NCBI GenBank assembly: GCA_907165275.2
Contig: OU015678.1
Location: 1-64,000, forward strand
DNA: 64,000 nucleotides
Direction: 5' to 3'
From: Zygaena filipendulae
Taxonomy: Eukaryota; Arthropoda; Insecta; Lepidoptera; Zygaenidae
The notes under the pieces: model-generated
The model's database searches: none
What the model was told of the DNA's origin: nothing
The model's input: only the letters and a program-made list of their open reading frames with translations
Position numbers and translations under genes: made by a program
Shown here: positions 1 to 64,000 of the stretch, in pieces
How positions within the stretch are numbered: position 1 is the stretch's first letter
Layout: every line of letters begins with the position of its first letter

Positions 1-193
1 TTCATTTCAAGGTCACCGTTATCTCGGAACCCTACGAACCGATATCTCCGGAACCACCTGTATTATATAGTATTAGTTGTAATTAGACATATTTAATCAT
101 AAAATAAGGTTTTTAATGATAAGTTTTTGTGCTGTGTACATTTTTGTAAAAATTTTTGTGTTTTTGTGTCTTTAAAAATCGGGGGTGCTTTGT

Positions 194-1249
194 TTATTGT
201 GTTAACTGCGTCCATTGGATAGGTGGCAGGGAGACCTATCCAACGAGCCCAAACTCGGGTAGTTTATCTCCACGGGGAGCTGAGTTGGGATTGGTGGCGG
301 CCATTTTGGCGGCCATTTTGAATTTTTCAAAGCCCGATTACTCTGCTTCTAGGCGTCGGACGGGCTCGGGGTTTTCGGGGTTGTGGTTTACGTTGTCAGG
401 ACTATCGTGTGGGGCGCTCAAAAGTAGTTCATTATTTTTGTATTTTGACCCCCCTTCCTGACTACGGTATATTGTAGAGCTCAAGGGGGCCGATCGTTTG
501 AGCCCTCGCGCGTCCATATCGGCCGAACGGCACCGGAGTTACAGCTCATTGAAAATTGCGGCGGCCATTTTGTCGGCCATCTTGGAAATTTTTAACTGCG
601 CATAACTTGGCTCAGGAACGTCCCACGACCTTGGGGTTTTCTTTGTTAGACTCAGCATCGTCTGGACTATCGTGCTGGGTACTTTGGATTCATTTTAAAA
701 TTTTCGGTTGGGCCCCCCTTCCTGACTACACTACCTTGTAGACCACGAAGGGGCCTCTCATTTGAACCCTCGTTCGCCCCTATCGGCCAAATAGCGCCGG
801 AGTTACGATTTATTGAAGATAGTGGCGGCCATTTTGTCCGCCATTTTGAAAAAATTAAAACTCGCGTAACTTCTTTTCTAGGCATCGTACGGACACGGGA
901 CTTTCACTGTCCACTTTAAAATTGATAGCCCCGTCGAACGGCGTACCAAAAAGTGCCTCTTATTTTTCTGGGTGGACCCCCCTCGCTGACTACGTCATCT
1001 TATAGACCACGGAGGGGCAAGTCATTTGAGCCCTTGCTCGACTCTCTGTGATAGATAGGTCCAGAGCTACGAATTTTTGAAAAATTTGTCCGCCATCTTG
1101 GCGGCCATCTTGAAAATTTTAAAACTGTGATAACTCGGGAACCGTTCGTCACAGAGCAACGCGGTTTCTTTCAGTACTGGTTGCTTGTGGAGCCCTATCT
1201 AGCTGTGCATACGGAGCGACTCTATGTAGAGCGGTTGACCAGTTTTGTG
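194..1249 (+). repeat. 264-bp tandem monomers in the Element 1 5'UTR
   Basis: The phrase ctgactac occurs at 458, 722 and 986, and a GGCGGCCATTTT-like phrase occurs at 296, 560, 824 and (diverged) 1088. Both give a period of exactly 264 bp. About four diverged monomers precede ORF1. Each carries paired 'ggccatttt/ggccatctt' phrases and a 'cgtaac/cataac' phrase. Tandem 5'UTR monomers are known in some LINEs (for example mouse L1), where each carries promoter activity. A promoter role here is inference. Short ORFs in this stretch are not convincing genes. Confidence 0.75.
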
Positions 1250-1519
1250 ACAAATAAAATTGAATTGATATATCTTGTGTTTTTAATTGACTTTTGGACA
1301 AAACATAGTGTAAAGACTGACTCTACATTGACTTTGTGACAAAAAATTGACTTTTAACGAGACCTTTAATTTTAAAAGGCTCTGTATTCTTGCTATTGCA
1401 AGTTTTATTTTATTGTGCTATTTACATTTTTACAATCGTTCTATTATATTATACACTTTATACAATTTATTTTTACAATTTTACTTTGATTATTTTATTT
1501 GACGAGCTACCGATCCAAC

Positions 1520-2995
1520 ATGTTTGGCATACGCTCCCCAACCAAAAAGAGTTCAGGAACTGACTCCCACAAGAAATCCCCACAAATGACCATGGACAAG
1601 ACAATGACGCTTGCGCAGTCATCCAGCGTCAAAGACTCAATAGGCATCTGGGAGACATCTCTCACCGAATCCCGCTCTATAACACCGACCCAGCCCAGAG
1701 CGGAAGAACCAGCTAAGGTCCCAGCGCTAGGGCAAAGGCAGAGACCCACGCTTTCCCAAGCAGAAAAGTCAAGAAGACCCTCCGTTGAGAAAGCGGGATC
1801 CTCGCCGCGGGTCGAAATCCTAGTAGACAGGGTTTCGGAGGCGAGAGGAGTTCTAATCAGGGCAAAGACGCAGATCAAAGAGTCCCGGAATCTCAGAACT
1901 GACCTGAAAGAGGGTATTACTCAGGCAGTTGAGAGACTCTACCAGCTGGTGAAGGACTCTGAGGCACAGAGGAAAAGCGAGAAAGGTACAGGAAAGGAGA
2001 AGGAGAGGGAGAAGGAAAGTAGAGAGATAGTGGAGAGTCCTACGAAGGGGTCGATAGAAAAGGAAAATGAAAATAGGATAATGAGGAAGTTAGAAGAGCA
2101 TACTAGGTTACTTTTGGAAAACGGGGATAGGATGGCAAAATTAAAGGAAATGATGGAAAATCAGAAGGAGGAGTTAGGGAAAATGACGTACGCGACGGCT
2201 GCGGCCTCCCGGCCTGGGGATAAACCACCAAACCGGGGAGCTTTGCACTCCATTGTCGTGACGTCAAAAGATGAGCAGGAGACTGGGGATGAGGTTTTGG
2301 GGAGGATTAGGGATGTTGTGGATGCAAAAGACGGATGGGTGAAGGTAGAGAAAGTTAGGAAGGCAAGGGACAGGAAGGTCATTATGAGCTGTCGGACAGA
2401 GGAAGAGCGGAACAGGGTGAAGGAGAGGCTGCACAGGGCAAAGGACCACCTTACCGTCGAGGACGTGAAAAACAAGGACCCACTTTTGGTTCTTGTGGGC
2501 GTCATGGCATACCACAGCGATGAGGATGTCATGAAGGCCCTCAGGAACCAAAATGGGGGCGTTTTTCGCAACCTCGGAGACGGCGAGGACCGAATCATGG
2601 TCAAGTATCGAAAGAGGGCCAGGAACCCGCACGTCTGTAGCATTGTTGTTAGTACGTCCCCAACAGTCTGGCAGAGGGCGGTGGCGCTGGGCGAGCTGTG
2701 CATTGACCTGCAACGCGTTAGGGTTGCGGATCAGTCACCGCTCGTCCAGTGCTCCCGTTGTCTAGGATATGGCCATAGTAGAAAGTTCTGCACGGAGCCG
2801 GCAGACGTCTGCAGCCATTGCGGGGGTCCACACGTGAAGGCGGACTGCGCGGAATGGCTCGCGGGCGAGCCGGCTTCGTGCAGAAATTGTACTAGGGCCA
2901 AATACCAGAATCACCAGCATAATGCCTTCGATGACTCCTGTCCAATAAGAAGAAAGTGGGATGCACTGGCCCGGGCATCCACTGCGTATTGCTAA
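1520..2995 (+). CDS. Element 1 ORF1, Gag-like RNA-binding protein
   Basis: A 491-residue protein from the first ATG (1520); the frame is open slightly further upstream through a TTG. It would bind the element RNA and form the ribonucleoprotein. A charged, coiled-coil-like stretch rich in Glu/Lys lies in the middle (about residues 155-225). A compact domain follows that could be RRM-like. Three zinc knuckles sit near the C-terminus: CX2CX4HX4C at about 411-424, CX2CX3HX4C at 431-443, and a longer CX2C...H...C motif at 454-474. This three-knuckle arrangement is typical of R1-group ORF1 proteins. The stop overlaps ORF2 by 35 nt in another frame, unlike the UAAUG junction of the SART-like elements. 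Confidence 0.85.
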   Translation: MFGIRSPTKKSSGTDSHKKSPQMTMDKTMTLAQSSSVKDSIGIWETSLTESRSITPTQPRAEEPAKVPALGQRQRPTLSQAEKSRRPSVEKAGSSPRVEILVDRVSEARGVLIRAKTQIKESRNLRTDLKEGITQAVERLYQLVKDSEAQRKSEKGTGKEKEREKESREIVESPTKGSIEKENENRIMRKLEEHTRLLLENGDRMAKLKEMMENQKEELGKMTYATAAASRPGDKPPNRGALHSIVVTSKDEQETGDEVLGRIRDVVDAKDGWVKVEKVRKARDRKVIMSCRTEEERNRVKERLHRAKDHLTVEDVKNKDPLLVLVGVMAYHSDEDVMKALRNQNGGVFRNLGDGEDRIMVKYRKRARNPHVCSIVVSTSPTVWQRAVALGELCIDLQRVRVADQSPLVQCSRCLGYGHSRKFCTEPADVCSHCGGPHVKADCAEWLAGEPASCRNCTRAKYQNHQHNAFDDSCPIRRKWDALARASTAYC

Positions 2996-5900
2996 GGTGG
3001 TGCCAACGGTCACACCCTCGTACCTAATCATCCAGGCCAACCTACAAAGAAAGCAACTGGCAACGCAGGAACTGATGATAGAGGCTGCAAGACGTGGAGC
3101 TGCCGTTGCACTGCTTCAGGAGCCGTATGTGGGCGGGGTGAGAAGGATGAAGAGCTATAGGGGCGTTAGGGTATTCCAAAATTCTGGACAAGGAGAAGGA
3201 ACTGTCAAGGCCGCAATAATCGTTTTCGACCCGGATTTGGACGTTACGCAGTATCCACAACTCACCACCAATAACATCGTGGTGGTGGGGATCAGAACCA
3301 GAGTTTGGAATGCCACGCTCATCTCCTACTACTTCGAGCCGGATCAGCCCATACAGCCATACCTGGAGCAGCTCAAAAAGGTGGAACGCAACACGGGACC
3401 TAGTAGGTTGGTCTTGGGAGGCGATACAAACGCAAAGAGCATTTGGTGGGGGGGTGACACGGAGGACGCAAGAGGTGAGGCCATGTGCGGAGCTCTCGGG
3501 GAGTTGGGTCTTCATGTACTCAACCAAGGAAGCACGCCGACCTTCGACACCATCAGGGGAGGTATCAGGTACAGGAGCTACGTGGACGTCACGGCCTGTT
3601 CGGCCGATATGCTGGACCTGGTGGATGACTGGAGAGTAGACGACGGGCTCACGGGATCAGACCACAATGGCATAACTTTTCGGCTTCTGCTTCAAAAATC
3701 TAAAGGGACAAAAATTGACAGGACAACAAGGACATATAATACTAAGAAGGCAAATTGGGTGCAGTTTGCTGAAAAGCTGACACAAAATTTGCAAAAATTT
3801 AACTTGAACCCGGAACATATCGGAAAAATAGAGGACTCTACATTTTTGGAAAAAGCAGTTCAAAATTACACAGACGCAATACATGACACATGCACCGACA
3901 CCATACCTAGAAAGACAAACAGACAAATACTTACCTTGCCATGGTGGAATGTAGAGCTCGCAGCGTTGAAAACCGAAGTCGCCACCAGGAAACGCAGAAT
4001 CAGGAACGCAGCGCCGGTCCGAAGAGAGGAGGTAGTCCGCCTGTACCTGAAACAAAAAGAGGAGTATGAGTTGGAGGTGAGGAAGGCCCAAACCGAGAGC
4101 TGGAAGGAGTTTTGTGGGAAACAGGATAGGGAAGGGGTCTGGGAAGGTATTTATAGGGTTATTGGAAGGACCAGGATAAGAGAGGAAGATCTGATGCTGG
4201 AGAAGGATGGGAACATGCTGAGCGCCAAGGATTCCGTGAAGCTATTAGCGGAAACTTTCTATCCCGAAGATAGCGAAGAGGGGGAGGGGGTCGAGCACCG
4301 CGATATTAGAGCAAGAGCTGAGCTTGTAAACATGCATAACCATGGTGAGCAACATGATCCGCTGTTTACTCTGGAAGAGCTCAATACCGTGTGCAAGACT
4401 TTTAACCCCAAAAAGGCTCCGGGGGCTGATGGCTTCACAGCCGATATTTGTGTTCGCGCCATTGGTTGTGGCCCTGATGTGTTCCTCGCGCTAGTTAATA
4501 GGTGCCTGACGTGTGGTCTCTTTCCGAAGATCTGGAAAGAGGCCACAGTCGTAGTGCTTCGGAAACCAGGCAAGGACGTCTATACTTCACCCAAGTCCTA
4601 CAGGCCGATTGGGCTATTGCCTGTGCTTGGGAAAGTATACGAGAAGCTGTTGGTTTCCCGTCTCAGATATCACCTTCTGCCCAAGATGAGTACTCGCCAA
4701 TACGGGTTCATGCCCCAAAGGAGCACCGAGGACTCCCTCTATACACTAATGCAGCGAATCCGACAAAAGTTGAATCAAAAGCGGATCATAACACTGGTCT
4801 CATTGGATATAGAGGGAGCCTTCGATAGCGCTTGGTGGCCAGCTATCAGAATCCGATTGGCTGAGGAACAGTGCCCAGTGAATCTGAGGCGGGTGATGGA
4901 CAGCTATCTCAGCGACAGAACTGTCTCGGTCAGATACGCTGGGGAGGAATGCACCAGGGTCACAAACAAAGGATGCATTCAGGGTTCCATAGGAGGGCCA
5001 ATCCTATGGAATCTGATGCTGGACCCTTTGCTCAAGAAGCTAGACACCAGGGGGGACTACTGTCAAGCGTTTGCGGATGACGTCGTGCTGCTCTTTGACG
5101 GGGATACTGCGCAGGAAATTGAAGAGCGTGCCAACGACTGCCTCGCCTTTGTTCGGGCGTGGGGCGTCGTAAATAAGCTCAAATTCGCACCGCATAAAAC
5201 AAATGCGATGGTGATAACGCGGAGGCTTAAATACGACGTCCCTCGTCTGAGCATGGGTGGGGCGGCCGTTGTCATGACAAAGGAGGTGCGACTACTTGGA
5301 CTGACTATTGACGACCACCTGACCTTTAACTCACATATAGCGCACGTATGCAACAAGGCTGTAGGTATCTACAAGCAGCTGGCGAAAGCCGCAAAAGTTA
5401 GCTGGGGGCTTCACCCCGAAGTCATCAGGGTGATATACATCGCGGCAGTGGAGCCGGTTATACTATACGCGGCAAGCGCATGGGCGCCCGCGGCAAAGAA
5501 ATTAGGAGCCCAAAAATACTTTAGGTCCGTGCAACGCGGGTTTGCGCAAAAATTGTGTAGGGCCTACAGGACAGTGTCACTGCACTCAGCTCTGGTGCTG
5601 GCAGGAATACTCCCTCTCGACCTCCGAGTTCGCGAGGCAGCCTCTCTTTATGAAGCTAAGAAGGGGGTACCCCTGCCATCACTGGGCGGACGGGAAATCG
5701 AACTCATGACCTCGGCGCTGACAACCCCGCACCCCGCAAAGCGAACCAGCCTGGAGTTCGACCACCTGGTAGACGAGGAACTCTACCGTAAAAATATGGA
5801 CTTCAGTGTCCGTATTTTCACTGACGGTAGCAAGATTGATGGCCGGGTCGGTGCAGCTCTATCCTTGTGGAATAGAGGAGCCGAAACCCGAGCCATCAAG

Positions 5901-6671
5901 CTTGCTCTGCCGTCCTATTGTACCGTCTACCAGGCCGAGCTTCTGGCTGTTAGCAGAGCGGTAAAGGAGGCTCTCAAACGCAGTGACACTACATACGCGA
6001 TATACAGCGACTCGATGGCGGCTCTCCAGGCTGTAGCGAATCCCGGTTGCCTCCATCCCCTGGCAGTGGAAACAAGGGACACCATTGCTGACTGTAATAT
6101 CCAGAACAAGAGTGTCTCCTTGTTCTGGATAAAAGCCCACGCAGGATTGGAGGGAAACGAGAGAGCTGACGCGCTCGCCAAAGAGGCCGCCCTCGGGTCC
6201 AAGAAAAGGCCGGATTATGACCTGTGCCCGGTCTCATTCGTCAAGCGAACACTCCGTATGGAGACGCTTGACGAATGGAACCGGAGATACAAATCCGGAG
6301 AAACTGGGGCCGTCACCAAAATGTTCTTCCCAGATGCGGTTGCCGCGTATAGTATAGTCAGGAAAATGGACGTAAATAGTGTGGCGACGCAGGTTTTGAC
6401 AGGGCACGGTGGATTCTCCGAATACTTGAATCGTTTCAAGTGCAAGGAGAGTCCATCGTGTCCCTGCGATCCCGACGAACGGGAAACAGTCCCTCACATA
6501 CTGTTTGAGTGCCCCATCTTTAGCCGGCAACGTAATGATGCGGAGGTAGAGATGGGCGTGATTATGTGTAGGGAGAATGCGCCGCTGCTTATGGCAAGCA
6601 AATATAGAAATAAGTTCCTAGAGTATTGTATTAAATTGGCACAGACTGTAAATAATAGAAATAAGGTGTAA
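2961..6671 (+). CDS. Element 1 ORF2, endonuclease / reverse transcriptase / RNase H polyprotein
   Basis: A 1236-residue protein starting at ATG 2961. An N-terminal APE-type endonuclease shows E54 (QEPY), D155/N157 (GGDTNAKS) and SDH at 233-235. The RT domain (about 480-780) has the LDIEGAFD motif at 615-622 and the catalytic FADD at 704-707 (most SART/R1 elements have YADD). An RNase H domain follows with the expected acidic set D955 (FTDGS), E993 (QAELLA), D1017 (YSDS) and D1070 (ERADALA). A C-terminal Cys/His knuckle lies near residues 1155-1180. All catalytic residues I looked for are present, so the protein may be active. It would nick target DNA and copy the RNA by target-primed reverse transcription. 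RNase H is usually absent from SART/TRAS elements. Confidence 0.92.
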   Translation: MHWPGHPLRIAKVVPTVTPSYLIIQANLQRKQLATQELMIEAARRGAAVALLQEPYVGGVRRMKSYRGVRVFQNSGQGEGTVKAAIIVFDPDLDVTQYPQLTTNNIVVVGIRTRVWNATLISYYFEPDQPIQPYLEQLKKVERNTGPSRLVLGGDTNAKSIWWGGDTEDARGEAMCGALGELGLHVLNQGSTPTFDTIRGGIRYRSYVDVTACSADMLDLVDDWRVDDGLTGSDHNGITFRLLLQKSKGTKIDRTTRTYNTKKANWVQFAEKLTQNLQKFNLNPEHIGKIEDSTFLEKAVQNYTDAIHDTCTDTIPRKTNRQILTLPWWNVELAALKTEVATRKRRIRNAAPVRREEVVRLYLKQKEEYELEVRKAQTESWKEFCGKQDREGVWEGIYRVIGRTRIREEDLMLEKDGNMLSAKDSVKLLAETFYPEDSEEGEGVEHRDIRARAELVNMHNHGEQHDPLFTLEELNTVCKTFNPKKAPGADGFTADICVRAIGCGPDVFLALVNRCLTCGLFPKIWKEATVVVLRKPGKDVYTSPKSYRPIGLLPVLGKVYEKLLVSRLRYHLLPKMSTRQYGFMPQRSTEDSLYTLMQRIRQKLNQKRIITLVSLDIEGAFDSAWWPAIRIRLAEEQCPVNLRRVMDSYLSDRTVSVRYAGEECTRVTNKGCIQGSIGGPILWNLMLDPLLKKLDTRGDYCQAFADDVVLLFDGDTAQEIEERANDCLAFVRAWGVVNKLKFAPHKTNAMVITRRLKYDVPRLSMGGAAVVMTKEVRLLGLTIDDHLTFNSHIAHVCNKAVGIYKQLAKAAKVSWGLHPEVIRVIYIAAVEPVILYAASAWAPAAKKLGAQKYFRSVQRGFAQKLCRAYRTVSLHSALVLAGILPLDLRVREAASLYEAKKGVPLPSLGGREIELMTSALTTPHPAKRTSLEFDHLVDEELYRKNMDFSVRIFTDGSKIDGRVGAALSLWNRGAETRAIKLALPSYCTVYQAELLAVSRAVKEALKRSDTTYAIYSDSMAALQAVANPGCLHPLAVETRDTIADCNIQNKSVSLFWIKAHAGLEGNERADALAKEAALGSKKRPDYDLCPVSFVKRTLRMETLDEWNRRYKSGETGAVTKMFFPDAVAAYSIVRKMDVNSVATQVLTGHGGFSEYLNRFKCKESPSCPCDPDERETVPHILFECPIFSRQRNDAEVEMGVIMCRENAPLLMASKYRNKFLEYCIKLAQTVNNRNKV

Positions 6672-7186
6672 ATTATGATAGGCTATATATTATACATATA
6701 TAAGTTATATCATAAATGTAATTAGGATAATAATAAATAGGAATTAGGAAATAACATAGTGAGTAAGACTAAAGCATTAACCACTGCATGTAATAGAAAT
6801 AAGACTAGAGATAAGATAAATGTAAAAATAAATATATGTTAAGGTAGTAACGAAATGTAAATGGAAAAGAAAGATAATGTATAAATAGGGAAATAAATAA
6901 AGAAGGAATGTTTTTTGATAAATAAAAATAAAAACACCCAGCCCCTCCCCTGGTGTACTGCATGTTAGTGTAATAAGATGGAAAAAGTTAGAAATAAAAT
7001 AAATAAAAAGAAAATATGTAGCTAGAGAGAGTAGGTGTAGGATCGGCAAAGAACCGATGAAGGTATAAAAGATGATGGATGTAAGAAAGACCAAGTATGA
7101 AGAATGAAAGTGCGAGAGGCATATAAGCGGGAACTGGTATGAAAGGATTATGTAGATATAGGCGCCGATTACGTTGGCGGTAGCGT

Positions 7187-7235
<49 letters not shown>

Positions 7236-7238
<3 letters not shown>

Positions 7239-7295
7239 AACCTAACCTAACCTAACCTAACCTAACCTAACCTAACCTAACCTAACCTAACCTAA

Positions 7296-7297
<2 letters not shown>
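7236..7297. repeat. Insect telomeric repeat (CCTAA)12 + CC
   Basis: Twelve perfect CCTAA units plus CC. Element 1 poly(A) lies on the left and Element 2 poly-T on the right. So this tract carries one TRAS-like and one SART-like 3' junction facing each other. Confidence 0.97.
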
Positions 7298-7337
<40 letters not shown>

Positions 7338-9720
7338 TGGGGAAATGCGTTTACGCACCCCCGCGCCTGGGGATAACTGGGCGCGGGGAGTGTGGGACTC
7401 GGCCAGAATGACCCCTACCCACTAAAACCCCAGGGCCCACTCCGCTTCCGCGGTGGCGGGGCAAGGCATCGCCAAAGGCTTAGTCCTTTAACCCCGCCGC
7501 GGCATCGCCAAAGTGCAATGGCGACCTGCCCGTTCCTTTGAGGGCGCGCCGGAGCGAGCGACCAAGCGCGCCCTCCCTCCCCGTGCCTCTCTGTCAAGAC
7601 GCCCACCTCCACGGGCGCCCCAGAGGCACGAAGGTGATCCTGGGGGTTGGCCGGCCTGCCTCAACACTGCCTCTGCTACTAGGTTCAGAGGGAGTGGAGC
7701 AAGCCGGCCACGCAACCCTAGGACATGTCCATACCCGCTCTGGGCACAGCGGGCTGTGATGCGCCGAACACCAAGCGTACCGGAGCGACGGTGGCAGCTT
7801 TGGGTGGCGCCCTCCTCGGCGGTTTCTTGGGGGCGGTGCAAGACCCAGCCCCCAACCGGTGCCCGGCCGGTTTTCCGGCCTCGGCGCACAGAAGACACCG
7901 AGGCTCGCCGGAGCACTTGGCTGCGATGTGGCCGGGAAGGCCGCACCGGTAGCAGTGTCGGCTGCGATCGACCTCCGCGGTGCACAGCCTGCCTACATGT
8001 CCCACCTGTAGACAGCGGTAGCACCGCAGTGGTCTGGGCGGCAGCAGGGTGACCCTGGCAGCAACCCATCCTACAAGGAGGCGCCCTTCAAGCGCCAGCT
8101 TCTTTCCGGCCGCGACTGGGCAGCGTACCCAGGCGGTGCCGGGGCCGGAGGGAGCTTGTCGAATCTCTCCGACAGTGACGGCTTCCTCCGGACAGCCTCC
8201 AAATTCGGCGACTTTGGCAGCCACCTCCCTACTGGTTACCGAGTCGTCAAGACCGGAAACGCGGAGTTCAATGCGTTTGACCGGTCTGGTGACCCGCACG
8301 TCTCCAGCAGGAAGAGCCTGCCGAATCGCAGCGGCGAGGGCATCCGCTTTCTCGCCGTTGTCCGTCCCCGACACCTCCAGGATGCGCGCTCCAGTCTTGG
8401 CAAGCCTGAACTTGATGTCCGTAATACCGAGGTCAGCCAGCTTAATCTTGGATGTGACCTCGGTAAGCACCTCCTTGTAGGTCCGACCCCGCTCTGCAGA
8501 CTCCGGCTCTAGTTGTAAAACTATGGCCGCCGAGCGAGGGGGTCGAAGGTTCTTGGCCGCCGGCCTACGGGCCTTAGGCGCCACCTTTTTCTGCCCCGGC
8601 TTTTTCGGGGCCTTCCTTTCAGGTTTAGCCGGGCGTTCGGGTATTTGGGGAGGGGGATTCACACCCTTCCCTTTCCCTGTCGGCTTCTTCTTATTTCGCC
8701 TCACTACCTCCGACCATGCCGCATCGAGACTAGCGGGTGCCGGAGGCAATGGGCGGGGATCAGGCCGTTGAGAAGCCGCGGGGGTGGGTCCCTTGGCTCC
8801 CTTGGTCTTCTTCCCTTTCCCTTTCCCCTTTGCTGGTTTGGCCGACGCCGGAGGCACCTCGGGTGTGTTGTCCGTGGTGACCGGCATCGGCTCCGGCGGC
8901 GTCGTGTCCATGGACCGTCTCTCGTGTTGGAGGGACGGTCTCGGTCTGTCCGGGAGCAGACTCCCCTCCAGCCTAGCGTCGACAATGTTGCGCACTGTGC
9001 GCATGATGTCTTCCTGGGTGAGAGGCTGCTCCCGAACTGCCTCCCTCGCTGGTAACTCCGGTTGTGGTGACGGTAGAGGTGGTAAAGCGGCTCGTGCTCG
9101 CTCCAACTCCGCCTCCGCGCGGAACGCCGCAAACTCCTTATGGAGGCTCGCCATCTCCGCGCGAAGACGAGAGTTTTCTCTTTGGAGGGCCCTCACCTCC
9201 ACCGTCAACTTCTCTGTCTCGGATGACACGGAGCAGCCGGCCAGAGCTCTGGCCCGGTCTTCGATCCGGTCCGCCGCCTCCTTTAAGGAACGGACGAACG
9301 TCCCTTTTAGGTTCGCCGACTTCAAGGCGACGGTGCGGATGATCCCCGTGTCATCGATGATGTTCTCCCGGAGGTCATCAACGGTCTCGTTGAATGGGTC
9401 TCCGAGAGCCCGACCAAACTCTTCTCTTTGAGCTCGGCCCAAGGGCCTAAGGGCACGGGCCTTCTGGCTCATGGCCGCCACCTCGTCTTCGGCCTCGAGC
9501 TCGAGCTCTTGTCTTTCCAAGGCGGGGGGGTCCGCCTCCGGCTTATCCAGGCCAAGAAACTGGCCTCGTTGTTGCCACGTAGGCCGGCGTCCACGTCCCC
9601 GCTTGCTCCCACTCCTTTTCGATGTCGACGGCGAGGACATATAGAGGTTTTCGTCGGACAGTGCGCCGTCCGATTCCTGGCTCAGGTGCCCTCGCGGCCG
9701 CTTCCTTCTCTCACGCCACA
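7298..9720 (-). mobile_element. Element 2: 5'-truncated ORF1-only SART-like element, beta tail
   Basis: Poly-T 7298-7334 (the poly(A) on the - strand), then a beta-type 3' end whose closing stem is CCTGGGG (7337-7343) with CCCCAGG near 7427. The body is almost identical to Elements 8 and 10; the one difference I noticed is near 7591. The element stops abruptly within ORF1, and telomere repeats follow at 9722, so about 1.4 kb of 5' sequence, including any 5' ribozyme region, is missing. This is typical incomplete reverse transcription. There is no ORF2. Confidence 0.92.
7718..9720 (-). pseudogene. Truncated Gag-like ORF1 (Element 2)
   Basis: About 667 C-terminal residues of the same ORF1 as Elements 8 and 10. 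The frame is open up to the truncation point, so the apparent start is an internal residue. It keeps the coiled-coil-like segment, the basic Pro/Lys-rich linker, the conserved GLDDSVT domain and all three C-terminal zinc knuckles. It lacks the first 177 or so residues and the 5'UTR. Without a promoter or start it is probably not expressed from this copy. Confidence 0.88.
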
Positions 9721-9721
9721 A

Positions 9722-9758
9722 CCTAACCTAACCTAACCTAACCTAACCTAACCTAACC
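9722..9758. repeat. Telomeric repeat (CCTAA)7 + CC
   Basis: Seven CCTAA units plus CC between Elements 2 and 3. Confidence 0.97.
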
Positions 9759-10435
9759 TTTTTTTTTTTTTTTTTTTTTTTTGTGACCCAGGGAAAATGC
9801 TTTATGCATACCACCGCCCCCGGGCCGGGGCGATGGTTATGTGGGACTCCGCCCTGAAAAGGGCGACCCGCCCTGAGAAGGGCGGGAATGCTACCCACTA
9901 AAAACCCTGGGGTGTTCCTTCTCCGCGCCTATCGCCGGGACCACGGGAATCGCTCTCGCATACTCCGCAGCCCCGGCAGCGCCAGCCCAATGAAGGGCTC
10001 CTCCTCGAGGGGCCCACTAGTGCCCCTCAGAACGAGAACGAGGGCGGCGCGTTGGAAACACACAACGCACCGCCCCGGGGACCCTGTGCAATGGACGCCA
10101 GTCGGGCCCGTGACTGGCGTCCAAGGTCCCCTGCGACGGGACAGCTGGGTGGCCCCGCCGCCCACCACAAAGGACGCAGGGGTTGGGGAGCTTGGCAGGC
10201 GCCGACCAAACTCCCCCTCCCCCACACCCTTTTTCAGCCGCGGTGCTCCCAAGGAGAGCCACGGCCCGCCTCAGTAGCGCCGCCGTCCCTAAGGGCGGCG
10301 GCACCACCTACATAGGCCGCCTCCAACCAAGCTTGCACTTACACAAGCCGTGGAGACAGCCCCGTCTGGTGCCTCGTGCCGGCGGCGCCATCGAAACAGC
10401 ACCGCAAAGGCACTCCGGCCCACCTCTGCAGAGGG

Positions 10436-10875
10436 ATGCGCCCCCGTGTCGGCGCCGTCTCTGGATAACGCCGACACGAGGGAGCACACTCGACCTCTGA
10501 CCTCCAGGCAGCCCCGAACCGATGCATATAATTGACTGCATCGGTTCGGGGATGCCAGGTCCTGGGGCCTCGGGTCAGTGTAGACAAATTTGTACACTGG
10601 CACGAGGGCGCAGGCCTCCCTCTCCCAGAGAGGATGGATGCGCCCCCATGTCGGCGACTCAACGAAAATCGCCGACACGAGGGAGCACTCAACCCCCGAC
10701 CGCCAGGCGCCCCCGAACCGACGCACACGGCTGGTTGCGTCGGTCCGGAGATGCCACATGACCTGGAACCCCGTGTCGGTGCAGGAGAGTAGGTGCACCG
10801 GCCCAGGGTTGCAGGCCTCCCTCCCCCAACTATTTCCTACCCCCGGGTCGATGCATTCTTTCTTATGCATCGATC
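10436..10875 (-). repeat. Tandem hairpin units of about 200 bp in Element 3
   Basis: Two clear units are offset by about 200 bp: GTGTCGGCG/CGCCGACAC hairpins at 10446 and 10648, and CCCCGAACCGATGCA-type hairpins at 10512-10551 and 10711-10748. Further hairpins lie at 10576-10600 (CAGTGTA/TACACTG) and 10848-10872 (CGATGCAT/ATGCATCG). In the second unit the stem changes on one arm (GATGCA to GACGCA) are matched on the other (TGCATC to TGCGTC), as expected for selected RNA structure. Function is unknown. Confidence 0.7.
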
Positions 10876-11070
10876 AGAAGGTGCCAATCTCCCTTCAGCC
10901 AGCGAGTCAAGAGCAGTCCCGAACCGGCGTAGGACCAACACCGATACGAGAGTGCCCCCCACTACTAGCTCCAACTTCCTTGTAGCCCCGGACCGGTGGG
11001 GTCCATTTTCCACCGGCCCGGGAATGCAAGGCAGTCTTCCCACTCGATGGCCTTTAACAGGCCCCTCCTC

Positions 11071-11158
11071 GGGTTCCTCTTAGCTTCACCGTGGGCAAAC
11101 CAAGACCACGGCTACTGAGCCCCCCCGCCACGACAAGGCGGGAACCCATTCGGGGGGG
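11071..11158 (-). ncRNA. HDV-like ribozyme fold at the Element 3 5' end
   Basis: Same topology as described at 16931-17019. P1 is C-run/G-run, P2 is GGGUUCC/GGAACCC, P3 is GCC/GGC with loop UUGUCGU, P4 is CCGUGG/CCACGG, and J4/2 contains GCUAAG. Confidence 0.7.
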
Positions 11159-11160
11159 AA

Positions 11161-11187
11161 CCTAACCTAACCTAACCTAACCTAACC
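11161..11187. repeat. Telomeric repeat (CCTAA)5 + CC
   Basis: Five CCTAA units plus CC between Elements 3 and 4. Confidence 0.97.
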
Positions 11188-11870
11188 TTTTTTTTTTTTT
11201 TTTTTTTTTGACCCAGGGAAAATGCTTTATGCATACCACCGCCCCCGGGCCGGGGCGATGGTTATGTGGGACTCTGCCCTGAAAAGGGCAACCCGCCCTG
11301 AGAAGGGCGGGAATGCTACCCACTAAAAACCCTGGGGTGTTCCTCCTCCGCGCCTGTTGCCGGGGCCGCGGGAATCGCTTTCGCATGCTCCGCAGCCCCG
11401 ACGGCGCCAGCCCGTCACCGGGCTCCTCCTCGAGGGGCACGAGTGCCCCTCAGAATGACGACGATGCGCCGGAACACGCGACGCACCGCCGCCCTCCTCC
11501 CTCTCTCGGGGACCTTGTGCAAAGGACGCCGGTCGGGCCCATGACCGGCGCCCAAGGCCCCCTGCGACGGGTCAGGTAGATGGCCCCGCCGCCCACCACG
11601 ACGGCCGCAGGGGGTGAGGAGGGCCGACTAGCTCCGCGCCAGCACTCCCCTCCCCCCGCAGCCCCTCCACGCCGCCAATCACCGGGGCGGCCCCGTCGAG
11701 GCCGCAGAGGAAAAGCATCTCCACGGCCTCTAACACTCAGCCGCGGTGCTCCCCGAGCCACCGCGGCCCGCCTCAGTGGCGCCGCCGCCCCGGAGGACGA
11801 CAGCGCCACCTACATGGGCCGCCTCGACCACGTGCTTGCTGCCTGCAAGTGGGTGAGACGGCCCCCTCCC

Positions 11871-12640
11871 GGTGCCTCATGCCGGGCGCGGCGTCGGATG
11901 AAATCGACGGCGCCGCACCCGAACATTCCGGCCCTTCTCCCGGCCACGGTTTTTACGCCGCGACCCGCCTCAGCCGCGCCCCCACGCCAAAGCGCCCGAG
12001 AGGCACGGCCTACCCGTCCCGGTGCCGCATGCCGGGCGCGGCGTCGGATGAAATCGACGGCGCCGCACCCGAGCATTCCGGCCCTTCTCCCGGCCACGGT
12101 TTTTACGCCGCGACCCGCCTCAGCCGCGCCCCCACGCCAAAGCGCTCGAGAGGCACGGCCTACCCGTCCCGGTGCCGCATGCCGGGCGCGGCGTCGGATG
12201 AAATCGACGGCGCCGCACCCGAACATTCCGGCCCTTCTCCCGGCCACGGTTTTTACGCCGCGACCCGCCTCAGCCGCGCCCCCACGCCAAAGCGCCCGAG
12301 AGGCACGGCCTACCCGTCCCGGTGCCGCATGCCGGGCGCGGCGTCGGATGAAATCGACGGCGCTGCACCCGAACATTCCGGCCCTTCTCCCGGCCACGGT
12401 TTTTACGCCGCGACCCGCCTCAGCCGCGCCCCCACGCCAAAGCGCCCGAGAGGCACGGCCTACGCTCCCCTCTCCCGGCCACGGTTTTTTACGCCGCGGC
12501 CCACCTCAGTTGCACCCCCACGCCAAAGCGCCCGAGAGGCGCAACCTACCGTCCCCTCTCCCGGCCACGGTTTTTACGCCGCGACCCGCCTCAGTCGCGC
12601 CCCCACGCCAAAGCGCCCGAGAGGCGCAACCTACCCGTCT
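11871..12640 (-). repeat. 150-bp tandem repeat array, four full units plus two partial
   Basis: Full units start at 11871, 12021, 12171 and 12321, exactly 150 bp apart. They are followed by two shortened units from about 12471 and 12551. Each contains a cggatgaaatcgacg core and a ccggccacggttttta phrase. Near-identity between units suggests recent homogenisation. Confidence 0.92.
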
Positions 12641-12710
12641 CGGTGCCTCATGTCGGGCGCAGCGCTGGCCCTTCTCAGCGCCGCACTCACCGGCATTCCG
12701 GCCCGCCTCA

Positions 12711-12799
12711 GGGTTCCTCTTGGCTTCACCGTGGGTGGACAGTACCCACGGCTACTAAGCCCCCCCGCCACGACAAGGCGGGAACCCAATTCGGGGGGG
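12711..12799 (-). ncRNA. HDV-like ribozyme fold at the Element 4 5' end
   Basis: P2 is GGGUUCC/GGAACCC, P3 GCC/GGC, P4 CCGUGGGU/ACCCACGG, and J4/2 contains GCCAAG. P1 is a C7/G7 helix. Confidence 0.7.
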
Positions 12800-12801
12800 A
12801 A

Positions 12802-12868
12802 CCTAACCTAACCTAACCTAACCTAACCTAACCTAACCTAACCTAACCTAACCTAACCTAACCTAACC
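12802..12868. repeat. Telomeric repeat (CCTAA)13 + CC
   Basis: About thirteen CCTAA units between Elements 4 and 5, the longest tract in the window. Confidence 0.97.
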
Positions 12869-13738
12869 TTTTTTTTTTTTTTTTTTTTTTTTTTGACCCA
12901 GGGAAAATGCTTTATGCATACCACCGCCCCCGGGCCGGGGCGATGGTTATGTGGGACTCTGCCCTGATAAGGGCAACCCGCCCTGAGAAGGGCGGGAATG
13001 CTACCCACTAAAAACCCTGGGGTGTTCCTCCTCCGCGCCTAGCGCCGGGGCCACGGGAATCGCTCTCGCATGCTCCGCAGCCCCGACAGCGCCAGCCCGT
13101 CACCGGGCTCCTCCTCGAGGGGCACGAGTGCCCCTCAGAATGACGACGATGCGCCGGAACACGCGACGCACCGCCGTCCTCCTCCCTTCTCGGGGACCTT
13201 GTGCAAAGGACGCCGGTCGGGCCCTTGACCGGCGCCCAAGGCCCCCTGCGACGGGTGAGATCAGTGGCCCCGCCGCCAACCACGACGGCCGCAGGGGGAG
13301 GGAAGATTGGTTCGCCCGCACCGACACTCCCCCTCCCCCGCAGCCCCTCCACGCCGCCATCAGGCGGTGACGGCCCCACTAGGCCGCGGTGGGTAGGGAA
13401 AGCGGCGCACCGAAATACCGACATTCCTCTCCCACCGCGGTCTCCTCTCTCAGCCACGGCCTCCCCAGGAGGACCGCAGCCCACCTCAGTTGCGCCGCCG
13501 CTCCGAGGGACGACGGCACCACCTACTCGGGCCACTTCGTCGCGGGTTGGAGCCTGAACCCGGAGAAGCAGCCCGTGGCCTCGGGAAGGGCAGCACCGGG
13601 AGCGCATCACCGGCGCCGCTGCCGACCATTCTGGCCCCGCCTCTGGGTTCCTCTTGGCTTCACCGTGGGTGTGTGTTTCTCCACCCACGGTTACTAAGCC
13701 CCCCCGCCACGACAAGGCGGGAACCCAATTCGGGGGGG
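12869..13738 (-). mobile_element. Element 5: non-coding SART-like element, alpha tail
   Basis: Poly-T 12869-12894, alpha 3' end, about 0.7 kb of GC-rich unique body, and a 5' ribozyme fold (13645-13738). No credible ORF. Element 16 (42936-43801) is almost the same sequence. Confidence 0.85.
13645..13738 (-). ncRNA. HDV-like ribozyme fold at the Element 5 5' end
   Basis: Same P1-P4 layout; P2 GGGUUCC/GGAACCC; P4 closed by CCGUGGGU/ACCCACGG with a longer loop; J4/2 GCCAAG. Confidence 0.68.
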
Positions 13739-13740
13739 AA

Positions 13741-13782
13741 CCTAACCTAACCTAACCTAACCTAACCTAACCTAACCTAACC
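13741..13782. repeat. Telomeric repeat (CCTAA)8 + CC
   Basis: Eight CCTAA units between Elements 5 and 6. Confidence 0.97.
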
Positions 13783-14106
13783 TTTTTTTTTTTTTTTTTT
13801 TTTTTACGTGGAGAAACGCTTATGGACATCGCGTACCACCGCATCACGGGGGCGACGCGGTGGTTATGCCGGGCTCCGACCGGCTAAAACTCCACGGTAT
13901 TCCTTCCCTGTCGCGAAGGTCGGCGAGGTCACGGGAACACGATGGTAAACTACCGCAACCCCGCCAGCGACGTCGCCAGATGTTATGGCGACCATCTCAT
14001 GTATGAGGACGCGCCGGAATGACAGAACGCGCCCTCCCTCCTCGTACCTCTATGTGAAGACGCCCCGCCCCCGCGGGACGCCCCCGAGGCATGAAGGTAC
14101 ACTTCG

Positions 14107-16710
14107 CTAAGTCACCTCCATGACCGCTCCCTGCCCTGGCTGGGCAGCACTGACGGCGACCGGAGCAGAACCGGTCGTCTTCGTCGTTGGCCTTCTCGCG
14201 GGCTTCTTGGGGGCTGAGCAACTCCAAGCTCCCAGTCGGTGCCTCGCCGGCTTTCCGTTCTCGGTGCATATAATGCACCGGACCTCGCCGAAACACGTGG
14301 CGGCTATGTGCCCAGGCACGCCGCACCGGTAGCAACACCGGCTCCTGTCGACTTCTGCGGTGCAGTTCCGCCCCACATGTCCGCCCTCTAGGCAGCGGAA
14401 GCACCGCATCGTTCGCGGCGGCAGCAGCGTCACTCGTGCAGCCGTCCAGCCCACCAATAATCGCCCTCTTTGTGCGAGCGTCTTCGCGACCGCTACTGGG
14501 CAGCGCACCCAGGCGGTACCAGTGCCGGAGGGGGCTTGCCGGATCTCACCGACAGTGACGGCCCCCACCAGGCATCCTCCCGTCTCAGCCACTTTGGCGG
14601 CTACATCCCCGCTGGTGACGGAGTCATCCAGTCCGGAAATGCGCAGTTCGGCGCACTTCACCGGCCTGGAGACCCGCACGTCTTCAGCGGGGAGAAGTCC
14701 TCGCAGTGCAGTGGCGAGGGCGTCTGCCTTCTCGCCGCTGGTCGTCCCTGGCACCTCCAGGATGCGCGCTCCAGTTGCTGCGAGCCTGAAGTTGAGTGCC
14801 GTGATGCCGAGGTCAGCCAATTTGATTTTCGACGTGGCCTCGGTTAGTACATCCTTGTACGTAAGGCCCTTCTCCTCTGCCGCGGGCTGCAGCTGCAGAA
14901 CCACGGCTGCTGAGCGGGGCGGACGTAATTTGGACGGCGCAGGCTTTCTGCGTCCCGTCGTCGTCTCAGGTGTTGTCGCCGGTTTCTTCGGCGCCTTCTT
15001 CCTGCCCGTCGCATTGGCGTTGGGCGCTGAGAGAGAGGAAGCTCCTTTCTTGTCTCTCTTCTGTCTCCCTCTTTTCACGGCCTCCGTGTAGGACCCTGGG
15101 GCCGCGGCTTCGTGGGTGGCGGGAGCGGCGGGGGCCGAGTTCTTGTTAGGCCCTTGCAGTTCCTTCTTGCGAGAGGGTTTCCGTCGCCCGCGTTTCCCTT
15201 TCTTCTTCTCTGTGGTGGCGCCGCCGGCAACCGCTGGCGGGGCTGTCAAAGCCGGGGGCGTCTCGTCAAGAGACCGTCTCTCATGCTGGAGAGGCGGCCT
15301 AGGTCTGTCCGGGAGCAAACTCCCTTCCAGTCGCGCGTCGACTATGTTGCGCACAGTGCGCATAATTTCCTCCTGGGAGAGAGATTGCTCCCGGGGTATA
15401 TCCTCCTCAATCCTTTCCGGTAACGGTGGCAGCGGCGGCGGCGGGGGCGCTACAGCGGCGCGAGCTCGCTCTAACTCCGCCTCCGCGCGGAAGGCAGCGA
15501 ATTCCTTGCGGAGTTCCGCCAATTCTTCGCAGAGGCGGGAGTTTTCCCTCCTTAAGTGCCTCACCTCCGCCGACAGCTTCTCCGTCTCTGTGGAAACAGA
15601 GTTTCCAGCCAATTCCCTGGCACGATCCTCAATCCGCATCGCCGCCTCCTTCAGGGCTCGCACGAAGGTGCCCTTAAGATGTCCGGATTTTACGGCGATG
15701 GAGGATATCAGGTCGGCATCCTCGATGATGTGCTCTCGCAGGTCGTCCGTGGTTTCCACGACCCGGTCACTGAGCTTCAGCCCGAGTTCCTCTCTTTGGG
15801 CTCTTCCAATTGGTCTTAGGACGCGGGCCTTCTGACTTAGGGCCAGCACGTCCTTCTCCGCTTGGAGCTCCAGCTCTGCTCTTTCCATGGCGACAAGGTC
15901 GGCCTTCGCCTTGGCCAGGCCGACGTATTCGCCGGTCGTAGGCGGCCGTCCCCGTCCGCGTTTCCCACCTGCTGCAGGTTTCTTTCTGCTGGGGAGGGGC
16001 GTGCCAGCGAAGTCTTCGGCGGAGGATATATCATCGGAATCCTCCAGCTCGAAGTCATGGCGCTTCCTTTTCCCGCCTCCCCCTATACTCCCCGTAGCAG
16101 AACCGATCGACATGACGTCGTCCGAGTCCTCAAACTCATGCGCATCCATCCTCTCTAAAACCACTACTGGCGATCTTAGTGAGGAGGTAGATGGTTTCCC
16201 TCCTGTGGCCCCTTTTGTTAGGGCGACCCTTCTCTTTTCCCTTTCCGCAAGAAGCACCTCAAGTCGGTACATCATGTCATCCCTTAGCACCTCCTTTAAG
16301 TCGGTGATGCTAAGGGACATCAGATACTCTTCCCGTGCCTTGAGGTTGTTTGTGTTCTTCGAACTGTCCTCCACAATGCCCTGGTGCTCCGCGATGAGTA
16401 TATCACGCAGGGACTCATAGTCCTTCTGTACAAGGTCCCTGACCTGTGTTTTTGTCAGCGACGTTAGGTCGCGCTCCCATTCTCTCTCTTCCATTAGCCG
16501 TGGCCATGCCACAAGTCGTCGTTGGTTGGGGGGCCTTGGATCCGGAGGCAGCCCCCCCTCACCCCCACTTAAAACTACACCTTCCCGACTACGCGTTGCT
16601 GCCCCCCCCACATACGAGGGGCGGCCCGGAGCTTGTCCGGGGCGGGACTGGCCGGCCCTTTCGAGGCCGGTACCCGCGTGGGGATTTTTTTCACAATCGC
16701 GTTTCTCCAT
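14107..16710 (-). CDS. Gag-like ORF1 protein (Element 6)
   Basis: An 867-residue protein from ATG at 16710; the frame stays open upstream to 16797 but only from a GTG. Layout: N-terminal acidic, Ser-rich region with a basic KRGRGRPPT patch; coiled-coil-like segment (TEKLSAEVRHLRRENSRL and on); Lys/Arg/Pro-rich linker (likely nuclear localisation and nucleic-acid binding); conserved GLDDSVT domain; zinc knuckles at about 770-783 and 793-806 (CX2CX4HX4C) and 812-831 (CX2CX8HX6C). It resembles the Element 8 protein most. By analogy with silkworm SART1 ORF1p it would coat the RNA and carry it to telomeres. No RT is encoded downstream. Confidence 0.88.
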   Translation of the reverse strand: MEKRDCEKNPHAGTGLERAGQSRPGQAPGRPSYVGGAATRSREGVVLSGGEGGLPPDPRPPNQRRLVAWPRLMEEREWERDLTSLTKTQVRDLVQKDYESLRDILIAEHQGIVEDSSKNTNNLKAREEYLMSLSITDLKEVLRDDMMYRLEVLLAEREKRRVALTKGATGGKPSTSSLRSPVVVLERMDAHEFEDSDDVMSIGSATGSIGGGGKRKRHDFELEDSDDISSAEDFAGTPLPSRKKPAAGGKRGRGRPPTTGEYVGLAKAKADLVAMERAELELQAEKDVLALSQKARVLRPIGRAQREELGLKLSDRVVETTDDLREHIIEDADLISSIAVKSGHLKGTFVRALKEAAMRIEDRARELAGNSVSTETEKLSAEVRHLRRENSRLCEELAELRKEFAAFRAEAELERARAAVAPPPPPLPPLPERIEEDIPREQSLSQEEIMRTVRNIVDARLEGSLLPDRPRPPLQHERRSLDETPPALTAPPAVAGGATTEKKKGKRGRRKPSRKKELQGPNKNSAPAAPATHEAAAPGSYTEAVKRGRQKRDKKGASSLSAPNANATGRKKAPKKPATTPETTTGRRKPAPSKLRPPRSAAVVLQLQPAAEEKGLTYKDVLTEATSKIKLADLGITALNFRLAATGARILEVPGTTSGEKADALATALRGLLPAEDVRVSRPVKCAELRISGLDDSVTSGDVAAKVAETGGCLVGAVTVGEIRQAPSGTGTAWVRCPVAVAKTLAQRGRLLVGWTAARVTLLPPRTMRCFRCLEGGHVGRNCTAEVDRSRCCYRCGVPGHIAATCFGEVRCIICTENGKPARHRLGAWSCSAPKKPARRPTTKTTGSAPVAVSAAQPGQGAVMEVT

Positions 16711-16930
16711 GGTTGCTAGTTGTTTGACGAGGTATGCCCCCCGTGACGGCCTCGTATCCGGGCCACAGAACCCGGCGAACCCCCCGGCGACCGCCACAAG
16801 CGGGGGATCCGGGGTAATTTTTTATAGAGGTTTTCTTCCTCGCGGTCCACGTTTTACGGTGAACCCTCGGTCCCACTCTGAGCCGCGAGACATGACCACG
16901 ACACTCAGAGCGGGATTACGATATGCTAGC

Positions 16931-17019
16931 GGGTCCGCTTAGCTTCACGGCTGGGAAAGATGCATCCAGCCGCTACTAAGCCCCCTCGCCACGACAAGGC
17001 GCGGACCCGATTGAGGGGG
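16931..17019 (-). ncRNA. HDV-like ribozyme fold at the Element 6 5' end (type example)
   Basis: Read on the - strand from the element 5' end: P1 CCCCCUC pairs with GAGGGGG (+ strand 17013-17019 with 16981-16987). P2 GGGUCCGC pairs with GCGGACCC (17001-17008 with 16931-16938). P3 is GCC/GGC with a 7-nt loop (16988-17000). P4 is CGGCUGG/CCAGCCG (16966-16972 with 16948-16954). J4/2 is UGAAGCUAA, with a candidate catalytic C. P2 abuts P3 and P3 abuts P1, the nested double-pseudoknot order of HDV-like ribozymes. The predicted cleavage point is the telomere/element junction. Caveat: the 5' base is C, where many family members have G. Confidence 0.75.
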
Positions 17020-17021
17020 AA

Positions 17022-17061
17022 CCTAACCTAACCTAACCTAACCTAACCTAACCTAACCTAA

Positions 17062-17063
<2 letters not shown>
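17022..17063. repeat. Telomeric repeat (CCTAA)8 + CC
   Basis: Eight CCTAA units between Elements 6 and 7. Confidence 0.97.
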
Positions 17064-17104
<41 letters not shown>

Positions 17105-17881
17105 ACCCAGGGAAAATGCTTTATGCATACCACCGCCCTGGGGCGAGCGGTGGTTATGTGGGACTCCGCCCTGAAAAGGACGACCCGCCCTGAGAAGGGC
17201 GGGAATACTACCCACTAAAAACCCTGGGGTGTTCACCACCTCAGCGCCTATTGCCGGGGCCGCGGGATCGCGTGAGCATACTCCGCAGCCCCGACAGCGC
17301 CAGCCCGAAACGGGCTCCGTCTCGGAGGGGCCCACTAGTGCCCCTCATCGATGACGGTGCGTCGGAACACGCGACACACCGCCGTCGTCTCCTCCTCGGG
17401 GGACTGTGTGACTGGACGCCGGACGGCCCCACGTCCGACGCCCGAAGTCCCCAGCGGCGGGTCAGGATTGTGGCCCCGCCGCCCGCCACGACGGCCGCAG
17501 GGGGTGAGTAGGGCGGTTTAGAACACCCGCACTACCCCTCCCCCACAGCCCCACCTCGCCGCCATTCACCGGTGACGGCCCCGGACCTTCAGCCGCGGTA
17601 CTCCCCAGGAGGACCGCAGCCCGCCTCAGCAACGCCGCCACCCAGAAGGGCAGCAGCGCCACCTACATAGGCCGCCTCGACCCGAACTTGCCTCCTGCAA
17701 GTCGGAGAAGCAGCCCCGTCCCGTGCCTCATACCGGGCGCGGCGCCGCGCCTCCGGATGCAGCACCGCATGCCCGATATTCCGGCCCGCCTCTGGGTCCC
17801 TCTTAGCTTCACCGTGGGTGGCTAGTCCACGGTTACTAGAGCCCCCCCGCCACGACAAGGCGAGGACCCAATTCGGGGGGG
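17064..17881 (-). mobile_element. Element 7: non-coding SART-like element, alpha tail
   Basis: Poly-T 17064-17103, alpha 3' end, short GC-rich body without a credible ORF, 5' ribozyme fold at 17794-17881. It is diverged from Elements 5, 15 and 19 but built the same way. Confidence 0.83.
17794..17881 (-). ncRNA. HDV-like ribozyme fold at the Element 7 5' end
   Basis: Here P2 is GGGUCC/GGACCC, where other alpha elements have GGGUUCC/GGAACCC: a paired change. P4 is CCGUGG/CCACGG and J4/2 contains GCUAAG. Confidence 0.72.
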
Positions 17882-17883
17882 AA

Positions 17884-17900
17884 CCTAACCTAACCTAACC
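17884..17900. repeat. Telomeric repeat (CCTAA)3 + CC
   Basis: Three CCTAA units between Elements 7 and 8. Confidence 0.95.
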
Positions 17901-20900
17901 TTTTTTTTTTTTTTTTTTTTTACCTGGGGAAATGCGTTTACGCACCCCCGCGCCTGGGGATAACTGGGCGCGGGGAGTGTGGGACTCGGCCAGAATGACC
18001 CCTACCCACTAAAACCCCAGGGCCCACTCCGCTTCCGCGGTGGCGGGGCAAGGCATCGCCAAAGGCTTAGTCCTTTAACCCCGCCGCGGCATCGCCAAAG
18101 TGCAATGGCGACCTGCCCGTTCCTTTGAGGGCGCGCCGGAGCGAGCGACCAAGCGCGCCCTCCCTCCCCGTGCCTCTCTGTCTAGACGCCCACCTCCACG
18201 GGCGCCCCAGAGGCACGAAGGTGATCCTGGGGGTTGGCCGGCCTGCCTCAACACTGCCTCTGCTACTAGGTTCAGAGGGAGTGGAGCAAGCCGGCCACGC
18301 AACCCTAGGACATGTCCATACCCGCTCTGGGCACAGCGGGCTGTGATGCGCCGAACACCAAGCGTACCGGAGCGACGGTGGCAGCTTTGGGTGGCGCCCT
18401 CCTCGGCGGTTTCTTGGGGGCGGTGCAAGACCCAGCCCCCAACCGGTGCCCGGCCGGTTTTCCGGCCTCGGCGCACAGAAGACACCGAGGCTCGCCGGAG
18501 CACTTGGCTGCGATGTGGCCGGGAAGGCCGCACCGGTAGCAGTGTCGGCTGCGATCGACCTCCGCGGTGCACAGCCTGCCTACATGTCCCACCTGTAGAC
18601 AGCGGTAGCACCGCAGTGGTCTGGGCGGCAGCAGGGTGACCCTGGCAGCAACCCATCCTACAAGGAGGCGCCCTTCAAGCGCCAGCTTCTTTCCGGCCGC
18701 GACTGGGCAGCGTACCCAGGCGGTGCCGGGGCCGGAGGGAGCTTGTCGAATCTCTCCGACAGTGACGGCTTCCTCCGGACAGCCTCCAAATTCGGCGACT
18801 TTGGCAGCCACCTCCCTACTGGTTACCGAGTCGTCAAGACCGGAAACGCGGAGTTCAATGCGTTTGACCGGTCTGGTGACCCGCACGTCTCCAGCAGGAA
18901 GAGCCTGCCGAATCGCAGCGGCGAGGGCATCCGCTTTCTCGCCGTTGTCCGTCCCCGACACCTCCAGGATGCGCGCTCCAGTCTTGGCAAGCCTGAACTT
19001 GATGTCCGTAATACCGAGGTCAGCCAGCTTAATCTTGGATGTGACCTCGGTAAGCACCTCCTTGTAGGTCCGACCCCGCTCTGCAGACTCCGGCTCTAGT
19101 TGTAAAACTATGGCCGCCGAGCGAGGGGGTCGAAGGTTCTTGGCCGCCGGCCTACGGGCCTTAGGCGCCACCTTTTTCTGCCCCGGCTTTTTCGGGGCCT
19201 TCCTTTCAGGTTTAGCCGGGCGTTCGGGTATTTGGGGAGGGGGATTCACACCCTTCCCTTTCCCTGTCGGCTTCTTCTTATTTCGCCTCACTACCTCCGA
19301 CCATGCCGCATCGAGACTAGCGGGTGCCGGAGGCAATGGGCGGGGATCAGGCCGTTGAGAAGCCGCGGGGGTGGGTCCCTTGGCTCCCTTGGTCTTCTTC
19401 CCTTTCCCTTTCCCCTTTGCTGGTTTGGCCGACGCCGGAGGCACCTCGGGTGTGTTGTCCGTGGTGACCGGCATCGGCTCCGGCGGCGTCGTGTCCATGG
19501 ACCGTCTCTCGTGTTGGAGGGACGGTCTCGGTCTGTCCGGGAGCAGACTCCCCTCCAGCCTAGCGTCGACAATGTTGCGCACTGTGCGCATGATGTCTTC
19601 CTGGGTGAGAGGCTGCTCCCGAACTGCCTCCCTCGCTGGTAACTCCGGTTGTGGTGACGGTAGAGGTGGTAAAGCGGCTCGTGCTCGCTCCAACTCCGCC
19701 TCCGCGCGGAACGCCGCAAACTCCTTATGGAGGCTCGCCATCTCCGCGCGAAGACGAGAGTTTTCTCTTTGGAGGGCCCTCACCTCCACCGTCAACTTCT
19801 CTGTCTCGGATGACACGGAGCAGCCGGCCAGAGCTCTGGCCCGGTCTTCGATCCGGTCCGCCGCCTCCTTTAAGGAACGGACGAACGTCCCTTTTAGGTT
19901 CGCCGACTTCAAGGCGACGGTGCGGATGATCCCCGTGTCATCGATGATGTTCTCCCGGAGGTCATCAACGGTCTCGTTGAATGGGTCTCCGAGAGCCCGA
20001 CCAAACTCTTCTCTTTGAGCTCGGCCCAAGGGCCTAAGGGCACGGGCCTTCTGGCTCATGGCCGCCACCTCGTCTTCGGCCTCGAGCTCGAGCTCTTGTC
20101 TTTCCAAGGCGGGGGGGTCCGCCTCCGGCTTATCCAGGCCAAGAAACTGGCCTCGTTGTTGCCACGTAGGCCGGCGTCCACGTCCCCGCTTGCTCCCACT
20201 CCTTTTCGATGTCGACGGCGAGGACATATAGAGGTTTTCGTCGGACAGTGCGCCGTCCGATTCCTGGCTCAGGTGCCCTCGCGGCCGCTTCCTTCTCTCA
20301 CGCCACACTGTGTCGTCAGTCGACAGATTGCCGTCGGTATCAGATGACAGTATCGTATCCATTCTCTCCAGCAACACCCGAGGCAATACCGGAGAGGGGA
20401 TAGTGACGAGACTGTCATCCGTACTCGACGCCAAACGCATCGGCTTCACTCCCTCGCGCTCCTTCGCTGCGCGCGTAATCACGCCCGCGGCGGGCGACTT
20501 CACGTTGGCCGTTGACGGCCCGGCGGCATCAGACTCGCTCCCCACCAACCTAATCCCGCGCGAGTCATTGCTACCAGACGCCAACGGCGACTCCGCCCTC
20601 CCCACGCGCACATGGGGGGGCCCTCCTTCTCTTTCACTTAAATCTAAACTTAAATCTAATTTGCTCTTACAACTAGGGGTTTTGGGTTTCGAACTTCTCA
20701 TTTTGTTCCCACGATCATGGGGGAAATAACAGGTCCACCCGAGCGGTGCCCCCTGCGCCCGGGTAAGCCTGAGGCTTAACGCCCCCAGGGGGGCGGCTAG
20801 TACCCTGCGGGCGAGCGCGCTGGCGACTGAACCTCCCATCAGCCATGCATCCCCTCACGACGCGCTATCGCTTGGGATTCGGGGTGATTTTTTATAGAGG

Positions 20901-21157
20901 TGTTCTTCCTCGCGGTCCGGGCGGCTAAGCCAAGACCCTCGGTCCCTTTCTGAGCCGCGAGACGTGATCCACGACACTCAGAATGGGATTACGATATGTA
21001 TGTTTGGTCCGCGGGAGCAAGCTCCTACCCACCATACCTAGCCAATGCCCGGAGGCAATCACTAGGTATCGCGGGCATTCCCCTATCCGCCACCTGGGGA
21101 CGCGCCGTGTCGGAGTTCATCTCTCCGCCCACCCAGACACACCGGGCAGGTCCACGG
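17901..21157 (-). mobile_element. Element 8: complete ORF1-only SART-like element, beta tail
   Basis: Poly-T 17901-17921, beta 3' end, 3'UTR to 18304, ORF1 18305-20839, then a 5'UTR with a GAGG-AAGAACA-CCTC hairpin (20897-20911). There is no ORF2. Its last 150 or so 3' bases resemble full Elements 11 and 17, the likely RT donors. I could not find the HDV-like fold at its 5' end, which begins CCGTGGACCTGCCC. Element 10 is an essentially identical full copy. The 14 bases at 21148-21161 were duplicated when Element 9 inserted here. Confidence 0.92.
18305..20839 (-). CDS. Gag-like ORF1 protein (Element 8)
   Basis: An 844-residue protein from ATG 20839; a second in-frame ATG at 20701 would remove 46 unusual Arg/Ala/Leu-rich residues, and I cannot decide between them. 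Layout: acidic Ser-rich N-terminal third; basic SKRGRGRRPT patch; coiled-coil-like region (about 339-390); Lys/Pro/Gly-rich linker; conserved ARILEVSG...GLDDSVT domain; zinc knuckles at 744-757, 767-780 and 786-805. Probable role: RNA binding, nuclear import and telomere targeting of the element RNP. The protein is closest to that of gamma-tailed Element 6, although its own tail is beta-type. Confidence 0.87.
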   Translation of the reverse strand: MGGSVASALARRVLAAPLGALSLRLTRAQGAPLGWTCYFPHDRGNKMRSSKPKTPSCKSKLDLSLDLSEREGGPPHVRVGRAESPLASGSNDSRGIRLVGSESDAAGPSTANVKSPAAGVITRAAKEREGVKPMRLASSTDDSLVTIPSPVLPRVLLERMDTILSSDTDGNLSTDDTVWRERRKRPRGHLSQESDGALSDENLYMSSPSTSKRSGSKRGRGRRPTWQQRGQFLGLDKPEADPPALERQELELEAEDEVAAMSQKARALRPLGRAQREEFGRALGDPFNETVDDLRENIIDDTGIIRTVALKSANLKGTFVRSLKEAADRIEDRARALAGCSVSSETEKLTVEVRALQRENSRLRAEMASLHKEFAAFRAEAELERARAALPPLPSPQPELPAREAVREQPLTQEDIMRTVRNIVDARLEGSLLPDRPRPSLQHERRSMDTTPPEPMPVTTDNTPEVPPASAKPAKGKGKGKKTKGAKGPTPAASQRPDPRPLPPAPASLDAAWSEVVRRNKKKPTGKGKGVNPPPQIPERPAKPERKAPKKPGQKKVAPKARRPAAKNLRPPRSAAIVLQLEPESAERGRTYKEVLTEVTSKIKLADLGITDIKFRLAKTGARILEVSGTDNGEKADALAAAIRQALPAGDVRVTRPVKRIELRVSGLDDSVTSREVAAKVAEFGGCPEEAVTVGEIRQAPSGPGTAWVRCPVAAGKKLALEGRLLVGWVAARVTLLPPRPLRCYRCLQVGHVGRLCTAEVDRSRHCYRCGLPGHIAAKCSGEPRCLLCAEAGKPAGHRLGAGSCTAPKKPPRRAPPKAATVAPVRLVFGASQPAVPRAGMDMS

Positions 21158-21161
21158 AACC
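21148..21161. repeat. Target-site duplication of Element 9, left copy
   Basis: aggtccacggaacc, repeated exactly at 27803-27816. It contains four telomeric bases plus ten bases of the Element 8 5' end. So Element 9 entered at the 5' junction of Element 8. Confidence 0.92.
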
Positions 21162-21552
21162 TTTTTTTTTTTTTTTTTTTTTACGTGGAGAAATGCTATT
21201 AGAAAGGACGTCGCATACCACCGCACCTCGGGATTGGCGCGGTGGTTATGCCGGGCTCCGACCGGCTAAAACTCCACGGTGTTCCAACTCAGTCGCAATA
21301 GAGGCGGGGTTGTGGTAACTGTAGTTAACATATCCACTTCCCCGCCAGCGACGAGCCTCCAGCGGAGGCGACCTTCTCGCGTTGAAGGCGCACTGGAACA
21401 CCAGGTGCGCCTTCCTCCTCAGGTCTCTCTTAGAGGGCACCCAGAATCCCGTGGGATACCCTCAGAGACGTCGAGGGTAAGGGGAGAGAGCTACTACCAC
21501 GCTCCGCTATGCCCTCTTGTGAACAGAGGACACTCGGAGCGGGCGTCTTCCC

Positions 21553-24500
21553 CTAGGGCGGCAGGAGGTGCACTTCAGCCCGCCTCCTACGCCCCCTTCT
21601 GGGCCGGCGGTTGGGAGGGGCGGACGGCGACTGCTCCCTTTCCCGCTCCGCGCTCTCCTTCTGTGACATAACGTCCTCGCAGAAGGAGAGGACCGCCGCC
21701 CACGCGATCTCGCTGCCTACCATGGCAGAGACTACCGCAGGCAGCGAGAGGTCGCCTCCGATCGCCGCGATGAGGACACGGCGCTGCTCAGACCACGCCG
21801 GGCACTCCTCCAGTGTATGCTGCGCCGTGTCTTCATCGCAGCCCACGCAATGGTGACACCTGGTCGTCGGCTCCCTTTCGGCTATCCGACACAGATACTT
21901 CCCGAAGCAGCCGTGACCGGAAAGTATCTGCGCCAGCCGGAAGGTAACGATGCCCTGCCGTCTGTCCGTCCACTGCTTAAGGACAGGACGGACAGCTTCG
22001 ACGGTCCTGAGACCGGCAGATGGGTGAGCCAGTCTCTCCTCCCATTTGTCGAGGAGGGACCGTCGAAGATGGGACCTTCGCCTTTCCACCGCCGCTGGCG
22101 GGGGAGGCTCCCCCTGGAGGCACTGCTCGGTGCGCCACTCGTAAAGTGACGCAAGGAGGTCGGCCTCTAAGTCCCAAGGGGGAGACCCCGCCAGTACGCA
22201 CGCCGCCTCGAAGGAGATGGTGCGATACCCACGGACGACCCTGACGGCCATGGCTCTCTGTGGCCTCCTCATCAGCCTCTCACTCCGGGCCGTCAGGGCG
22301 CCGGCCCACACTGGGGCACCATACAGGGCCATCGACCGCACCACCCCCAGATATAGGCGGCGGCATCCAACGTTAGGCCCCCCAAGATTAGGCAGCAGCC
22401 AGTTAAAAGCGGCCGCTGCCTTTATGAGTTTGGGGGCCAGGCGGCGGAAATGTTCCCGAAAGTCCCATCGGCTATCGAGGACGAGTCCGAGATATTTCAT
22501 CGAGGACCCGACCTCGATGCGGACACCGCCGACAACTATGTGGGACCCAGGGGGGGGACGCATCCGAGGTCCATGAAAATAAAGGGCCTCGGACTTTTCC
22601 AAGGCCACCCTGAGTCCCAGCTGTCGGATTTTGCCGACGACCATTGCCACTCCTGCAGTGGCAAGTCGGGCAGACTCTCTAAAGTCCCTCTCCCGGGCCA
22701 GCACTAAGGTATCATCAGCATAACAAATGATGCTGAGGCCCGGGAGGTAGGCGCCCCGCAAGACCCAGTCGTAACCGATGTTCCACAGGAGTGGTCCAAG
22801 GACAGACCCCTGTGGAACACCGAGTTTCATCTCCCTCCGAAGGGTGACTCCTTCCCGTCCCAAATAGGTGACGCATCTTTCATTTAGGTAGGACCCGAGA
22901 ATCCGCCTCAGATAGAGAGGCACCCGATGGAACCGCAGTGCCTCCCTAATGCAGCTCCAGGGCAGGGAATTAAAAGCATTGGCGATATCTAAAGATACCG
23001 CCAAGGCAACCCCGCCCTGGGACGTCGTCTCGTCCGAGAGGGCCTTGACGTGTTTGATTGCGTCAATCGTTGAGCGACCCTCTCGGAACCCGTACTGACT
23101 ATCGGCCAGGCCGGGTCCTACCTGATGCAGGTGCTCGATGAGGCGGCGAGCGATGACCCTTTCGAAGAGTTTCGCCGCCTCATCCAGCAACACTATTGGG
23201 CGGTATGCGGAGGGAGACTCCGCGGGGCGCCCTTCCTTTCTCAGCAAAACGAGTCTGCCCGACTTCCACTGCCGAGGAAACTGCCCCGACTCTAGGCAGG
23301 CAGAAAACAGCCTGCCCAGTCGGTCCCCAAGGGCGTCGTAGGCCAAGACCCACGCGCGGCCAGGAATCCCATCAGGTCCCGGGGCCGTATTCCTGCCCCG
23401 CATCTTCAAGATGGCCGCGCGTGTTTCCGCTGGTGTTACCTCCATAGCCCCAACATCATCAGGCTCTCCCTCTTCTCCAGAGCAGGAGGGAGCCATAACT
23501 GGGGGGGTGTGTTCCACAGTGTCTGGAAATAGGGCAGATACAACCCCCTCCAGAAGTTGGGGCTGGAGACTCTGGGTGAGTGGAGGCGCAGCAGCGCGAA
23601 GCTTGCCCCGCACTGCTTTATACGGGCGCCCCCATGGATCTTGGTTCAGAGTCTCCAGGAACTCCTCCTTAGCGGAAGCCTTGGCCTTGCTGATGGACAG
23701 CCGTAGAGCCTTTCTCGCCTCGCGATAGGCCTCATACAGCTGTGCTTCCATCGTCTCGTCACGGAGCCGCCTTCTGCGGCTCCTGGTGTACCGGCGTCTA
23801 GCTGCCACACACTCACTGCGTAGTGTGGCAATCTCCTCTGACCACCAGTACACCTGACGGTTGGGGGGTCGAGGTCTGGCTCGGGGCATAGCCGCGTCAC
23901 AAATTTGTGTCATTGCCGTCCGGAGCCAGTCAGACTCTTCCTCAACCCCCACAGGCTCAGCCGGATGGTCTAGCCAAGCCTTGACGATGGAAGCTTCCAC
24001 CAGCGCGTCCTTGTCGAGACGCTTCGACGCCCATCTTGGGGATGACGAGGTGTACCCCCCCGGGCGGTTCAGATTCGGGACTCTGGATGGGGGGGAGACA
24101 TCAAACCTAATATAGAGATGGTCTGAGAGTGTCTCAACCCCCGCAACCACTCTCCAGTCCCGAACATTTTGTGCGACAGCGGGGGAAGCAAACGAAACGT
24201 CCACAATGGACCCCCCCTGCTGACGCACGCAGGTGTTTACTGAGCCTCTATTAAGGATGTCGAGGCCCACTGAAACCGCCCACTCTTCCAGTGTCTCGCC
24301 GCGCGGATCGGTCCTGGGACAACCCCACGCCACTGATTTCGCGTTGAGGTCACCCAGGACAAGCACTGACCGGGATAGAGAGCGATTTATTATGCTCGTC
24401 ACCCGGTCCAGTAGTACTTCAAAGTCGGCGAGACTTCTGTTGGGAGAGAAGTACACCCCGATCAGAACAGCTTCACTCGACCGCACCGCCACATAGCCCA

Positions 24501-24726
24501 CCCCGCTCTCAAAAAGTGAGAAGGAGAGGGAGTTCCCTGCTCTAACGAATATTGCCACAGAGCCAACTGTGTCTCCGAACCACCCGTCTCTTGGAGGCAC
24601 AAAATATGGCTCTGCGGCAACAGCCACATCAATAGACCACTGCGCCACAGTCTGCAGGAACAGATCTTGGGCTGCGACGCAGTGGTTTAAGTTCGCCTGG
24701 AGGAGACGATGGGGACTTAGTTCCAT
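21553..24726 (-). CDS. SART-like ORF2: endonuclease and reverse transcriptase (Element 9)
   Basis: A 1057-residue protein whose ATG overlaps the ORF1 stop (UAAUG). Apurinic-type endonuclease: E39 (AEPY), D126/N128 (GDLNAKS), D176 and SDH at 201-203. RT domain at about 440-760 with LDIANAF at 579-585, GVPQGSVLGP and catalytic YADD at 669-672. A C-terminal zinc knuckle uses C957, C960, H970 and C975. No RNase H domain. The endonuclease would nick the telomere repeat and the RT copy RNA from the free end. All key residues are present and there are no frameshifts, so it looks competent. Translation probably depends on reinitiation at UAAUG, as shown for SART1. Confidence 0.93.
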   Translation of the reverse strand: MELSPHRLLQANLNHCVAAQDLFLQTVAQWSIDVAVAAEPYFVPPRDGWFGDTVGSVAIFVRAGNSLSFSLFESGVGYVAVRSSEAVLIGVYFSPNRSLADFEVLLDRVTSIINRSLSRSVLVLGDLNAKSVAWGCPRTDPRGETLEEWAVSVGLDILNRGSVNTCVRQQGGSIVDVSFASPAVAQNVRDWRVVAGVETLSDHLYIRFDVSPPSRVPNLNRPGGYTSSSPRWASKRLDKDALVEASIVKAWLDHPAEPVGVEEESDWLRTAMTQICDAAMPRARPRPPNRQVYWWSEEIATLRSECVAARRRYTRSRRRRLRDETMEAQLYEAYREARKALRLSISKAKASAKEEFLETLNQDPWGRPYKAVRGKLRAAAPPLTQSLQPQLLEGVVSALFPDTVEHTPPVMAPSCSGEEGEPDDVGAMEVTPAETRAAILKMRGRNTAPGPDGIPGRAWVLAYDALGDRLGRLFSACLESGQFPRQWKSGRLVLLRKEGRPAESPSAYRPIVLLDEAAKLFERVIARRLIEHLHQVGPGLADSQYGFREGRSTIDAIKHVKALSDETTSQGGVALAVSLDIANAFNSLPWSCIREALRFHRVPLYLRRILGSYLNERCVTYLGREGVTLRREMKLGVPQGSVLGPLLWNIGYDWVLRGAYLPGLSIICYADDTLVLARERDFRESARLATAGVAMVVGKIRQLGLRVALEKSEALYFHGPRMRPPPGSHIVVGGVRIEVGSSMKYLGLVLDSRWDFREHFRRLAPKLIKAAAAFNWLLPNLGGPNVGCRRLYLGVVRSMALYGAPVWAGALTARSERLMRRPQRAMAVRVVRGYRTISFEAACVLAGSPPWDLEADLLASLYEWRTEQCLQGEPPPPAAVERRRSHLRRSLLDKWEERLAHPSAGLRTVEAVRPVLKQWTDRRQGIVTFRLAQILSGHGCFGKYLCRIAEREPTTRCHHCVGCDEDTAQHTLEECPAWSEQRRVLIAAIGGDLSLPAVVSAMVGSEIAWAAVLSFCEDVMSQKESAEREREQSPSAPPNRRPRRGRRRRAEVHLLPP

Positions 24727-27491
24727 TAAGTGGTTGCCATCGCCTCCTCGGTCCCAACAATTTGGGCTGCGCCGGCGGCCGGGGTCCTGACGGCTGCCTG
24801 TGTGCGCTTATTCGTCCACTTTTTGGGGGCGGAGCAAGACTTCGCCCCCAACCTATGTCCCGCTGGTTTACCAGCCTCAGCGCACAGAGGGCACCGAGGC
24901 TGGGCGGAACATTTAGCCGCCACGTGGCCTGGCTCGCCACAGCGGTAGCACAGGCCACTCCTATCCGTTCCTTCGGTGCACATTCGTCCTACATGCCCGT
25001 TGTGCAGGCATCGGAAGCACCGAAGGGGCCTCGGATCAAGAAGAGTGACCCGTGCCATCACCCAGCCTATGGGAAGGCGCCCCTCAGTCGCCAGAATTTT
25101 GGCGGCGAGGACTGGACACCTAATCCAGACGGTGCCAGTTCCATAGGGTGTCTGCCGGATTTCTCCGACAGACACGGCCGACTCGGGACATTGGCCCTTC
25201 AGGGCGACAGCGGCAGCCACCTCCCCGGCGGTCACGGAATCATCCAGGCCGGCGATACGCAATTCCGCGTTTTTCGTCGGTCTGGTGATCCGGACGTCTT
25301 GCTCGGGGAGAACTCTACGCAGTTCAGCGGCGAGAGCGTCGGCTTTGTCTCCGCTGGTCGCCCCGGGCACCTCAATTATGCGCGCTCCAGTCGCAGCCTT
25401 GCGGATGTTAATGCTGGTAATACCGAGGTCAGACAATTTAATTTTGATCCTGGCCTCGGTAAGGATCTCAGCATAACTGCGTCCCCGCTCCTCAGCCTCG
25501 GGCTGTAGCAATAATACGACAGCTGAGGAGCGAGGTGGGCGGATCTTCACACGCGGAGTTATTGGCGCCACAAATGGCACAGTCCCTCCGGCCCGTCTCT
25601 CTACTCTAGGCGCCAGTCTCCCAGTGGTGCGAGCTCCCTCCGGTGTTCTGTTCCGGGGGTCCCTTCCTCGTACCTGTTTCCTGCGCCTGCCCACCACCTC
25701 GGACCAAGTGGGCTCCTTTGACGCAGGAGCCAGTGGTGGTGGTACCAGTGAAGGGCGAGGTACGGTCCCGGAGTGTGTAGCCGGGTTGGACCCATCAGCC
25801 GCTTTCTTTTTCTTCTTCCTCTTCCTTTTTTGTTTTTTCGCCTTCTCTTTCTCATTCCTTCCTTCCGGCTGAGGCTGAGTGGTAGGTCCAACCGCCACAA
25901 CCGCCGAGACTGGAGGTGCCGGCAGGGCCCTCTCAACAGCCGCCACAGCGGTGATCTGGGAGGAGCCGGAGCCCAGCCCAGGCCCAGGCCCCCCAGGCAG
26001 TCGACTCTCATGCCGGAGAGACGGGCGCGGCCGGTCCGGGAGCAGTCTCCCATCAATTTTAGCATCCACCATATGGGCGATGGCCTGCATTATTTCTTTG
26101 GTGAGGGTCTGCCCCCGAACCGCCCCCTCCCGTCCCACTGAAGCGGCCGATGGAACGTGCCGAGCTCTATCAACCTCCGCACGGAGGGATACCATCTCTT
26201 TACGGAGTTCCTCCATTTCCGTGCGGAGGCGGGCGTTCTCCTCCACGAGCTTGGCCGTTTCAGCGGACACGGAGTGATTGGCCAAAGCCTTGGCCCTGTC
26301 TTCAATTCGCGCCGCTGCCTCCTTCAAGGTACGAACGCAGGTACCCTTGAGATTACGGGCCCTGACAGCGACGCGAGAGACAATCTCCGTGTCCCTGAAG
26401 ATGTTATCGCGCATTTCATTGGCCGTCTCGACATTGGCAGAGATGAACCCAACCCCTGAGCGAGACCCGGCCCCTGCCCTGGTCACGCGGTCCCGGATGA
26501 TCTGCGGGTCTATCTCAAGCAGATCCAGGTCCTCCGGATCAGAGGCGCAACGTCTCTGGCTCACCATAGCCGGGACCATAGTTGGGCTGGTGGAAGGCAA
26601 GCGCACCCGTTCACGCTGATCTCCAGATACCGCGCCCGACTGGGAAACATCTGAGTCAGCGGGGGAGCTCGCCCGCACCCGCGCGGCACTCATGTCCATT
26701 CTCTCGAGGACAACGACGGGTACCATCCGGGATACAGCAGTCCCCGTGCTGCCACCACACGGGGCATGTTGATGTGGTCCCGTTTTCGCCTCCGATGGGG
26801 ATGCAGTCCGCGGGGAAACTGCAGGTCTCCTTCGCTCGCGTGCTGCCGCCGGAAAGGACCTCTTTTTCGTCCTGGGAAGTGGAGCGCCAGCAGCATCTTC
26901 AGAGGACACATCGCTCGAGTCCTCTATCTCATAGCGCTTCCTCTTCCCGCCAGCCGCTGCTCCGCCGGCACCGGAGCCAGTCGACATTATGTCCTCCGAG
27001 TCGGAGGGCCGCAACACCTCGCTTCGCCCAACTTTGGTTGACGACGCCAGAGAGCGATCAGCGACGACAGTGCCATCGGACTCAGAGGACTGGCTGGCCA
27101 GATCCTCTCCACCTCCCTCAAAGATGGCGTCGGGTGCGAACTCAGCCTGTTCCAGCCAGGATAGTTTTCCTGGGCTCGAGGCCAGTTCCGCCGCAAGGAA
27201 CCTCTCTGTCATCTGCTCCTGCAGCCTGGCCTCCACCCTCAGTCCCTCCTCATTTTCCTCCCCCTCTCTCCAAGCCAAATCCAGTGAGAATTGCGCAGGT
27301 CGTCGTTTTTTGGAGGACCTTGGTTCTAGAGGCGGTCCTCCATCACCCCTCCCCTCCCCCCCAGAGCACAAAGATGCCCCCCCCAGAGACGAATGGGGGC
27401 TGCCTGAATCCGCAGATCCAGGGAGGGATTCCCCGGTCGTGTCACGACCAGGACCCTCCTGGGTAGTCCTTGTCATTTGTGCCATAATCAT
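24726..27491 (-). CDS. SART-like ORF1, Gag-like protein (Element 9)
   Basis: A 921-residue protein from ATG 27491 (a second ATG lies two codons in). Layout as in the other ORF1s: acidic N-terminal region, coiled-coil-like segment (ETAKLVEENARLRTEMEEL and on), a very basic Lys/Arg linker, the conserved AGLDDSVT domain, and zinc knuckles at 825-838, 848-861 and 867-886. It is clearly related to, but distinct from, the proteins of its ORF1-only neighbours. Expected role: RNA binding and telomere targeting of the RNP. Confidence 0.92.
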   Translation of the reverse strand: MIMAQMTRTTQEGPGRDTTGESLPGSADSGSPHSSLGGASLCSGGEGRGDGGPPLEPRSSKKRRPAQFSLDLAWREGEENEEGLRVEARLQEQMTERFLAAELASSPGKLSWLEQAEFAPDAIFEGGGEDLASQSSESDGTVVADRSLASSTKVGRSEVLRPSDSEDIMSTGSGAGGAAAGGKRKRYEIEDSSDVSSEDAAGAPLPRTKKRSFPAAARERRRPAVSPRTASPSEAKTGPHQHAPCGGSTGTAVSRMVPVVVLERMDMSAARVRASSPADSDVSQSGAVSGDQRERVRLPSTSPTMVPAMVSQRRCASDPEDLDLLEIDPQIIRDRVTRAGAGSRSGVGFISANVETANEMRDNIFRDTEIVSRVAVRARNLKGTCVRTLKEAAARIEDRAKALANHSVSAETAKLVEENARLRTEMEELRKEMVSLRAEVDRARHVPSAASVGREGAVRGQTLTKEIMQAIAHMVDAKIDGRLLPDRPRPSLRHESRLPGGPGPGLGSGSSQITAVAAVERALPAPPVSAVVAVGPTTQPQPEGRNEKEKAKKQKRKRKKKKKAADGSNPATHSGTVPRPSLVPPPLAPASKEPTWSEVVGRRRKQVRGRDPRNRTPEGARTTGRLAPRVERRAGGTVPFVAPITPRVKIRPPRSSAVVLLLQPEAEERGRSYAEILTEARIKIKLSDLGITSINIRKAATGARIIEVPGATSGDKADALAAELRRVLPEQDVRITRPTKNAELRIAGLDDSVTAGEVAAAVALKGQCPESAVSVGEIRQTPYGTGTVWIRCPVLAAKILATEGRLPIGWVMARVTLLDPRPLRCFRCLHNGHVGRMCTEGTDRSGLCYRCGEPGHVAAKCSAQPRCPLCAEAGKPAGHRLGAKSCSAPKKWTNKRTQAAVRTPAAGAAQIVGTEEAMATT

Positions 27492-27713
27492 CTTTGTTTG
27501 CTAGTTTTCTCGAGGTATGCCCCCCGTGACAGCCTGGCATCCGGGCCGCTGTCCCCGGCGAACCCCCCACCGACTGCCACAAGTGAGGGATCCGGGGTAA
27601 TTTTTTATAGAGGTTTTCTTCCTCGCGGTCCACTTTTGATGGTGGACCCTCGGTCCCACTCCGAGCCGCGAGACATGACCACGACACTCAGAGCAGGATT
27701 ACGATATGCTAGC

Positions 27714-27802
27714 GGGTCCGCTTAGCTTCACGGCTGGGAAAAATGCATCCAGCCGCTACTAAGCCCCCTCGCCACGACAAGGCGCGGACCCGAGTGAGGG
27801 GG
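27714..27802 (-). ncRNA. HDV-like ribozyme fold at the Element 9 5' end
   Basis: Same pairings as Element 6. Because a 14-bp target duplication ends at 27803, the element's first base is independently fixed as the first base of P1, the predicted cleavage site. Confidence 0.78.
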
Positions 27803-27816
27803 AGGTCCACGGAACC
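27803..27816. repeat. Target-site duplication of Element 9, right copy
   Basis: Exact repeat of 21148-21161. Its last two bases are the first CC of the next telomere tract. Confidence 0.92.
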
Positions 27817-27871
27817 TAACCTAACCTAACCTAACCTAACCTAACCTAACCTAACCTAACCTAACCTAACC
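27815..27871. repeat. Telomeric repeat (CCTAA)11 + CC
   Basis: Eleven CCTAA units plus CC between Elements 9 and 10; the first CC is shared with the target duplication. Confidence 0.97.
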
Positions 27872-30800
27872 TTTTTTTTTTTTTTTTTTTTTACCTGGGG
27901 AAATGCGTTTACGCACCCCCGCGCCTGGGGATAACTGGGCGCGGGGAGTGTGGGACTCGGCCAGAATGACCCCTACCCACTAAAACCCCAGGGCCCACTC
28001 CGCTTCCGCGGTGGCGGGGCAAGGCATCGCCAAAGGCTTAGTCCTTTAACCCCGCCGCGGCATCGCCAAAGTGCAATGGCGACCTGCCCGTTCCTTTGAG
28101 GGCGCGCCGGAGCGAGCGACCAAGCGCGCCCTCCCTCCCCGTGCCTCTCTGTCTAGACGCCCACCTCCACGGGCGCCCCAGAGGCACGAAGGTGATCCTG
28201 GGGGTTGGCCGGCCTGCCTCAACACTGCCTCTGCTACTAGGTTCAGAGGGAGTGGAGCAAGCCGGCCACGCAACCCTAGGACATGTCCATACCCGCTCTG
28301 GGCACAGCGGGCTGTGATGCGCCGAACACCAAGCGTACCGGAGCGACGGTGGCAGCTTTGGGTGGCGCCCTCCTCGGCGGTTTCTTGGGGGCGGTGCAAG
28401 ACCCAGCCCCCAACCGGTGCCCGGCCGGTTTTCCGGCCTCGGCGCACAGAAGACACCGAGGCTCGCCGGAGCACTTGGCTGCGATGTGGCCGGGAAGGCC
28501 GCACCGGTAGCAGTGTCGGCTGCGATCGACCTCCGCGGTGCACAGCCTGCCTACATGTCCCACCTGTAGACAGCGGTAGCACCGCAGTGGTCTGGGCGGC
28601 AGCAGGGTGACCCTGGCAGCAACCCATCCTACAAGGAGGCGCCCTTCAAGCGCCAGCTTCTTTCCGGCCGCGACTGGGCAGCGTACCCAGGCGGTGCCGG
28701 GGCCGGAGGGAGCTTGTCGAATCTCTCCGACAGTGACGGCTTCCTCCGGACAGCCTCCAAATTCGGCGACTTTGGCAGCCACCTCCCTACTGGTTACCGA
28801 GTCGTCAAGACCGGAAACGCGGAGTTCAATGCGTTTGACCGGTCTGGTGACCCGCACGTCTCCAGCAGGAAGAGCCTGCCGAATCGCAGCGGCGAGGGCA
28901 TCCGCTTTCTCGCCGTTGTCCGTCCCCGACACCTCCAGGATGCGCGCTCCAGTCTTGGCAAGCCTGAACTTGATGTCCGTAATACCGAGGTCAGCCAGCT
29001 TAATCTTGGATGTGACCTCGGTAAGCACCTCCTTGTAGGTCCGACCCCGCTCTGCAGACTCCGGCTCTAGTTGTAAAACTATGGCCGCCGAGCGAGGGGG
29101 TCGAAGGTTCTTGGCCGCCGGCCTACGGGCCTTAGGCGCCACCTTTTTCTGCCCCGGCTTTTTCGGGGCCTTCCTTTCAGGTTTAGCCGGGCGTTCGGGT
29201 ATTTGGGGAGGGGGATTCACACCCTTCCCTTTCCCTGTCGGCTTCTTCTTATTTCGCCTCACTACCTCCGACCATGCCGCATCGAGACTAGCGGGTGCCG
29301 GAGGCAATGGGCGGGGATCAGGCCGTTGAGAAGCCGCGGGGGTGGGTCCCTTGGCTCCCTTGGTCTTCTTCCCTTTCCCTTTCCCCTTTGCTGGTTTGGC
29401 CGACGCCGGAGGCACCTCGGGTGTGTTGTCCGTGGTGACCGGCATCGGCTCCGGCGGCGTCGTGTCCATGGACCGTCTCTCGTGTTGGAGGGACGGTCTC
29501 GGTCTGTCCGGGAGCAGACTCCCCTCCAGCCTAGCGTCGACAATGTTGCGCACTGTGCGCATGATGTCTTCCTGGGTGAGAGGCTGCTCCCGAACTGCCT
29601 CCCTCGCTGGTAACTCCGGTTGTGGTGACGGTAGAGGTGGTAAAGCGGCTCGTGCTCGCTCCAACTCCGCCTCCGCGCGGAACGCCGCAAACTCCTTATG
29701 GAGGCTCGCCATCTCCGCGCGAAGACGAGAGTTTTCTCTTTGGAGGGCCCTCACCTCCACCGTCAACTTCTCTGTCTCGGATGACACGGAGCAGCCGGCC
29801 AGAGCTCTGGCCCGGTCTTCGATCCGGTCCGCCGCCTCCTTTAAGGAACGGACGAACGTCCCTTTTAGGTTCGCCGACTTCAAGGCGACGGTGCGGATGA
29901 TCCCCGTGTCATCGATGATGTTCTCCCGGAGGTCATCAACGGTCTCGTTGAATGGGTCTCCGAGAGCCCGACCAAACTCTTCTCTTTGAGCTCGGCCCAA
30001 GGGCCTAAGGGCACGGGCCTTCTGGCTCATGGCCGCCACCTCGTCTTCGGCCTCGAGCTCGAGCTCTTGTCTTTCCAAGGCGGGGGGGTCCGCCTCCGGC
30101 TTATCCAGGCCAAGAAACTGGCCTCGTTGTTGCCACGTAGGCCGGCGTCCACGTCCCCGCTTGCTCCCACTCCTTTTCGATGTCGACGGCGAGGACATAT
30201 AGAGGTTTTCGTCGGACAGTGCGCCGTCCGATTCCTGGCTCAGGTGCCCTCGCGGCCGCTTCCTTCTCTCACGCCACACTGTGTCGTCAGTCGACAGATT
30301 GCCGTCGGTATCAGATGACAGTATCGTATCCATTCTCTCCAGCAACACCCGAGGCAATACCGGAGAGGGGATAGTGACGAGACTGTCATCCGTACTCGAC
30401 GCCAAACGCATCGGCTTCACTCCCTCGCGCTCCTTCGCTGCGCGCGTAATCACGCCCGCGGCGGGCGACTTCACGTTGGCCGTTGACGGCCCGGCGGCAT
30501 CAGACTCGCTCCCCACCAACCTAATCCCGCGCGAGTCATTGCTACCAGACGCCAACGGCGACTCCGCCCTCCCCACGCGCACATGGGGGGGCCCTCCTTC
30601 TCTTTCACTTAAATCTAAACTTAAATCTAATTTGCTCTTACAACTAGGGGTTTTGGGTTTCGAACTTCTCATTTTGTTCCCACGATCATGGGGGAAATAA
30701 CAGGTCCACCCGAGCGGTGCCCCCTGCGCCCGGGTAAGCCTGAGGCTTAACGCCCCCAGGGGGGCGGCTAGTACCCTGCGGGCGAGCGCGCTGGCGACTG

Positions 30801-31128
30801 AACCTCCCATCAGCCATGCATCCCCTCACGACGCGCTATCGCTTGGGATTCGGGGTGATTTTTTATAGAGGTGTTCTTCCTCGCGGTCCGGGCGGCTAAG
30901 CCAAGACCCTCGGTCCCTTTCTGAGCCGCGAGACGTGATCCACGACACTCAGAATGGGATTACGATATGTATGTTTGGTCCGCGGGAGCAAGCTCCTACC
31001 CACCATACCTAGCCAATGCCCGGAGGCAATCACTAGGTATCGCGGGCATTCCCCTATCCGCCACCTGGGGACGCGCCGTGTCGGAGTTCATCTCTCCGCC
31101 CACCCAGACACACCGGGCAGGTCCACGG
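27872..31128 (-). mobile_element. Element 10: complete ORF1-only element, near-identical copy of Element 8
   Basis: Poly-T 27872-27892, beta tail, ORF1 28276-30810, 5'UTR hairpin 30868-30882. I saw no base differences from Element 8 over the body. The copy ends at the same 5' base. So the 5' end starting CCGTGGACC belongs to this subfamily and is not a local rearrangement. Confidence 0.92.
28276..30810 (-). CDS. Gag-like ORF1 protein (Element 10)
   Basis: An 844-residue protein that appears identical to that of Element 8, with the same alternative ATG (30672), coiled-coil-like segment, basic linker and three C-terminal zinc knuckles (744-757, 767-780, 786-805). An intact frame in two complete copies implies very recent activity or gene conversion. 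No RT is encoded; the beta tail points to Elements 11 and 17 as possible helpers. Confidence 0.87.
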   Translation of the reverse strand: MGGSVASALARRVLAAPLGALSLRLTRAQGAPLGWTCYFPHDRGNKMRSSKPKTPSCKSKLDLSLDLSEREGGPPHVRVGRAESPLASGSNDSRGIRLVGSESDAAGPSTANVKSPAAGVITRAAKEREGVKPMRLASSTDDSLVTIPSPVLPRVLLERMDTILSSDTDGNLSTDDTVWRERRKRPRGHLSQESDGALSDENLYMSSPSTSKRSGSKRGRGRRPTWQQRGQFLGLDKPEADPPALERQELELEAEDEVAAMSQKARALRPLGRAQREEFGRALGDPFNETVDDLRENIIDDTGIIRTVALKSANLKGTFVRSLKEAADRIEDRARALAGCSVSSETEKLTVEVRALQRENSRLRAEMASLHKEFAAFRAEAELERARAALPPLPSPQPELPAREAVREQPLTQEDIMRTVRNIVDARLEGSLLPDRPRPSLQHERRSMDTTPPEPMPVTTDNTPEVPPASAKPAKGKGKGKKTKGAKGPTPAASQRPDPRPLPPAPASLDAAWSEVVRRNKKKPTGKGKGVNPPPQIPERPAKPERKAPKKPGQKKVAPKARRPAAKNLRPPRSAAIVLQLEPESAERGRTYKEVLTEVTSKIKLADLGITDIKFRLAKTGARILEVSGTDNGEKADALAAAIRQALPAGDVRVTRPVKRIELRVSGLDDSVTSREVAAKVAEFGGCPEEAVTVGEIRQAPSGPGTAWVRCPVAAGKKLALEGRLLVGWVAARVTLLPPRPLRCYRCLQVGHVGRLCTAEVDRSRHCYRCGLPGHIAAKCSGEPRCLLCAEAGKPAGHRLGAGSCTAPKKPPRRAPPKAATVAPVRLVFGASQPAVPRAGMDMS

Positions 31129-31130
31129 AA

Positions 31131-31162
31131 CCTAACCTAACCTAACCTAACCTAACCTAACC
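31131..31162. repeat. Telomeric repeat (CCTAA)6 + CC
   Basis: Six CCTAA units between Elements 10 and 11. Confidence 0.97.
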
Positions 31163-31446
31163 TTTTTTTTTTTTTTTTTTTTTTTACCTGGGGAAATGCA
31201 TTTACGCACCCCCGCGCCTGGGCATATATACAGGTGGCGCGGGGAGTGTGGGACTCGGCCGGAATGGCCCCTACCCACTAAAACCCCAGGGCCCACTCCA
31301 CTCCATGATGGCGGGGCAAGGCATCGCCTAAGGCTTAGTCCTTTAACCCCGCCAAATGGTCGCCGCGTGGCGTCCTTGGACGCGCGGCTCTCCTTGGGCG
31401 CGCACAGGTGCGCGCACGCCCATCGTCTTAGTTCTGGAGGTCGGTG

Positions 31447-34400
31447 CTACTGGGGGAGGCGGAGGAAATTCCGCCGCCGCCCACCAGGCCTACGCCTCCT
31501 CTGCGGCAGCGCATCTGGGGCGATCTCCCGCAGGCGCTCCGCTTCCTCCTTCTTCATCAAAACGGCCTCGCAGAAGGCGCTGAACGCCCTCCACTTGGCG
31601 TCACTCTCCAGGATGCTCCCCACTACTGCGGGGAGGCTTAAATCAAGTCCGATGTGGCCCGACAGGGGGCTTCTTTCAGCATCCCATGCCGGGCAGTCCC
31701 TCAGGGTGTGGCTGGCGGTATCCACCGCGCAGCCACAGTGGTGGCAAGCGGGGGTCTGTTCCCTACCGATCTTGTGCAGATAGCTGCCGAAACAGCCGTG
31801 TCCGGACAGCATCTGCACAAGTCGGTAGGACAGGTGCCCCCACCGCCTCCCCGTCCATTCCGGTAGGACCGGCAGCAATGCTGACACGGTCCACGCCCCA
31901 ACTCTTGAGGCCGCTAGTCCACGGGCCCACTCTTGAGCGACCCATCTCCGGCCGCGCTCTCTCCACTCATTCACTGTCACCGGGGAGGGCTCCTCCCCAC
32001 TCTGCCTCGCGCTCACCCGGTGCCAGTGAATGTCTGCCAGGGCGGTCGCCTCGAGCTGCCATGGTGCGGTTCCGGCTATAGCGCACACGGCATCGTATGA
32101 CACCGTGCGGTAGGCCCGCGCAACCCTAGTGGCTATAGCCCGTTGCGACCGCCTCAGCACCGCCTCGTTCTGGGAGGACATCCCGTATGCCCAAATCGGG
32201 CAACCGTACAATGCCATCGACCGGATGACGCCCGCGAATAGGCGGCGACACCCCCCGCCTGGCCCGCCGATGTTCGGCATTATCCGGCTCAAAGCCGAAG
32301 CCGTGGCGGCCAACTTGGGGGCCAGTGCCGCGAAGTGCGGCTTGAACGTCCAGCGGGAGTCCAACACCAGGCCCAGGTACTTCAGGGTGGACCCGATCTC
32401 AATTGGACACCCGCTCACCACGAGGGCGTCCCCGGCCGGTGGAGCCCTGCGCGCGCCATGGAAGGCGATCGCCTCCGATTTGTGGAGGGCCACTTCGAGG
32501 CCCAGACGCCTTATTCGCGCCACAACCTGAGCGACCCCAGCCGTCGCCTTCAGTTTCGCCTCTCTGTGGTCGCGACCTCTCGCCACTACGAGGGTGTCGT
32601 CGGCGTAGCACAACACCTCGACGCCATTGACGAACGACCCCCGCAGGACCCAGTCGTAGCCTATGGACCACAACAAGGGGCCCAACACAGACCCTTGCGG
32701 TACGCCCCGGGACACAGCGTGACGGCCCCAGCCTTCTCGGGTCGGGAAGATGATCTCCCGGCCCTCGAGGTAGTTCTTCACTATCCTTATGAGGTAGGGC
32801 GGCAGGTTATGTTGCCGCATCCCCTCCAGGATTGCCTCCCAGGGCAGGGTGTTAAAAGCGTTAGCGATGTCTAAAGACACCGCGATAACTACCCTGCCCT
32901 GTGACACCTCCTCCTCGCATATGTCCCGGAGCCTCCCGATCGCATCTATGGTCGAGCGACCCCTCCGGAAACCATACTGGGCGTCGGCCAGGTCCGGCCC
33001 CTCCGTGGACAGATGCCCCTGAACGCGGCCGGCTATAACGCGTTCGAAGAGCTTGCCGTCCTCGTTCAGCAGAACAATCGGCCGGTACGCCGACGGGGCG
33101 TCCGCCGGTCTGCCGGGCTTCCGCAGCAGGACGAGCTTCCCCAGCTTCCACCTCCCGGGGAACCGCCCGTCCTCCAGGCACTTCGTCAGGAGGCGCCGAA
33201 AACGCTCTCCCAATTCGTTCCGCAGGGCGAGGACCCAGATCCGGCCGTGCACCCCATCCGGGCCGGGGGCGGTCCTCTTGCCCGCGAGCCTGCACACTGC
33301 GGCCTCCAGCTCCCCGGCGGACACCTCAGGGACGGAGTCCTGAGGCGCCGGCTCGGCCGTCTCGGCCAAGGGGGCGTTCCCCGCCGGGAACAGAGACGAC
33401 ACCACCGATCTCAGTAGCGTCGGCTCCATCCCAGATGTTAGCGGCGGGGCCCAGGGGCGGAGCTTACTCATGACGAGTTTGTAGGGCCGCCCCCAGGGGT
33501 CCGACTCGAGCGTGTCGATGAGCTCGGACCACGCCCGCTCCTTGGCCTCGGCTATAGCTCGGCGCAGGGCCATCCTCGCGTCCCGGTACACGCCGTAGAG
33601 GCGGCTCTCCTCCTCCGGGACGTTCCTCCTGCTTCTTCTTCGGTACCGGGTGTACCGGTTTCTGGCGGTCACGCAGTCGCGCCTGAGTTGCGCGAGCTCC
33701 GCATTCCACCAGTACACCTGGTCTCTCGGGGGCGGCCTCTGCGTCCTCTTCATGGCGCAATCAGAGATATGCGCCGCGGACTCAGCGAACCAGGCCACCT
33801 CCCCCTCGATTGTGGTCTCCTCGGGTGTGGGGCACCAAGCCCTGACCACAGACGCCACTTCAGCCTCTTCCTTGTTCAGGCTCTTCAGCGACCATCTGGG
33901 TCCTGTCTCTGCCGGTGGTGGGCTGACCGGTGTCGCTGACGAAGGGAGAACGTGATACCGGATATACCGGTGATCTGATAAGGTCTCCACCTCCGTCAGG
34001 ACTTCCCAGCCCGGGATACGTCGCGCCAAGATGGGGCTCGCGAAAGCTACATCCACGACGGACCCGCCCTGCTGCCTCACGCAGGTCTGCTCCGTCCCTT
34101 GGTTGAGCGGTACCAGGTTGTGGGCTGCGATCCACTCCATCAGCACCTCTCCGTACCGATCGGTGACCGAAGACCCCCACACCGTAGACTTGGCGTTGAG
34201 GTCTCCGGCCACTATCACCTTCTGAGGCCTCGCCCATTCGACCATGTTGCTTACCCCCGCCAAATAGGACTCGAACTCCGCCACAGTCCTATTTGGCGAG
34301 AAGTAAGCACCCACGACGACCACCTCTCTGACTTTGCAGGCCGCGCAGCCCACTCCGACCAGGGACGAAGCAATCGCGTTGTTGCCGTCGATATTATTGA

Positions 34401-34572
34401 CAACAATCGCGACGGATCCGTCGCGAGAGCCCAGCCAGTTACCCCGATCTGGGACCAAATATGGCTCGGCGACCACGGCGATGTGTATCTTCCACTGCGC
34501 CAGGCTCTGGAGAAGAAGATCCTGAGCCCTGGCGCAGTGGTTGATATTCGTCTGAAGAAACCGCAGGGCCAT
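31447..34572 (-). CDS. SART-like ORF2: endonuclease and reverse transcriptase (Element 11)
   Basis: A 1041-residue protein starting at the ATG of UAAUG (34572); the frame is open 59 codons further into ORF1, but the coupled ATG is the natural start. Endonuclease residues E36 (AEPY), D124/N126 (GDLNAKS) and SDH at 199-201. RT at about 430-750 with LDIANAF and YADD at 656-659. C-terminal zinc knuckle C943, C946, H955, C960. No RNase H. No stops or frameshifts. Candidate RT source for beta-tailed ORF1-only Elements 2, 8 and 10. Confidence 0.93.
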   Translation of the reverse strand: MALRFLQTNINHCARAQDLLLQSLAQWKIHIAVVAEPYLVPDRGNWLGSRDGSVAIVVNNIDGNNAIASSLVGVGCAACKVREVVVVGAYFSPNRTVAEFESYLAGVSNMVEWARPQKVIVAGDLNAKSTVWGSSVTDRYGEVLMEWIAAHNLVPLNQGTEQTCVRQQGGSVVDVAFASPILARRIPGWEVLTEVETLSDHRYIRYHVLPSSATPVSPPPAETGPRWSLKSLNKEEAEVASVVRAWCPTPEETTIEGEVAWFAESAAHISDCAMKRTQRPPPRDQVYWWNAELAQLRRDCVTARNRYTRYRRRSRRNVPEEESRLYGVYRDARMALRRAIAEAKERAWSELIDTLESDPWGRPYKLVMSKLRPWAPPLTSGMEPTLLRSVVSSLFPAGNAPLAETAEPAPQDSVPEVSAGELEAAVCRLAGKRTAPGPDGVHGRIWVLALRNELGERFRRLLTKCLEDGRFPGRWKLGKLVLLRKPGRPADAPSAYRPIVLLNEDGKLFERVIAGRVQGHLSTEGPDLADAQYGFRRGRSTIDAIGRLRDICEEEVSQGRVVIAVSLDIANAFNTLPWEAILEGMRQHNLPPYLIRIVKNYLEGREIIFPTREGWGRHAVSRGVPQGSVLGPLLWSIGYDWVLRGSFVNGVEVLCYADDTLVVARGRDHREAKLKATAGVAQVVARIRRLGLEVALHKSEAIAFHGARRAPPAGDALVVSGCPIEIGSTLKYLGLVLDSRWTFKPHFAALAPKLAATASALSRIMPNIGGPGGGCRRLFAGVIRSMALYGCPIWAYGMSSQNEAVLRRSQRAIATRVARAYRTVSYDAVCAIAGTAPWQLEATALADIHWHRVSARQSGEEPSPVTVNEWRERGRRWVAQEWARGLAASRVGAWTVSALLPVLPEWTGRRWGHLSYRLVQMLSGHGCFGSYLHKIGREQTPACHHCGCAVDTASHTLRDCPAWDAERSPLSGHIGLDLSLPAVVGSILESDAKWRAFSAFCEAVLMKKEEAERLREIAPDALPQRRRRPGGRRRNFLRLPQ

Positions 34573-36788
34573 TAGTCCCCTGCGATTTCTCCAGTCTCCA
34601 TCGCGCCCGTCGGCTGGGCGGCATCCGTGTTCGCCACTGGCTTCTTCTTCTTCACCTGACTGGGGGCCGAACAGTTTTTCCCTCCCAGTCGGTGGTCCGC
34701 CTTCTTCCCGGCGTCCGCGCAAAGCACGCAGTGGGGTTTGGCGCTGCAAGATGATGCCCGGTGCCCCGGCTGGCTACATCTGTAGCACAGCTGGCTCCGG
34801 TCCTCATCGGGGCACTTCGCTGCAACGTGCCCCAATCTCAGGCACCTGAAGCACCGGGTCTGCCTGGGCTTCGCAGGGGTTATCTTGCCCTCGATGAAGC
34901 CGATCTTGAATTTACCGCCCACCAGCATCTTGGCGGCGGTAATCGGCACCTGCGCCCATGCGGCGTTCATGCCCCTGCGGTCGAGCCTCAGCGCGCCAAC
35001 GCGGATGTGTTCCGCCGGGCACTGCCCTTTCTGGGCGAGGGCTTCCTGCAGCTCCGATGAAGTGACCGAGTCGTCCAACTCTGTGACCCTAACGTCGATG
35101 CACTTCACCGGAGTGTAAATCCTGACTCCCTCGCCAGAGATGGCCGCCTTCAGCTTCTCGGCCAGCACCTCAGCCTTCGGTCCGCTGGAGGCGCCGGGTA
35201 TCTGCAATATAGCAGCCCCCGTCGCCGCCCTGCGGAACTTCACGGACTCGATGCCCGCGTCCGCCAAGTCGACTTTGGTCTTCGCCTCGCGGACCACTGT
35301 CGCGTAGGTGACACCTCTCTCCTCGGCGTCCTTGGTCAGGGATATGACCACGGCCGCGGATTTAGGAGCCTTCAGCTTGGGCTTCGGTGCAGGTTTGGAA
35401 GCCCTTCTGGCCTCCCCCGGTCGCGGCCGGGTCGGCGTCTTGTCCGTGTTGCGCGCCTTTTGCGCTAGTTTCGCCGGTTTCGATTTGGTTTGGGGCCTCC
35501 TCGTAGGTTGAGCCGGAGCCCCCTGGGTCGTCTTTCTCTTACCGCCTTTGTAGACGACCGTCGCCCAGCTCTCTCCAGAGTCTTTCGGGTCCGACTGGGT
35601 CATCGCAAGGGCGCGGGACGTCGAAGGTATCTGAGTGGGCTCCGGCTGCGGTGCCCTGGCCACACTCCCGTCTTCCTTCCGATTTCCCGGTACCTTTTTC
35701 TTATTTTGGGTTTTCCTCTTATTTACCACTGCCTCCTCCATTCTGTCCGTGGGGGGTGTGGTCTTCTTGAGGAAGTTTTCCTTCTGGGGTGGCCTCGAGG
35801 GCCCTCCCAGCTCCCTCCTACTCTTCTCCTTTCTGTCCGCCGCCAACGGGGGCCGGAGTTTCGGCTCGGGGTTGAGTCGAGGCTCCAGTCCCTCTATGCG
35901 CGCGTTGAGACGGTCAACTAACCGCCCCATTAGCCTACTCTCCAGCTCTTCCAGGTCGGTAGGCGTCTGGGGGGTCTCCTGCGGTCGCCTGTCCTGCATC
36001 AGGGACCGCAGCTCCGCCATCTCTTTTTGGAGAGACTCCAGGAGTCGTCGGAGGCGCGCGTTGTCCTCCTGGAGTATCCTCGTCTCCTCCGTGACGGTGC
36101 GCTTGGCCAACTCAAAGAAGTCCTCGCGCAAGCACGTCACCGCCTTCTTCAGGGCACTCACGTACGTGCCCTTCAGGTTCGCGGAGGTCTTCATTACCTT
36201 CTCAACAATCCCGATGCTGGCCTCTATCCGTTTATGGACGTCGGCCGAGACCTCTGGACCGGGATGTTGAGTCGCTTCCATGGGGGTGGGGCATGACGAT
36301 CTTGTGATCCTTGCCTCCGCCATCAAGTCTAGGAGCTCGGCCTGGGCTCGCCTCTCAAGCTCCTCTTCTTGCTCCCTGGCCAAGGCTCTTTTGGCTTCGG
36401 CAAGGCCCACGTATTCCCCGGTTGTGGGGGGTCTTCCGCGGCCCCTCTTCTTTGTGCCAGTGGAAGGCGACTCCGTCGAACTAAACTCCTCGTCCGACAG
36501 TCGAGCCCTCTTCCTGTTTCGTTCTCTCCAGAACTTGGAGCTGCCTGGCTCCGGTGACTCGAACAATCGGACCGATGCTACAGATGGTACGCTGTACATC
36601 GATCCGTCGTCCGAGTCAGAGAGCGCCGTGGCGCTATTGTCCGCCCTTTGGCGGTCTGCAGCCTCCGCTGCACGAGATGTTGACGGCGTCGGCGTACGCA
36701 CGACAACAACTCTGAGCTCTTTTTCGAGCTCCTCCTTCTTCTCCCCTACCTTCTCTTTACTTTTATTTAGATTTATTTTTGGTCCCAT
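34572..36788 (-). CDS. SART-like ORF1, Gag-like protein (Element 11)
   Basis: A 738-residue protein from ATG 36788. It has an acidic N-terminal region, a KKRGRGRPPT basic patch like the other families, a coiled-coil-like segment (EETRILQEDNARLRRLLESLQKEMAEL), a Lys/Arg/Pro-rich linker, a TELDDSVT domain (GLDDSVT in the other families) and zinc knuckles at 646-659, 668-681 and 687-706. A few bases upstream a stop closes the frame that Element 17 leaves open. The ORF1 stop and ORF2 start share the A of UAAUG. Confidence 0.92.
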   Translation of the reverse strand: MGPKINLNKSKEKVGEKKEELEKELRVVVVRTPTPSTSRAAEAADRQRADNSATALSDSDDGSMYSVPSVASVRLFESPEPGSSKFWRERNRKRARLSDEEFSSTESPSTGTKKRGRGRPPTTGEYVGLAEAKRALAREQEEELERRAQAELLDLMAEARITRSSCPTPMEATQHPGPEVSADVHKRIEASIGIVEKVMKTSANLKGTYVSALKKAVTCLREDFFELAKRTVTEETRILQEDNARLRRLLESLQKEMAELRSLMQDRRPQETPQTPTDLEELESRLMGRLVDRLNARIEGLEPRLNPEPKLRPPLAADRKEKSRRELGGPSRPPQKENFLKKTTPPTDRMEEAVVNKRKTQNKKKVPGNRKEDGSVARAPQPEPTQIPSTSRALAMTQSDPKDSGESWATVVYKGGKRKTTQGAPAQPTRRPQTKSKPAKLAQKARNTDKTPTRPRPGEARRASKPAPKPKLKAPKSAAVVISLTKDAEERGVTYATVVREAKTKVDLADAGIESVKFRRAATGAAILQIPGASSGPKAEVLAEKLKAAISGEGVRIYTPVKCIDVRVTELDDSVTSSELQEALAQKGQCPAEHIRVGALRLDRRGMNAAWAQVPITAAKMLVGGKFKIGFIEGKITPAKPRQTRCFRCLRLGHVAAKCPDEDRSQLCYRCSQPGHRASSCSAKPHCVLCADAGKKADHRLGGKNCSAPSQVKKKKPVANTDAAQPTGAMETGEIAGD

Positions 36789-37427
36789 AAGCTCTCCTTC
36801 ATGACTACGTGCCGTCCCCCAACGTCCTCAGGAGAGGAGCATTGTTGACGGCGGGTAAATGCTTATAGTGGGCTCTTAAAATACCACTAAGCATGCCCAA
36901 GCTTAGCTGTCCCTACTACTGCGTGGGTGCGGGAGGTGCCCACGAGTCGGCCGCTAGCTGTCCGATTTAACGCACCGAGCACCTGCTCAGAGAGCAGGGG
37001 AGTGGCGCCACGCAAGGCCCCTGAGGGCGCCCCAGCGCGCACTCATTGCGGGTTTTTTATTGGGGTTTTCCTTCCCCTTGGGCCGGCCGGTCAAGGCAAG
37101 CCCCTTGGTCCGGTCGCTTGCGAAACATGACCACAGAGGCAACCGGATAACAAGTTCGCCCGACGGGGGACGTATAATCCCTAACCAACATAGGCACATT
37201 GGCCCTGTGGCCCGCCGCGCCGTGAGAGGTGTAAAGAGCCTCTCACCCCTCCGTGCAAGGATGCACAAGCTCAATAGAGCACGTCACTGTACAATATGTA
37301 CAAAGGCCGTAAAAGCCACCTCCTTTTTCGCTGACTCAGAGTCGAGAGCAACGCCGAATACTCCGAACAAAGAGCGCGAATAATGTAGACGACCTTACCA
37401 AGCCCGAAGACCGGGTAATGCCGCCCT

Positions 37428-37578
37428 CCCGGTTCGCGACCACACCCGCACATAGACACACCCTATGCCTCATGTACCATGATGAGACATAGAGCAGTCC
37501 GCGCCGATGTGGTTCGGGCCCCCTCGCCACGACAAGGCCCGGGGCCCCCCGGAGGCAGAACTCCAGGGGGTGAGGGGG
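37428..37578 (-). ncRNA. Enlarged HDV-like ribozyme fold at the Element 11 5' end
   Basis: P1 CCCCCUC/GAGGGGG and P3 GCC/GGC with loop UUGUCGU are as in the other families. J1/2 holds an extra hairpin (CCCCCUGGAG/CUCCGGGGG). P2 can form CCCGG/CCGGG. P4 is closed by ACCACA/UGUGGU around a longer inner hairpin. J4/2 contains CGCGAA. Weaker than the compact versions but the same order of helices. Confidence 0.5.
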
Positions 37579-37580
37579 AA

Positions 37581-37602
37581 CCTAACCTAACCTAACCTAA
37601 CC
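37581..37602. repeat. Telomeric repeat (CCTAA)4 + CC
   Basis: Four CCTAA units between Elements 11 and 12. Confidence 0.97.
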
Positions 37603-38290
37603 TTTTTTTTTTTTTTTTTTTTTTTTTTGACCCAGGGAAAATGCTTTATGCATACCACCGCCCCCGGGCCGGGGCGATGGTTATGTGGGACTCTGCCCTG
37701 AAAAGGGCAACCCGCCCTGAGAAGGGCGGGAATGCTACCCACTAAAAACCCTGGGGTGTTCCTCCTCCGCGCCTGTTGCCGGGGCCGCGGGAATCGCTTT
37801 CGCATGCTCCGCAGCCCCGACGGCGCCAGCCCGTCACCGGGCTCCTCCTCGAGGGGCATGAGTGCCCCTCAGAATGACGACGATGCGCCGGAACACGCGA
37901 CGCACCGCCGCCCTCCTCCCTCTCTCGGGGACCTTGTGCAAAGGACGCCGGTCGGGCCCATGACCGGCGCCCAAAGGCCCCCTGCGACGGGTCAGGTAGA
38001 TGGCCCCGCCGCCCACCACGACGGCCGCAGGGGGGTGAGGAGGGCCGACTAGCTCCGCGCCAGCACTCCCCTCCCCCCACAGCCCCTCCACGCCGCCAAT
38101 CACCGGGGCGGCACCGTCGAGGCCGCAGAGGAAAAGCATCTCCACGGCCTCTAACACTCAGCCGCGGTGCTCCCCGAGCCACCGCGGCCCGCCTCAGTGG
38201 CGCCGCCGCCCCGGAGGACGACAGCGCCACCTACATTGGCCGCCTCGACCACGTGCTTGCTGCCTGCAAGTGGGTGAGACGGCCCCCTCC

Positions 38291-39060
38291 CGGTGCCTCA
38301 TGCCGGGCGCGGCGTCGGATGAAATCGACGGCGCCGCACCCGAACATTCCGGCCCTTCTCCCGGCCACGGTTTTTACGCCGCGACCCGCCTCAGCCGCGC
38401 CCCCACGCCAAAGCGCCCGAGAGGCACGGCCTACCCGTCCCGGTGCCGCATGCCGGGCGCGGCGTCGGATGAAATCGACGGCGCCGCACCCGAGCATTCC
38501 GGCCCTTCTCCCGGCCACGGTTTTTACGCCGCGACCCGCCTCAGCCGCGCCCCCACGCCAAAACGCCCGAGAGGCACGGCCTACCCGTCCCGGTGCCGCA
38601 TGCCGGGCGCGGCGTCGGATGAAATCGACGGCGCCGCACCCGAACATTCCGGCCCTTCTCCCGGCCACGGTTTTTACGCCGCGACCCGCCTCAGCCGCGC
38701 CCCCACGCCAAAGCGCCCGAGAGGCACGGCCTACCCGTCCCGGTGCCGCATGCCGGGCGCGGCGTCGGATGAAATCGACGGCGCCGCACCCGAACATTCC
38801 GGCCCTTCTCCCGGCCACGGTTTTTACGCCGCGACCCGCCTCAGCCGCGCCCCCACGCCAAAGCGCCCGAGAGGCACGGCCTACGCTCCCCTCTCCCGGC
38901 CACGGTTTTTTACGCCGCGGCCCACCTCAGTTGCACCCCCACGCCAAAGCGCCCGAGAGGCGCAACCTACCGTCCCCTCTCCCGGCCACGGTTTTTACGC
39001 CGCGACCCGCCTCAGTCGCGCCCCCACGCCAAAGCGCCCGAGAGGCGCAACCTACCCGTC
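38291..39060 (-). repeat. 150-bp tandem repeat array (four full units plus partial)
   Basis: Units start near 38291, 38441, 38591 and 38741, followed by two shortened units, as in Element 4. Confidence 0.9.
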
Positions 39061-39131
39061 TCGGTGCCTCATGTCGGGCGCAGCGCTGGCCCTTCTCAGC
39101 GCCGCACTCACCGGCATTCCGGCCCGCCTCA

Positions 39132-39220
39132 GGGTTCCTCTTGGCTTCACCGTGGGTGGACAGTACCCACGGCTACTAAGCCCCCCCGCCACGACAAGGC
39201 GGGAACCCAATTCGGGGGGG
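39132..39220 (-). ncRNA. HDV-like ribozyme fold at the Element 12 5' end
   Basis: Same sequence type as Element 4: P2 GGGUUCC/GGAACCC, P4 CCGUGGGU/ACCCACGG, J4/2 GCCAAG. Confidence 0.7.
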
Positions 39221-39222
39221 AA

Positions 39223-39229
39223 CCTAACC
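39223..39229. repeat. Single telomeric unit between Elements 12 and 13
   Basis: One CCTAA plus CC. With the five preceding G's and two A's (39216-39229) it forms the left target duplication of Element 13, repeated at 40670-40683. Confidence 0.85.
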
Positions 39230-39910
39230 TTTTTTTTTTTTTTTTTTTTTTTGACCCAGGGAAAATGCTTTATGCATACCACCGCCCCCGGGCCGGGGCG
39301 ATGGTTATGTGGGACTCTGCCCTGAAAAGGGCAACCCGCCCTGAAAAGGGCGGGAATGCTACCCACTAAAAACCCTGGGGTGTTCCTCCTCCGCGCCTGT
39401 TGCCGGGGCCGCGGGAATCGCTTTCGCATGCTCCGCAGCCCCGACGGCGCCAGCCCGTTGCCGGGCTCCTCCTCGAGGGGCACGAGTGCCCCTCAGAATG
39501 ACGACGATGCGCCGGAACACGCGACGCACCGCCGCCCTCCTCCCTCTCTCGGGGACCTTGTGCAGAGGACGCCGGTCGGGCCCATGACCGGCGCCCAAGG
39601 CCCCCTGCGACGGGTCGGGCCAGTGGCCCCGCCGCCCACCACGACGGCCGCAGGGGGTGAGGAGGGCCGACTAGCTCCGCGCCAGCACTCCCCTCCCCCC
39701 GAAGCCCCTCCACGCCGCCACTCACCGGGGCGGCCCCGTCGAGGCCGCAGAGGAAAACACCCCCACGGCCTCCAACCCCCGGCCGCGGCGCTCGAGCTAC
39801 GCCGCAGCCCGCCTCAGTGGCGCCGCCGTCCCGGAGGACGACAGCGCCACCTACATGGGCCGCCTCGACCACGTGCTTGCTGCCTGCAAGTGGGTGAGAC
39901 GGCCCCCTCC

Positions 39911-40510
39911 CGGTGCCTCATGCCGGGCGCGGCGTCGGATGAAATCGACGGCGCCGCACCCGAACATTCCGGCCCTTCTCCCGGCCACGGTTTTTACGCC
40001 GCGACCCGCCTCAGCCGCGCCCCCACGCCAAAGCGCCCGAGAGGCACGGCCTACCCGTCCCGGTGCCGCATGCCGGGCGCGGCGTCGGATGAAATCGACG
40101 GCGCCGCACCCGAGCATTCCGGCCCTTCTCCCGGCCACGGTTTTTACGCCGCGACCCGCCTCAGCCGCGCCCCCACGCCAAAGCGCCCGAGAGGCACGGC
40201 CTACCCGTCCCGGTGCCGCATGCCGGGCGCGGCGTCGGATGAAATCGACGGCGCCGCACCCGAACATTCCGGCCCTTCTCCCGGCCACGGTTTTTACGCC
40301 GCGACCCGCCTCAGCCGCGCCCCCACGCCAAAGCGCCCGAGAGGCACGGCCTACCCGTCGCGGTGCCGCATGCCGGGCGCGGCGTCGGATGAAATCGACG
40401 GCGCCGCACCCGAACATTCCGGCCCTTCTCCCGGCCACGGTTTTTACGCCGCGACCCGCCTCAGTCGCGCCCCCACGCCAAAGCGCCCGAGAGGCGCAAC
40501 CTACCCGTCT
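39911..40510 (-). repeat. 150-bp tandem repeat array, four units
   Basis: Units start near 39911, 40061, 40211 and 40361. Confidence 0.9.
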
Positions 40511-40580
40511 CGGTGCCTCATGCCGGGCGCAGCGCTGGCCCTTCTCAGCGCCGCACTCACCGGCATTCCGGCCCGCCTCA

Positions 40581-40669
40581 GGGTTCCTCTTGGCTTCACC
40601 GTGGGTGAACAGTACCCACGGCTACTAAGCCCCCCCGCCACGACAAGGCGGGAACCCAATTCGGGGGGG
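40581..40669 (-). ncRNA. HDV-like ribozyme fold at the Element 13 5' end
   Basis: Same helices as Element 4; P4 has a slightly different loop (cagtgaac type) with the stem kept. Confidence 0.7.
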
Positions 40670-40676
40670 GGGGGAA

Positions 40677-40686
40677 CCTAACCTAA

Positions 40687-40688
<2 letters not shown>
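40677..40688. repeat. Telomeric repeat (CCTAA)2 + CC
   Basis: Two CCTAA units between Elements 13 and 14. Confidence 0.95.
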
Positions 40689-40771
<83 letters not shown>

Positions 40772-41430
40772 ACCCAGGGAAAATGCTTTATGCATACCAC
40801 CGCCCCCGGGCCGGGGCGATGGTTATGTGGGACTCTGCCCTGAAAAGGGCAACCCGCCCTGAGAAGGGCGGGAATGCTACCCACTAAAAACCCTGGGGTG
40901 TTCCTCCTCCGCGCCTGTTGCCGGGGCCGCGGGAATCGCTTTCGCATGCTCCGCAGCCCCGACGGCGCCAGCCCGTCTCCGGGCTCCTCCTCGAGGGGCA
41001 CGAGTGCCCCTCAGAATGACGACGATGCGCCGGAACACGCGGCGCACCGCCGCCCTCCTCCCTCTCTCGGGGACCTTGTGCAAAGGACGCCGGTCGGGCC
41101 CATGACCGGCGCCCAAGGCCCCCTGCGACGGGTCAGGTAAGTGGCCCCGCCGCCCACCACGACGGCCGCAGGGGGTGAGGAGGGCCGACTAGCTCCGCGC
41201 CAGCACTCCCCTCCCCCCGCAGCCCCTCCACGCCGCCAATCACCGGGGCGGCCCCGTCGAGGCCGCAGAGGAAAAGCATCTCCACGGCCTCTAACACTCA
41301 GCCGCGGTGCTCCCCGAGCCACCGCGGCCCGCCTCAGTGGCGCCGCCGCCCCGGAGGACGACAGCGCCACCTACATGGGCCGCCTCGACCACGTGCTTGC
41401 TGCCTGCAAGTGGGTGAGACGGCCCCCTCC

Positions 41431-42050
41431 CGGTGCCTCATGCCGGGCGCGGCGTCGGATGAAATCGACGGCGCCGCACCCGAAACATTCCGGCCCTTCT
41501 CCCGGCCACGGTTTTTACGCCGCGACCCGCCTCAGCCGCGCCCCCACGCCAAAGCGCCCGAGAGGCACGGCCTACCCGTCCCGGTGCCGCATGCCGGGCG
41601 CGGCGTCGGATGAAATCGACGGCGCCGCACCCGAGCATTCCGGCCCTTCTCCCGGCCACGGTTTTTACGCCGCGACCCGCCTCAGCCGCGCCCCCACGCC
41701 AAAGCGCCCGAGAGGCACGGCCTACCCGTCCCGGTGCCGCATGCCGGGCGCGGCGTCGGATGAAATCGACGGCGCCGCACCCGAACATTCCGGCCCTTCT
41801 CCCGGCCACGGTTTTTACGCCGCGACCCGCCTCAGCCGCGCCCCCACGCCAAAGCGCCCGAGAGGCACGGCCTACGCTCCCCTCTCCCGGCCACGGTTTT
41901 TTACGCCGCGGCCCACCTCAGTTGCACCCCCACGCCAAAGCGCCCGAGAGGCGCAACCTACCGTCCCCTCTCCCGGCCACGGTTTTTACGCCGCGACCCG
42001 CCTCAGTCGCGCCCCCACGCCAAAGCGCCCGAGAGGCGCAACCTACCCGT
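41431..42050 (-). repeat. 150-bp tandem repeat array, three full units plus partial
   Basis: The first unit carries an extra A in the cccgaaacattcc phrase, which shifts both apparent reading frames. That argues against coding. Confidence 0.9.
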
Positions 42051-42122
42051 CTCGGTGCCTCATGTCGGGCGCAGCGCTGGCCCTTCTCAGCGCCGCACTC
42101 ACCGGCATTCCGGCCCGCCTCA

Positions 42123-42211
42123 GGGTTCCTCTTGGCTTCACCGTGGGTGGACAGTACCCACGGCTACTAAGCCCCCCCGCCACGACAAGGCGGGAACCCA
42201 ATTCGGGGGGG
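42123..42211 (-). ncRNA. HDV-like ribozyme fold at the Element 14 5' end
   Basis: Same helices as Element 4. Confidence 0.7.
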
Positions 42212-42213
42212 AA

Positions 42214-42215
<2 letters not shown>
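42200..42215. repeat. Target-site duplication of Element 15, left copy
   Basis: aattcgggggggaacc, 16 nt, repeated exactly at 42920-42935. Twelve bases come from the Element 14 5' end. Confidence 0.9.
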
Positions 42216-42263
<48 letters not shown>

Positions 42264-42919
42264 ACCCAGGGAAAATGCTTTATGCATACCACCGCCCTGG
42301 GGCGGGCGATGGTTATGTGGGACTCCGCCCTGAAAAGGGCGACCCGCCCTGAGAAGGGCGGGAATACTACCCACTAAAAACCCTGGGGTGTTCGCCGCCT
42401 CCGCGCCTGTTGCCGGGGCCACGGGATCGCTTTCGCATGCTCCGCAGCCCCGGCGGCGCCAGCCCGAGACGGGCACCTCCTCCGTGATGACGGTGCATCG
42501 GAACACGCGACGCACCGCCATCCTTCCTTCTCGGGGACTCCATGTAGTGGGCGCCGCACGGCCCCACGTCCGACGCCCGAAGTCCCCGGCGGCGGGATGG
42601 GGACCCGCCGCCAAAAGGCCGCAGGGGTTGGGAGGTTCGGCACTCTCCCACCGACGCTCCCCCCCCCCACCGACCCTCCACGCCGCCGCCCGTGAGGGCA
42701 GCAGCGCCTCCCACTCGGGCCACTTCGTCCGGGCTGTCCACACACCCCGAGGAAGCGGCCCGTGGCCTCGGGAAGGGCGGCACCGGGAGTGCGCACCGGC
42801 GCCGCTACCGACCATACTGGCCCCGCCTCTGGGTTCCTCTTGGCTTCACCGTGGGTCGTCACTGCCCACGGCTACTAAGCCCCCCCGCCACGACAAGGCG
42901 GGAACCCAATTCGGGGGGG
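42216..42919 (-). mobile_element. Element 15: short non-coding SART-like element, alpha tail
   Basis: Poly-T 42216-42262, alpha tail, short body related to Element 19, 5' ribozyme fold (42831-42919). It is flanked by a perfect 16-bp duplication (42200-42215, 42920-42935), so it inserted at the 5' junction of Element 14. No credible ORF. Confidence 0.87.
42831..42919 (-). ncRNA. HDV-like ribozyme fold at the Element 15 5' end
   Basis: P2 GGGUUCC/GGAACCC; P4 CCGUGGG/CCCACGG with a different loop from Element 4; J4/2 GCCAAG. The 5' end is fixed by the target duplication. Confidence 0.72.
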
Positions 42920-42935
42920 AATTCGGGGGGGAACC
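42920..42935. repeat. Target duplication: right copy for Element 15; last 15 bases are the left copy for Element 16
   Basis: This segment matches 42200-42215 over 16 nt, and its last 15 nt match 43802-43816. It therefore served as target twice in succession. Confidence 0.9.
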
Positions 42936-43801
42936 TTTTTTTTTTTTTTTTTTTTTTGACCCAGGGAAAATGCTTTATGCATACCACCGCCCCCGGGCCG
43001 GGGCGATGGTTATGTGGGACTCTGCCCTGATAAGGGCAACCCGCCCTGAGAAGGGCGGGAATGCTACCCACTAAAAACCCTGGGGTGTTCCTCCTCCGCG
43101 CCTAGCGCCGGGGCCACGGGAATCGCTCTCGCATGCTCCGCAGCCCCGACAGCGCCAGCCCGTCACCGGGCTCCTCCTCGAGGGGCACGAGTGCCCCTCA
43201 GAATGACGACGATGCGCCGGAACACGCGACGCACCGCCGTCCTCCTCCCTTCTCGGGGACCTTGTGCAAAGGACGCCGGTCGGGCCCTTGACCGGCGCCC
43301 AAGGCCCCCTGCGACGGGTGAGATCAGTGGCCCCGCCGCCAACCACGACGGCCGCAGGGGGAGGGAAGATTGGTTCGCCCGCACCGACACTCCCCCTCCC
43401 CCGCAGCCCCTCCACGCCGCCATCAGGCGGTGACGGCCCCACTAGGCCGCGGTGGGTAGGGAAAGCGGCGCACCGAAATACCGACATTCCTCTCCCACCG
43501 CGGTCTCCTCTCTCAGCCACCGCCTCCCCAGGAGGACCGCAGCCCACCTCAGTTGCGCCGCCGCTCCGAGGGACGACGGCACCACCTACTCGGGCCACTT
43601 CGTCGCGGGTTGGAGCCTGAACCCGGAGAAGCAGCCCGTGGCCTCGGGAAGGGCAGCACCGGGAGCGCATCACCGGCGCCGCTGCCGACCATTCTGGCCC
43701 CGCCTCTGGGTTCCTCTTGGCTTCACCGTGGGTGTGTGTTTCTCCACCCACGGTTACTAAGCCCCCCCGCCACGACAAGGCGGGAACCCAATTCGGGGGG
43801 G
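42936..43801 (-). mobile_element. Element 16: non-coding SART-like element, alpha tail, copy of Element 5
   Basis: Poly-T 42936-42957, alpha tail, body almost identical to Element 5, 5' ribozyme fold. A 15-bp duplication (42921-42935 and 43802-43816) shows it inserted at the 5' junction of Element 15. It is therefore younger than 15, which is younger than 14. Confidence 0.88.
43708..43801 (-). ncRNA. HDV-like ribozyme fold at the Element 16 5' end
   Basis: Same as Element 5; the 5' base is fixed by the duplication that begins at 43802. Confidence 0.7.
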
Positions 43802-43816
43802 ATTCGGGGGGGAACC
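43802..43816. repeat. Target-site duplication of Element 16, right copy
   Basis: attcgggggggaacc, matching 42921-42935. Confidence 0.9.
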
Positions 43817-43856
43817 TAACCTAACCTAACCTAACCTAACCTAACCTAACCTAACC
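43815..43856. repeat. Telomeric repeat (CCTAA)8 + CC
   Basis: Eight CCTAA units between Elements 16 and 17; the first CC is shared with the target duplication. Confidence 0.97.
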
Positions 43857-44140
43857 TTTTTTTTTTTTTTTTTTTTTACCTGGGGAAATGCATTTACGCA
43901 CCCCCGCGCCTGGGCTGATATGTACAGGTGGCGCGGGGAGTGTGGGACTCGGCCAAAATGGCCCCTACCCACTAAAACCCCAGGGCCCACTCCACTCCGC
44001 GATGGCGGGGCAAGGCATCGCCTAAGGCTTAGTCCTTTAACCCCGCCAAGTGGTCGCCGCGTGGCGTCCTCGGACGCGCGGCTCTCCTTGGGCGCGCACA
44101 GGTGCGCGCACGCCCATCGTCTTAGTCCTGGAGGTCAGTG

Positions 44141-47100
44141 CTACTGGGGGAGGCGGAGGAAATTCCGCCGCCGCCCACCAGGCCTGCGCCTCCTCTGCGG
44201 CAGCGCGTCTGGGGCGATCTCCCGCAGGCGCTCCGCCTCCTCCTTCTTCATCAAAACGGCCTCGCAGAAGGCGCTGAACGCCCTCCACTTGGCGTCACTC
44301 TCCAGGATGCTCCCCACTACTGCGGGGAGGCTTAAATCAAGTCCGATGTGGCCCGACAGGGAGCTTCTTTCAGCATTCCATGCCGGGCAGTCCTTCAGGG
44401 TGTGGCTGGCGGTATCCACCGCGCAGCCACAGTGGTGGCAAGCGGGGGTCTGTTCCCTACCGATCTTGTGCAGATAGCTGCCGAAACAGCCGTGTCCGGA
44501 CAGCATCTGCACAAGTCGGTAGGACAGGTGCCCCCACCGCCTCCCCGTCCATTCCGGTAGGACCGGCAGCAATGCTGACACGGTCCACGCCCCAACTCTT
44601 GAGGCCGCTAGTCCACGGGCCCACTCTTGAGCGACCCATCTCCGGCCGCGCTCTCTCCACTCATTCACTGTCACCGGGGAGGGCTCCTCCCCACTCTGCC
44701 TCGCGCTCACCCGGTGCCAGTGAATGTCTGCCAGGGCGGTCGCCTCGAGCTGCCACGGTGCGGTTCCGGCTATAGCGCACACGGCATCGTATGACACCGT
44801 GCGGTAGGCCCGCGCAACCCTAGTGGCTATAGCCCGTTGCGACCGCCTCAGCACCGCCTCGTTCTGGGAGGACATCCCGTATGCCCAAATCGGGCAACCG
44901 TACAATGCCATCGACCGGATGACGCCCGCGAATAGGCGGCGACACCCCCCGCCTGGCCCGCCGATGTTCGGCATTATCCGGCTCAGAGCCGAAGCCGTGG
45001 CGGCCAACTTGGGGGCCAGTGCCGCGAAGTGCGGCTTGAACGTCCAGCGGGAGTCCAACACCAGGCCCAGGTACTTCAGGGTGGACCCGATCTCAATTGG
45101 ACACCCGCTCACCACGAGGGCGTCCCCGGCCGGTGGAGCCCTGCGCGCGCCATGGAAGGCGATCGCCTCCGATTTGTGGAGGGCCACTTCGAGGCCCAGA
45201 CGCCTTATTCGCGCCACAACCTGAGCGACCCCAGCCGTCGCCTTCAGTTTCGCCTCTCTGTGGTCGCGACCTCTCGCCACTACGAGGGTGTCGTCGGCGT
45301 AGCACAACACCTCGACGCCATTGACGAACGACCCCCGCAGGACCCAGTCGTAGCCTATGGACCACAACAAGGGGCCCAACACAGACCCTTGCGGTACGCC
45401 CCGGGACACAGCGTGACGGCCCCAGCCTTCTCGGGTCGGGAAGATGATCTCCCGGCCCTCGAGGTAGTTCTTCACTATCCTTATGAGGTAGGGCGGCAGG
45501 TTATGTTGCCGCATCCCCTCCAGGATTGCCTCCCAGGGCAGGGTGTTAAAAGCGTTAGCGATGTCTAAAGACACCGCGATAACTACCCTGCCCTGTGACA
45601 CCTCCTCCTCGCATATGTCCCGGAGCCTCCCGATCGCATCTATGGTCGAGCGACCCCTCCGGAAACCATACTGGGCGTCGGCCAGGTCCGGCCCCTCCGT
45701 GGACAGATGCCCCTGAACGCGGCCGGCTATAACGCGCTCGAAGAGCTTGCCGTCCTCGTTCAGCAGAACAATCGGCCGGTACGCCGACGGGGCGTCCGCC
45801 GGTCTGCCGGGCTTCCGCAGCAGGACGAGCTTCCCCAGCTTCCACCTCCCGGGGAACCGCCCGTCCTCCAGGCACTTCGTCAGGAGGCGCTGGAATCGCT
45901 CCCCCAACTCGTTCCGCAGGGCGAGGACCCAGATCCGGCCGTGCACCCCATCCGGGCCGGGGGCGGTCCTCTTGCCTGCGAGCCTGCACACTGCGGCCTC
46001 CACCTCCCCGGCGGACACCTCAGGGACGGAGTCCTGAGGCGCCGGCTCGGCCGTCTCGGCCAAGGGGGCGTTCCCCGCCGGGAACAGAGACGACACCACC
46101 GATCTCAGTAGCGCCGGCTCCAACCCGGATGTTAGCGGCGGGGCCCAGGGGCGGAGCTTACTCATGACGAGTTTGTAGGGCCGCCCCCAGGGGTCCGACT
46201 CGAGCGTGTCGATGAGCTCGGACCACGCCCGCTCCTTAGCCTCGGCTATCGCTCGGCGCAGGGCTGTCCTCGCGTCCCGGTACACGTCGTAGAGGCGGCG
46301 CTCTTCCTCCGGGTCATTCCTCCTTCTTCTTCTCCGGTACCTGGTGTACTGGTTTCTGGCGGTCACGCAGTCGCGCCTGAGTTGCGCGAGCTCCGCATTC
46401 CACCAGTACACCTGGTCTCTCGGGGGCGGCCTCTGCGTCCGCTTCATGGCGCAATCGGAGATGTGCGCCGCGGACTCGGCAAACCAGGCCACCTCCCCCT
46501 CGATTGTGGGCTCCTCGGGTGCGGGGCACCAAGCCCTGACCACAGACGCCACTTCAGCCTCTTCCTTGTTCAGGCTCTTCAGCGACCATCTGGGTCCTGT
46601 CTCTGCCGGTGGTGGGCTGATCGGTGTCGCTGACGAAGGGAGAACGTGATACCGGATATACCGGTGATCTGATAAGGTCTCCACCTCCGTCAGGACTTCC
46701 CAGCCCGGGATCCGTCGCGCCAAGATGGGGCTCGCGAAAGCTACATCCACGACGGACCCGCCCTGCTGCCTCACGCAGGTCTGCTCCGTCCCTTGGTTGA
46801 GCGGTACCAGGTTGTGGGCTGCGATCCACTCCATCAGCACCTCTCCGTACCGATCGGTGACCGAAGACCCCCACACCGTAGACTTGGCGTTGAGGTCTCC
46901 GGCCACTATCACCTTCTGAGGCCTCGCCCATTCGACCATGTTGCTTACTCCCGCCAGATAGGACTCGAACTCCGCCACAGTCCTATTCGGCGAGAAGTAA
47001 GCACCCACGACGACCACCTCTCCAACTTTGCAGGCCGCGCAGCCCACTCCGACCAGGGACGAAGCAATCGCGTTGTTGCCGTCGATGTTATTGACAACAA

Positions 47101-47266
47101 TCGCGACGGATCCGTCGCGAGAGCCCAGCCAGTTACCCCGATCTGGGACCAAATATGGCTCGGCGACCACGGCGATGTGTATCTTCCACTGCGCCAGGCT
47201 CTGGAGAAGAAGATCCTGAGCCCTGGCGCAGTGGTTGATATTCGTCTGAAGAAACCGCAGGGCCAT
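44141..47266 (-). CDS. SART-like ORF2: endonuclease and reverse transcriptase (Element 17)
   Basis: A 1041-residue protein from the UAAUG start at 47266. All endonuclease (AEPY, GDLNAKS, SDH) and RT (LDIANAF, YADD) motifs and the C-terminal zinc knuckle are as in Element 11. Scattered substitutions fall mainly in the region between endonuclease and RT (for example around residues 205-390). Intact and plausibly active; no RNase H. Confidence 0.93.
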   Translation of the reverse strand: MALRFLQTNINHCARAQDLLLQSLAQWKIHIAVVAEPYLVPDRGNWLGSRDGSVAIVVNNIDGNNAIASSLVGVGCAACKVGEVVVVGAYFSPNRTVAEFESYLAGVSNMVEWARPQKVIVAGDLNAKSTVWGSSVTDRYGEVLMEWIAAHNLVPLNQGTEQTCVRQQGGSVVDVAFASPILARRIPGWEVLTEVETLSDHRYIRYHVLPSSATPISPPPAETGPRWSLKSLNKEEAEVASVVRAWCPAPEEPTIEGEVAWFAESAAHISDCAMKRTQRPPPRDQVYWWNAELAQLRRDCVTARNQYTRYRRRRRRNDPEEERRLYDVYRDARTALRRAIAEAKERAWSELIDTLESDPWGRPYKLVMSKLRPWAPPLTSGLEPALLRSVVSSLFPAGNAPLAETAEPAPQDSVPEVSAGEVEAAVCRLAGKRTAPGPDGVHGRIWVLALRNELGERFQRLLTKCLEDGRFPGRWKLGKLVLLRKPGRPADAPSAYRPIVLLNEDGKLFERVIAGRVQGHLSTEGPDLADAQYGFRRGRSTIDAIGRLRDICEEEVSQGRVVIAVSLDIANAFNTLPWEAILEGMRQHNLPPYLIRIVKNYLEGREIIFPTREGWGRHAVSRGVPQGSVLGPLLWSIGYDWVLRGSFVNGVEVLCYADDTLVVARGRDHREAKLKATAGVAQVVARIRRLGLEVALHKSEAIAFHGARRAPPAGDALVVSGCPIEIGSTLKYLGLVLDSRWTFKPHFAALAPKLAATASALSRIMPNIGGPGGGCRRLFAGVIRSMALYGCPIWAYGMSSQNEAVLRRSQRAIATRVARAYRTVSYDAVCAIAGTAPWQLEATALADIHWHRVSARQSGEEPSPVTVNEWRERGRRWVAQEWARGLAASRVGAWTVSALLPVLPEWTGRRWGHLSYRLVQMLSGHGCFGSYLHKIGREQTPACHHCGCAVDTASHTLKDCPAWNAERSSLSGHIGLDLSLPAVVGSILESDAKWRAFSAFCEAVLMKKEEAERLREIAPDALPQRRRRPGGRRRNFLRLPQ

Positions 47267-49467
47267 TAGTCCCCTGCGATTTCTCCAGTCTCCATCGCGC
47301 CCGTCGGCTGGGCGGCATCCGTGTTCGCCACTGGCTTCTTCTTCTTCACCTGACTGGGGGCCGAACAGTTTTTCCCTCCCAGTCGGTGGTCCGCCTTCTT
47401 CCCGGCGTCCGCGCAAAGCACGCAGTGGGGTTTGGCGCTGCAAGATGATGCCCGGTGCCCCGGCTGGCTACATCTGTAGCACAGCTGGCTCCGGTCCTCA
47501 TCGGGGCACTTCGCTGCAACGTGCCCCAATCTCAGGCACCTGAAGCACCGGGTCTGCCTGGGCTTCGCAGGGGTTATCTTGCCCTCGATGAAGCCGATCT
47601 TGAATTTACCGCCCACCAGCATCTTGGCGGCGGTAATCGGCACCTGCGCCCATGCGGCGTTCATGCCCCTGCGGTCGAGCCTCAGCGCGCCAACGCGGAT
47701 GTGTTCCGCCGGGCACTGCCCTTTCTGGGCGAGGGCTTCCTGCAGCTCCGATGAAGTGACCGAGTCGTCCAACTCTGTGACCCTAACGTCGATGCACTTC
47801 ACCGGAGTGTAAATCCTGACTCCCTCGCCAGAGATGGCCGCCTTCAGCTTCTCGGCCAGCACCTCAGCCTTCGGTCCGCTGGAGGCGCCGGGTATCTGCA
47901 ATATAGCAGCCCCCGTCGCCGCCCTGCGGAACTTCACGGACTCGATGCCCGCGTCCGCCAAGTCGACTTTGGTCTTCGCCTCGCGGACCACTGTCGCGTA
48001 GGTGACACCTCTCTCCTCGGCGTCCTTGGTCAGGGATATGACCACGGCCGCGGATTTAGGAGCCTTCAGCTTGGGCTTCGGTGCAGGTTTGGAAGCCCTT
48101 CTGGCCTCCCCCGGTCGCGGCCGGGTCGGAGTCTTATCCGTGTTGCGCGCCCTTTGCGCTTGTTTCGCTTTCGTTTGGGGCCTCCTCGTAGGTTGAGCCG
48201 GAGCCCCCTGGGTCGTTTTCCTCTTTCCGCCCTTGTAGACGACCGTCGCCCAGCTCTCTCTGGAGTCTTTCTGGTCGGACTGGGTCGCCGCAAGGGCGCG
48301 GGACGTCGACGGAACCTGAGTGGGCTCCGGCTGTGATGCTCTGGCCACACTTTCATCCTCGTTCCTCTTCTTGCTTTTGGTTTTCCCCTTTTTCTTTATC
48401 GCTGTCCCCTCCATCCCTTCCGACGGGGGTGCGTTCTTTTTGAGGAAGTCTTGCTTCTGGGTTGGCCTCGAGGGCCCTCCCAGCTCTCTTCTATTTTTCT
48501 CCTTTCGGTCCGCCGCCAACGGGGGCCGGAGTTTCGGCTCGGGGTTGAGTCGAGGCTCCAGTCCCTCTATGCGCGCGTTGAGACGGTCAACCAACCGCCC
48601 CATCAGCCTACTCTCCAGCTCTTCCAGGTCAGTAGGCGTCTGGGGGGTCTCCTGCGGTCGCCTGTCCTGCATCAGGGTCCGCAGCTCCGCCATCTCTTTT
48701 TGGAGAGACTCCAGGAGTCGTCGGAGGCGCGCGTTGTCCTCCTGGAGTATCCTCGTCTCCTCCGTGACAGTGCGCTTGGCCAACTCATAGAAGTCCTCGC
48801 GCAAGCACGTCACCGCCTTCTTCAGGGCACTCACGTACGTGCCCTTCAGGTTCGCGGAGGTCTTCATTACCTTCTCAACAATCCCGATGCTGGCCTCTAT
48901 CCGTTTATGGACGTCGGCCGAGACCTCTGGACCGGGATGTTGAGTCGCTTCCATGGGGGTGGGGCACGAAGATCTCGTGATCCTTGCCTCCGCCATCAGG
49001 TCTAGGAGCTCGGCCTGGGCTCGCCTCTCAAGCTCCTCTTCCTGCTCCCTGGCCAAGGCTCTCTTGGCTTCGGCAAGGCCCACGTATTCCCCGGTTGTGG
49101 GGGGTCTTCCGCGGCCCCTCTTCTTTGTGCCAGTAGAAGGCGACTCTGTCGAACTAAACTCCTCGTCCGACAGTCGAGCCCTCTTCCTGTTTCTCTCCCT
49201 CCAGAACTTGGAGCTGCCTGGCTCCGGTGACTCGAACAGTCGGACCGATGCTACAGATGGTACGCTGTACATCGATCCGTCGTCCGAGTCAGAGAGCGCT
49301 GTGGCGCTATTGTCCGCCCTATGGCGGTCTGCAGCCTCCGCTGCACGAGATGTTGACGGCGTCGGCGTACGCACGACAACAACTCTGAGCTCTTTTTCGA
49401 GCTCCTCCCTCTTCTCCTCTACCTTCTCTTTACTTTTACTTTTAATTTGATTTATTTTTGGTCCCAT
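47266..49467 (-). CDS. SART-like ORF1, Gag-like protein (Element 17)
   Basis: A 733-residue protein from the ATG (49467) equivalent to that of Element 11. Here the frame is open 18 codons further up to ATG 49521, because a stop present in Element 11 has become an Arg codon. Coiled-coil-like segment, basic linker (shorter than in Element 11 and with several changes), conserved domain, and zinc knuckles from about residue 641. It joins ORF2 by UAAUG. Confidence 0.92.
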   Translation of the reverse strand: MGPKINQIKSKSKEKVEEKREELEKELRVVVVRTPTPSTSRAAEAADRHRADNSATALSDSDDGSMYSVPSVASVRLFESPEPGSSKFWRERNRKRARLSDEEFSSTESPSTGTKKRGRGRPPTTGEYVGLAEAKRALAREQEEELERRAQAELLDLMAEARITRSSCPTPMEATQHPGPEVSADVHKRIEASIGIVEKVMKTSANLKGTYVSALKKAVTCLREDFYELAKRTVTEETRILQEDNARLRRLLESLQKEMAELRTLMQDRRPQETPQTPTDLEELESRLMGRLVDRLNARIEGLEPRLNPEPKLRPPLAADRKEKNRRELGGPSRPTQKQDFLKKNAPPSEGMEGTAIKKKGKTKSKKRNEDESVARASQPEPTQVPSTSRALAATQSDQKDSRESWATVVYKGGKRKTTQGAPAQPTRRPQTKAKQAQRARNTDKTPTRPRPGEARRASKPAPKPKLKAPKSAAVVISLTKDAEERGVTYATVVREAKTKVDLADAGIESVKFRRAATGAAILQIPGASSGPKAEVLAEKLKAAISGEGVRIYTPVKCIDVRVTELDDSVTSSELQEALAQKGQCPAEHIRVGALRLDRRGMNAAWAQVPITAAKMLVGGKFKIGFIEGKITPAKPRQTRCFRCLRLGHVAAKCPDEDRSQLCYRCSQPGHRASSCSAKPHCVLCADAGKKADHRLGGKNCSAPSQVKKKKPVANTDAAQPTGAMETGEIAGD

Positions 49468-50106
49468 AAGCTCTCCTTCATGACTACTTGCCGTCCCCCA
49501 ACGTCCTCGGGAGAGGAGCATTGTTGACGGCGGGTAAATGCTTATAGTGGGCTTTTAAAATACCACTAAGCATGCCCAAGCTTAGCTGTCCCTACTACTG
49601 CGTGGGTGCGGGAGGTGCCCACGAGTCGGCCGCTAGCTGTCCGATTTAACGCACCGAGCACCTGCTCAGAGAGCAGGGGAGTGGCGCCACGCAAGGCCCC
49701 TAAGGGCGCCCCAGCGCGCACTCATTGCGGGTTTTTTATTGGGGTTTTCCTTCCCCTTGGGCCGGCCGGTCAAGGCAAGCCCCTTGGTCCGGTCGCTTGC
49801 GAGACATGACCACAGAGGCAACCGGATAACAAGTTCGCCCGACGGGGGACGTATAATCCCTAACCAACATAGGCACATTGGCCCTGTGGCCCGCCGCGCC
49901 GTGAGAGGTGTAAAGAGCCTCTCACCCCTCCGTGCAAGGATGCACAAGCTCAATAGAGCGCGTCGCTGTACAATATGTACAAAGGCTGTGAAAGCCACCT
50001 CCTTTTTCGCTGACTCAGAGTCGAGAGCAACGCCGAATACTCCGAACAAAGAGCGCGAATAATGTAGACGGCCTTACCAAGCCCGAGGACCGGGTAATGC
50101 CGCCCT

Positions 50107-50257
50107 CCCGGTTCGCGACCACACCCGCACATAGACACACCCTATGCCTCATGTACCATGATGAGACATAGAGCAGTCCGCGCCGATGTGGTTCGGGCCC
50201 CCTCGCCACGACAAGGCCCGGGGTCCCCCGGAGGCAGAACTCCAGGGGGTGAGGGGG
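50107..50257 (-). ncRNA. Enlarged HDV-like ribozyme fold at the Element 17 5' end
   Basis: Same as Element 11; the differences I see leave P1, P3 and P4 unchanged. Confidence 0.5.
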
Positions 50258-50259
50258 AA

Positions 50260-50309
50260 CCTAACCTAACCTAACCTAACCTAACCTAACCTAACCTAAC
50301 CTAACCTAA

Positions 50310-50311
<2 letters not shown>
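50260..50311. repeat. Telomeric repeat (CCTAA)10 + CC
   Basis: Ten CCTAA units between Elements 17 and 18. Confidence 0.97.
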
Positions 50312-50402
<91 letters not shown>

Positions 50403-51169
50403 GTGGAGAAACGCATATGGACATCGCGTACCACCGCGCCGAGGGGACGGCGGGTGGTTATGCCGGGCTCCGACCGGCTAAAACTCCACGGCACTCCTTC
50501 TCAGTCGCGCGTCGACGAAGGAACGGTAACCGCTATAGCATATCCGTTCCCCCGCCGCGACGTCGCCTCCCTGGAGGCGACCGACTCGGGTAAAGGCGCG
50601 CCGGAGCGTCCGAAACGCGCCTTTCTTCCTCGTGCTTCTATAGCAGGGACGCCCGTCCCCCCGGAACGCCCCCAGAAGCAACGAAGGTGGTGGAGTGGTG
50701 TCAGCTCGCGTCCATAGCGGCCTCTAAAGGAGGGCCACTGGGGCGAGGACACCCCACCTGTGCCACCGTCGTGGGTGACTCGTGCCCGGCCACTGTGGGC
50801 TGGGCAGCACCGGCGGCGGCCGGAGACACTTGGGCCGCTTTTGGTGTCCTTCTCGGGATTCGCTTGGGGGCACCGCAACTCTGCGACCCCAATCGATGCC
50901 CCGCCGGTTTGCCAGCTTCGGCGCACAAGACGCACCGAGGCTGGCTGCTGCATGCCGCCGCAACGTGGCCGGGAAGGCCGCAACGGTAGCACAGTCCGCC
51001 TCTATCGATCTCGGCGGTGCATTTCCGCCCCACATGGCCAGCATGGAGGCAGCGGAAGCACCGCAAAGGTCGGGGCGGCAACAAGGTGACTTTCGCTGCC
51101 ACCCACCCCACCAATAGGCGCCCTTTCAGCGCCAGTGCCTTGGCCGCCACGACCGGGCAACGTACCCAG
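50312..51169 (-). mobile_element. Element 18: strongly 5'-truncated ORF1-only element, gamma tail
   Basis: The longest poly-T in the window, 89 nt (50312-50400), then a gamma tail and 3'UTR to 50700, and only the end of ORF1 (50701-51169). It matches Elements 20 and 23 closely. Truncation falls at a cgtacccag phrase inside ORF1. That phrase then became the seed of target duplications for the following elements. Confidence 0.9.
50701..51169 (-). pseudogene. ORF1 C-terminal fragment (Element 18)
   Basis: About 155 residues in frame up to the truncation, covering the end of the conserved domain and the three zinc knuckles. The residues match the Element 20 and 23 protein closely. There is no start codon context or promoter, so it is a dead fragment. 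Confidence 0.88.
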
Positions 51170-51178
51170 AACCTAACC
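51164..51178. repeat. Target-site duplication of Element 19, left copy
   Basis: acccagaacctaacc, 15 nt, repeated exactly at 51864-51878. It includes six bases of truncated Element 18 plus the short telomere remnant at 51172-51178. Confidence 0.92.
51172..51178. repeat. Single telomeric unit between Elements 18 and 19
   Basis: One CCTAA plus CC, part of the target duplication. Confidence 0.9.
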
Positions 51179-51863
51179 TTTTTTTTTTTTTTTTTTTTTT
51201 TTTTTGACCCAGGGAAAATGCTTTATGCATACCACCGCCCTGGGGCGGGCGATGGTTATGTGGGACTCCGCCCTGAAAAGGGGCGACCCGCCCTGAGAAG
51301 GGCGGGAATACTACCCACTAAAAACCCTGGGGTGTTCACCGCCTCCGCGCCTGTTGCCGGGGCCACGGGATCGCTTTCGCATGCTCCGCAGCCCCGGCAG
51401 CGCCAGCCCGAGACGGGCACCGCCTCCGTGATGACGATGCATCGGAACACGCGACGCACCGCCATCCTTCCTTCTCGGGGACTCCATGTAGTGGGCGCCG
51501 CACGGCCCCACGTCCGACGCCCGAAGTCCCCGGCAGCGGGATGGGGACCCGCCGCCAAAAGGCCGCAGGGGTTGGGAAGCTCGGCTGGTCAGACCGACGC
51601 TCCCCCTCCCCCACAGACCCTCCACGCCGCCGCCCGTGAGGGCAGCAGCGCCTCCCACTCGGACCACTTCGTCCGGGCTGTCCACACACCCCGAGGAAGC
51701 GGCCCGTGGCCTCGGGAAGGGCGGCACCGGGAGTGCGTACCGGCGCCGCAACCGACCATACTGGCCCCGCCTCTGGGTTCCTCTTGGCTTCACCGTGGGT
51801 CGTCACTGCCCACGGCTACTGAGCCCCCCCGCCACGACAAGGCGGGAACCCAATTCGGGGGGG
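51179..51863 (-). mobile_element. Element 19: short non-coding SART-like element, alpha tail
   Basis: Poly-T 51179-51205, alpha tail, short body close to Element 15, ribozyme fold (51775-51863). A perfect 15-bp duplication (51164-51178, 51864-51878) shows insertion at the 5' junction of Element 18. No credible ORF. Confidence 0.88.
51775..51863 (-). ncRNA. HDV-like ribozyme fold at the Element 19 5' end
   Basis: Same helices as Element 15, with one change in J1.1/4 (CUCAG for CUUAG). The 5' base is fixed by the target duplication. Confidence 0.72.
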
Positions 51864-51878
51864 ACCCAGAACCTAACC
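51864..51878. repeat. Target-site duplication of Element 19, right copy; also left flank of Element 20
   Basis: acccagaacctaacc. Its first ten bases recur at 55106-55115 after Element 20, where Element 21 cut the rest away. Confidence 0.9.
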
Positions 51879-52202
51879 TTTTTTTTTTTTTTTTTTTTTT
51901 TTACGTGGAGAAACGCATATGGACATCGCGTACCACCGCGCCGTGGGGACGGCGGGTGGTTATGCCGGGCTCCGACCGGCTAAAACTCCACGGCACTCCT
52001 TCTCAGTCGCGCGTCGGCGAAGGAACGGTAACCGCTATAGCATATCCGTTCCCCCGCCGCGACGTCGCCTCCCTGGAGGCGACCGACTCGGGTAAAGGCG
52101 CGCCGGAGCGTCCGAAACGCGCCTTTCTTCCTCGTGCTTCTATAGCAGGGACGCCCGTCCCCCCGGAACGCCCCCAGAAGCAACGAAGGTGGTGGAGTGG
52201 TG

Positions 52203-54794
52203 TCAGCTCGCGTCCATAGCGGCCTCTAAAGGAGGGCCACTGGGGCGAGGACACCCCACCTGTGCCACCGTCGTGGGTGACTCGTGCCCGGCCACTGTGG
52301 GCTGGGCAGCACCGGCGGCGGCCGGAGACACTTGGGCCGCTTTTGGTGTCCTTCTCGGGATTCGCTTGGGGGCGCCGCAACTCTGCGACCCCAATCGATG
52401 CCCCGCCGGTTTGCCAGCTTCGGCGCACAAGACGCACCGAGGCTGGCTGCTGCATGCCGCCGCAACGTGGCCGGGAAGGCCGCAACGGTAGCACAGTCCG
52501 CCTCTATCGATCTCGGCGGTGCATTTCCGCCCCACATGGCCAGCATGGAGGCAGCGGAAGCACCGCAAAGGTCGGGGCGGCAACAAGGTGACTTTCGCTG
52601 CCACCCACCCCACCAATAGGCGCCCTTTCAGCGCCAGTGCCTTGGCCGCCGCGACCGGGCAACGTACCCAGGCGGTGCCAGTCCTGTAGGGAGCATGCCG
52701 GATTTCTCCGACGGATACGGACCCCTCCAGACAGCCGCCTTGCTGGGCGACTTTGGCCGCTATTTCCCCGGTGGTGACGGATTCATCCAGGCCGGAGATG
52801 CGCAACTCCACGCGCCTTTCTGGCCTTGTGACCCGTACATCCCCAGCGGGGAAAACTCCTCTCATGGCAGCAGCGAGGGCGTCTGCCTTATCGCTGCTTT
52901 CCGCTCCTGACACCTCCAGGATGCGCGCTCCGGTCACGGCAATCCTGAGCTTCATATCTGTTATTCCGAGGTCAGCCAGTTTAATCCTGGACTTGGCCTC
53001 GGTCAGAACATCTCGGTAGCTCCGCCCTGTTCGCTCAGCTTCTGGCTGCAGTTGTATCACCACAGCCGCTGATCGAGGGGTACGGAGCTTGCTAGGCACC
53101 GGCGCTTTTGGCCGCACCTTTCCTCCTTTTTTTGACTTGGCTGCCGCCGCTCGCGGCGCCGACTGCCCCTGCGAAGACTTCTTCGCCGGCGCAACAGGCG
53201 CCGAGGTCAGGGCAGCCTTGCCTTTTTTCTTCCCTTTCCCCCGTTTAACCACCTCCGAGTAACCAGCGTCCATGTTCGCCGGTGCCGGGGGCAGTTGACG
53301 GGGGGCATCCTCCCTGGGGGCTTGTGTGGTTGCCTTGGTGGCCTTCCTCCTTCTGCGCACCTTTTCCCTTCCTGATTCGGTGACCGGCGCTGCCTCGTGA
53401 GTCGAGGTGGCCGGTAGCGTCCTTTCTGATATCCGCCTCTCGTGTTGGAGAGGCGGGCGTGGGCGGTCGGGTATCAGCCTCCCATCTACTCTTGCGTCCA
53501 CCATATGGGCGATGGTACGCAAGAGCTCCTCTGAGAGAGGTTGCTCCCGCCGCTCCGCAGTCACTTCCGGTAGGGACGGAGCGGCACGCATCCTTGCCCG
53601 CTCCGTCTCAATCTCCGCACGGAGGGCGGCGAAATCCTTTCGAAGAACGTCGACCTCCGCACGAAGACGGGCGTTTTCAGCCGCCAGTTTCGCCGTTTCC
53701 TCGGACACGGAGTGTGCCGCTAGGACTTTGGCTCTGTCTTCTATCCGCGCCGCTGCCTCCTTAAGGTCTCGGATAAATGTCCCCTTAAGGTTGCCCGATG
53801 TGCTGGCGACGCGGCAGATAGCCTCCGTGTCCTCAAAGATTTTGTCTCGAAGGACGTTGGCTGACTCTTCATTGGCCGCTATATCTCCGACCCCTGAGCC
53901 TGACCCTTTACCGGCCCTGGCGACTCTCTCCTCTATACTGCGCCCTGCCGTTTCCAACTTGCGGCCCCTTTTGGCTGCCCGGGCGTGAGGCTGAGACTCA
54001 CACCGCTGTCGCTTCCGTGATACACTGCTGTCGCGGGACGAGCAGGCTGATGACGTAACGTCGTCCGAACCAGACGCCGTCTGCACGTCCATCCTCTCCA
54101 AAACAACTACTGGAGATTTTAGGGAAGGAACGACAGATTGGGTGGCGCATGATCCAGATGCCTGTATAACCTTCTTTGGGTTCACAGGATCCACTCCATC
54201 TTGAGGCGAGGAAACCCCGCCCTCAATGTTCAATGCCGGGTGGGCTTTTACCTTCTTTTCTTGGGCCGCGGTGGAAGACTGCGCGACCCTCTGCTTACTG
54301 GTGCAAGCCTCGGCTCTAAGCTCCTGGCGCCTAGCCAGCAGCAGCTCAAGCCTGTAGCGCATTTCTTTGGGCACGTACTTCTCGACGTCATCCGTAGAAC
54401 ACTGATACAGTGCCTTTTGCCGGGGGGTGGCGTTCGCCACCTCGATGACCCCGAACACCATGTCGTCCAGTTCCTTGGTGAGGGTCCTCACGAAGACCTC
54501 TCCCTCCTGGCGCACCTTCTCTTTTATTTGCGACTCGCTCATGACAGCGAGATTCGCCTCCCACTCCTTAACACGCATCATGTCCTTCCATGCCAAGAAT
54601 TGTTGGTATTTGGGTGGCCTTGGATCTGGAGGTGGCCACCCCTCACCCCCACTTAAAACTACACCTTCCCGTCTACGCGTTGCTGCCCCCCCCACATACG
54701 AGGGGCGGCCCGGAGCTTGTCCGGGGTGGGACTGGCCGGCCCTTTCGGGGCCGGTACCCACGTGGGGATTTTTTTCACAAGCGCGCTTATCCAT
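52203..54794 (-). CDS. Gag-like ORF1 protein (Element 20)
   Basis: An 863-residue protein from ATG 54794. An N-terminal segment (KNPHVGTGPERAGQSHPGQAPG) resembles that of Element 6. A coiled-coil-like region, a Lys-rich linker and the GLDESVT domain follow, with zinc knuckles at 745-758, 768-781 and 787-806. The central and C-terminal parts are very close to the alpha-tailed Element 21 protein (for example MDAGYSEVVKRG in both). Probable role: RNA binding and telomere targeting. Confidence 0.88.
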   Translation of the reverse strand: MDKRACEKNPHVGTGPERAGQSHPGQAPGRPSYVGGAATRRREGVVLSGGEGWPPPDPRPPKYQQFLAWKDMMRVKEWEANLAVMSESQIKEKVRQEGEVFVRTLTKELDDMVFGVIEVANATPRQKALYQCSTDDVEKYVPKEMRYRLELLLARRQELRAEACTSKQRVAQSSTAAQEKKVKAHPALNIEGGVSSPQDGVDPVNPKKVIQASGSCATQSVVPSLKSPVVVLERMDVQTASGSDDVTSSACSSRDSSVSRKRQRCESQPHARAAKRGRKLETAGRSIEERVARAGKGSGSGVGDIAANEESANVLRDKIFEDTEAICRVASTSGNLKGTFIRDLKEAAARIEDRAKVLAAHSVSEETAKLAAENARLRAEVDVLRKDFAALRAEIETERARMRAAPSLPEVTAERREQPLSEELLRTIAHMVDARVDGRLIPDRPRPPLQHERRISERTLPATSTHEAAPVTESGREKVRRRRKATKATTQAPREDAPRQLPPAPANMDAGYSEVVKRGKGKKKGKAALTSAPVAPAKKSSQGQSAPRAAAAKSKKGGKVRPKAPVPSKLRTPRSAAVVIQLQPEAERTGRSYRDVLTEAKSRIKLADLGITDMKLRIAVTGARILEVSGAESSDKADALAAAMRGVFPAGDVRVTRPERRVELRISGLDESVTTGEIAAKVAQQGGCLEGSVSVGEIRHAPYRTGTAWVRCPVAAAKALALKGRLLVGWVAAKVTLLPPRPLRCFRCLHAGHVGRKCTAEIDRGGLCYRCGLPGHVAAACSSQPRCVLCAEAGKPAGHRLGSQSCGAPKRIPRRTPKAAQVSPAAAGAAQPTVAGHESPTTVAQVGCPRPSGPPLEAAMDAS

Positions 54795-55016
54795 GGTTTG
54801 CTATTTAAATTGTCGAGGTATGCCCCCCGTGACGGCCTCGTATCCGGGCCACAGTCCCCGGCGAACCCCCCGGCGACCGCCACAAGCGGGGGATCCGGGG
54901 TAATTTTTTATAGAGGTTTTCTTCCTCGCGGTCCACGTTTTACGGTGAACCCTCGGTCCCACTCTGAGCCGCGAGACATGACCACGACACTCAGAGCGGG
55001 ATTACGATATGCTAGC

Positions 55017-55105
55017 GGGTCCGCTTAGCTTCACGGCTGGGAAAGATGCATCCAGCCGCTACTAAGCCCCCTCGCCACGACAAGGCGCGGACCCGATTGA
55101 GGGGG
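55017..55105 (-). ncRNA. HDV-like ribozyme fold at the Element 20 5' end
   Basis: Matches Element 6 in all helices. Confidence 0.75.
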
Positions 55106-55113
55106 ACCCAGAA

Positions 55114-55115
<2 letters not shown>
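55100..55115. repeat. Target-site duplication of Element 21, left copy
   Basis: agggggacccagaacc, 16 nt, repeated exactly at 58299-58314. It overlaps the first six bases of Element 20. Confidence 0.92.
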
Positions 55116-55162
<47 letters not shown>

Positions 55163-55527
55163 ACCCAGGGAAAATGCTTTATGCATACCACCGCCATAGG
55201 GTAAGAGGCGGTGGTTATGTGGGACTCCGCCCTGACAAGGGCGATCTACCCACTAAAAACCCTGGGGTGTTCCTTCTCAGCGCCTAGCGTCGGGGTCACG
55301 GGATTCGCTCTCGCATGCACCGCGACCCCGACAGCGCATAGCCGAGCATCCGGCTCCTTTTCTGGGACTTAATCCCGGGGGACCTAAGTCCCCCCTCCTT
55401 CTTCTGCTAAAAATAATAATAGGAGTGGCGCGCCGGAACACCTAACGCGCCACATAGTCTCGAGGTCCCTTCCAACGGGCGGCAGAGGTACCCCACTCTG
55501 TCACCCGGAGGACCTCGTCATGGTGGT

Positions 55528-57984
55528 CTATGTCACCGCCATGGCGGATTCTTGCCCGGCCGCTGCGGGCTGGGCTGCACCGGCGGCGGCCGGAGTCGCT
55601 CCGGCCGCTTTGGGCGATCTTCTTTGGCCACGTTTGGGGGCGCTGCAGTTCTGCGACCCCAAACGGTGCCCCGCCGGTTTGCCAGCCTCGGCGCACAAGA
55701 CGCACCGAGGCTGGCTGCTGCACGCTGCCGCAACGTGGCCAGGCTGGCCACAGCGGTAGCATAGGCCACCTCGATCGACCTCCGCGGTGCACTTGCTCCC
55801 CACATGTCCCGCGTGGAGACAGCGGAAGCACCGCAGAGGTCGGGGCGGCAGCAATGTGACTTTGGCTGCCACCCACCCCACCAGGAGACGCCCTTTAAGC
55901 GCCAGCGCCTTAGCCGCCGCGACCGGACAGCGCACCCAGGCGGTGCCGATTCCGGAGGAGGCATGCCGGATCTCTCCGACTGATACGGACCCCTCCGGGC
56001 AGTCACCCTGCTGGGCAACCTTGGCTGCTACTTCCCCGCTGGTAACAGAGTCATCCAGACCAGAGATGCGCAGCTCTGCGCGTTTCTCCGGCCTGGTGAC
56101 CCGCACATCTTCAGCGGGGAAGATTCCTCTCATAGCAGCGGCGAGGGCGTCTGCTTTCTCGCCGCTGTCCGCCCCTGGCACCTCTAAGATGCGTGCTCCG
56201 GTTACGGCGCACCTAAACTTCATATCAGTGATGCCGAGGTCGGTCAGTTTTATTTTGGACGCGGCCTCGGTCAGCACGTCGCGGTAGCTGCGACCCCCAC
56301 GCTCGGCTTCCGGCTGCAGCTGGATGACTACTGCCGCCGAGCGAGGGAGGCGGAGTCTTTTCGGCCCTGGCGCTTTGGGCCTAGCCGCCTTCCCTTTCTT
56401 TGACTTGGTTGTCGCCGACCCCGGCGCCGATTGTCCCGGCGGAGACTTCTTCGCCGGTGCGCCAGGCGCCGATATCGGGGCAGCCTTTCCCTTCTTCTTT
56501 TTCTTCCCCCGTTTCACTACCTCCGAGTAGCCAGCGTCCATATTCGCCGGGGCTGGTGGGAGTGAACGGGGGGCATCCTTCTCTGGGACCGGTTGGGAGG
56601 GTTCCTTTACCCTCTTCTTGGATCCCTTCTTAGGTCCCTTCTTGGGCTGGCTCTCAGGTGCTGGCACACAATTGCTGGCAGCTGTTGCCACAGCCTCTTG
56701 TTGTGACGACCGTCCCTCATGTTGGAGGGGCGGGCGTCGTCGCTCCGGAAGCAGTCTCCCCTCAACTGCGGCCTCGACCATGTGTCGGATCGTGGCCAGC
56801 AGCACCTCCTGAGAGAGAGGCTGCTCCCGAGCCTCCTGTTCTTGCCTACCTGAGGGTGGCGTGGGAGCACTTCGAGCTCCAATCGTCTCCGCGCGGAGGG
56901 TGGCGAATTCCTTGCGTAGTCCGTCAACCTCCGCGCGAAGGCGAGCGTTTTCCGACGCCAGCCTTGCTGTCTCCTCAGTGACGGAGCGTTCAGCGAGGGC
57001 CTTGACCCTGTCATCTATCCGTGCCGCCGCTTCCTTCAGGGCCCGGATATCTGTGCCCTTCAGGTGTCCCGCCGTCACGGCGACACGGCAGATGACCTCC
57101 GTGTCCTCAAAAATACGGTCTCTAAGGTCGCAAGATGCCTCATTGAGCGAGGCAGCCCCAACCCCCGAGCCCGAGCCTTTTCCGGCTCTGGCGACGCGCT
57201 CCTCTACGTTGCGCGACTTCGCCCTAGCGCTCTTGCGCCCCCTCTTAGGTCCGTCGCCTCCCGACTGGGATCCGGCGGAGCTGTCGGAGAGCGGATCGTC
57301 CTCCTCCATACCCTCTCGCAGTCGTTTCCTTGTCCCGCTGCTGTCACGGGACGAGCAGGCGACTGACGCACGGCCGCCCGAGACCGACGCTGGAGATACC
57401 TCCATCCTCTCTAAAACCACAACAGGTGATTTCAAAGAGGGGGCGGCAATTTTCCCCACGCCCGAACCAGACGGCGGAGCGGCAGTCGCCGCGGGGGTGG
57501 CAGTTATTAGCTGCTGCTTCCTCTTGTCTATGAAATATGTGATCCTATACGACATGTCGCGTCTGACCTCTTCTTGGAGCTCTTCCTCTGAGAGGGTCCA
57601 CACGAGCTCCCAGATTGGCCCACGACTGTCGCAAGGATCACCCGAATCGCGGAAGGCTGCCCGTTCCTCAATGAACTCCTTAACAAGAGATGAACACTCC
57701 CGACGGACCTGGTCGTGTATCTCCTGCTCTGTGAGGGTCGTGAGGTCCTCGGGCCAGCCCTTCCAGCTCTTAATGAGTTGGGGATCTACAATGAGCGGGC
57801 GGTGTTTCACCCGCTTTACTCTTCTTCTAACTCCTCCTTCTTCGTCATTAAAGACGGAACGCAAAGGTGCCCCCCCCAGATACGAGGAGCTGCCTGAGCC
57901 CGAGGGCCCAGGGAGGGGTTCTCCAGCCCTTTCGAGGCCGGTACCCTCCTGGGGTATTCTGTTATTGTCCTTTTGCGCTTTCAT
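55528..57984 (-). CDS. Gag-like ORF1 protein (Element 21)
   Basis: An 818-residue protein from ATG 57984. The same frame is open to 58155 through the 5'UTR without an ATG, and I do not count that. It has an acidic N-terminal region, a GPKRGRKSARAK basic patch, a coiled-coil-like region (EETARLASENARLRAEVDGL), a Lys-rich linker, the GLDDSVT domain and zinc knuckles from about residue 719. It is close to the gamma-tailed Element 20 protein in its second half but quite different near the N-terminus. Confidence 0.87.
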   Translation of the reverse strand: MKAQKDNNRIPQEGTGLERAGEPLPGPSGSGSSSYLGGAPLRSVFNDEEGGVRRRVKRVKHRPLIVDPQLIKSWKGWPEDLTTLTEQEIHDQVRRECSSLVKEFIEERAAFRDSGDPCDSRGPIWELVWTLSEEELQEEVRRDMSYRITYFIDKRKQQLITATPAATAAPPSGSGVGKIAAPSLKSPVVVLERMEVSPASVSGGRASVACSSRDSSGTRKRLREGMEEDDPLSDSSAGSQSGGDGPKRGRKSARAKSRNVEERVARAGKGSGSGVGAASLNEASCDLRDRIFEDTEVICRVAVTAGHLKGTDIRALKEAAARIDDRVKALAERSVTEETARLASENARLRAEVDGLRKEFATLRAETIGARSAPTPPSGRQEQEAREQPLSQEVLLATIRHMVEAAVEGRLLPERRRPPLQHEGRSSQQEAVATAASNCVPAPESQPKKGPKKGSKKRVKEPSQPVPEKDAPRSLPPAPANMDAGYSEVVKRGKKKKKGKAAPISAPGAPAKKSPPGQSAPGSATTKSKKGKAARPKAPGPKRLRLPRSAAVVIQLQPEAERGGRSYRDVLTEAASKIKLTDLGITDMKFRCAVTGARILEVPGADSGEKADALAAAMRGIFPAEDVRVTRPEKRAELRISGLDDSVTSGEVAAKVAQQGDCPEGSVSVGEIRHASSGIGTAWVRCPVAAAKALALKGRLLVGWVAAKVTLLPPRPLRCFRCLHAGHVGSKCTAEVDRGGLCYRCGQPGHVAAACSSQPRCVLCAEAGKPAGHRLGSQNCSAPKRGQRRSPKAAGATPAAAGAAQPAAAGQESAMAVT

Positions 57985-58209
57985 CTTTGTTGTTGCTATG
58001 TGGTTTCGGGATATGCCCCCCGTGACGGCCTCGTATCCAGGCCACAGTCCCCGGCGAACCCCCCGGCGACCGCCACAAGCGGGGGATCCGGGGTAATTTT
58101 TTATAGAGGTTTTCTTCCTCGCGGTCCACTTTTGACGGTGAACCCTCGGTCCCACTCTAGGCCGCGAGACATGTCCACGACACCCAGAGTGGGATTACGA
58201 TATGCTAGC

Positions 58210-58298
58210 GGGTCCGCTTAGCTTCACGGCTGGGAAAGATGCATCCAGCCGCTACTAAGCCCCCTCGCCACGACAAGGCGCGGACCCGGTTGAGGGGG
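58210..58298 (-). ncRNA. HDV-like ribozyme fold at the Element 21 5' end
   Basis: As Element 6, with J1/2 AACC in place of AAUC. The 5' base is fixed by the 16-bp target duplication beginning at 58299. Confidence 0.77.
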
Positions 58299-58314
58299 AG
58301 GGGGACCCAGAACC
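58299..58314. repeat. Target duplication: right copy for Element 21; last 14 bases are the left copy for Element 22
   Basis: Matches 55100-55115 over 16 nt; its last 14 nt (ggggacccagaacc) match 59711-59724. Confidence 0.9.
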
Positions 58315-58987
58315 TTTTTTTTTTTTTTTTTTTTGTGACCCAGGGAAAATGCTTTATGCATACCACCGCCCCCGGGCCGGGGCGATGGTTATGTGGGACT
58401 CCGCCCTGAAAAGGGCGACCCGCCCTGAGAAGGGCGGGAATGCTACCCACTAAAAACCCTGGGGTGTTCCTTCTCCGCGCCTATCGCCGGGACCACGGGA
58501 ATCGCTCTCGCATACTCCGCAGCCCCGGCAGCGCCAGCCCAATGAAGGGCTCCTCCTCGAGGGGCCCACTAGTGCCCCTCAGAACGAGAACGAGGGCGGC
58601 GCGTTGGAAACACACAACGCACCGCCCCGGGGACCCTGTGCAATGGACGCCAGTCGGGCCCGTGACTGGCGTCCAAGGTCCCCTGCGACGGGACAGCTGG
58701 GTGGCCCCGCCGCCCACCACAAAGGACGCAGGGGTTGGGGAGCTTGGCAGGCGCCGACCAAACTCCCCCTCCCCCACACCCTTTCTCAGCCGCGGTGCTC
58801 CCAAGGAGAGCCACGGCCCGCCTCAGTAGCGCCGCCGTCCCTAAGGGCGGCGGCACCACCTACATAGGCCGCCTCCAACCAAGCTTGCACTTACACAAGC
58901 CGTGGAGACAGCCCCGTCTGGTGCCTCGTGCCGGCGGCGCCATCGAAACAGCACCGCAAAGGCACTCCGGCCCACCTCTGCAGAGGG

Positions 58988-59427
58988 ATGCGCCCCCGTG
59001 TCGGCGCCGTCTCTGGATAACGCCGACACGAGGGAGCACACTCGACCTCTGACCTCCAGGCAGCCCCGAACCGATGCATATAATTGACTGCATCGGTTCG
59101 GGGATGCCAGGTCCTGGGGCCTCGGGTCAGTGTAGACAAATTTGTACACTGGCACGAGGGCGCAGGCCTCCCTCTCCCAGAGAGGATGGATGCGCCCCCA
59201 TGTCGGCGACTCAACGAAAATCGCCGACACGAGGGAGCACTCAACCCCCGACCGCCAGGCGCCCCCGAACCGACGCACACGGCTGGTTGCGTCGGTCCGG
59301 AGATGCCACATGACCTGGAACCCCGTGTCGGTGCAGGAGAGTAGGTGCACCGGCCCAGGGTTGCAGGCCTCCCTCCCCCAACTATTTCCTACCCCCGGGT
59401 CGATGCATTCTTTCTTATGCATCGATC
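58988..59427 (-). repeat. Tandem hairpin units of about 200 bp in Element 22
   Basis: Same organisation as 10436-10875 in Element 3. Confidence 0.7.
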
Positions 59428-59622
59428 AGAAGGTGCCAATCTCCCTTCAGCCAGCGAGTCAAGAGCAGTCCCGAACCGGCGTAGGACCAACACCGATACG
59501 AGAGTGCCCCCCACTACTAGCTCCAACTTCCTTGTAGCCCCGGACCGGTGGGGTCCATTTTCCACCGGCCCGGGGATGCAAGGCAGTCTTCCCACTCGAT
59601 GGCCTTTAACAGGCCCCTCCTC

Positions 59623-59710
59623 GGGTTCCTCTTAGCTTCACCGTGGGCAAACCAAGACCACGGCTACTGAGCCCCCCCGCCACGACAAGGCGGGAACCCA
59701 TTCGGGGGGG
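59623..59710 (-). ncRNA. HDV-like ribozyme fold at the Element 22 5' end
   Basis: Same as Element 3: P2 GGGUUCC/GGAACCC, J4/2 GCUAAG. Confidence 0.7.
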
Positions 59711-59724
59711 GGGGACCCAGAACC
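59711..59724. repeat. Target-site duplication of Element 22, right copy
   Basis: ggggacccagaacc, matching 58301-58314; the exact left edge is blurred by the G-run. Confidence 0.82.
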
Positions 59725-59764
59725 TAACCTAACCTAACCTAACCTAACCTAACCTAACCTAACC
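59723..59764. repeat. Telomeric repeat (CCTAA)8 + CC
   Basis: Eight CCTAA units between Elements 22 and 23; the first CC is shared with the target duplication. Confidence 0.97.
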
Positions 59765-60083
59765 TTTTTTTTTTTTTTTTTTTACGTGGAGAAACGCATA
59801 TGGACATCGCGTACCACCGCGCCGTGGGGACGGCGGGTGGTTATGCCGGGCTCCGACCGGCTAAAACTCCACGGCACTCCTTCTCAGTCGCGCGTCGGCG
59901 AAGGAACGGTAACCGCTATAGCATATCCGTTCCCCCGCCGCGACGTCACCTCCCTGGAGGCGACCGACTCGGGTAAAGGCGCGCCGGAGCGTCCGAAACG
60001 CGCCTTTCTTCCTCGTGCTTCTATAGCAGGGACGCCCGTCCCCCCGGAACGCCCCCAGAAGCAACGAAGGTGGTGGAGTGGTG

Positions 60084-62675
60084 TCAGCTCGCGTCCATAG
60101 CGGCCTCTAAAGGAGGGCCACTGGGGCGAGGACACCCCACCTGTGCCACCGTCGTGGGTGACTCGTGCCCGGCCACTGTGGGCTGGGCAGCACCGGCGGC
60201 GGCCGGAGACACTTGGGCCGCTTTTGGTGTCCTTCTCGGGATTCGCTTGGGGGCGCCGCAACTCTGCGACCCCAATCGATGCCCCGCCGGTTTGCCAGCT
60301 TCGGCGCACAAGACGCACCGAGGCTGGCTGCTGCATGCCGCCGCAACGTGGCCGGGAAGGCCGCAACGGTAGCACAGTCCGCCTCTATCGATCTCGGCGG
60401 TGCATTTCCGCCCCACATGGCCAGCATGGAGGCAGCGGAAGCACCGCAAAGGTCGGGGCGGCAACAAGGTGACTTTCGCTGCCACCCACCCCACCAATAG
60501 GCGCCCTTTCAGCGCCAGTGCCTTGGCCGCCGCGACCGGGCAACGTACCCAGGCGGTGCCAGTCCTGGAGGGGGCATGCCGGATTTCTCCGACGGATACG
60601 GACCCCTCCAGACAGCCGCCTTGCTGGGCGACTTTGGCCGCTATTTCCCCGGTGGTGACGGATTCATCCAGGCCGGAGATGCGCAACTCCACGCGCCTTT
60701 CTGGCCTTGTGACCCGTACATCCCCAGCGGGGAAAACTCCTCTCATGGCAGCAGCGAGGGCGTCTGCCTTATCGCTGCTTTCCGCTCCTGACACCTCCAG
60801 GATGCGCGCTCCGGTCACGGCAATCCTGAGCTTCATATCTGTTATTCCGAGGTCAGCCAGTTTAATCCTGGACTTGGCCTCGGTCAGAACATCTCGGTAG
60901 CTCCGCCCTGTTCGCTCAGCTTCTGGCTGCAGTTGTATCACCACAGCCGCTGATCGAGGGGTACGGAGCTTGCTAGGCACCGGCGCTTTTGGCCGCACCT
61001 TTCCTCCTTTTTTTGACTTGGCTGCCGCCGCTCGCGGCGCCGACTGCCCCTGCGAAGACTTCTTCGCCGGCGCAACAGGCGCCGAGGTCAGGGCAGCCTT
61101 GCCTTTTTTCTTCCCTTTCCCCCGTTTAACCACCTCCGAGTAACCAGCGTCCATGTTGGCCGGTGCCGGGGGCAGTTGACGGGGGGCATCCTCCCTGGGG
61201 GCTTGTGTGGTTGCCTTGGTGGCCTTCCTCCTTCTGCGCACCTTTTCCCTTCCTGATTCGGTGACCGGCGCTGCCTCGTGAGTCGAGGTGGCCGGTAGCG
61301 TCCTTTCTGATATCCGCCTCTCGTGTTGGAGAGGCGGGCGTGGGCGGTCGGGTATCAGCCTCCCATCTACTCTTGCGTCCACCATATGGGCGATGGTACG
61401 CAAGAGCTCCTCTGAGAGAGGTTGCTCCCGCCGCTCCGCAGTCACTTCCGGTAGGGACGGAGCGGCACGCATCCTGGCCCGCTCCGTCTCAATCTCCGCA
61501 CGGAGGGCGGCGAAGTCCTTTCGAAGAACGTCGACCTCCGCACGAAGACGGGCGTTTTCAGCCGCCAGTTTCGCCGTTTCCTCGGACACGGAGTGTGCCG
61601 CTAGGACTTTGGCTCTGTCTTCTATCCGCGCCGCTGCCTCCTTAAGGTCTCGGATAAATGTCCCCTTAAGGTTGCCCGATGTGCTGGCGACGCGGCAGAT
61701 AGCCTCCGTGTCCTCAAAGATTTTGTCTCGAAGGACGTTGGCTGACTCTTCATTGGCCGCTATATCTCCGACCCCTGAGCCTGACCCTTTACCGGCCCTG
61801 GCGACTCTCTCCTCTATACTGCGCCCTGCCGTTTCCAACTTGCGGCCTCTTTTGGCTGCCCGGGCGTGAGGCTGAGACTCACACCGCTGTCGCTTCCGTG
61901 ATACACTGCTGTCGCGGGACGAGCAGGCTGATGACGTAACGTCGTCCGAACCAGACGCCGTCTGCACGTCCATCCTCTCCAAAACAACTACTGGAGATTT
62001 TATGGAAGGAACGACAGATTGGATGGCGCATGATCCAGATGCCTGTATAACCTTCTTTGGGTTCACAGGATCCACTCCATCTTGAGGCGAGGAAACCCCG
62101 CCCTCAATGTTCAATGCCGGGTGGGCTTTTACCTTCTTTTCTTGGGCCGCGGTGGAAGACTGCGCGACCCTCTGCTTACTGGTGCAAGCCTCGGCTCTAA
62201 GCTCCTGGCGCCTAGCCAGCAGCAGCTCAAGCCGGTAGCGCATTTCTTTGGGCACGTACTTCTCGACGTCATCCGTAGAATGATGATACAATGCCTTTTG
62301 CCGGGGGGTGGCGTTCGCCACCTCGATGACCCCGAACACCATGTCGTCCAGTTCCTTGGTGAGGGTCCTCACGAAGACCTCTCCCTCCTGACGCACCTTC
62401 TCTTTTATTTGCGACTCGCTCATGACAGCGAGATTCGCCTCCCACTCCTTAACACGCATCATGTCCTTCCATGCCAAGAATTGTTGGTATTTGGGTGGCC
62501 TTGGATCTGGAGGTGGCCACCCCTCACCCCCACTTAAAACTACACCTTCCCGTCTACGCGTTGCTGCCCCCCCCACATACGAGGGGCGGCCCGGAGCTTG
62601 TCCGGGGTGGGACTGGCCGGCCCTTTCGGGGCCGGTACCCACGTGGGGATTTTTTTCACAAGCGCGCTTATCCAT
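60084..62675 (-). CDS. Gag-like ORF1 protein (Element 23)
   Basis: An 863-residue protein from ATG 62675, the same length and domain order as Element 20 (zinc knuckles 745-758, 768-781, 787-806). A handful of residue changes are visible, for example HH for QC near residue 130 and S for Y in the SRTGTAW/YRTGTAW phrase. Intact. Confidence 0.88.
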   Translation of the reverse strand: MDKRACEKNPHVGTGPERAGQSHPGQAPGRPSYVGGAATRRREGVVLSGGEGWPPPDPRPPKYQQFLAWKDMMRVKEWEANLAVMSESQIKEKVRQEGEVFVRTLTKELDDMVFGVIEVANATPRQKALYHHSTDDVEKYVPKEMRYRLELLLARRQELRAEACTSKQRVAQSSTAAQEKKVKAHPALNIEGGVSSPQDGVDPVNPKKVIQASGSCAIQSVVPSIKSPVVVLERMDVQTASGSDDVTSSACSSRDSSVSRKRQRCESQPHARAAKRGRKLETAGRSIEERVARAGKGSGSGVGDIAANEESANVLRDKIFEDTEAICRVASTSGNLKGTFIRDLKEAAARIEDRAKVLAAHSVSEETAKLAAENARLRAEVDVLRKDFAALRAEIETERARMRAAPSLPEVTAERREQPLSEELLRTIAHMVDARVDGRLIPDRPRPPLQHERRISERTLPATSTHEAAPVTESGREKVRRRRKATKATTQAPREDAPRQLPPAPANMDAGYSEVVKRGKGKKKGKAALTSAPVAPAKKSSQGQSAPRAAAAKSKKGGKVRPKAPVPSKLRTPRSAAVVIQLQPEAERTGRSYRDVLTEAKSRIKLADLGITDMKLRIAVTGARILEVSGAESSDKADALAAAMRGVFPAGDVRVTRPERRVELRISGLDESVTTGEIAAKVAQQGGCLEGSVSVGEIRHAPSRTGTAWVRCPVAAAKALALKGRLLVGWVAAKVTLLPPRPLRCFRCLHAGHVGRKCTAEIDRGGLCYRCGLPGHVAAACSSQPRCVLCAEAGKPAGHRLGSQSCGAPKRIPRRTPKAAQVSPAAAGAAQPTVAGHESPTTVAQVGCPRPSGPPLEAAMDAS

Positions 62676-62897
62676 GGTTTGCTATTTAAATTGTCGAGGT
62701 ATGCCCCCCGTGACGGCCTCGTATCCGGGCCACAGTCCCCGGCGAACCCCCCGGCGACCGCCACAAGCGGGGGATCCGGGGTAATTTTTTATAGAGGTTT
62801 TCTTCCTCGCGGTCCACGTTTTACGGTGAACCCTCGGTCCCACTCTGAGCCGCGAGACATGACCACGACACTCAGAGCGGGATTACGATATGCTAGC

Positions 62898-62986
62898 GGG
62901 TCCGCTTAGCTTCACGGCTGGGAAAGATGCATCCAGCCGCTACTAAGCCCCCTCGCCACGACAAGGCGCGGACCCGGTTGAGGGGG
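62898..62986 (-). ncRNA. HDV-like ribozyme fold at the Element 23 5' end
   Basis: As Element 6, with J1/2 AACC. Confidence 0.75.
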
Positions 62987-62988
62987 AA

Positions 62989-63013
62989 CCTAACCTAACC
63001 TAACCTAACCTAA

Positions 63014-63015
<2 letters not shown>
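62989..63015. repeat. Telomeric repeat (CCTAA)5 + CC
   Basis: Five CCTAA units between Elements 23 and 24. Confidence 0.97.
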
Positions 63016-63064
<49 letters not shown>

Positions 63065-64000
63065 GTGGAGAAACGCTAGGACATCGCGTACCACCCACCG
63101 TGGGGACGGCGGGTGGTTATGCCGGGCTCCGACCGGCTAAAACTCCACGGCACTCCTTCCAAGTCGCACAGTGACGGGGGGGCGGTGACCGCTATAGCAT
63201 ATCCGCCCCCCGCCGCGACCACGCCCTCATGGTGTTACCGGGCGACCATCTACAAAGGCGCGCCGGAGTGTCCGGGACGCGCCTTTCTTCTTCGCGCTCC
63301 TTAATGGGGACGCACCTTCCCCACGGTACGCCCCCAGGAGTGGCGAAGGTGGTGGTGAGGGGTGTCAGTCCTCGTCCATGATGACCTCTATAGCAAGAGG
63401 GCCACCGGAGACGACTTCCCCCACCTGTGCCACCGCCGCGGGCGACTCCTGCCCAGCCTCGGGCCGGGCAGCACCGACGGCGACCGGAGGCGCTCCGGTC
63501 GTCTTAGGCGTCCGCCTTGGACTCCGCTTGGGGGCGCCACAAGATGGCGACCCCAAGCGGTGCCCCGCTGGTTTGCCAGCCTCGGCGCACAAGATACACC
63601 TAGGCCGGCTGCTGCACATCGCCGCTATGTGGCCGGACAGGCCGCAGCGGTAGCACAAGCCACTTCTGTCGACCTCTGCGGTGCATGTCCGCCCCACATG
63701 ACCAGCATGAAGGCAGCGGAAGCACCGCAGGGGCCGATGTGCCAGCAGGGTTACCCTGGCTGACATCCACCCCACCAATATGCGCCCTTTTAGCGCCAGC
63801 GCCTTTGCGGCAGCCACTGGGCAGCGCACCCAGATGCTGCCAGTGCCGGAGGGGCCAAGGCGGATTTCTCCAACCGAGATAGACCCCACCGGACAACTCC
63901 CTTCCTGAGCGACCTTCGCGGCGACCTCCCCTCGGGTGACCGAGTCGTCCAGGCCGGAAATGCGCAATTCAGCACATTTAACCGGCCTGTCGACCCGTAG
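63016..64000 (-). mobile_element. Element 24: SART-like element, gamma tail, 5' part beyond the window
   Basis: Poly-T 63016-63062, gamma tail, 3'UTR to 63364, then the C-terminal part of an ORF1 that runs off the window. No ORF2 lies between ORF1 and the tail, so it is another ORF1-only element. It is a distinct subfamily, not a copy of Elements 6, 20 or 23. Confidence 0.9.
63365..64000 (-). CDS. Gag-like ORF1 protein, partial (Element 24)
   Basis: About 212 C-terminal residues in an open frame reaching the window edge. It shows the GLDDSVT domain and three zinc knuckles (CFRCLHAGHVGRTC, CYRCGLSGHIAAMC and a third CX2CX8HX6C), then an acidic C-terminus ending MDED. The rest of the protein is outside the window. 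Confidence 0.88.
   Translation of the reverse strand, partial: LRVDRPVKCAELRISGLDDSVTRGEVAAKVAQEGSCPVGSISVGEIRLGPSGTGSIWVRCPVAAAKALALKGRILVGWMSARVTLLAHRPLRCFRCLHAGHVGRTCTAEVDRSGLCYRCGLSGHIAAMCSSRPRCILCAEAGKPAGHRLGSPSCGAPKRSPRRTPKTTGAPPVAVGAARPEAGQESPAAVAQVGEVVSGGPLAIEVIMDED

Follow-up and report, generated by a model that had tools for sequence, protein, structure and literature searches.

The DNA analysed here (the window, 64,000 nt) makes up one end of a 5.7-Mb contig of Zygaena filipendulae and carries SART-like non-LTR elements set in (TTAGG)n repeats. Element boundaries were placed at T-runs, which represent the reverse-complemented poly(A) and usually adjoin AACCT, yielding nine elements with ORF1 only, three full-length elements, 11 non-coding SART-like elements and one TRAS-like element (Table 1). 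The SART-like elements are inserted in TTAGG repeats and end in poly(A) at their 3' side; their probable kinship to SART is judged from the site, the orientation relative to the TRAS-like element, the gene order and the TAATG motif. The endonuclease, reverse transcriptase (RT) and RNase H domains of the TRAS-like element lie within 2949-6671, and this element starts with the contig's first base or extends beyond it. As ORF1-only elements make up 9 of the 13 coding elements, they are the commonest coding elements of the window; the non-coding elements, which have the same 5'-end style and a C tail, are more numerous (11 compared to 9).

Table 1. Elements and sequence features located in the window.
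Feature	Position	Strand	Remarks
TRAS-like element	1..7235	+	Opposite orientation; poly(A) runs into CCTAA
E1, ORF1-only	7298-9719	-	5'-truncated; E7 family (99.96% identical)
E2, non-coding, C tail	9759..11158	-	
Other non-coding C-tail elements, first five	11188-12799, 12869-13738, 17064-17881, 37603-39220, 39230-40674	-	
Other non-coding C-tail elements, last five	40689-42215, 42216-42935, 42936-43812, 51179-51869, 58315-59720	-	
E5, ORF1-only, A tail	13783-17019	-	ORF1 867 aa from Met; stop-to-stop frame 14107-16821
E7, ORF1-only, B tail	17901-21161	-	ORF1 844 aa (18305-20854); 5' end without ribozyme core
E8, full-length, A tail	21162..27812	-	ORF1 24726-27500, ORF2 21553-24807; stop-start TAATG
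E9, ORF1-only, B tail	27872-31128	-	ORF1 844 aa
E10, full-length, B tail	31163..37578	-	ORF1 34572-36827, ORF2 31447-34773; TAATG
E16, full-length, B tail	43857..50257	-	97.3% identical to E10; TAATG
E17	50312-51169	-	5'-truncated copy, E19/E22 family
E19, ORF1-only, A tail	51879-55115	-	ORF1 863 aa (52203-54800); L003 in genome listing
E20, ORF1-only, C tail	55116-58314	-	ORF1 818 aa, frame 55528-58194; L016 in genome listing
E22, ORF1-only, A tail	59765-62986	-	ORF1 863 aa (60084-62681); L001 in genome listing
Conserved 3' tail, A type	59765..59950, limits approximate	-	CCGTGGAGTTTTAGCCGGTCGGAGCCCGGCATAACCACC...CTCCACGT-poly(A); from alignment
HDV-like ribozyme fold, 5' end of E22	62898..62986	-	CCCCCTC...GCGGACCC, 89 nt
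E23, ORF1-only, A tail	63016-64000 in window	-	Whole element C29:63016-66373

All nine ORF1-only elements lie on the minus strand, and in each of them ORF1 is followed directly by the 3'UTR and poly(A), with no ORF2. The intact ORF1s, counted from the first Met, are 818-867 aa long. E9 and E7 are 100% identical across 3257 nt, and E1 belongs with the set even though it falls outside the interval covered by the original prediction, which starts at 13783. An origin by 5' truncation was ruled out by six whole elements of the window, the missing part being internal. When six post-stop regions were searched by tblastn with two ORF2 proteins, the best match had only E = 0.34, so that no recognisable ORF2 remnant lies behind the ORF1 stop in the regions searched, and hidden remnants were likewise rejected. 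The original prediction, made from the same DNA, that nine such elements exist as the commonest coding kind, with intact frames of this length that do not derive from 5' truncation, was thus confirmed.

Regarding the ORF1 protein, a zf-CCHC domain was found in the seven ORF1s scanned (E1, E5, E7, E8, E10, E19 and E20), the E19 score of 20.1 bits being just below the 20.8 cut-off, and the zinc knuckles gave a profile match to retroviral nucleocapsid knuckles. The ORF1 of the ORF1-only elements combines CCHC knuckles with a predicted coiled coil and a predicted RRM-like fold. The two relatives found were P0004, from the moth Achroia grisella, and P0003.

The HDV-like fold of E22 also stands at the start of E5, E8, E19, E20 and the non-coding elements. 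It was defined as a nested double pseudoknot (P1, P2, P3, P4) with the joining strand GAAGC[CT]AA. The core occurred 75 times, some window elements being counted again as genome loci, and all 64 occurrences evaluated have a 7-bp P1, a 7-9-bp P2, a 3-bp P3 and a 5-9-bp P4. The joining strand is missing within 90 nt in four of the 75 (E10, E16 and one each in L021 and L024), and seven cores near a sequence start (E2-E6, E11, E22) were judged by visual reading or alignment alone. Compensatory changes between families are present in P1, P2 and P4. The core is absent from E7, E9, F1 and E23, and no HDV-like model was among the seven Rfam matches at E 1 or better. The modelled fold suggests ribozyme activity at these 5' ends.

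Endonuclease and RT domains were found in the ORF2 of the full-length elements E8 and E10, and in that of E16 by identity. The ORF1-only clade described below carries 3' tails of three kinds, and each kind has its counterpart in a different full-length element: A (E8), B (E10/E16) and C (E24). The tail of E7 is 91% identical to that of full-length E16 over 171 nt, while upstream of GGCGGGGTT E7 matches the ORF1-only E5. Similarly, the tail of E20 is 90% identical to that of full-length E24 over 176 nt, and the homology of the E20 3'UTR to E24 begins close behind the site of the ORF2 stop. Two of the three tails look like captures that took place inside the 3'UTR or at its beginning, and such capture would explain the differing 3' ends of the ORF1-only lineages. 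The stop codon does not identify the ORF1-only state, since it varies among full-length relatives: E24 has TAA, 8 nt and ATG, and others have TAG or TGA.

To follow the ORF1-only state across the assembly, three ORF1 searches were carried out, in which the best 52 of 556, 50 of 812 and 49 of 650 candidates were scored, together with two further searches that scored the best 42 of 2982 and 42 of 3053. The three ORF1 searches gave at least 116 related ORF1 places. None of the 61 loci read out of these places carries an ORF2 downstream of the ORF1 stop; the poly(A) is reached in 58 of them and the read or the contig ends first in the other three. In the first ORF1 listing (best 52 of 556), 48 loci bear a poly(A), and GGTTAGG comes immediately after it in 35 of these; the frame reaches at least 805 aa in 47 of 49 readable loci, the exceptions being L014, whose start is not covered, and L032, with 570 aa in the part read. 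By contrast, among the matches listed for the E8 lineage, comparison of positions by hand placed an ORF2 match directly behind 10 of 13 ORF1 places. The ORF1-only copies listed lie mostly near contig ends, on many contigs, and a few lie elsewhere (for example C5:8105366 and C24:5074117). Because the state recurs at many contig ends, a chance origin is excluded, and a single local deletion is ruled out by its occurrence on many contigs. As an ORF2 with endonuclease and RT is absent from all 61 loci read, the ORF1-only elements are non-autonomous derivatives and not autonomous SARTs. A full-length element could nevertheless sit unscored inside the ORF1-only clade, since the searches scored the best candidates and 61 of at least 116 places were read.

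Comparison of the copies revealed purifying selection on ORF1. Within one family of 18 copies, omega is 0.28 (p 1.8e-12; variant codons: 70 synonymous, 57 non-synonymous), and within a second family of 9 copies it is 0.45 (26 synonymous and 34 non-synonymous variant codons; p 0.002). A search ranked by protein may favour low dN, yet lower-scoring families are listed below both tested families. Between ORF1-only lineages, dS is about 1 or more in many cases, and the median omega over the last 330 aa is 0.255 (123 pairs), somewhat higher than the 0.184 of full-length pairs (64 pairs, same region). The N-terminal part of ORF1 is looser, with an omega of 0.43. Values well below 1, both within families and between lineages, rule out neutral relics: selection on ORF1 continued within the ORF1-only families. 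Two findings would speak against the original prediction, namely that most genomic copies carry ORF2, the forms in the window being one local deletion spread by gene conversion, or that dN/dS is about 1; with the 61 loci free of ORF2 and dN/dS low, neither was encountered in the sample.

It had also been proposed that at least four distinct ORF1 lineages show the same state. Several lineages do so; however, they are probably not independent cases. In an ORF1 tree built from the last 330 aa, the 17 ORF1-only rows group on a single branch, apart from 16 full-length rows, with a support of 96/95.8. Such a clade makes one loss followed by radiation the simpler reading, and the tree favours a single old loss of ORF2 over parallel losses. 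In an alternative reading, repeated recent internal deletions would each have founded a family that jumps for a while and decays, in the manner of HAL1, with its ORF1 conservation simply inherited. HAL1 indeed arose several times (PMC5753468), and the differing 3' ends on related ORF1 lineages look like separate origins; these ends are chimeras, however. The clade was also slow to emerge: the first tree, with one full-length A row and no C rows, did not resolve it and left loose E5 with E7, the Achroia protein together with E8 and the remaining 50 ORF1-only rows, and a tree with five full-length rows gave 76/49, or 89/91 when two outside proteins were added. Against repeated deletions stand the final support of the clade, the divergence of many of its lineages from each other (dS about 1 or higher) and an omega below 1 among copies with a common ORF1-only junction, which together make this reading improbable.

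We thus consider it very probable that the ORF1-only elements are a monophyletic, non-autonomous SART-like lineage that lost ORF2 once, radiated, kept a functional ORF1 and is mobilised in trans through its tails. This reading builds on what was observed: the structure of the elements, their dispersal, the lack of ORF2 at every locus read, the ORF1 clade, purifying selection and the chimeric tails. In the mechanism that we propose, the RNA would start, in most families, with the HDV-like ribozyme, encode the ORF1 protein only and end in the 3' tail of one autonomous element, A (E8), B (E10/E16) or C (E24). Reverse transcription of this RNA into (TTAGG)n would then be performed in trans by the endonuclease/RT encoded in ORF2 of the autonomous element with the matching tail; for silkworm SART1, a helper mobilises in trans a reporter RNA bearing the 3'UTR (PMC7265360). 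The ORF1 protein would most likely coat and carry the RNA that encodes it (cis preference), and ORF1 may have been retained because it helps that RNA. ORF1-only RNAs could also be coated by the helper's ORF1, and strict cis action would then be unnecessary. The lineage would switch helper by acquiring the tail of another element, which is the presumed direction of capture, and the ORF1 protein might, as originally proposed, target telomeres.

Retention of ORF1 could also reflect use by the host, the protein serving the chromosome end in capping or telomere chromatin and the elements being tolerated as building blocks, with no service to their own RNA. The position of most listed copies near contig ends would suit this, as would the interaction of HeT-A Gag with chromatin-related proteins and its effect on telomere stability, described in PMC5537684. 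Yet frames are intact across many copies and diverging families, selection at the level of the element suffices without host benefit, and telomerase is probably available, since a telomerase RNA-binding domain was found in an open frame (C24:4269269-4269625, 54.1 bits); host use is accordingly very unlikely. Least credible of all is passive spread, in which unequal exchange, break-induced replication or gene conversion would copy immobile elements from one chromosome end to another. It fits the identical neighbours E7 and E9 and the break-induced expansion described for blast-fungus MoTeR arrays (PMC7367193), whereas same-family copies differ behind the poly(A) and in their 5' flanks, a few copies lie away from contig ends and conversion alone would not hold omega low.

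Several known systems resemble the single-loss, trans-mobilised lineage favoured here. As in SART1 of Bombyx mori, insertion is into TTAGG with poly(A); SART1 has ORF1 followed by ORF2 (endonuclease, RT), whereas the ORF1-only elements lack ORF2. The UAAUG stop-start of SART1, reportedly described by Kojima in 2005, is matched in E8, E10 and E16. LINE-SINE pairs, in which the helper is recognised by a common 3' tail, are similar in principle, except that SINEs are non-coding and the elements described here keep a protein. HAL1 (half-L1) of mammals, invoked in the original prediction, is likewise a LINE derivative with ORF1 only. This parallel holds in content and not in history, as HAL1 had several origins and a single radiating clade is favoured here; moreover, HAL1 is not known to be telomeric. 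MoTeR2 of Magnaporthe is telomeric, lacks RT and has both ends in common with the RT-bearing MoTeR1, as described in PMC7367193; there an unrelated 786-bp stretch of no obvious function replaces the RT region, instead of a conserved ORF1.

The comparison with Drosophila HeT-A, which is grouped with TAHRE and TART, was apt. According to two accounts (PMC4700185, PMC5537684), HeT-A is telomeric, encodes Gag/ORF1 only, is the most abundant element of its array, takes RT from elsewhere and has a full-length relative, TAHRE; its origin is described as unclear in the latter (PMC5537684). The elements studied here are telomeric, ORF1-only and the commonest coding kind (9/13 in the window; at least 116 places), a likeness of organisation that implies no identity with HeT-A. 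They differ in lying inside TTAGG repeats, whereas in Drosophila telomerase repeats are lacking and attachment of the elements to DNA ends is assumed, and also in their 5' ribozyme fold, three different helper tails, helpers with an endonuclease domain, probable presence of telomerase and insect order. It is tempting, if speculative, to see here a second, independent HeT-A-like lifestyle, in which one ORF1-only clade is a major coding component of the TTAGG repeats, switches helpers by tail capture and may repay them in trans, by providing ORF1 protein or by delivery to the telomere. If so, the protein and the RT needed for telomere retrotransposition are supplied by separate elements. Helpers with open ORF2, an ORF1-only clade under selection, tail chimeras showing how a helper can change and non-coding elements that bear one of these tails stand side by side as stages in one genome, where telomerase is probably still present. 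Such a system makes the cis action of ORF1 on its own RNA, and the choice of RT by the 3' tail, directly testable.

Nine of the minus-strand elements in the window carry ORF1 only (E1, E5, E7, E9, E17, E19, E20, E22 and E23; E7 and E9 are identical), three are full-length (E8, E10, E16) and 11 are non-coding; poly(A) closes each of them, usually adjoined by AACCT. The window is the start of a 5.7-Mb contig (C29) in a genome of 365.9 Mb and 56 contigs, where TTAGG 25-mers match 33,388 times forward and 30,014 times in reverse and an open frame encodes a telomerase RNA-binding domain. Passages of PMC12036569 describe TTAGG arrays holding TRAS and SART elements as the lepidopteran type; with the moth origin of the closest named ORF1 relative (below), this makes a lepidopteran host probable. 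Two further stretches were read whole. On C29:64001-84000, the part up to 73133 holds the rest of E23 and one full-length C-tail element, E24. The second, C25:8477418-8517417, was picked for its matches to E22 ORF1 and is thus not a random sample; it holds six ORF1-only and three non-coding elements besides one TRAS-like element and F7, a full-length element of C type that is cut.

To follow up the original prediction, which described ORF1-only SART-like elements and called for a genome-wide search for copies with ORF2, ORF1 searches were carried out, and all census figures are lower bounds. At least 116 places of the ORF1-only lineages were listed, and none of the 61 read past the ORF1 stop carries ORF2. 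Using E22 ORF1 (best 52 of 556 candidates scored), 50 of 52 loci were fetched (L001-L050), 49 being readable behind ORF1 (L031 excepted). In 48 of these, ORF1 is followed by the 3'UTR and poly(A), L043 being cut by the contig end, and GGTTAGG stands directly behind the poly(A) in 35 of the 48. The frame reaches at least 805 aa in 47 of the 49; L032 has 570 aa in the piece fetched and the start of L014 lies outside the read sequence. From the search with E5 ORF1 (best 50 of 812 candidates, non-overlapping new places), 11 places were read (E5, E7, E9, F1 and F3 of the C25 stretch, and L068-L073). The search with E8 ORF1 (best 49 of 650 scored) added 14 ORF1-only-lineage places, assigned to the L033 and L074 families by identity and frame length, of which L074 was read. 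Poly(A) was reached in 58 of the 61; L043, L070 and L074 end earlier, although an A-type 3'UTR is visible in the latter two.

Full-length helpers, the putative ORF2 donors, were rarer than ORF1-only copies in these lists. Among the matches listed, ORF2 lies directly downstream in 10 of 13 E8-lineage ORF1 places. When the best 42 candidates were scored in each ORF2 search (of 2982 and of 3053), the A group comprised at least nine nearly complete and at least three partial places, the C group at least seven and one or two, respectively, and the B group at least 15 complete and at least six partial ones. The list that gave the A and C groups held at least 21 further ORF2 places at 72-76%, many distant from contig ends. 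Relatives about 74% identical to E8 ORF2, with frames of about 1052-1100 aa and many of them well away from contig ends (examples in the table), possibly represent a SART relative gone from the telomere. L010, an ORF1-only copy in mid-contig whose open frame spans 837 aa, is 90% identical to E22 ORF1 (residues 213-865) and has an A tail and poly(A) with no TTAGG directly behind.

Because copies within a family share the ORF1-only junction, their differences postdate the loss of ORF2. In family E20, 18 copies were compared (L013-L030, excluding L031, L032 and two places that had not been fetched); 70 of their variant codons are synonymous and 57 non-synonymous, giving an omega (dN/dS) of 0.28 (binomial p 1.8e-12). 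For nine copies of family E22 (diverged L010 excluded) the counts are 26 and 34, with an omega of 0.45 (p 0.002). In comparisons between lineages over the last 330 aa, restricted to pairs whose dS was 0.2-1.6, the median omega was 0.255 for ORF1-only (123 pairs) compared to 0.184 for full-length elements (64 pairs); the N-terminal part of the ORF1-only proteins gave 0.43 (90 pairs). Omega being low but above the full-length value, purifying selection on ORF1 is real and slightly weaker than in full-length elements, which bears out the selection first suspected from intact frames. As these elements are unable to transpose alone, selection on the protein would be most simply explained if ORF1 favoured its own RNA.

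ORF1 bears CCHC knuckles, and a low-confidence model predicts a coiled coil and an RRM-like fold; the closest named protein, from the moth Achroia grisella, is 37% identical across 55% of the query. In E8, E10 and E16 the ORF1 stop and ORF2 start overlap in TAATG; UAAUG translational coupling was reportedly described in SART1 by Kojima in 2005 (cited in PMC2881922). ORF1-only elements stop at TAG or TGA without an overlapping ATG. Since C-type helpers have TAA, 8 nt and ATG at the junction and other full-length relatives end ORF1 with TAG (L060, L061) or TGA (L063, L067), the ORF1-only state cannot be read from the stop codon alone.

In a tree of the last 330 ORF1 residues, all 17 ORF1-only rows fall on one side of a branch opposite 16 full-length rows (support 96/95.8; 97/95.3 with 16 ORF1-only rows). 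Support was 76/49 with only five full-length rows and 89/91 once two outside proteins were added; an initial tree that had three full-length rows did not settle the branching of E8, the E5/E7 pair and the remaining ORF1-only rows. The E8 group is sister to the ORF1-only clade with modest support (82/74). Given this branch and this sister group, the simplest history would be that an A-tailed relative of E8 lost ORF2 once and its descendants then radiated.

The three 3' end types, tails A, B and C, share the core TTTTAG.(C/G)GGT...GAG.CC..CA. In B-tailed E7 and F1, the ORF1 end and first part of the 3'UTR match E5 (about 75%), and E7 is 91% identical to E16 over 171 nt from the shared GGCGGGGTT onward. 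C-tailed E20 matches E22 (83% across 245 nt ending at the ORF1 stop) and, beyond that stop, the E24 3'UTR (79% across 98 nt and 90% across 176 nt), a homology that sets in shortly after the position of the ORF2 stop. Such chimeric tails, and with them a putative switch of helper, would be expected from template switching in the course of reverse transcription; we infer the direction from the ORF1 tree. Since reporter RNA bearing the SART1 3'UTR is mobilised in trans (passages of PMC7265360), a shared tail plausibly ties an ORF1-only element to its helper.

Judged from base pairing, the 5' end is an HDV-like ribozyme fold. A script run on window elements (some counted twice) and the loci fetched by then found 75 cores, and all 64 evaluated pair in P1 (7 bp), P2 (7-9 bp), P3 (3 bp) and P4 (5-9 bp), with compensatory changes between families in P1, P2 and P4 (e.g. 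GGGTCCGC/GCGGACCC versus GGGTTCC/GGAACCC). The joining strand was absent within 90 nt in four of the 75, including both full-length B copies, and seven near a sequence start were passed over by the script, their inspected 5' ends looking alike. Rfam gave no HDV-like ribozyme match. E7, E9, E23 and F1 open with CCGTGGACCTGCCCGGT... in place of the core; ten bases of these 5' ends, CCGTGGACCT, also precede the E8 ribozyme. From the ribozyme on, the first 300 nt are 90-98% identical among E5, E8, E20, E22, E24 and F3 (97% between E22 and full-length E24), even though two of them are full-length and their ORF1s are far diverged; this 5' module appears to have been exchanged or homogenised, or else to be under very strong constraint.

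An RNase H domain ends the TRAS-like ORF2 and was not seen in two SART-like ORF2s scanned. Some non-coding C-tailed elements contain repeat arrays and plus-strand open frames, the longest having 451 codons; Pfam gave no match for the three frames scanned. In the three full-length elements of the window, sequence antisense to the SART-like ORF2 resembles the Rfam miRNA family mir-3389, always below the gathering score; this 'miRNA' family may be a retrotransposon fragment.

Coordinates of features in the window and on other contigs
Feature	Sequence	Position	Strand	Detail
TRAS-like element	window	1-7235	+	
TRAS-like ORF2	window	2949-6671	+	C-terminal RNase H, 4.1e-16
150-bp and 85-bp repeat arrays	window	11863-12635, 38284-39056, 39904-40534, 41424-42047		
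mir-3389 match	window	22765-22833	+	E 6e-8
mir-3389 match	window	32650-32716	+	E 2e-4
mir-3389 match	window	45344-45410	+	E 2e-4
Telomerase RNA-binding domain	C24	4269269-4269625		54.1 bits
L010	C5	8105366-8107372		
ORF2 relative (~74%)	C26	2073283		
ORF2 relative (~74%)	C8	5345105		
ORF2 relative (~74%)	C4	1785874		
ORF2 relative (~74%)	C10	12217894		

Searches of the open-access literature found nothing comparable in print. Passages of PMC5753468 give HAL1 several origins, and MoTeR2 appears in parts of PMC7367193 as lacking a conserved protein. HeT-A and TAHRE, as portrayed in portions of PMC4700185 and PMC5537684, resemble the present elements in content, abundance and the existence of a full-length relative; unlike them, the elements described here combine a TTAGG setting, a helper endonuclease, a predicted ribozyme fold and apparent tail switching.
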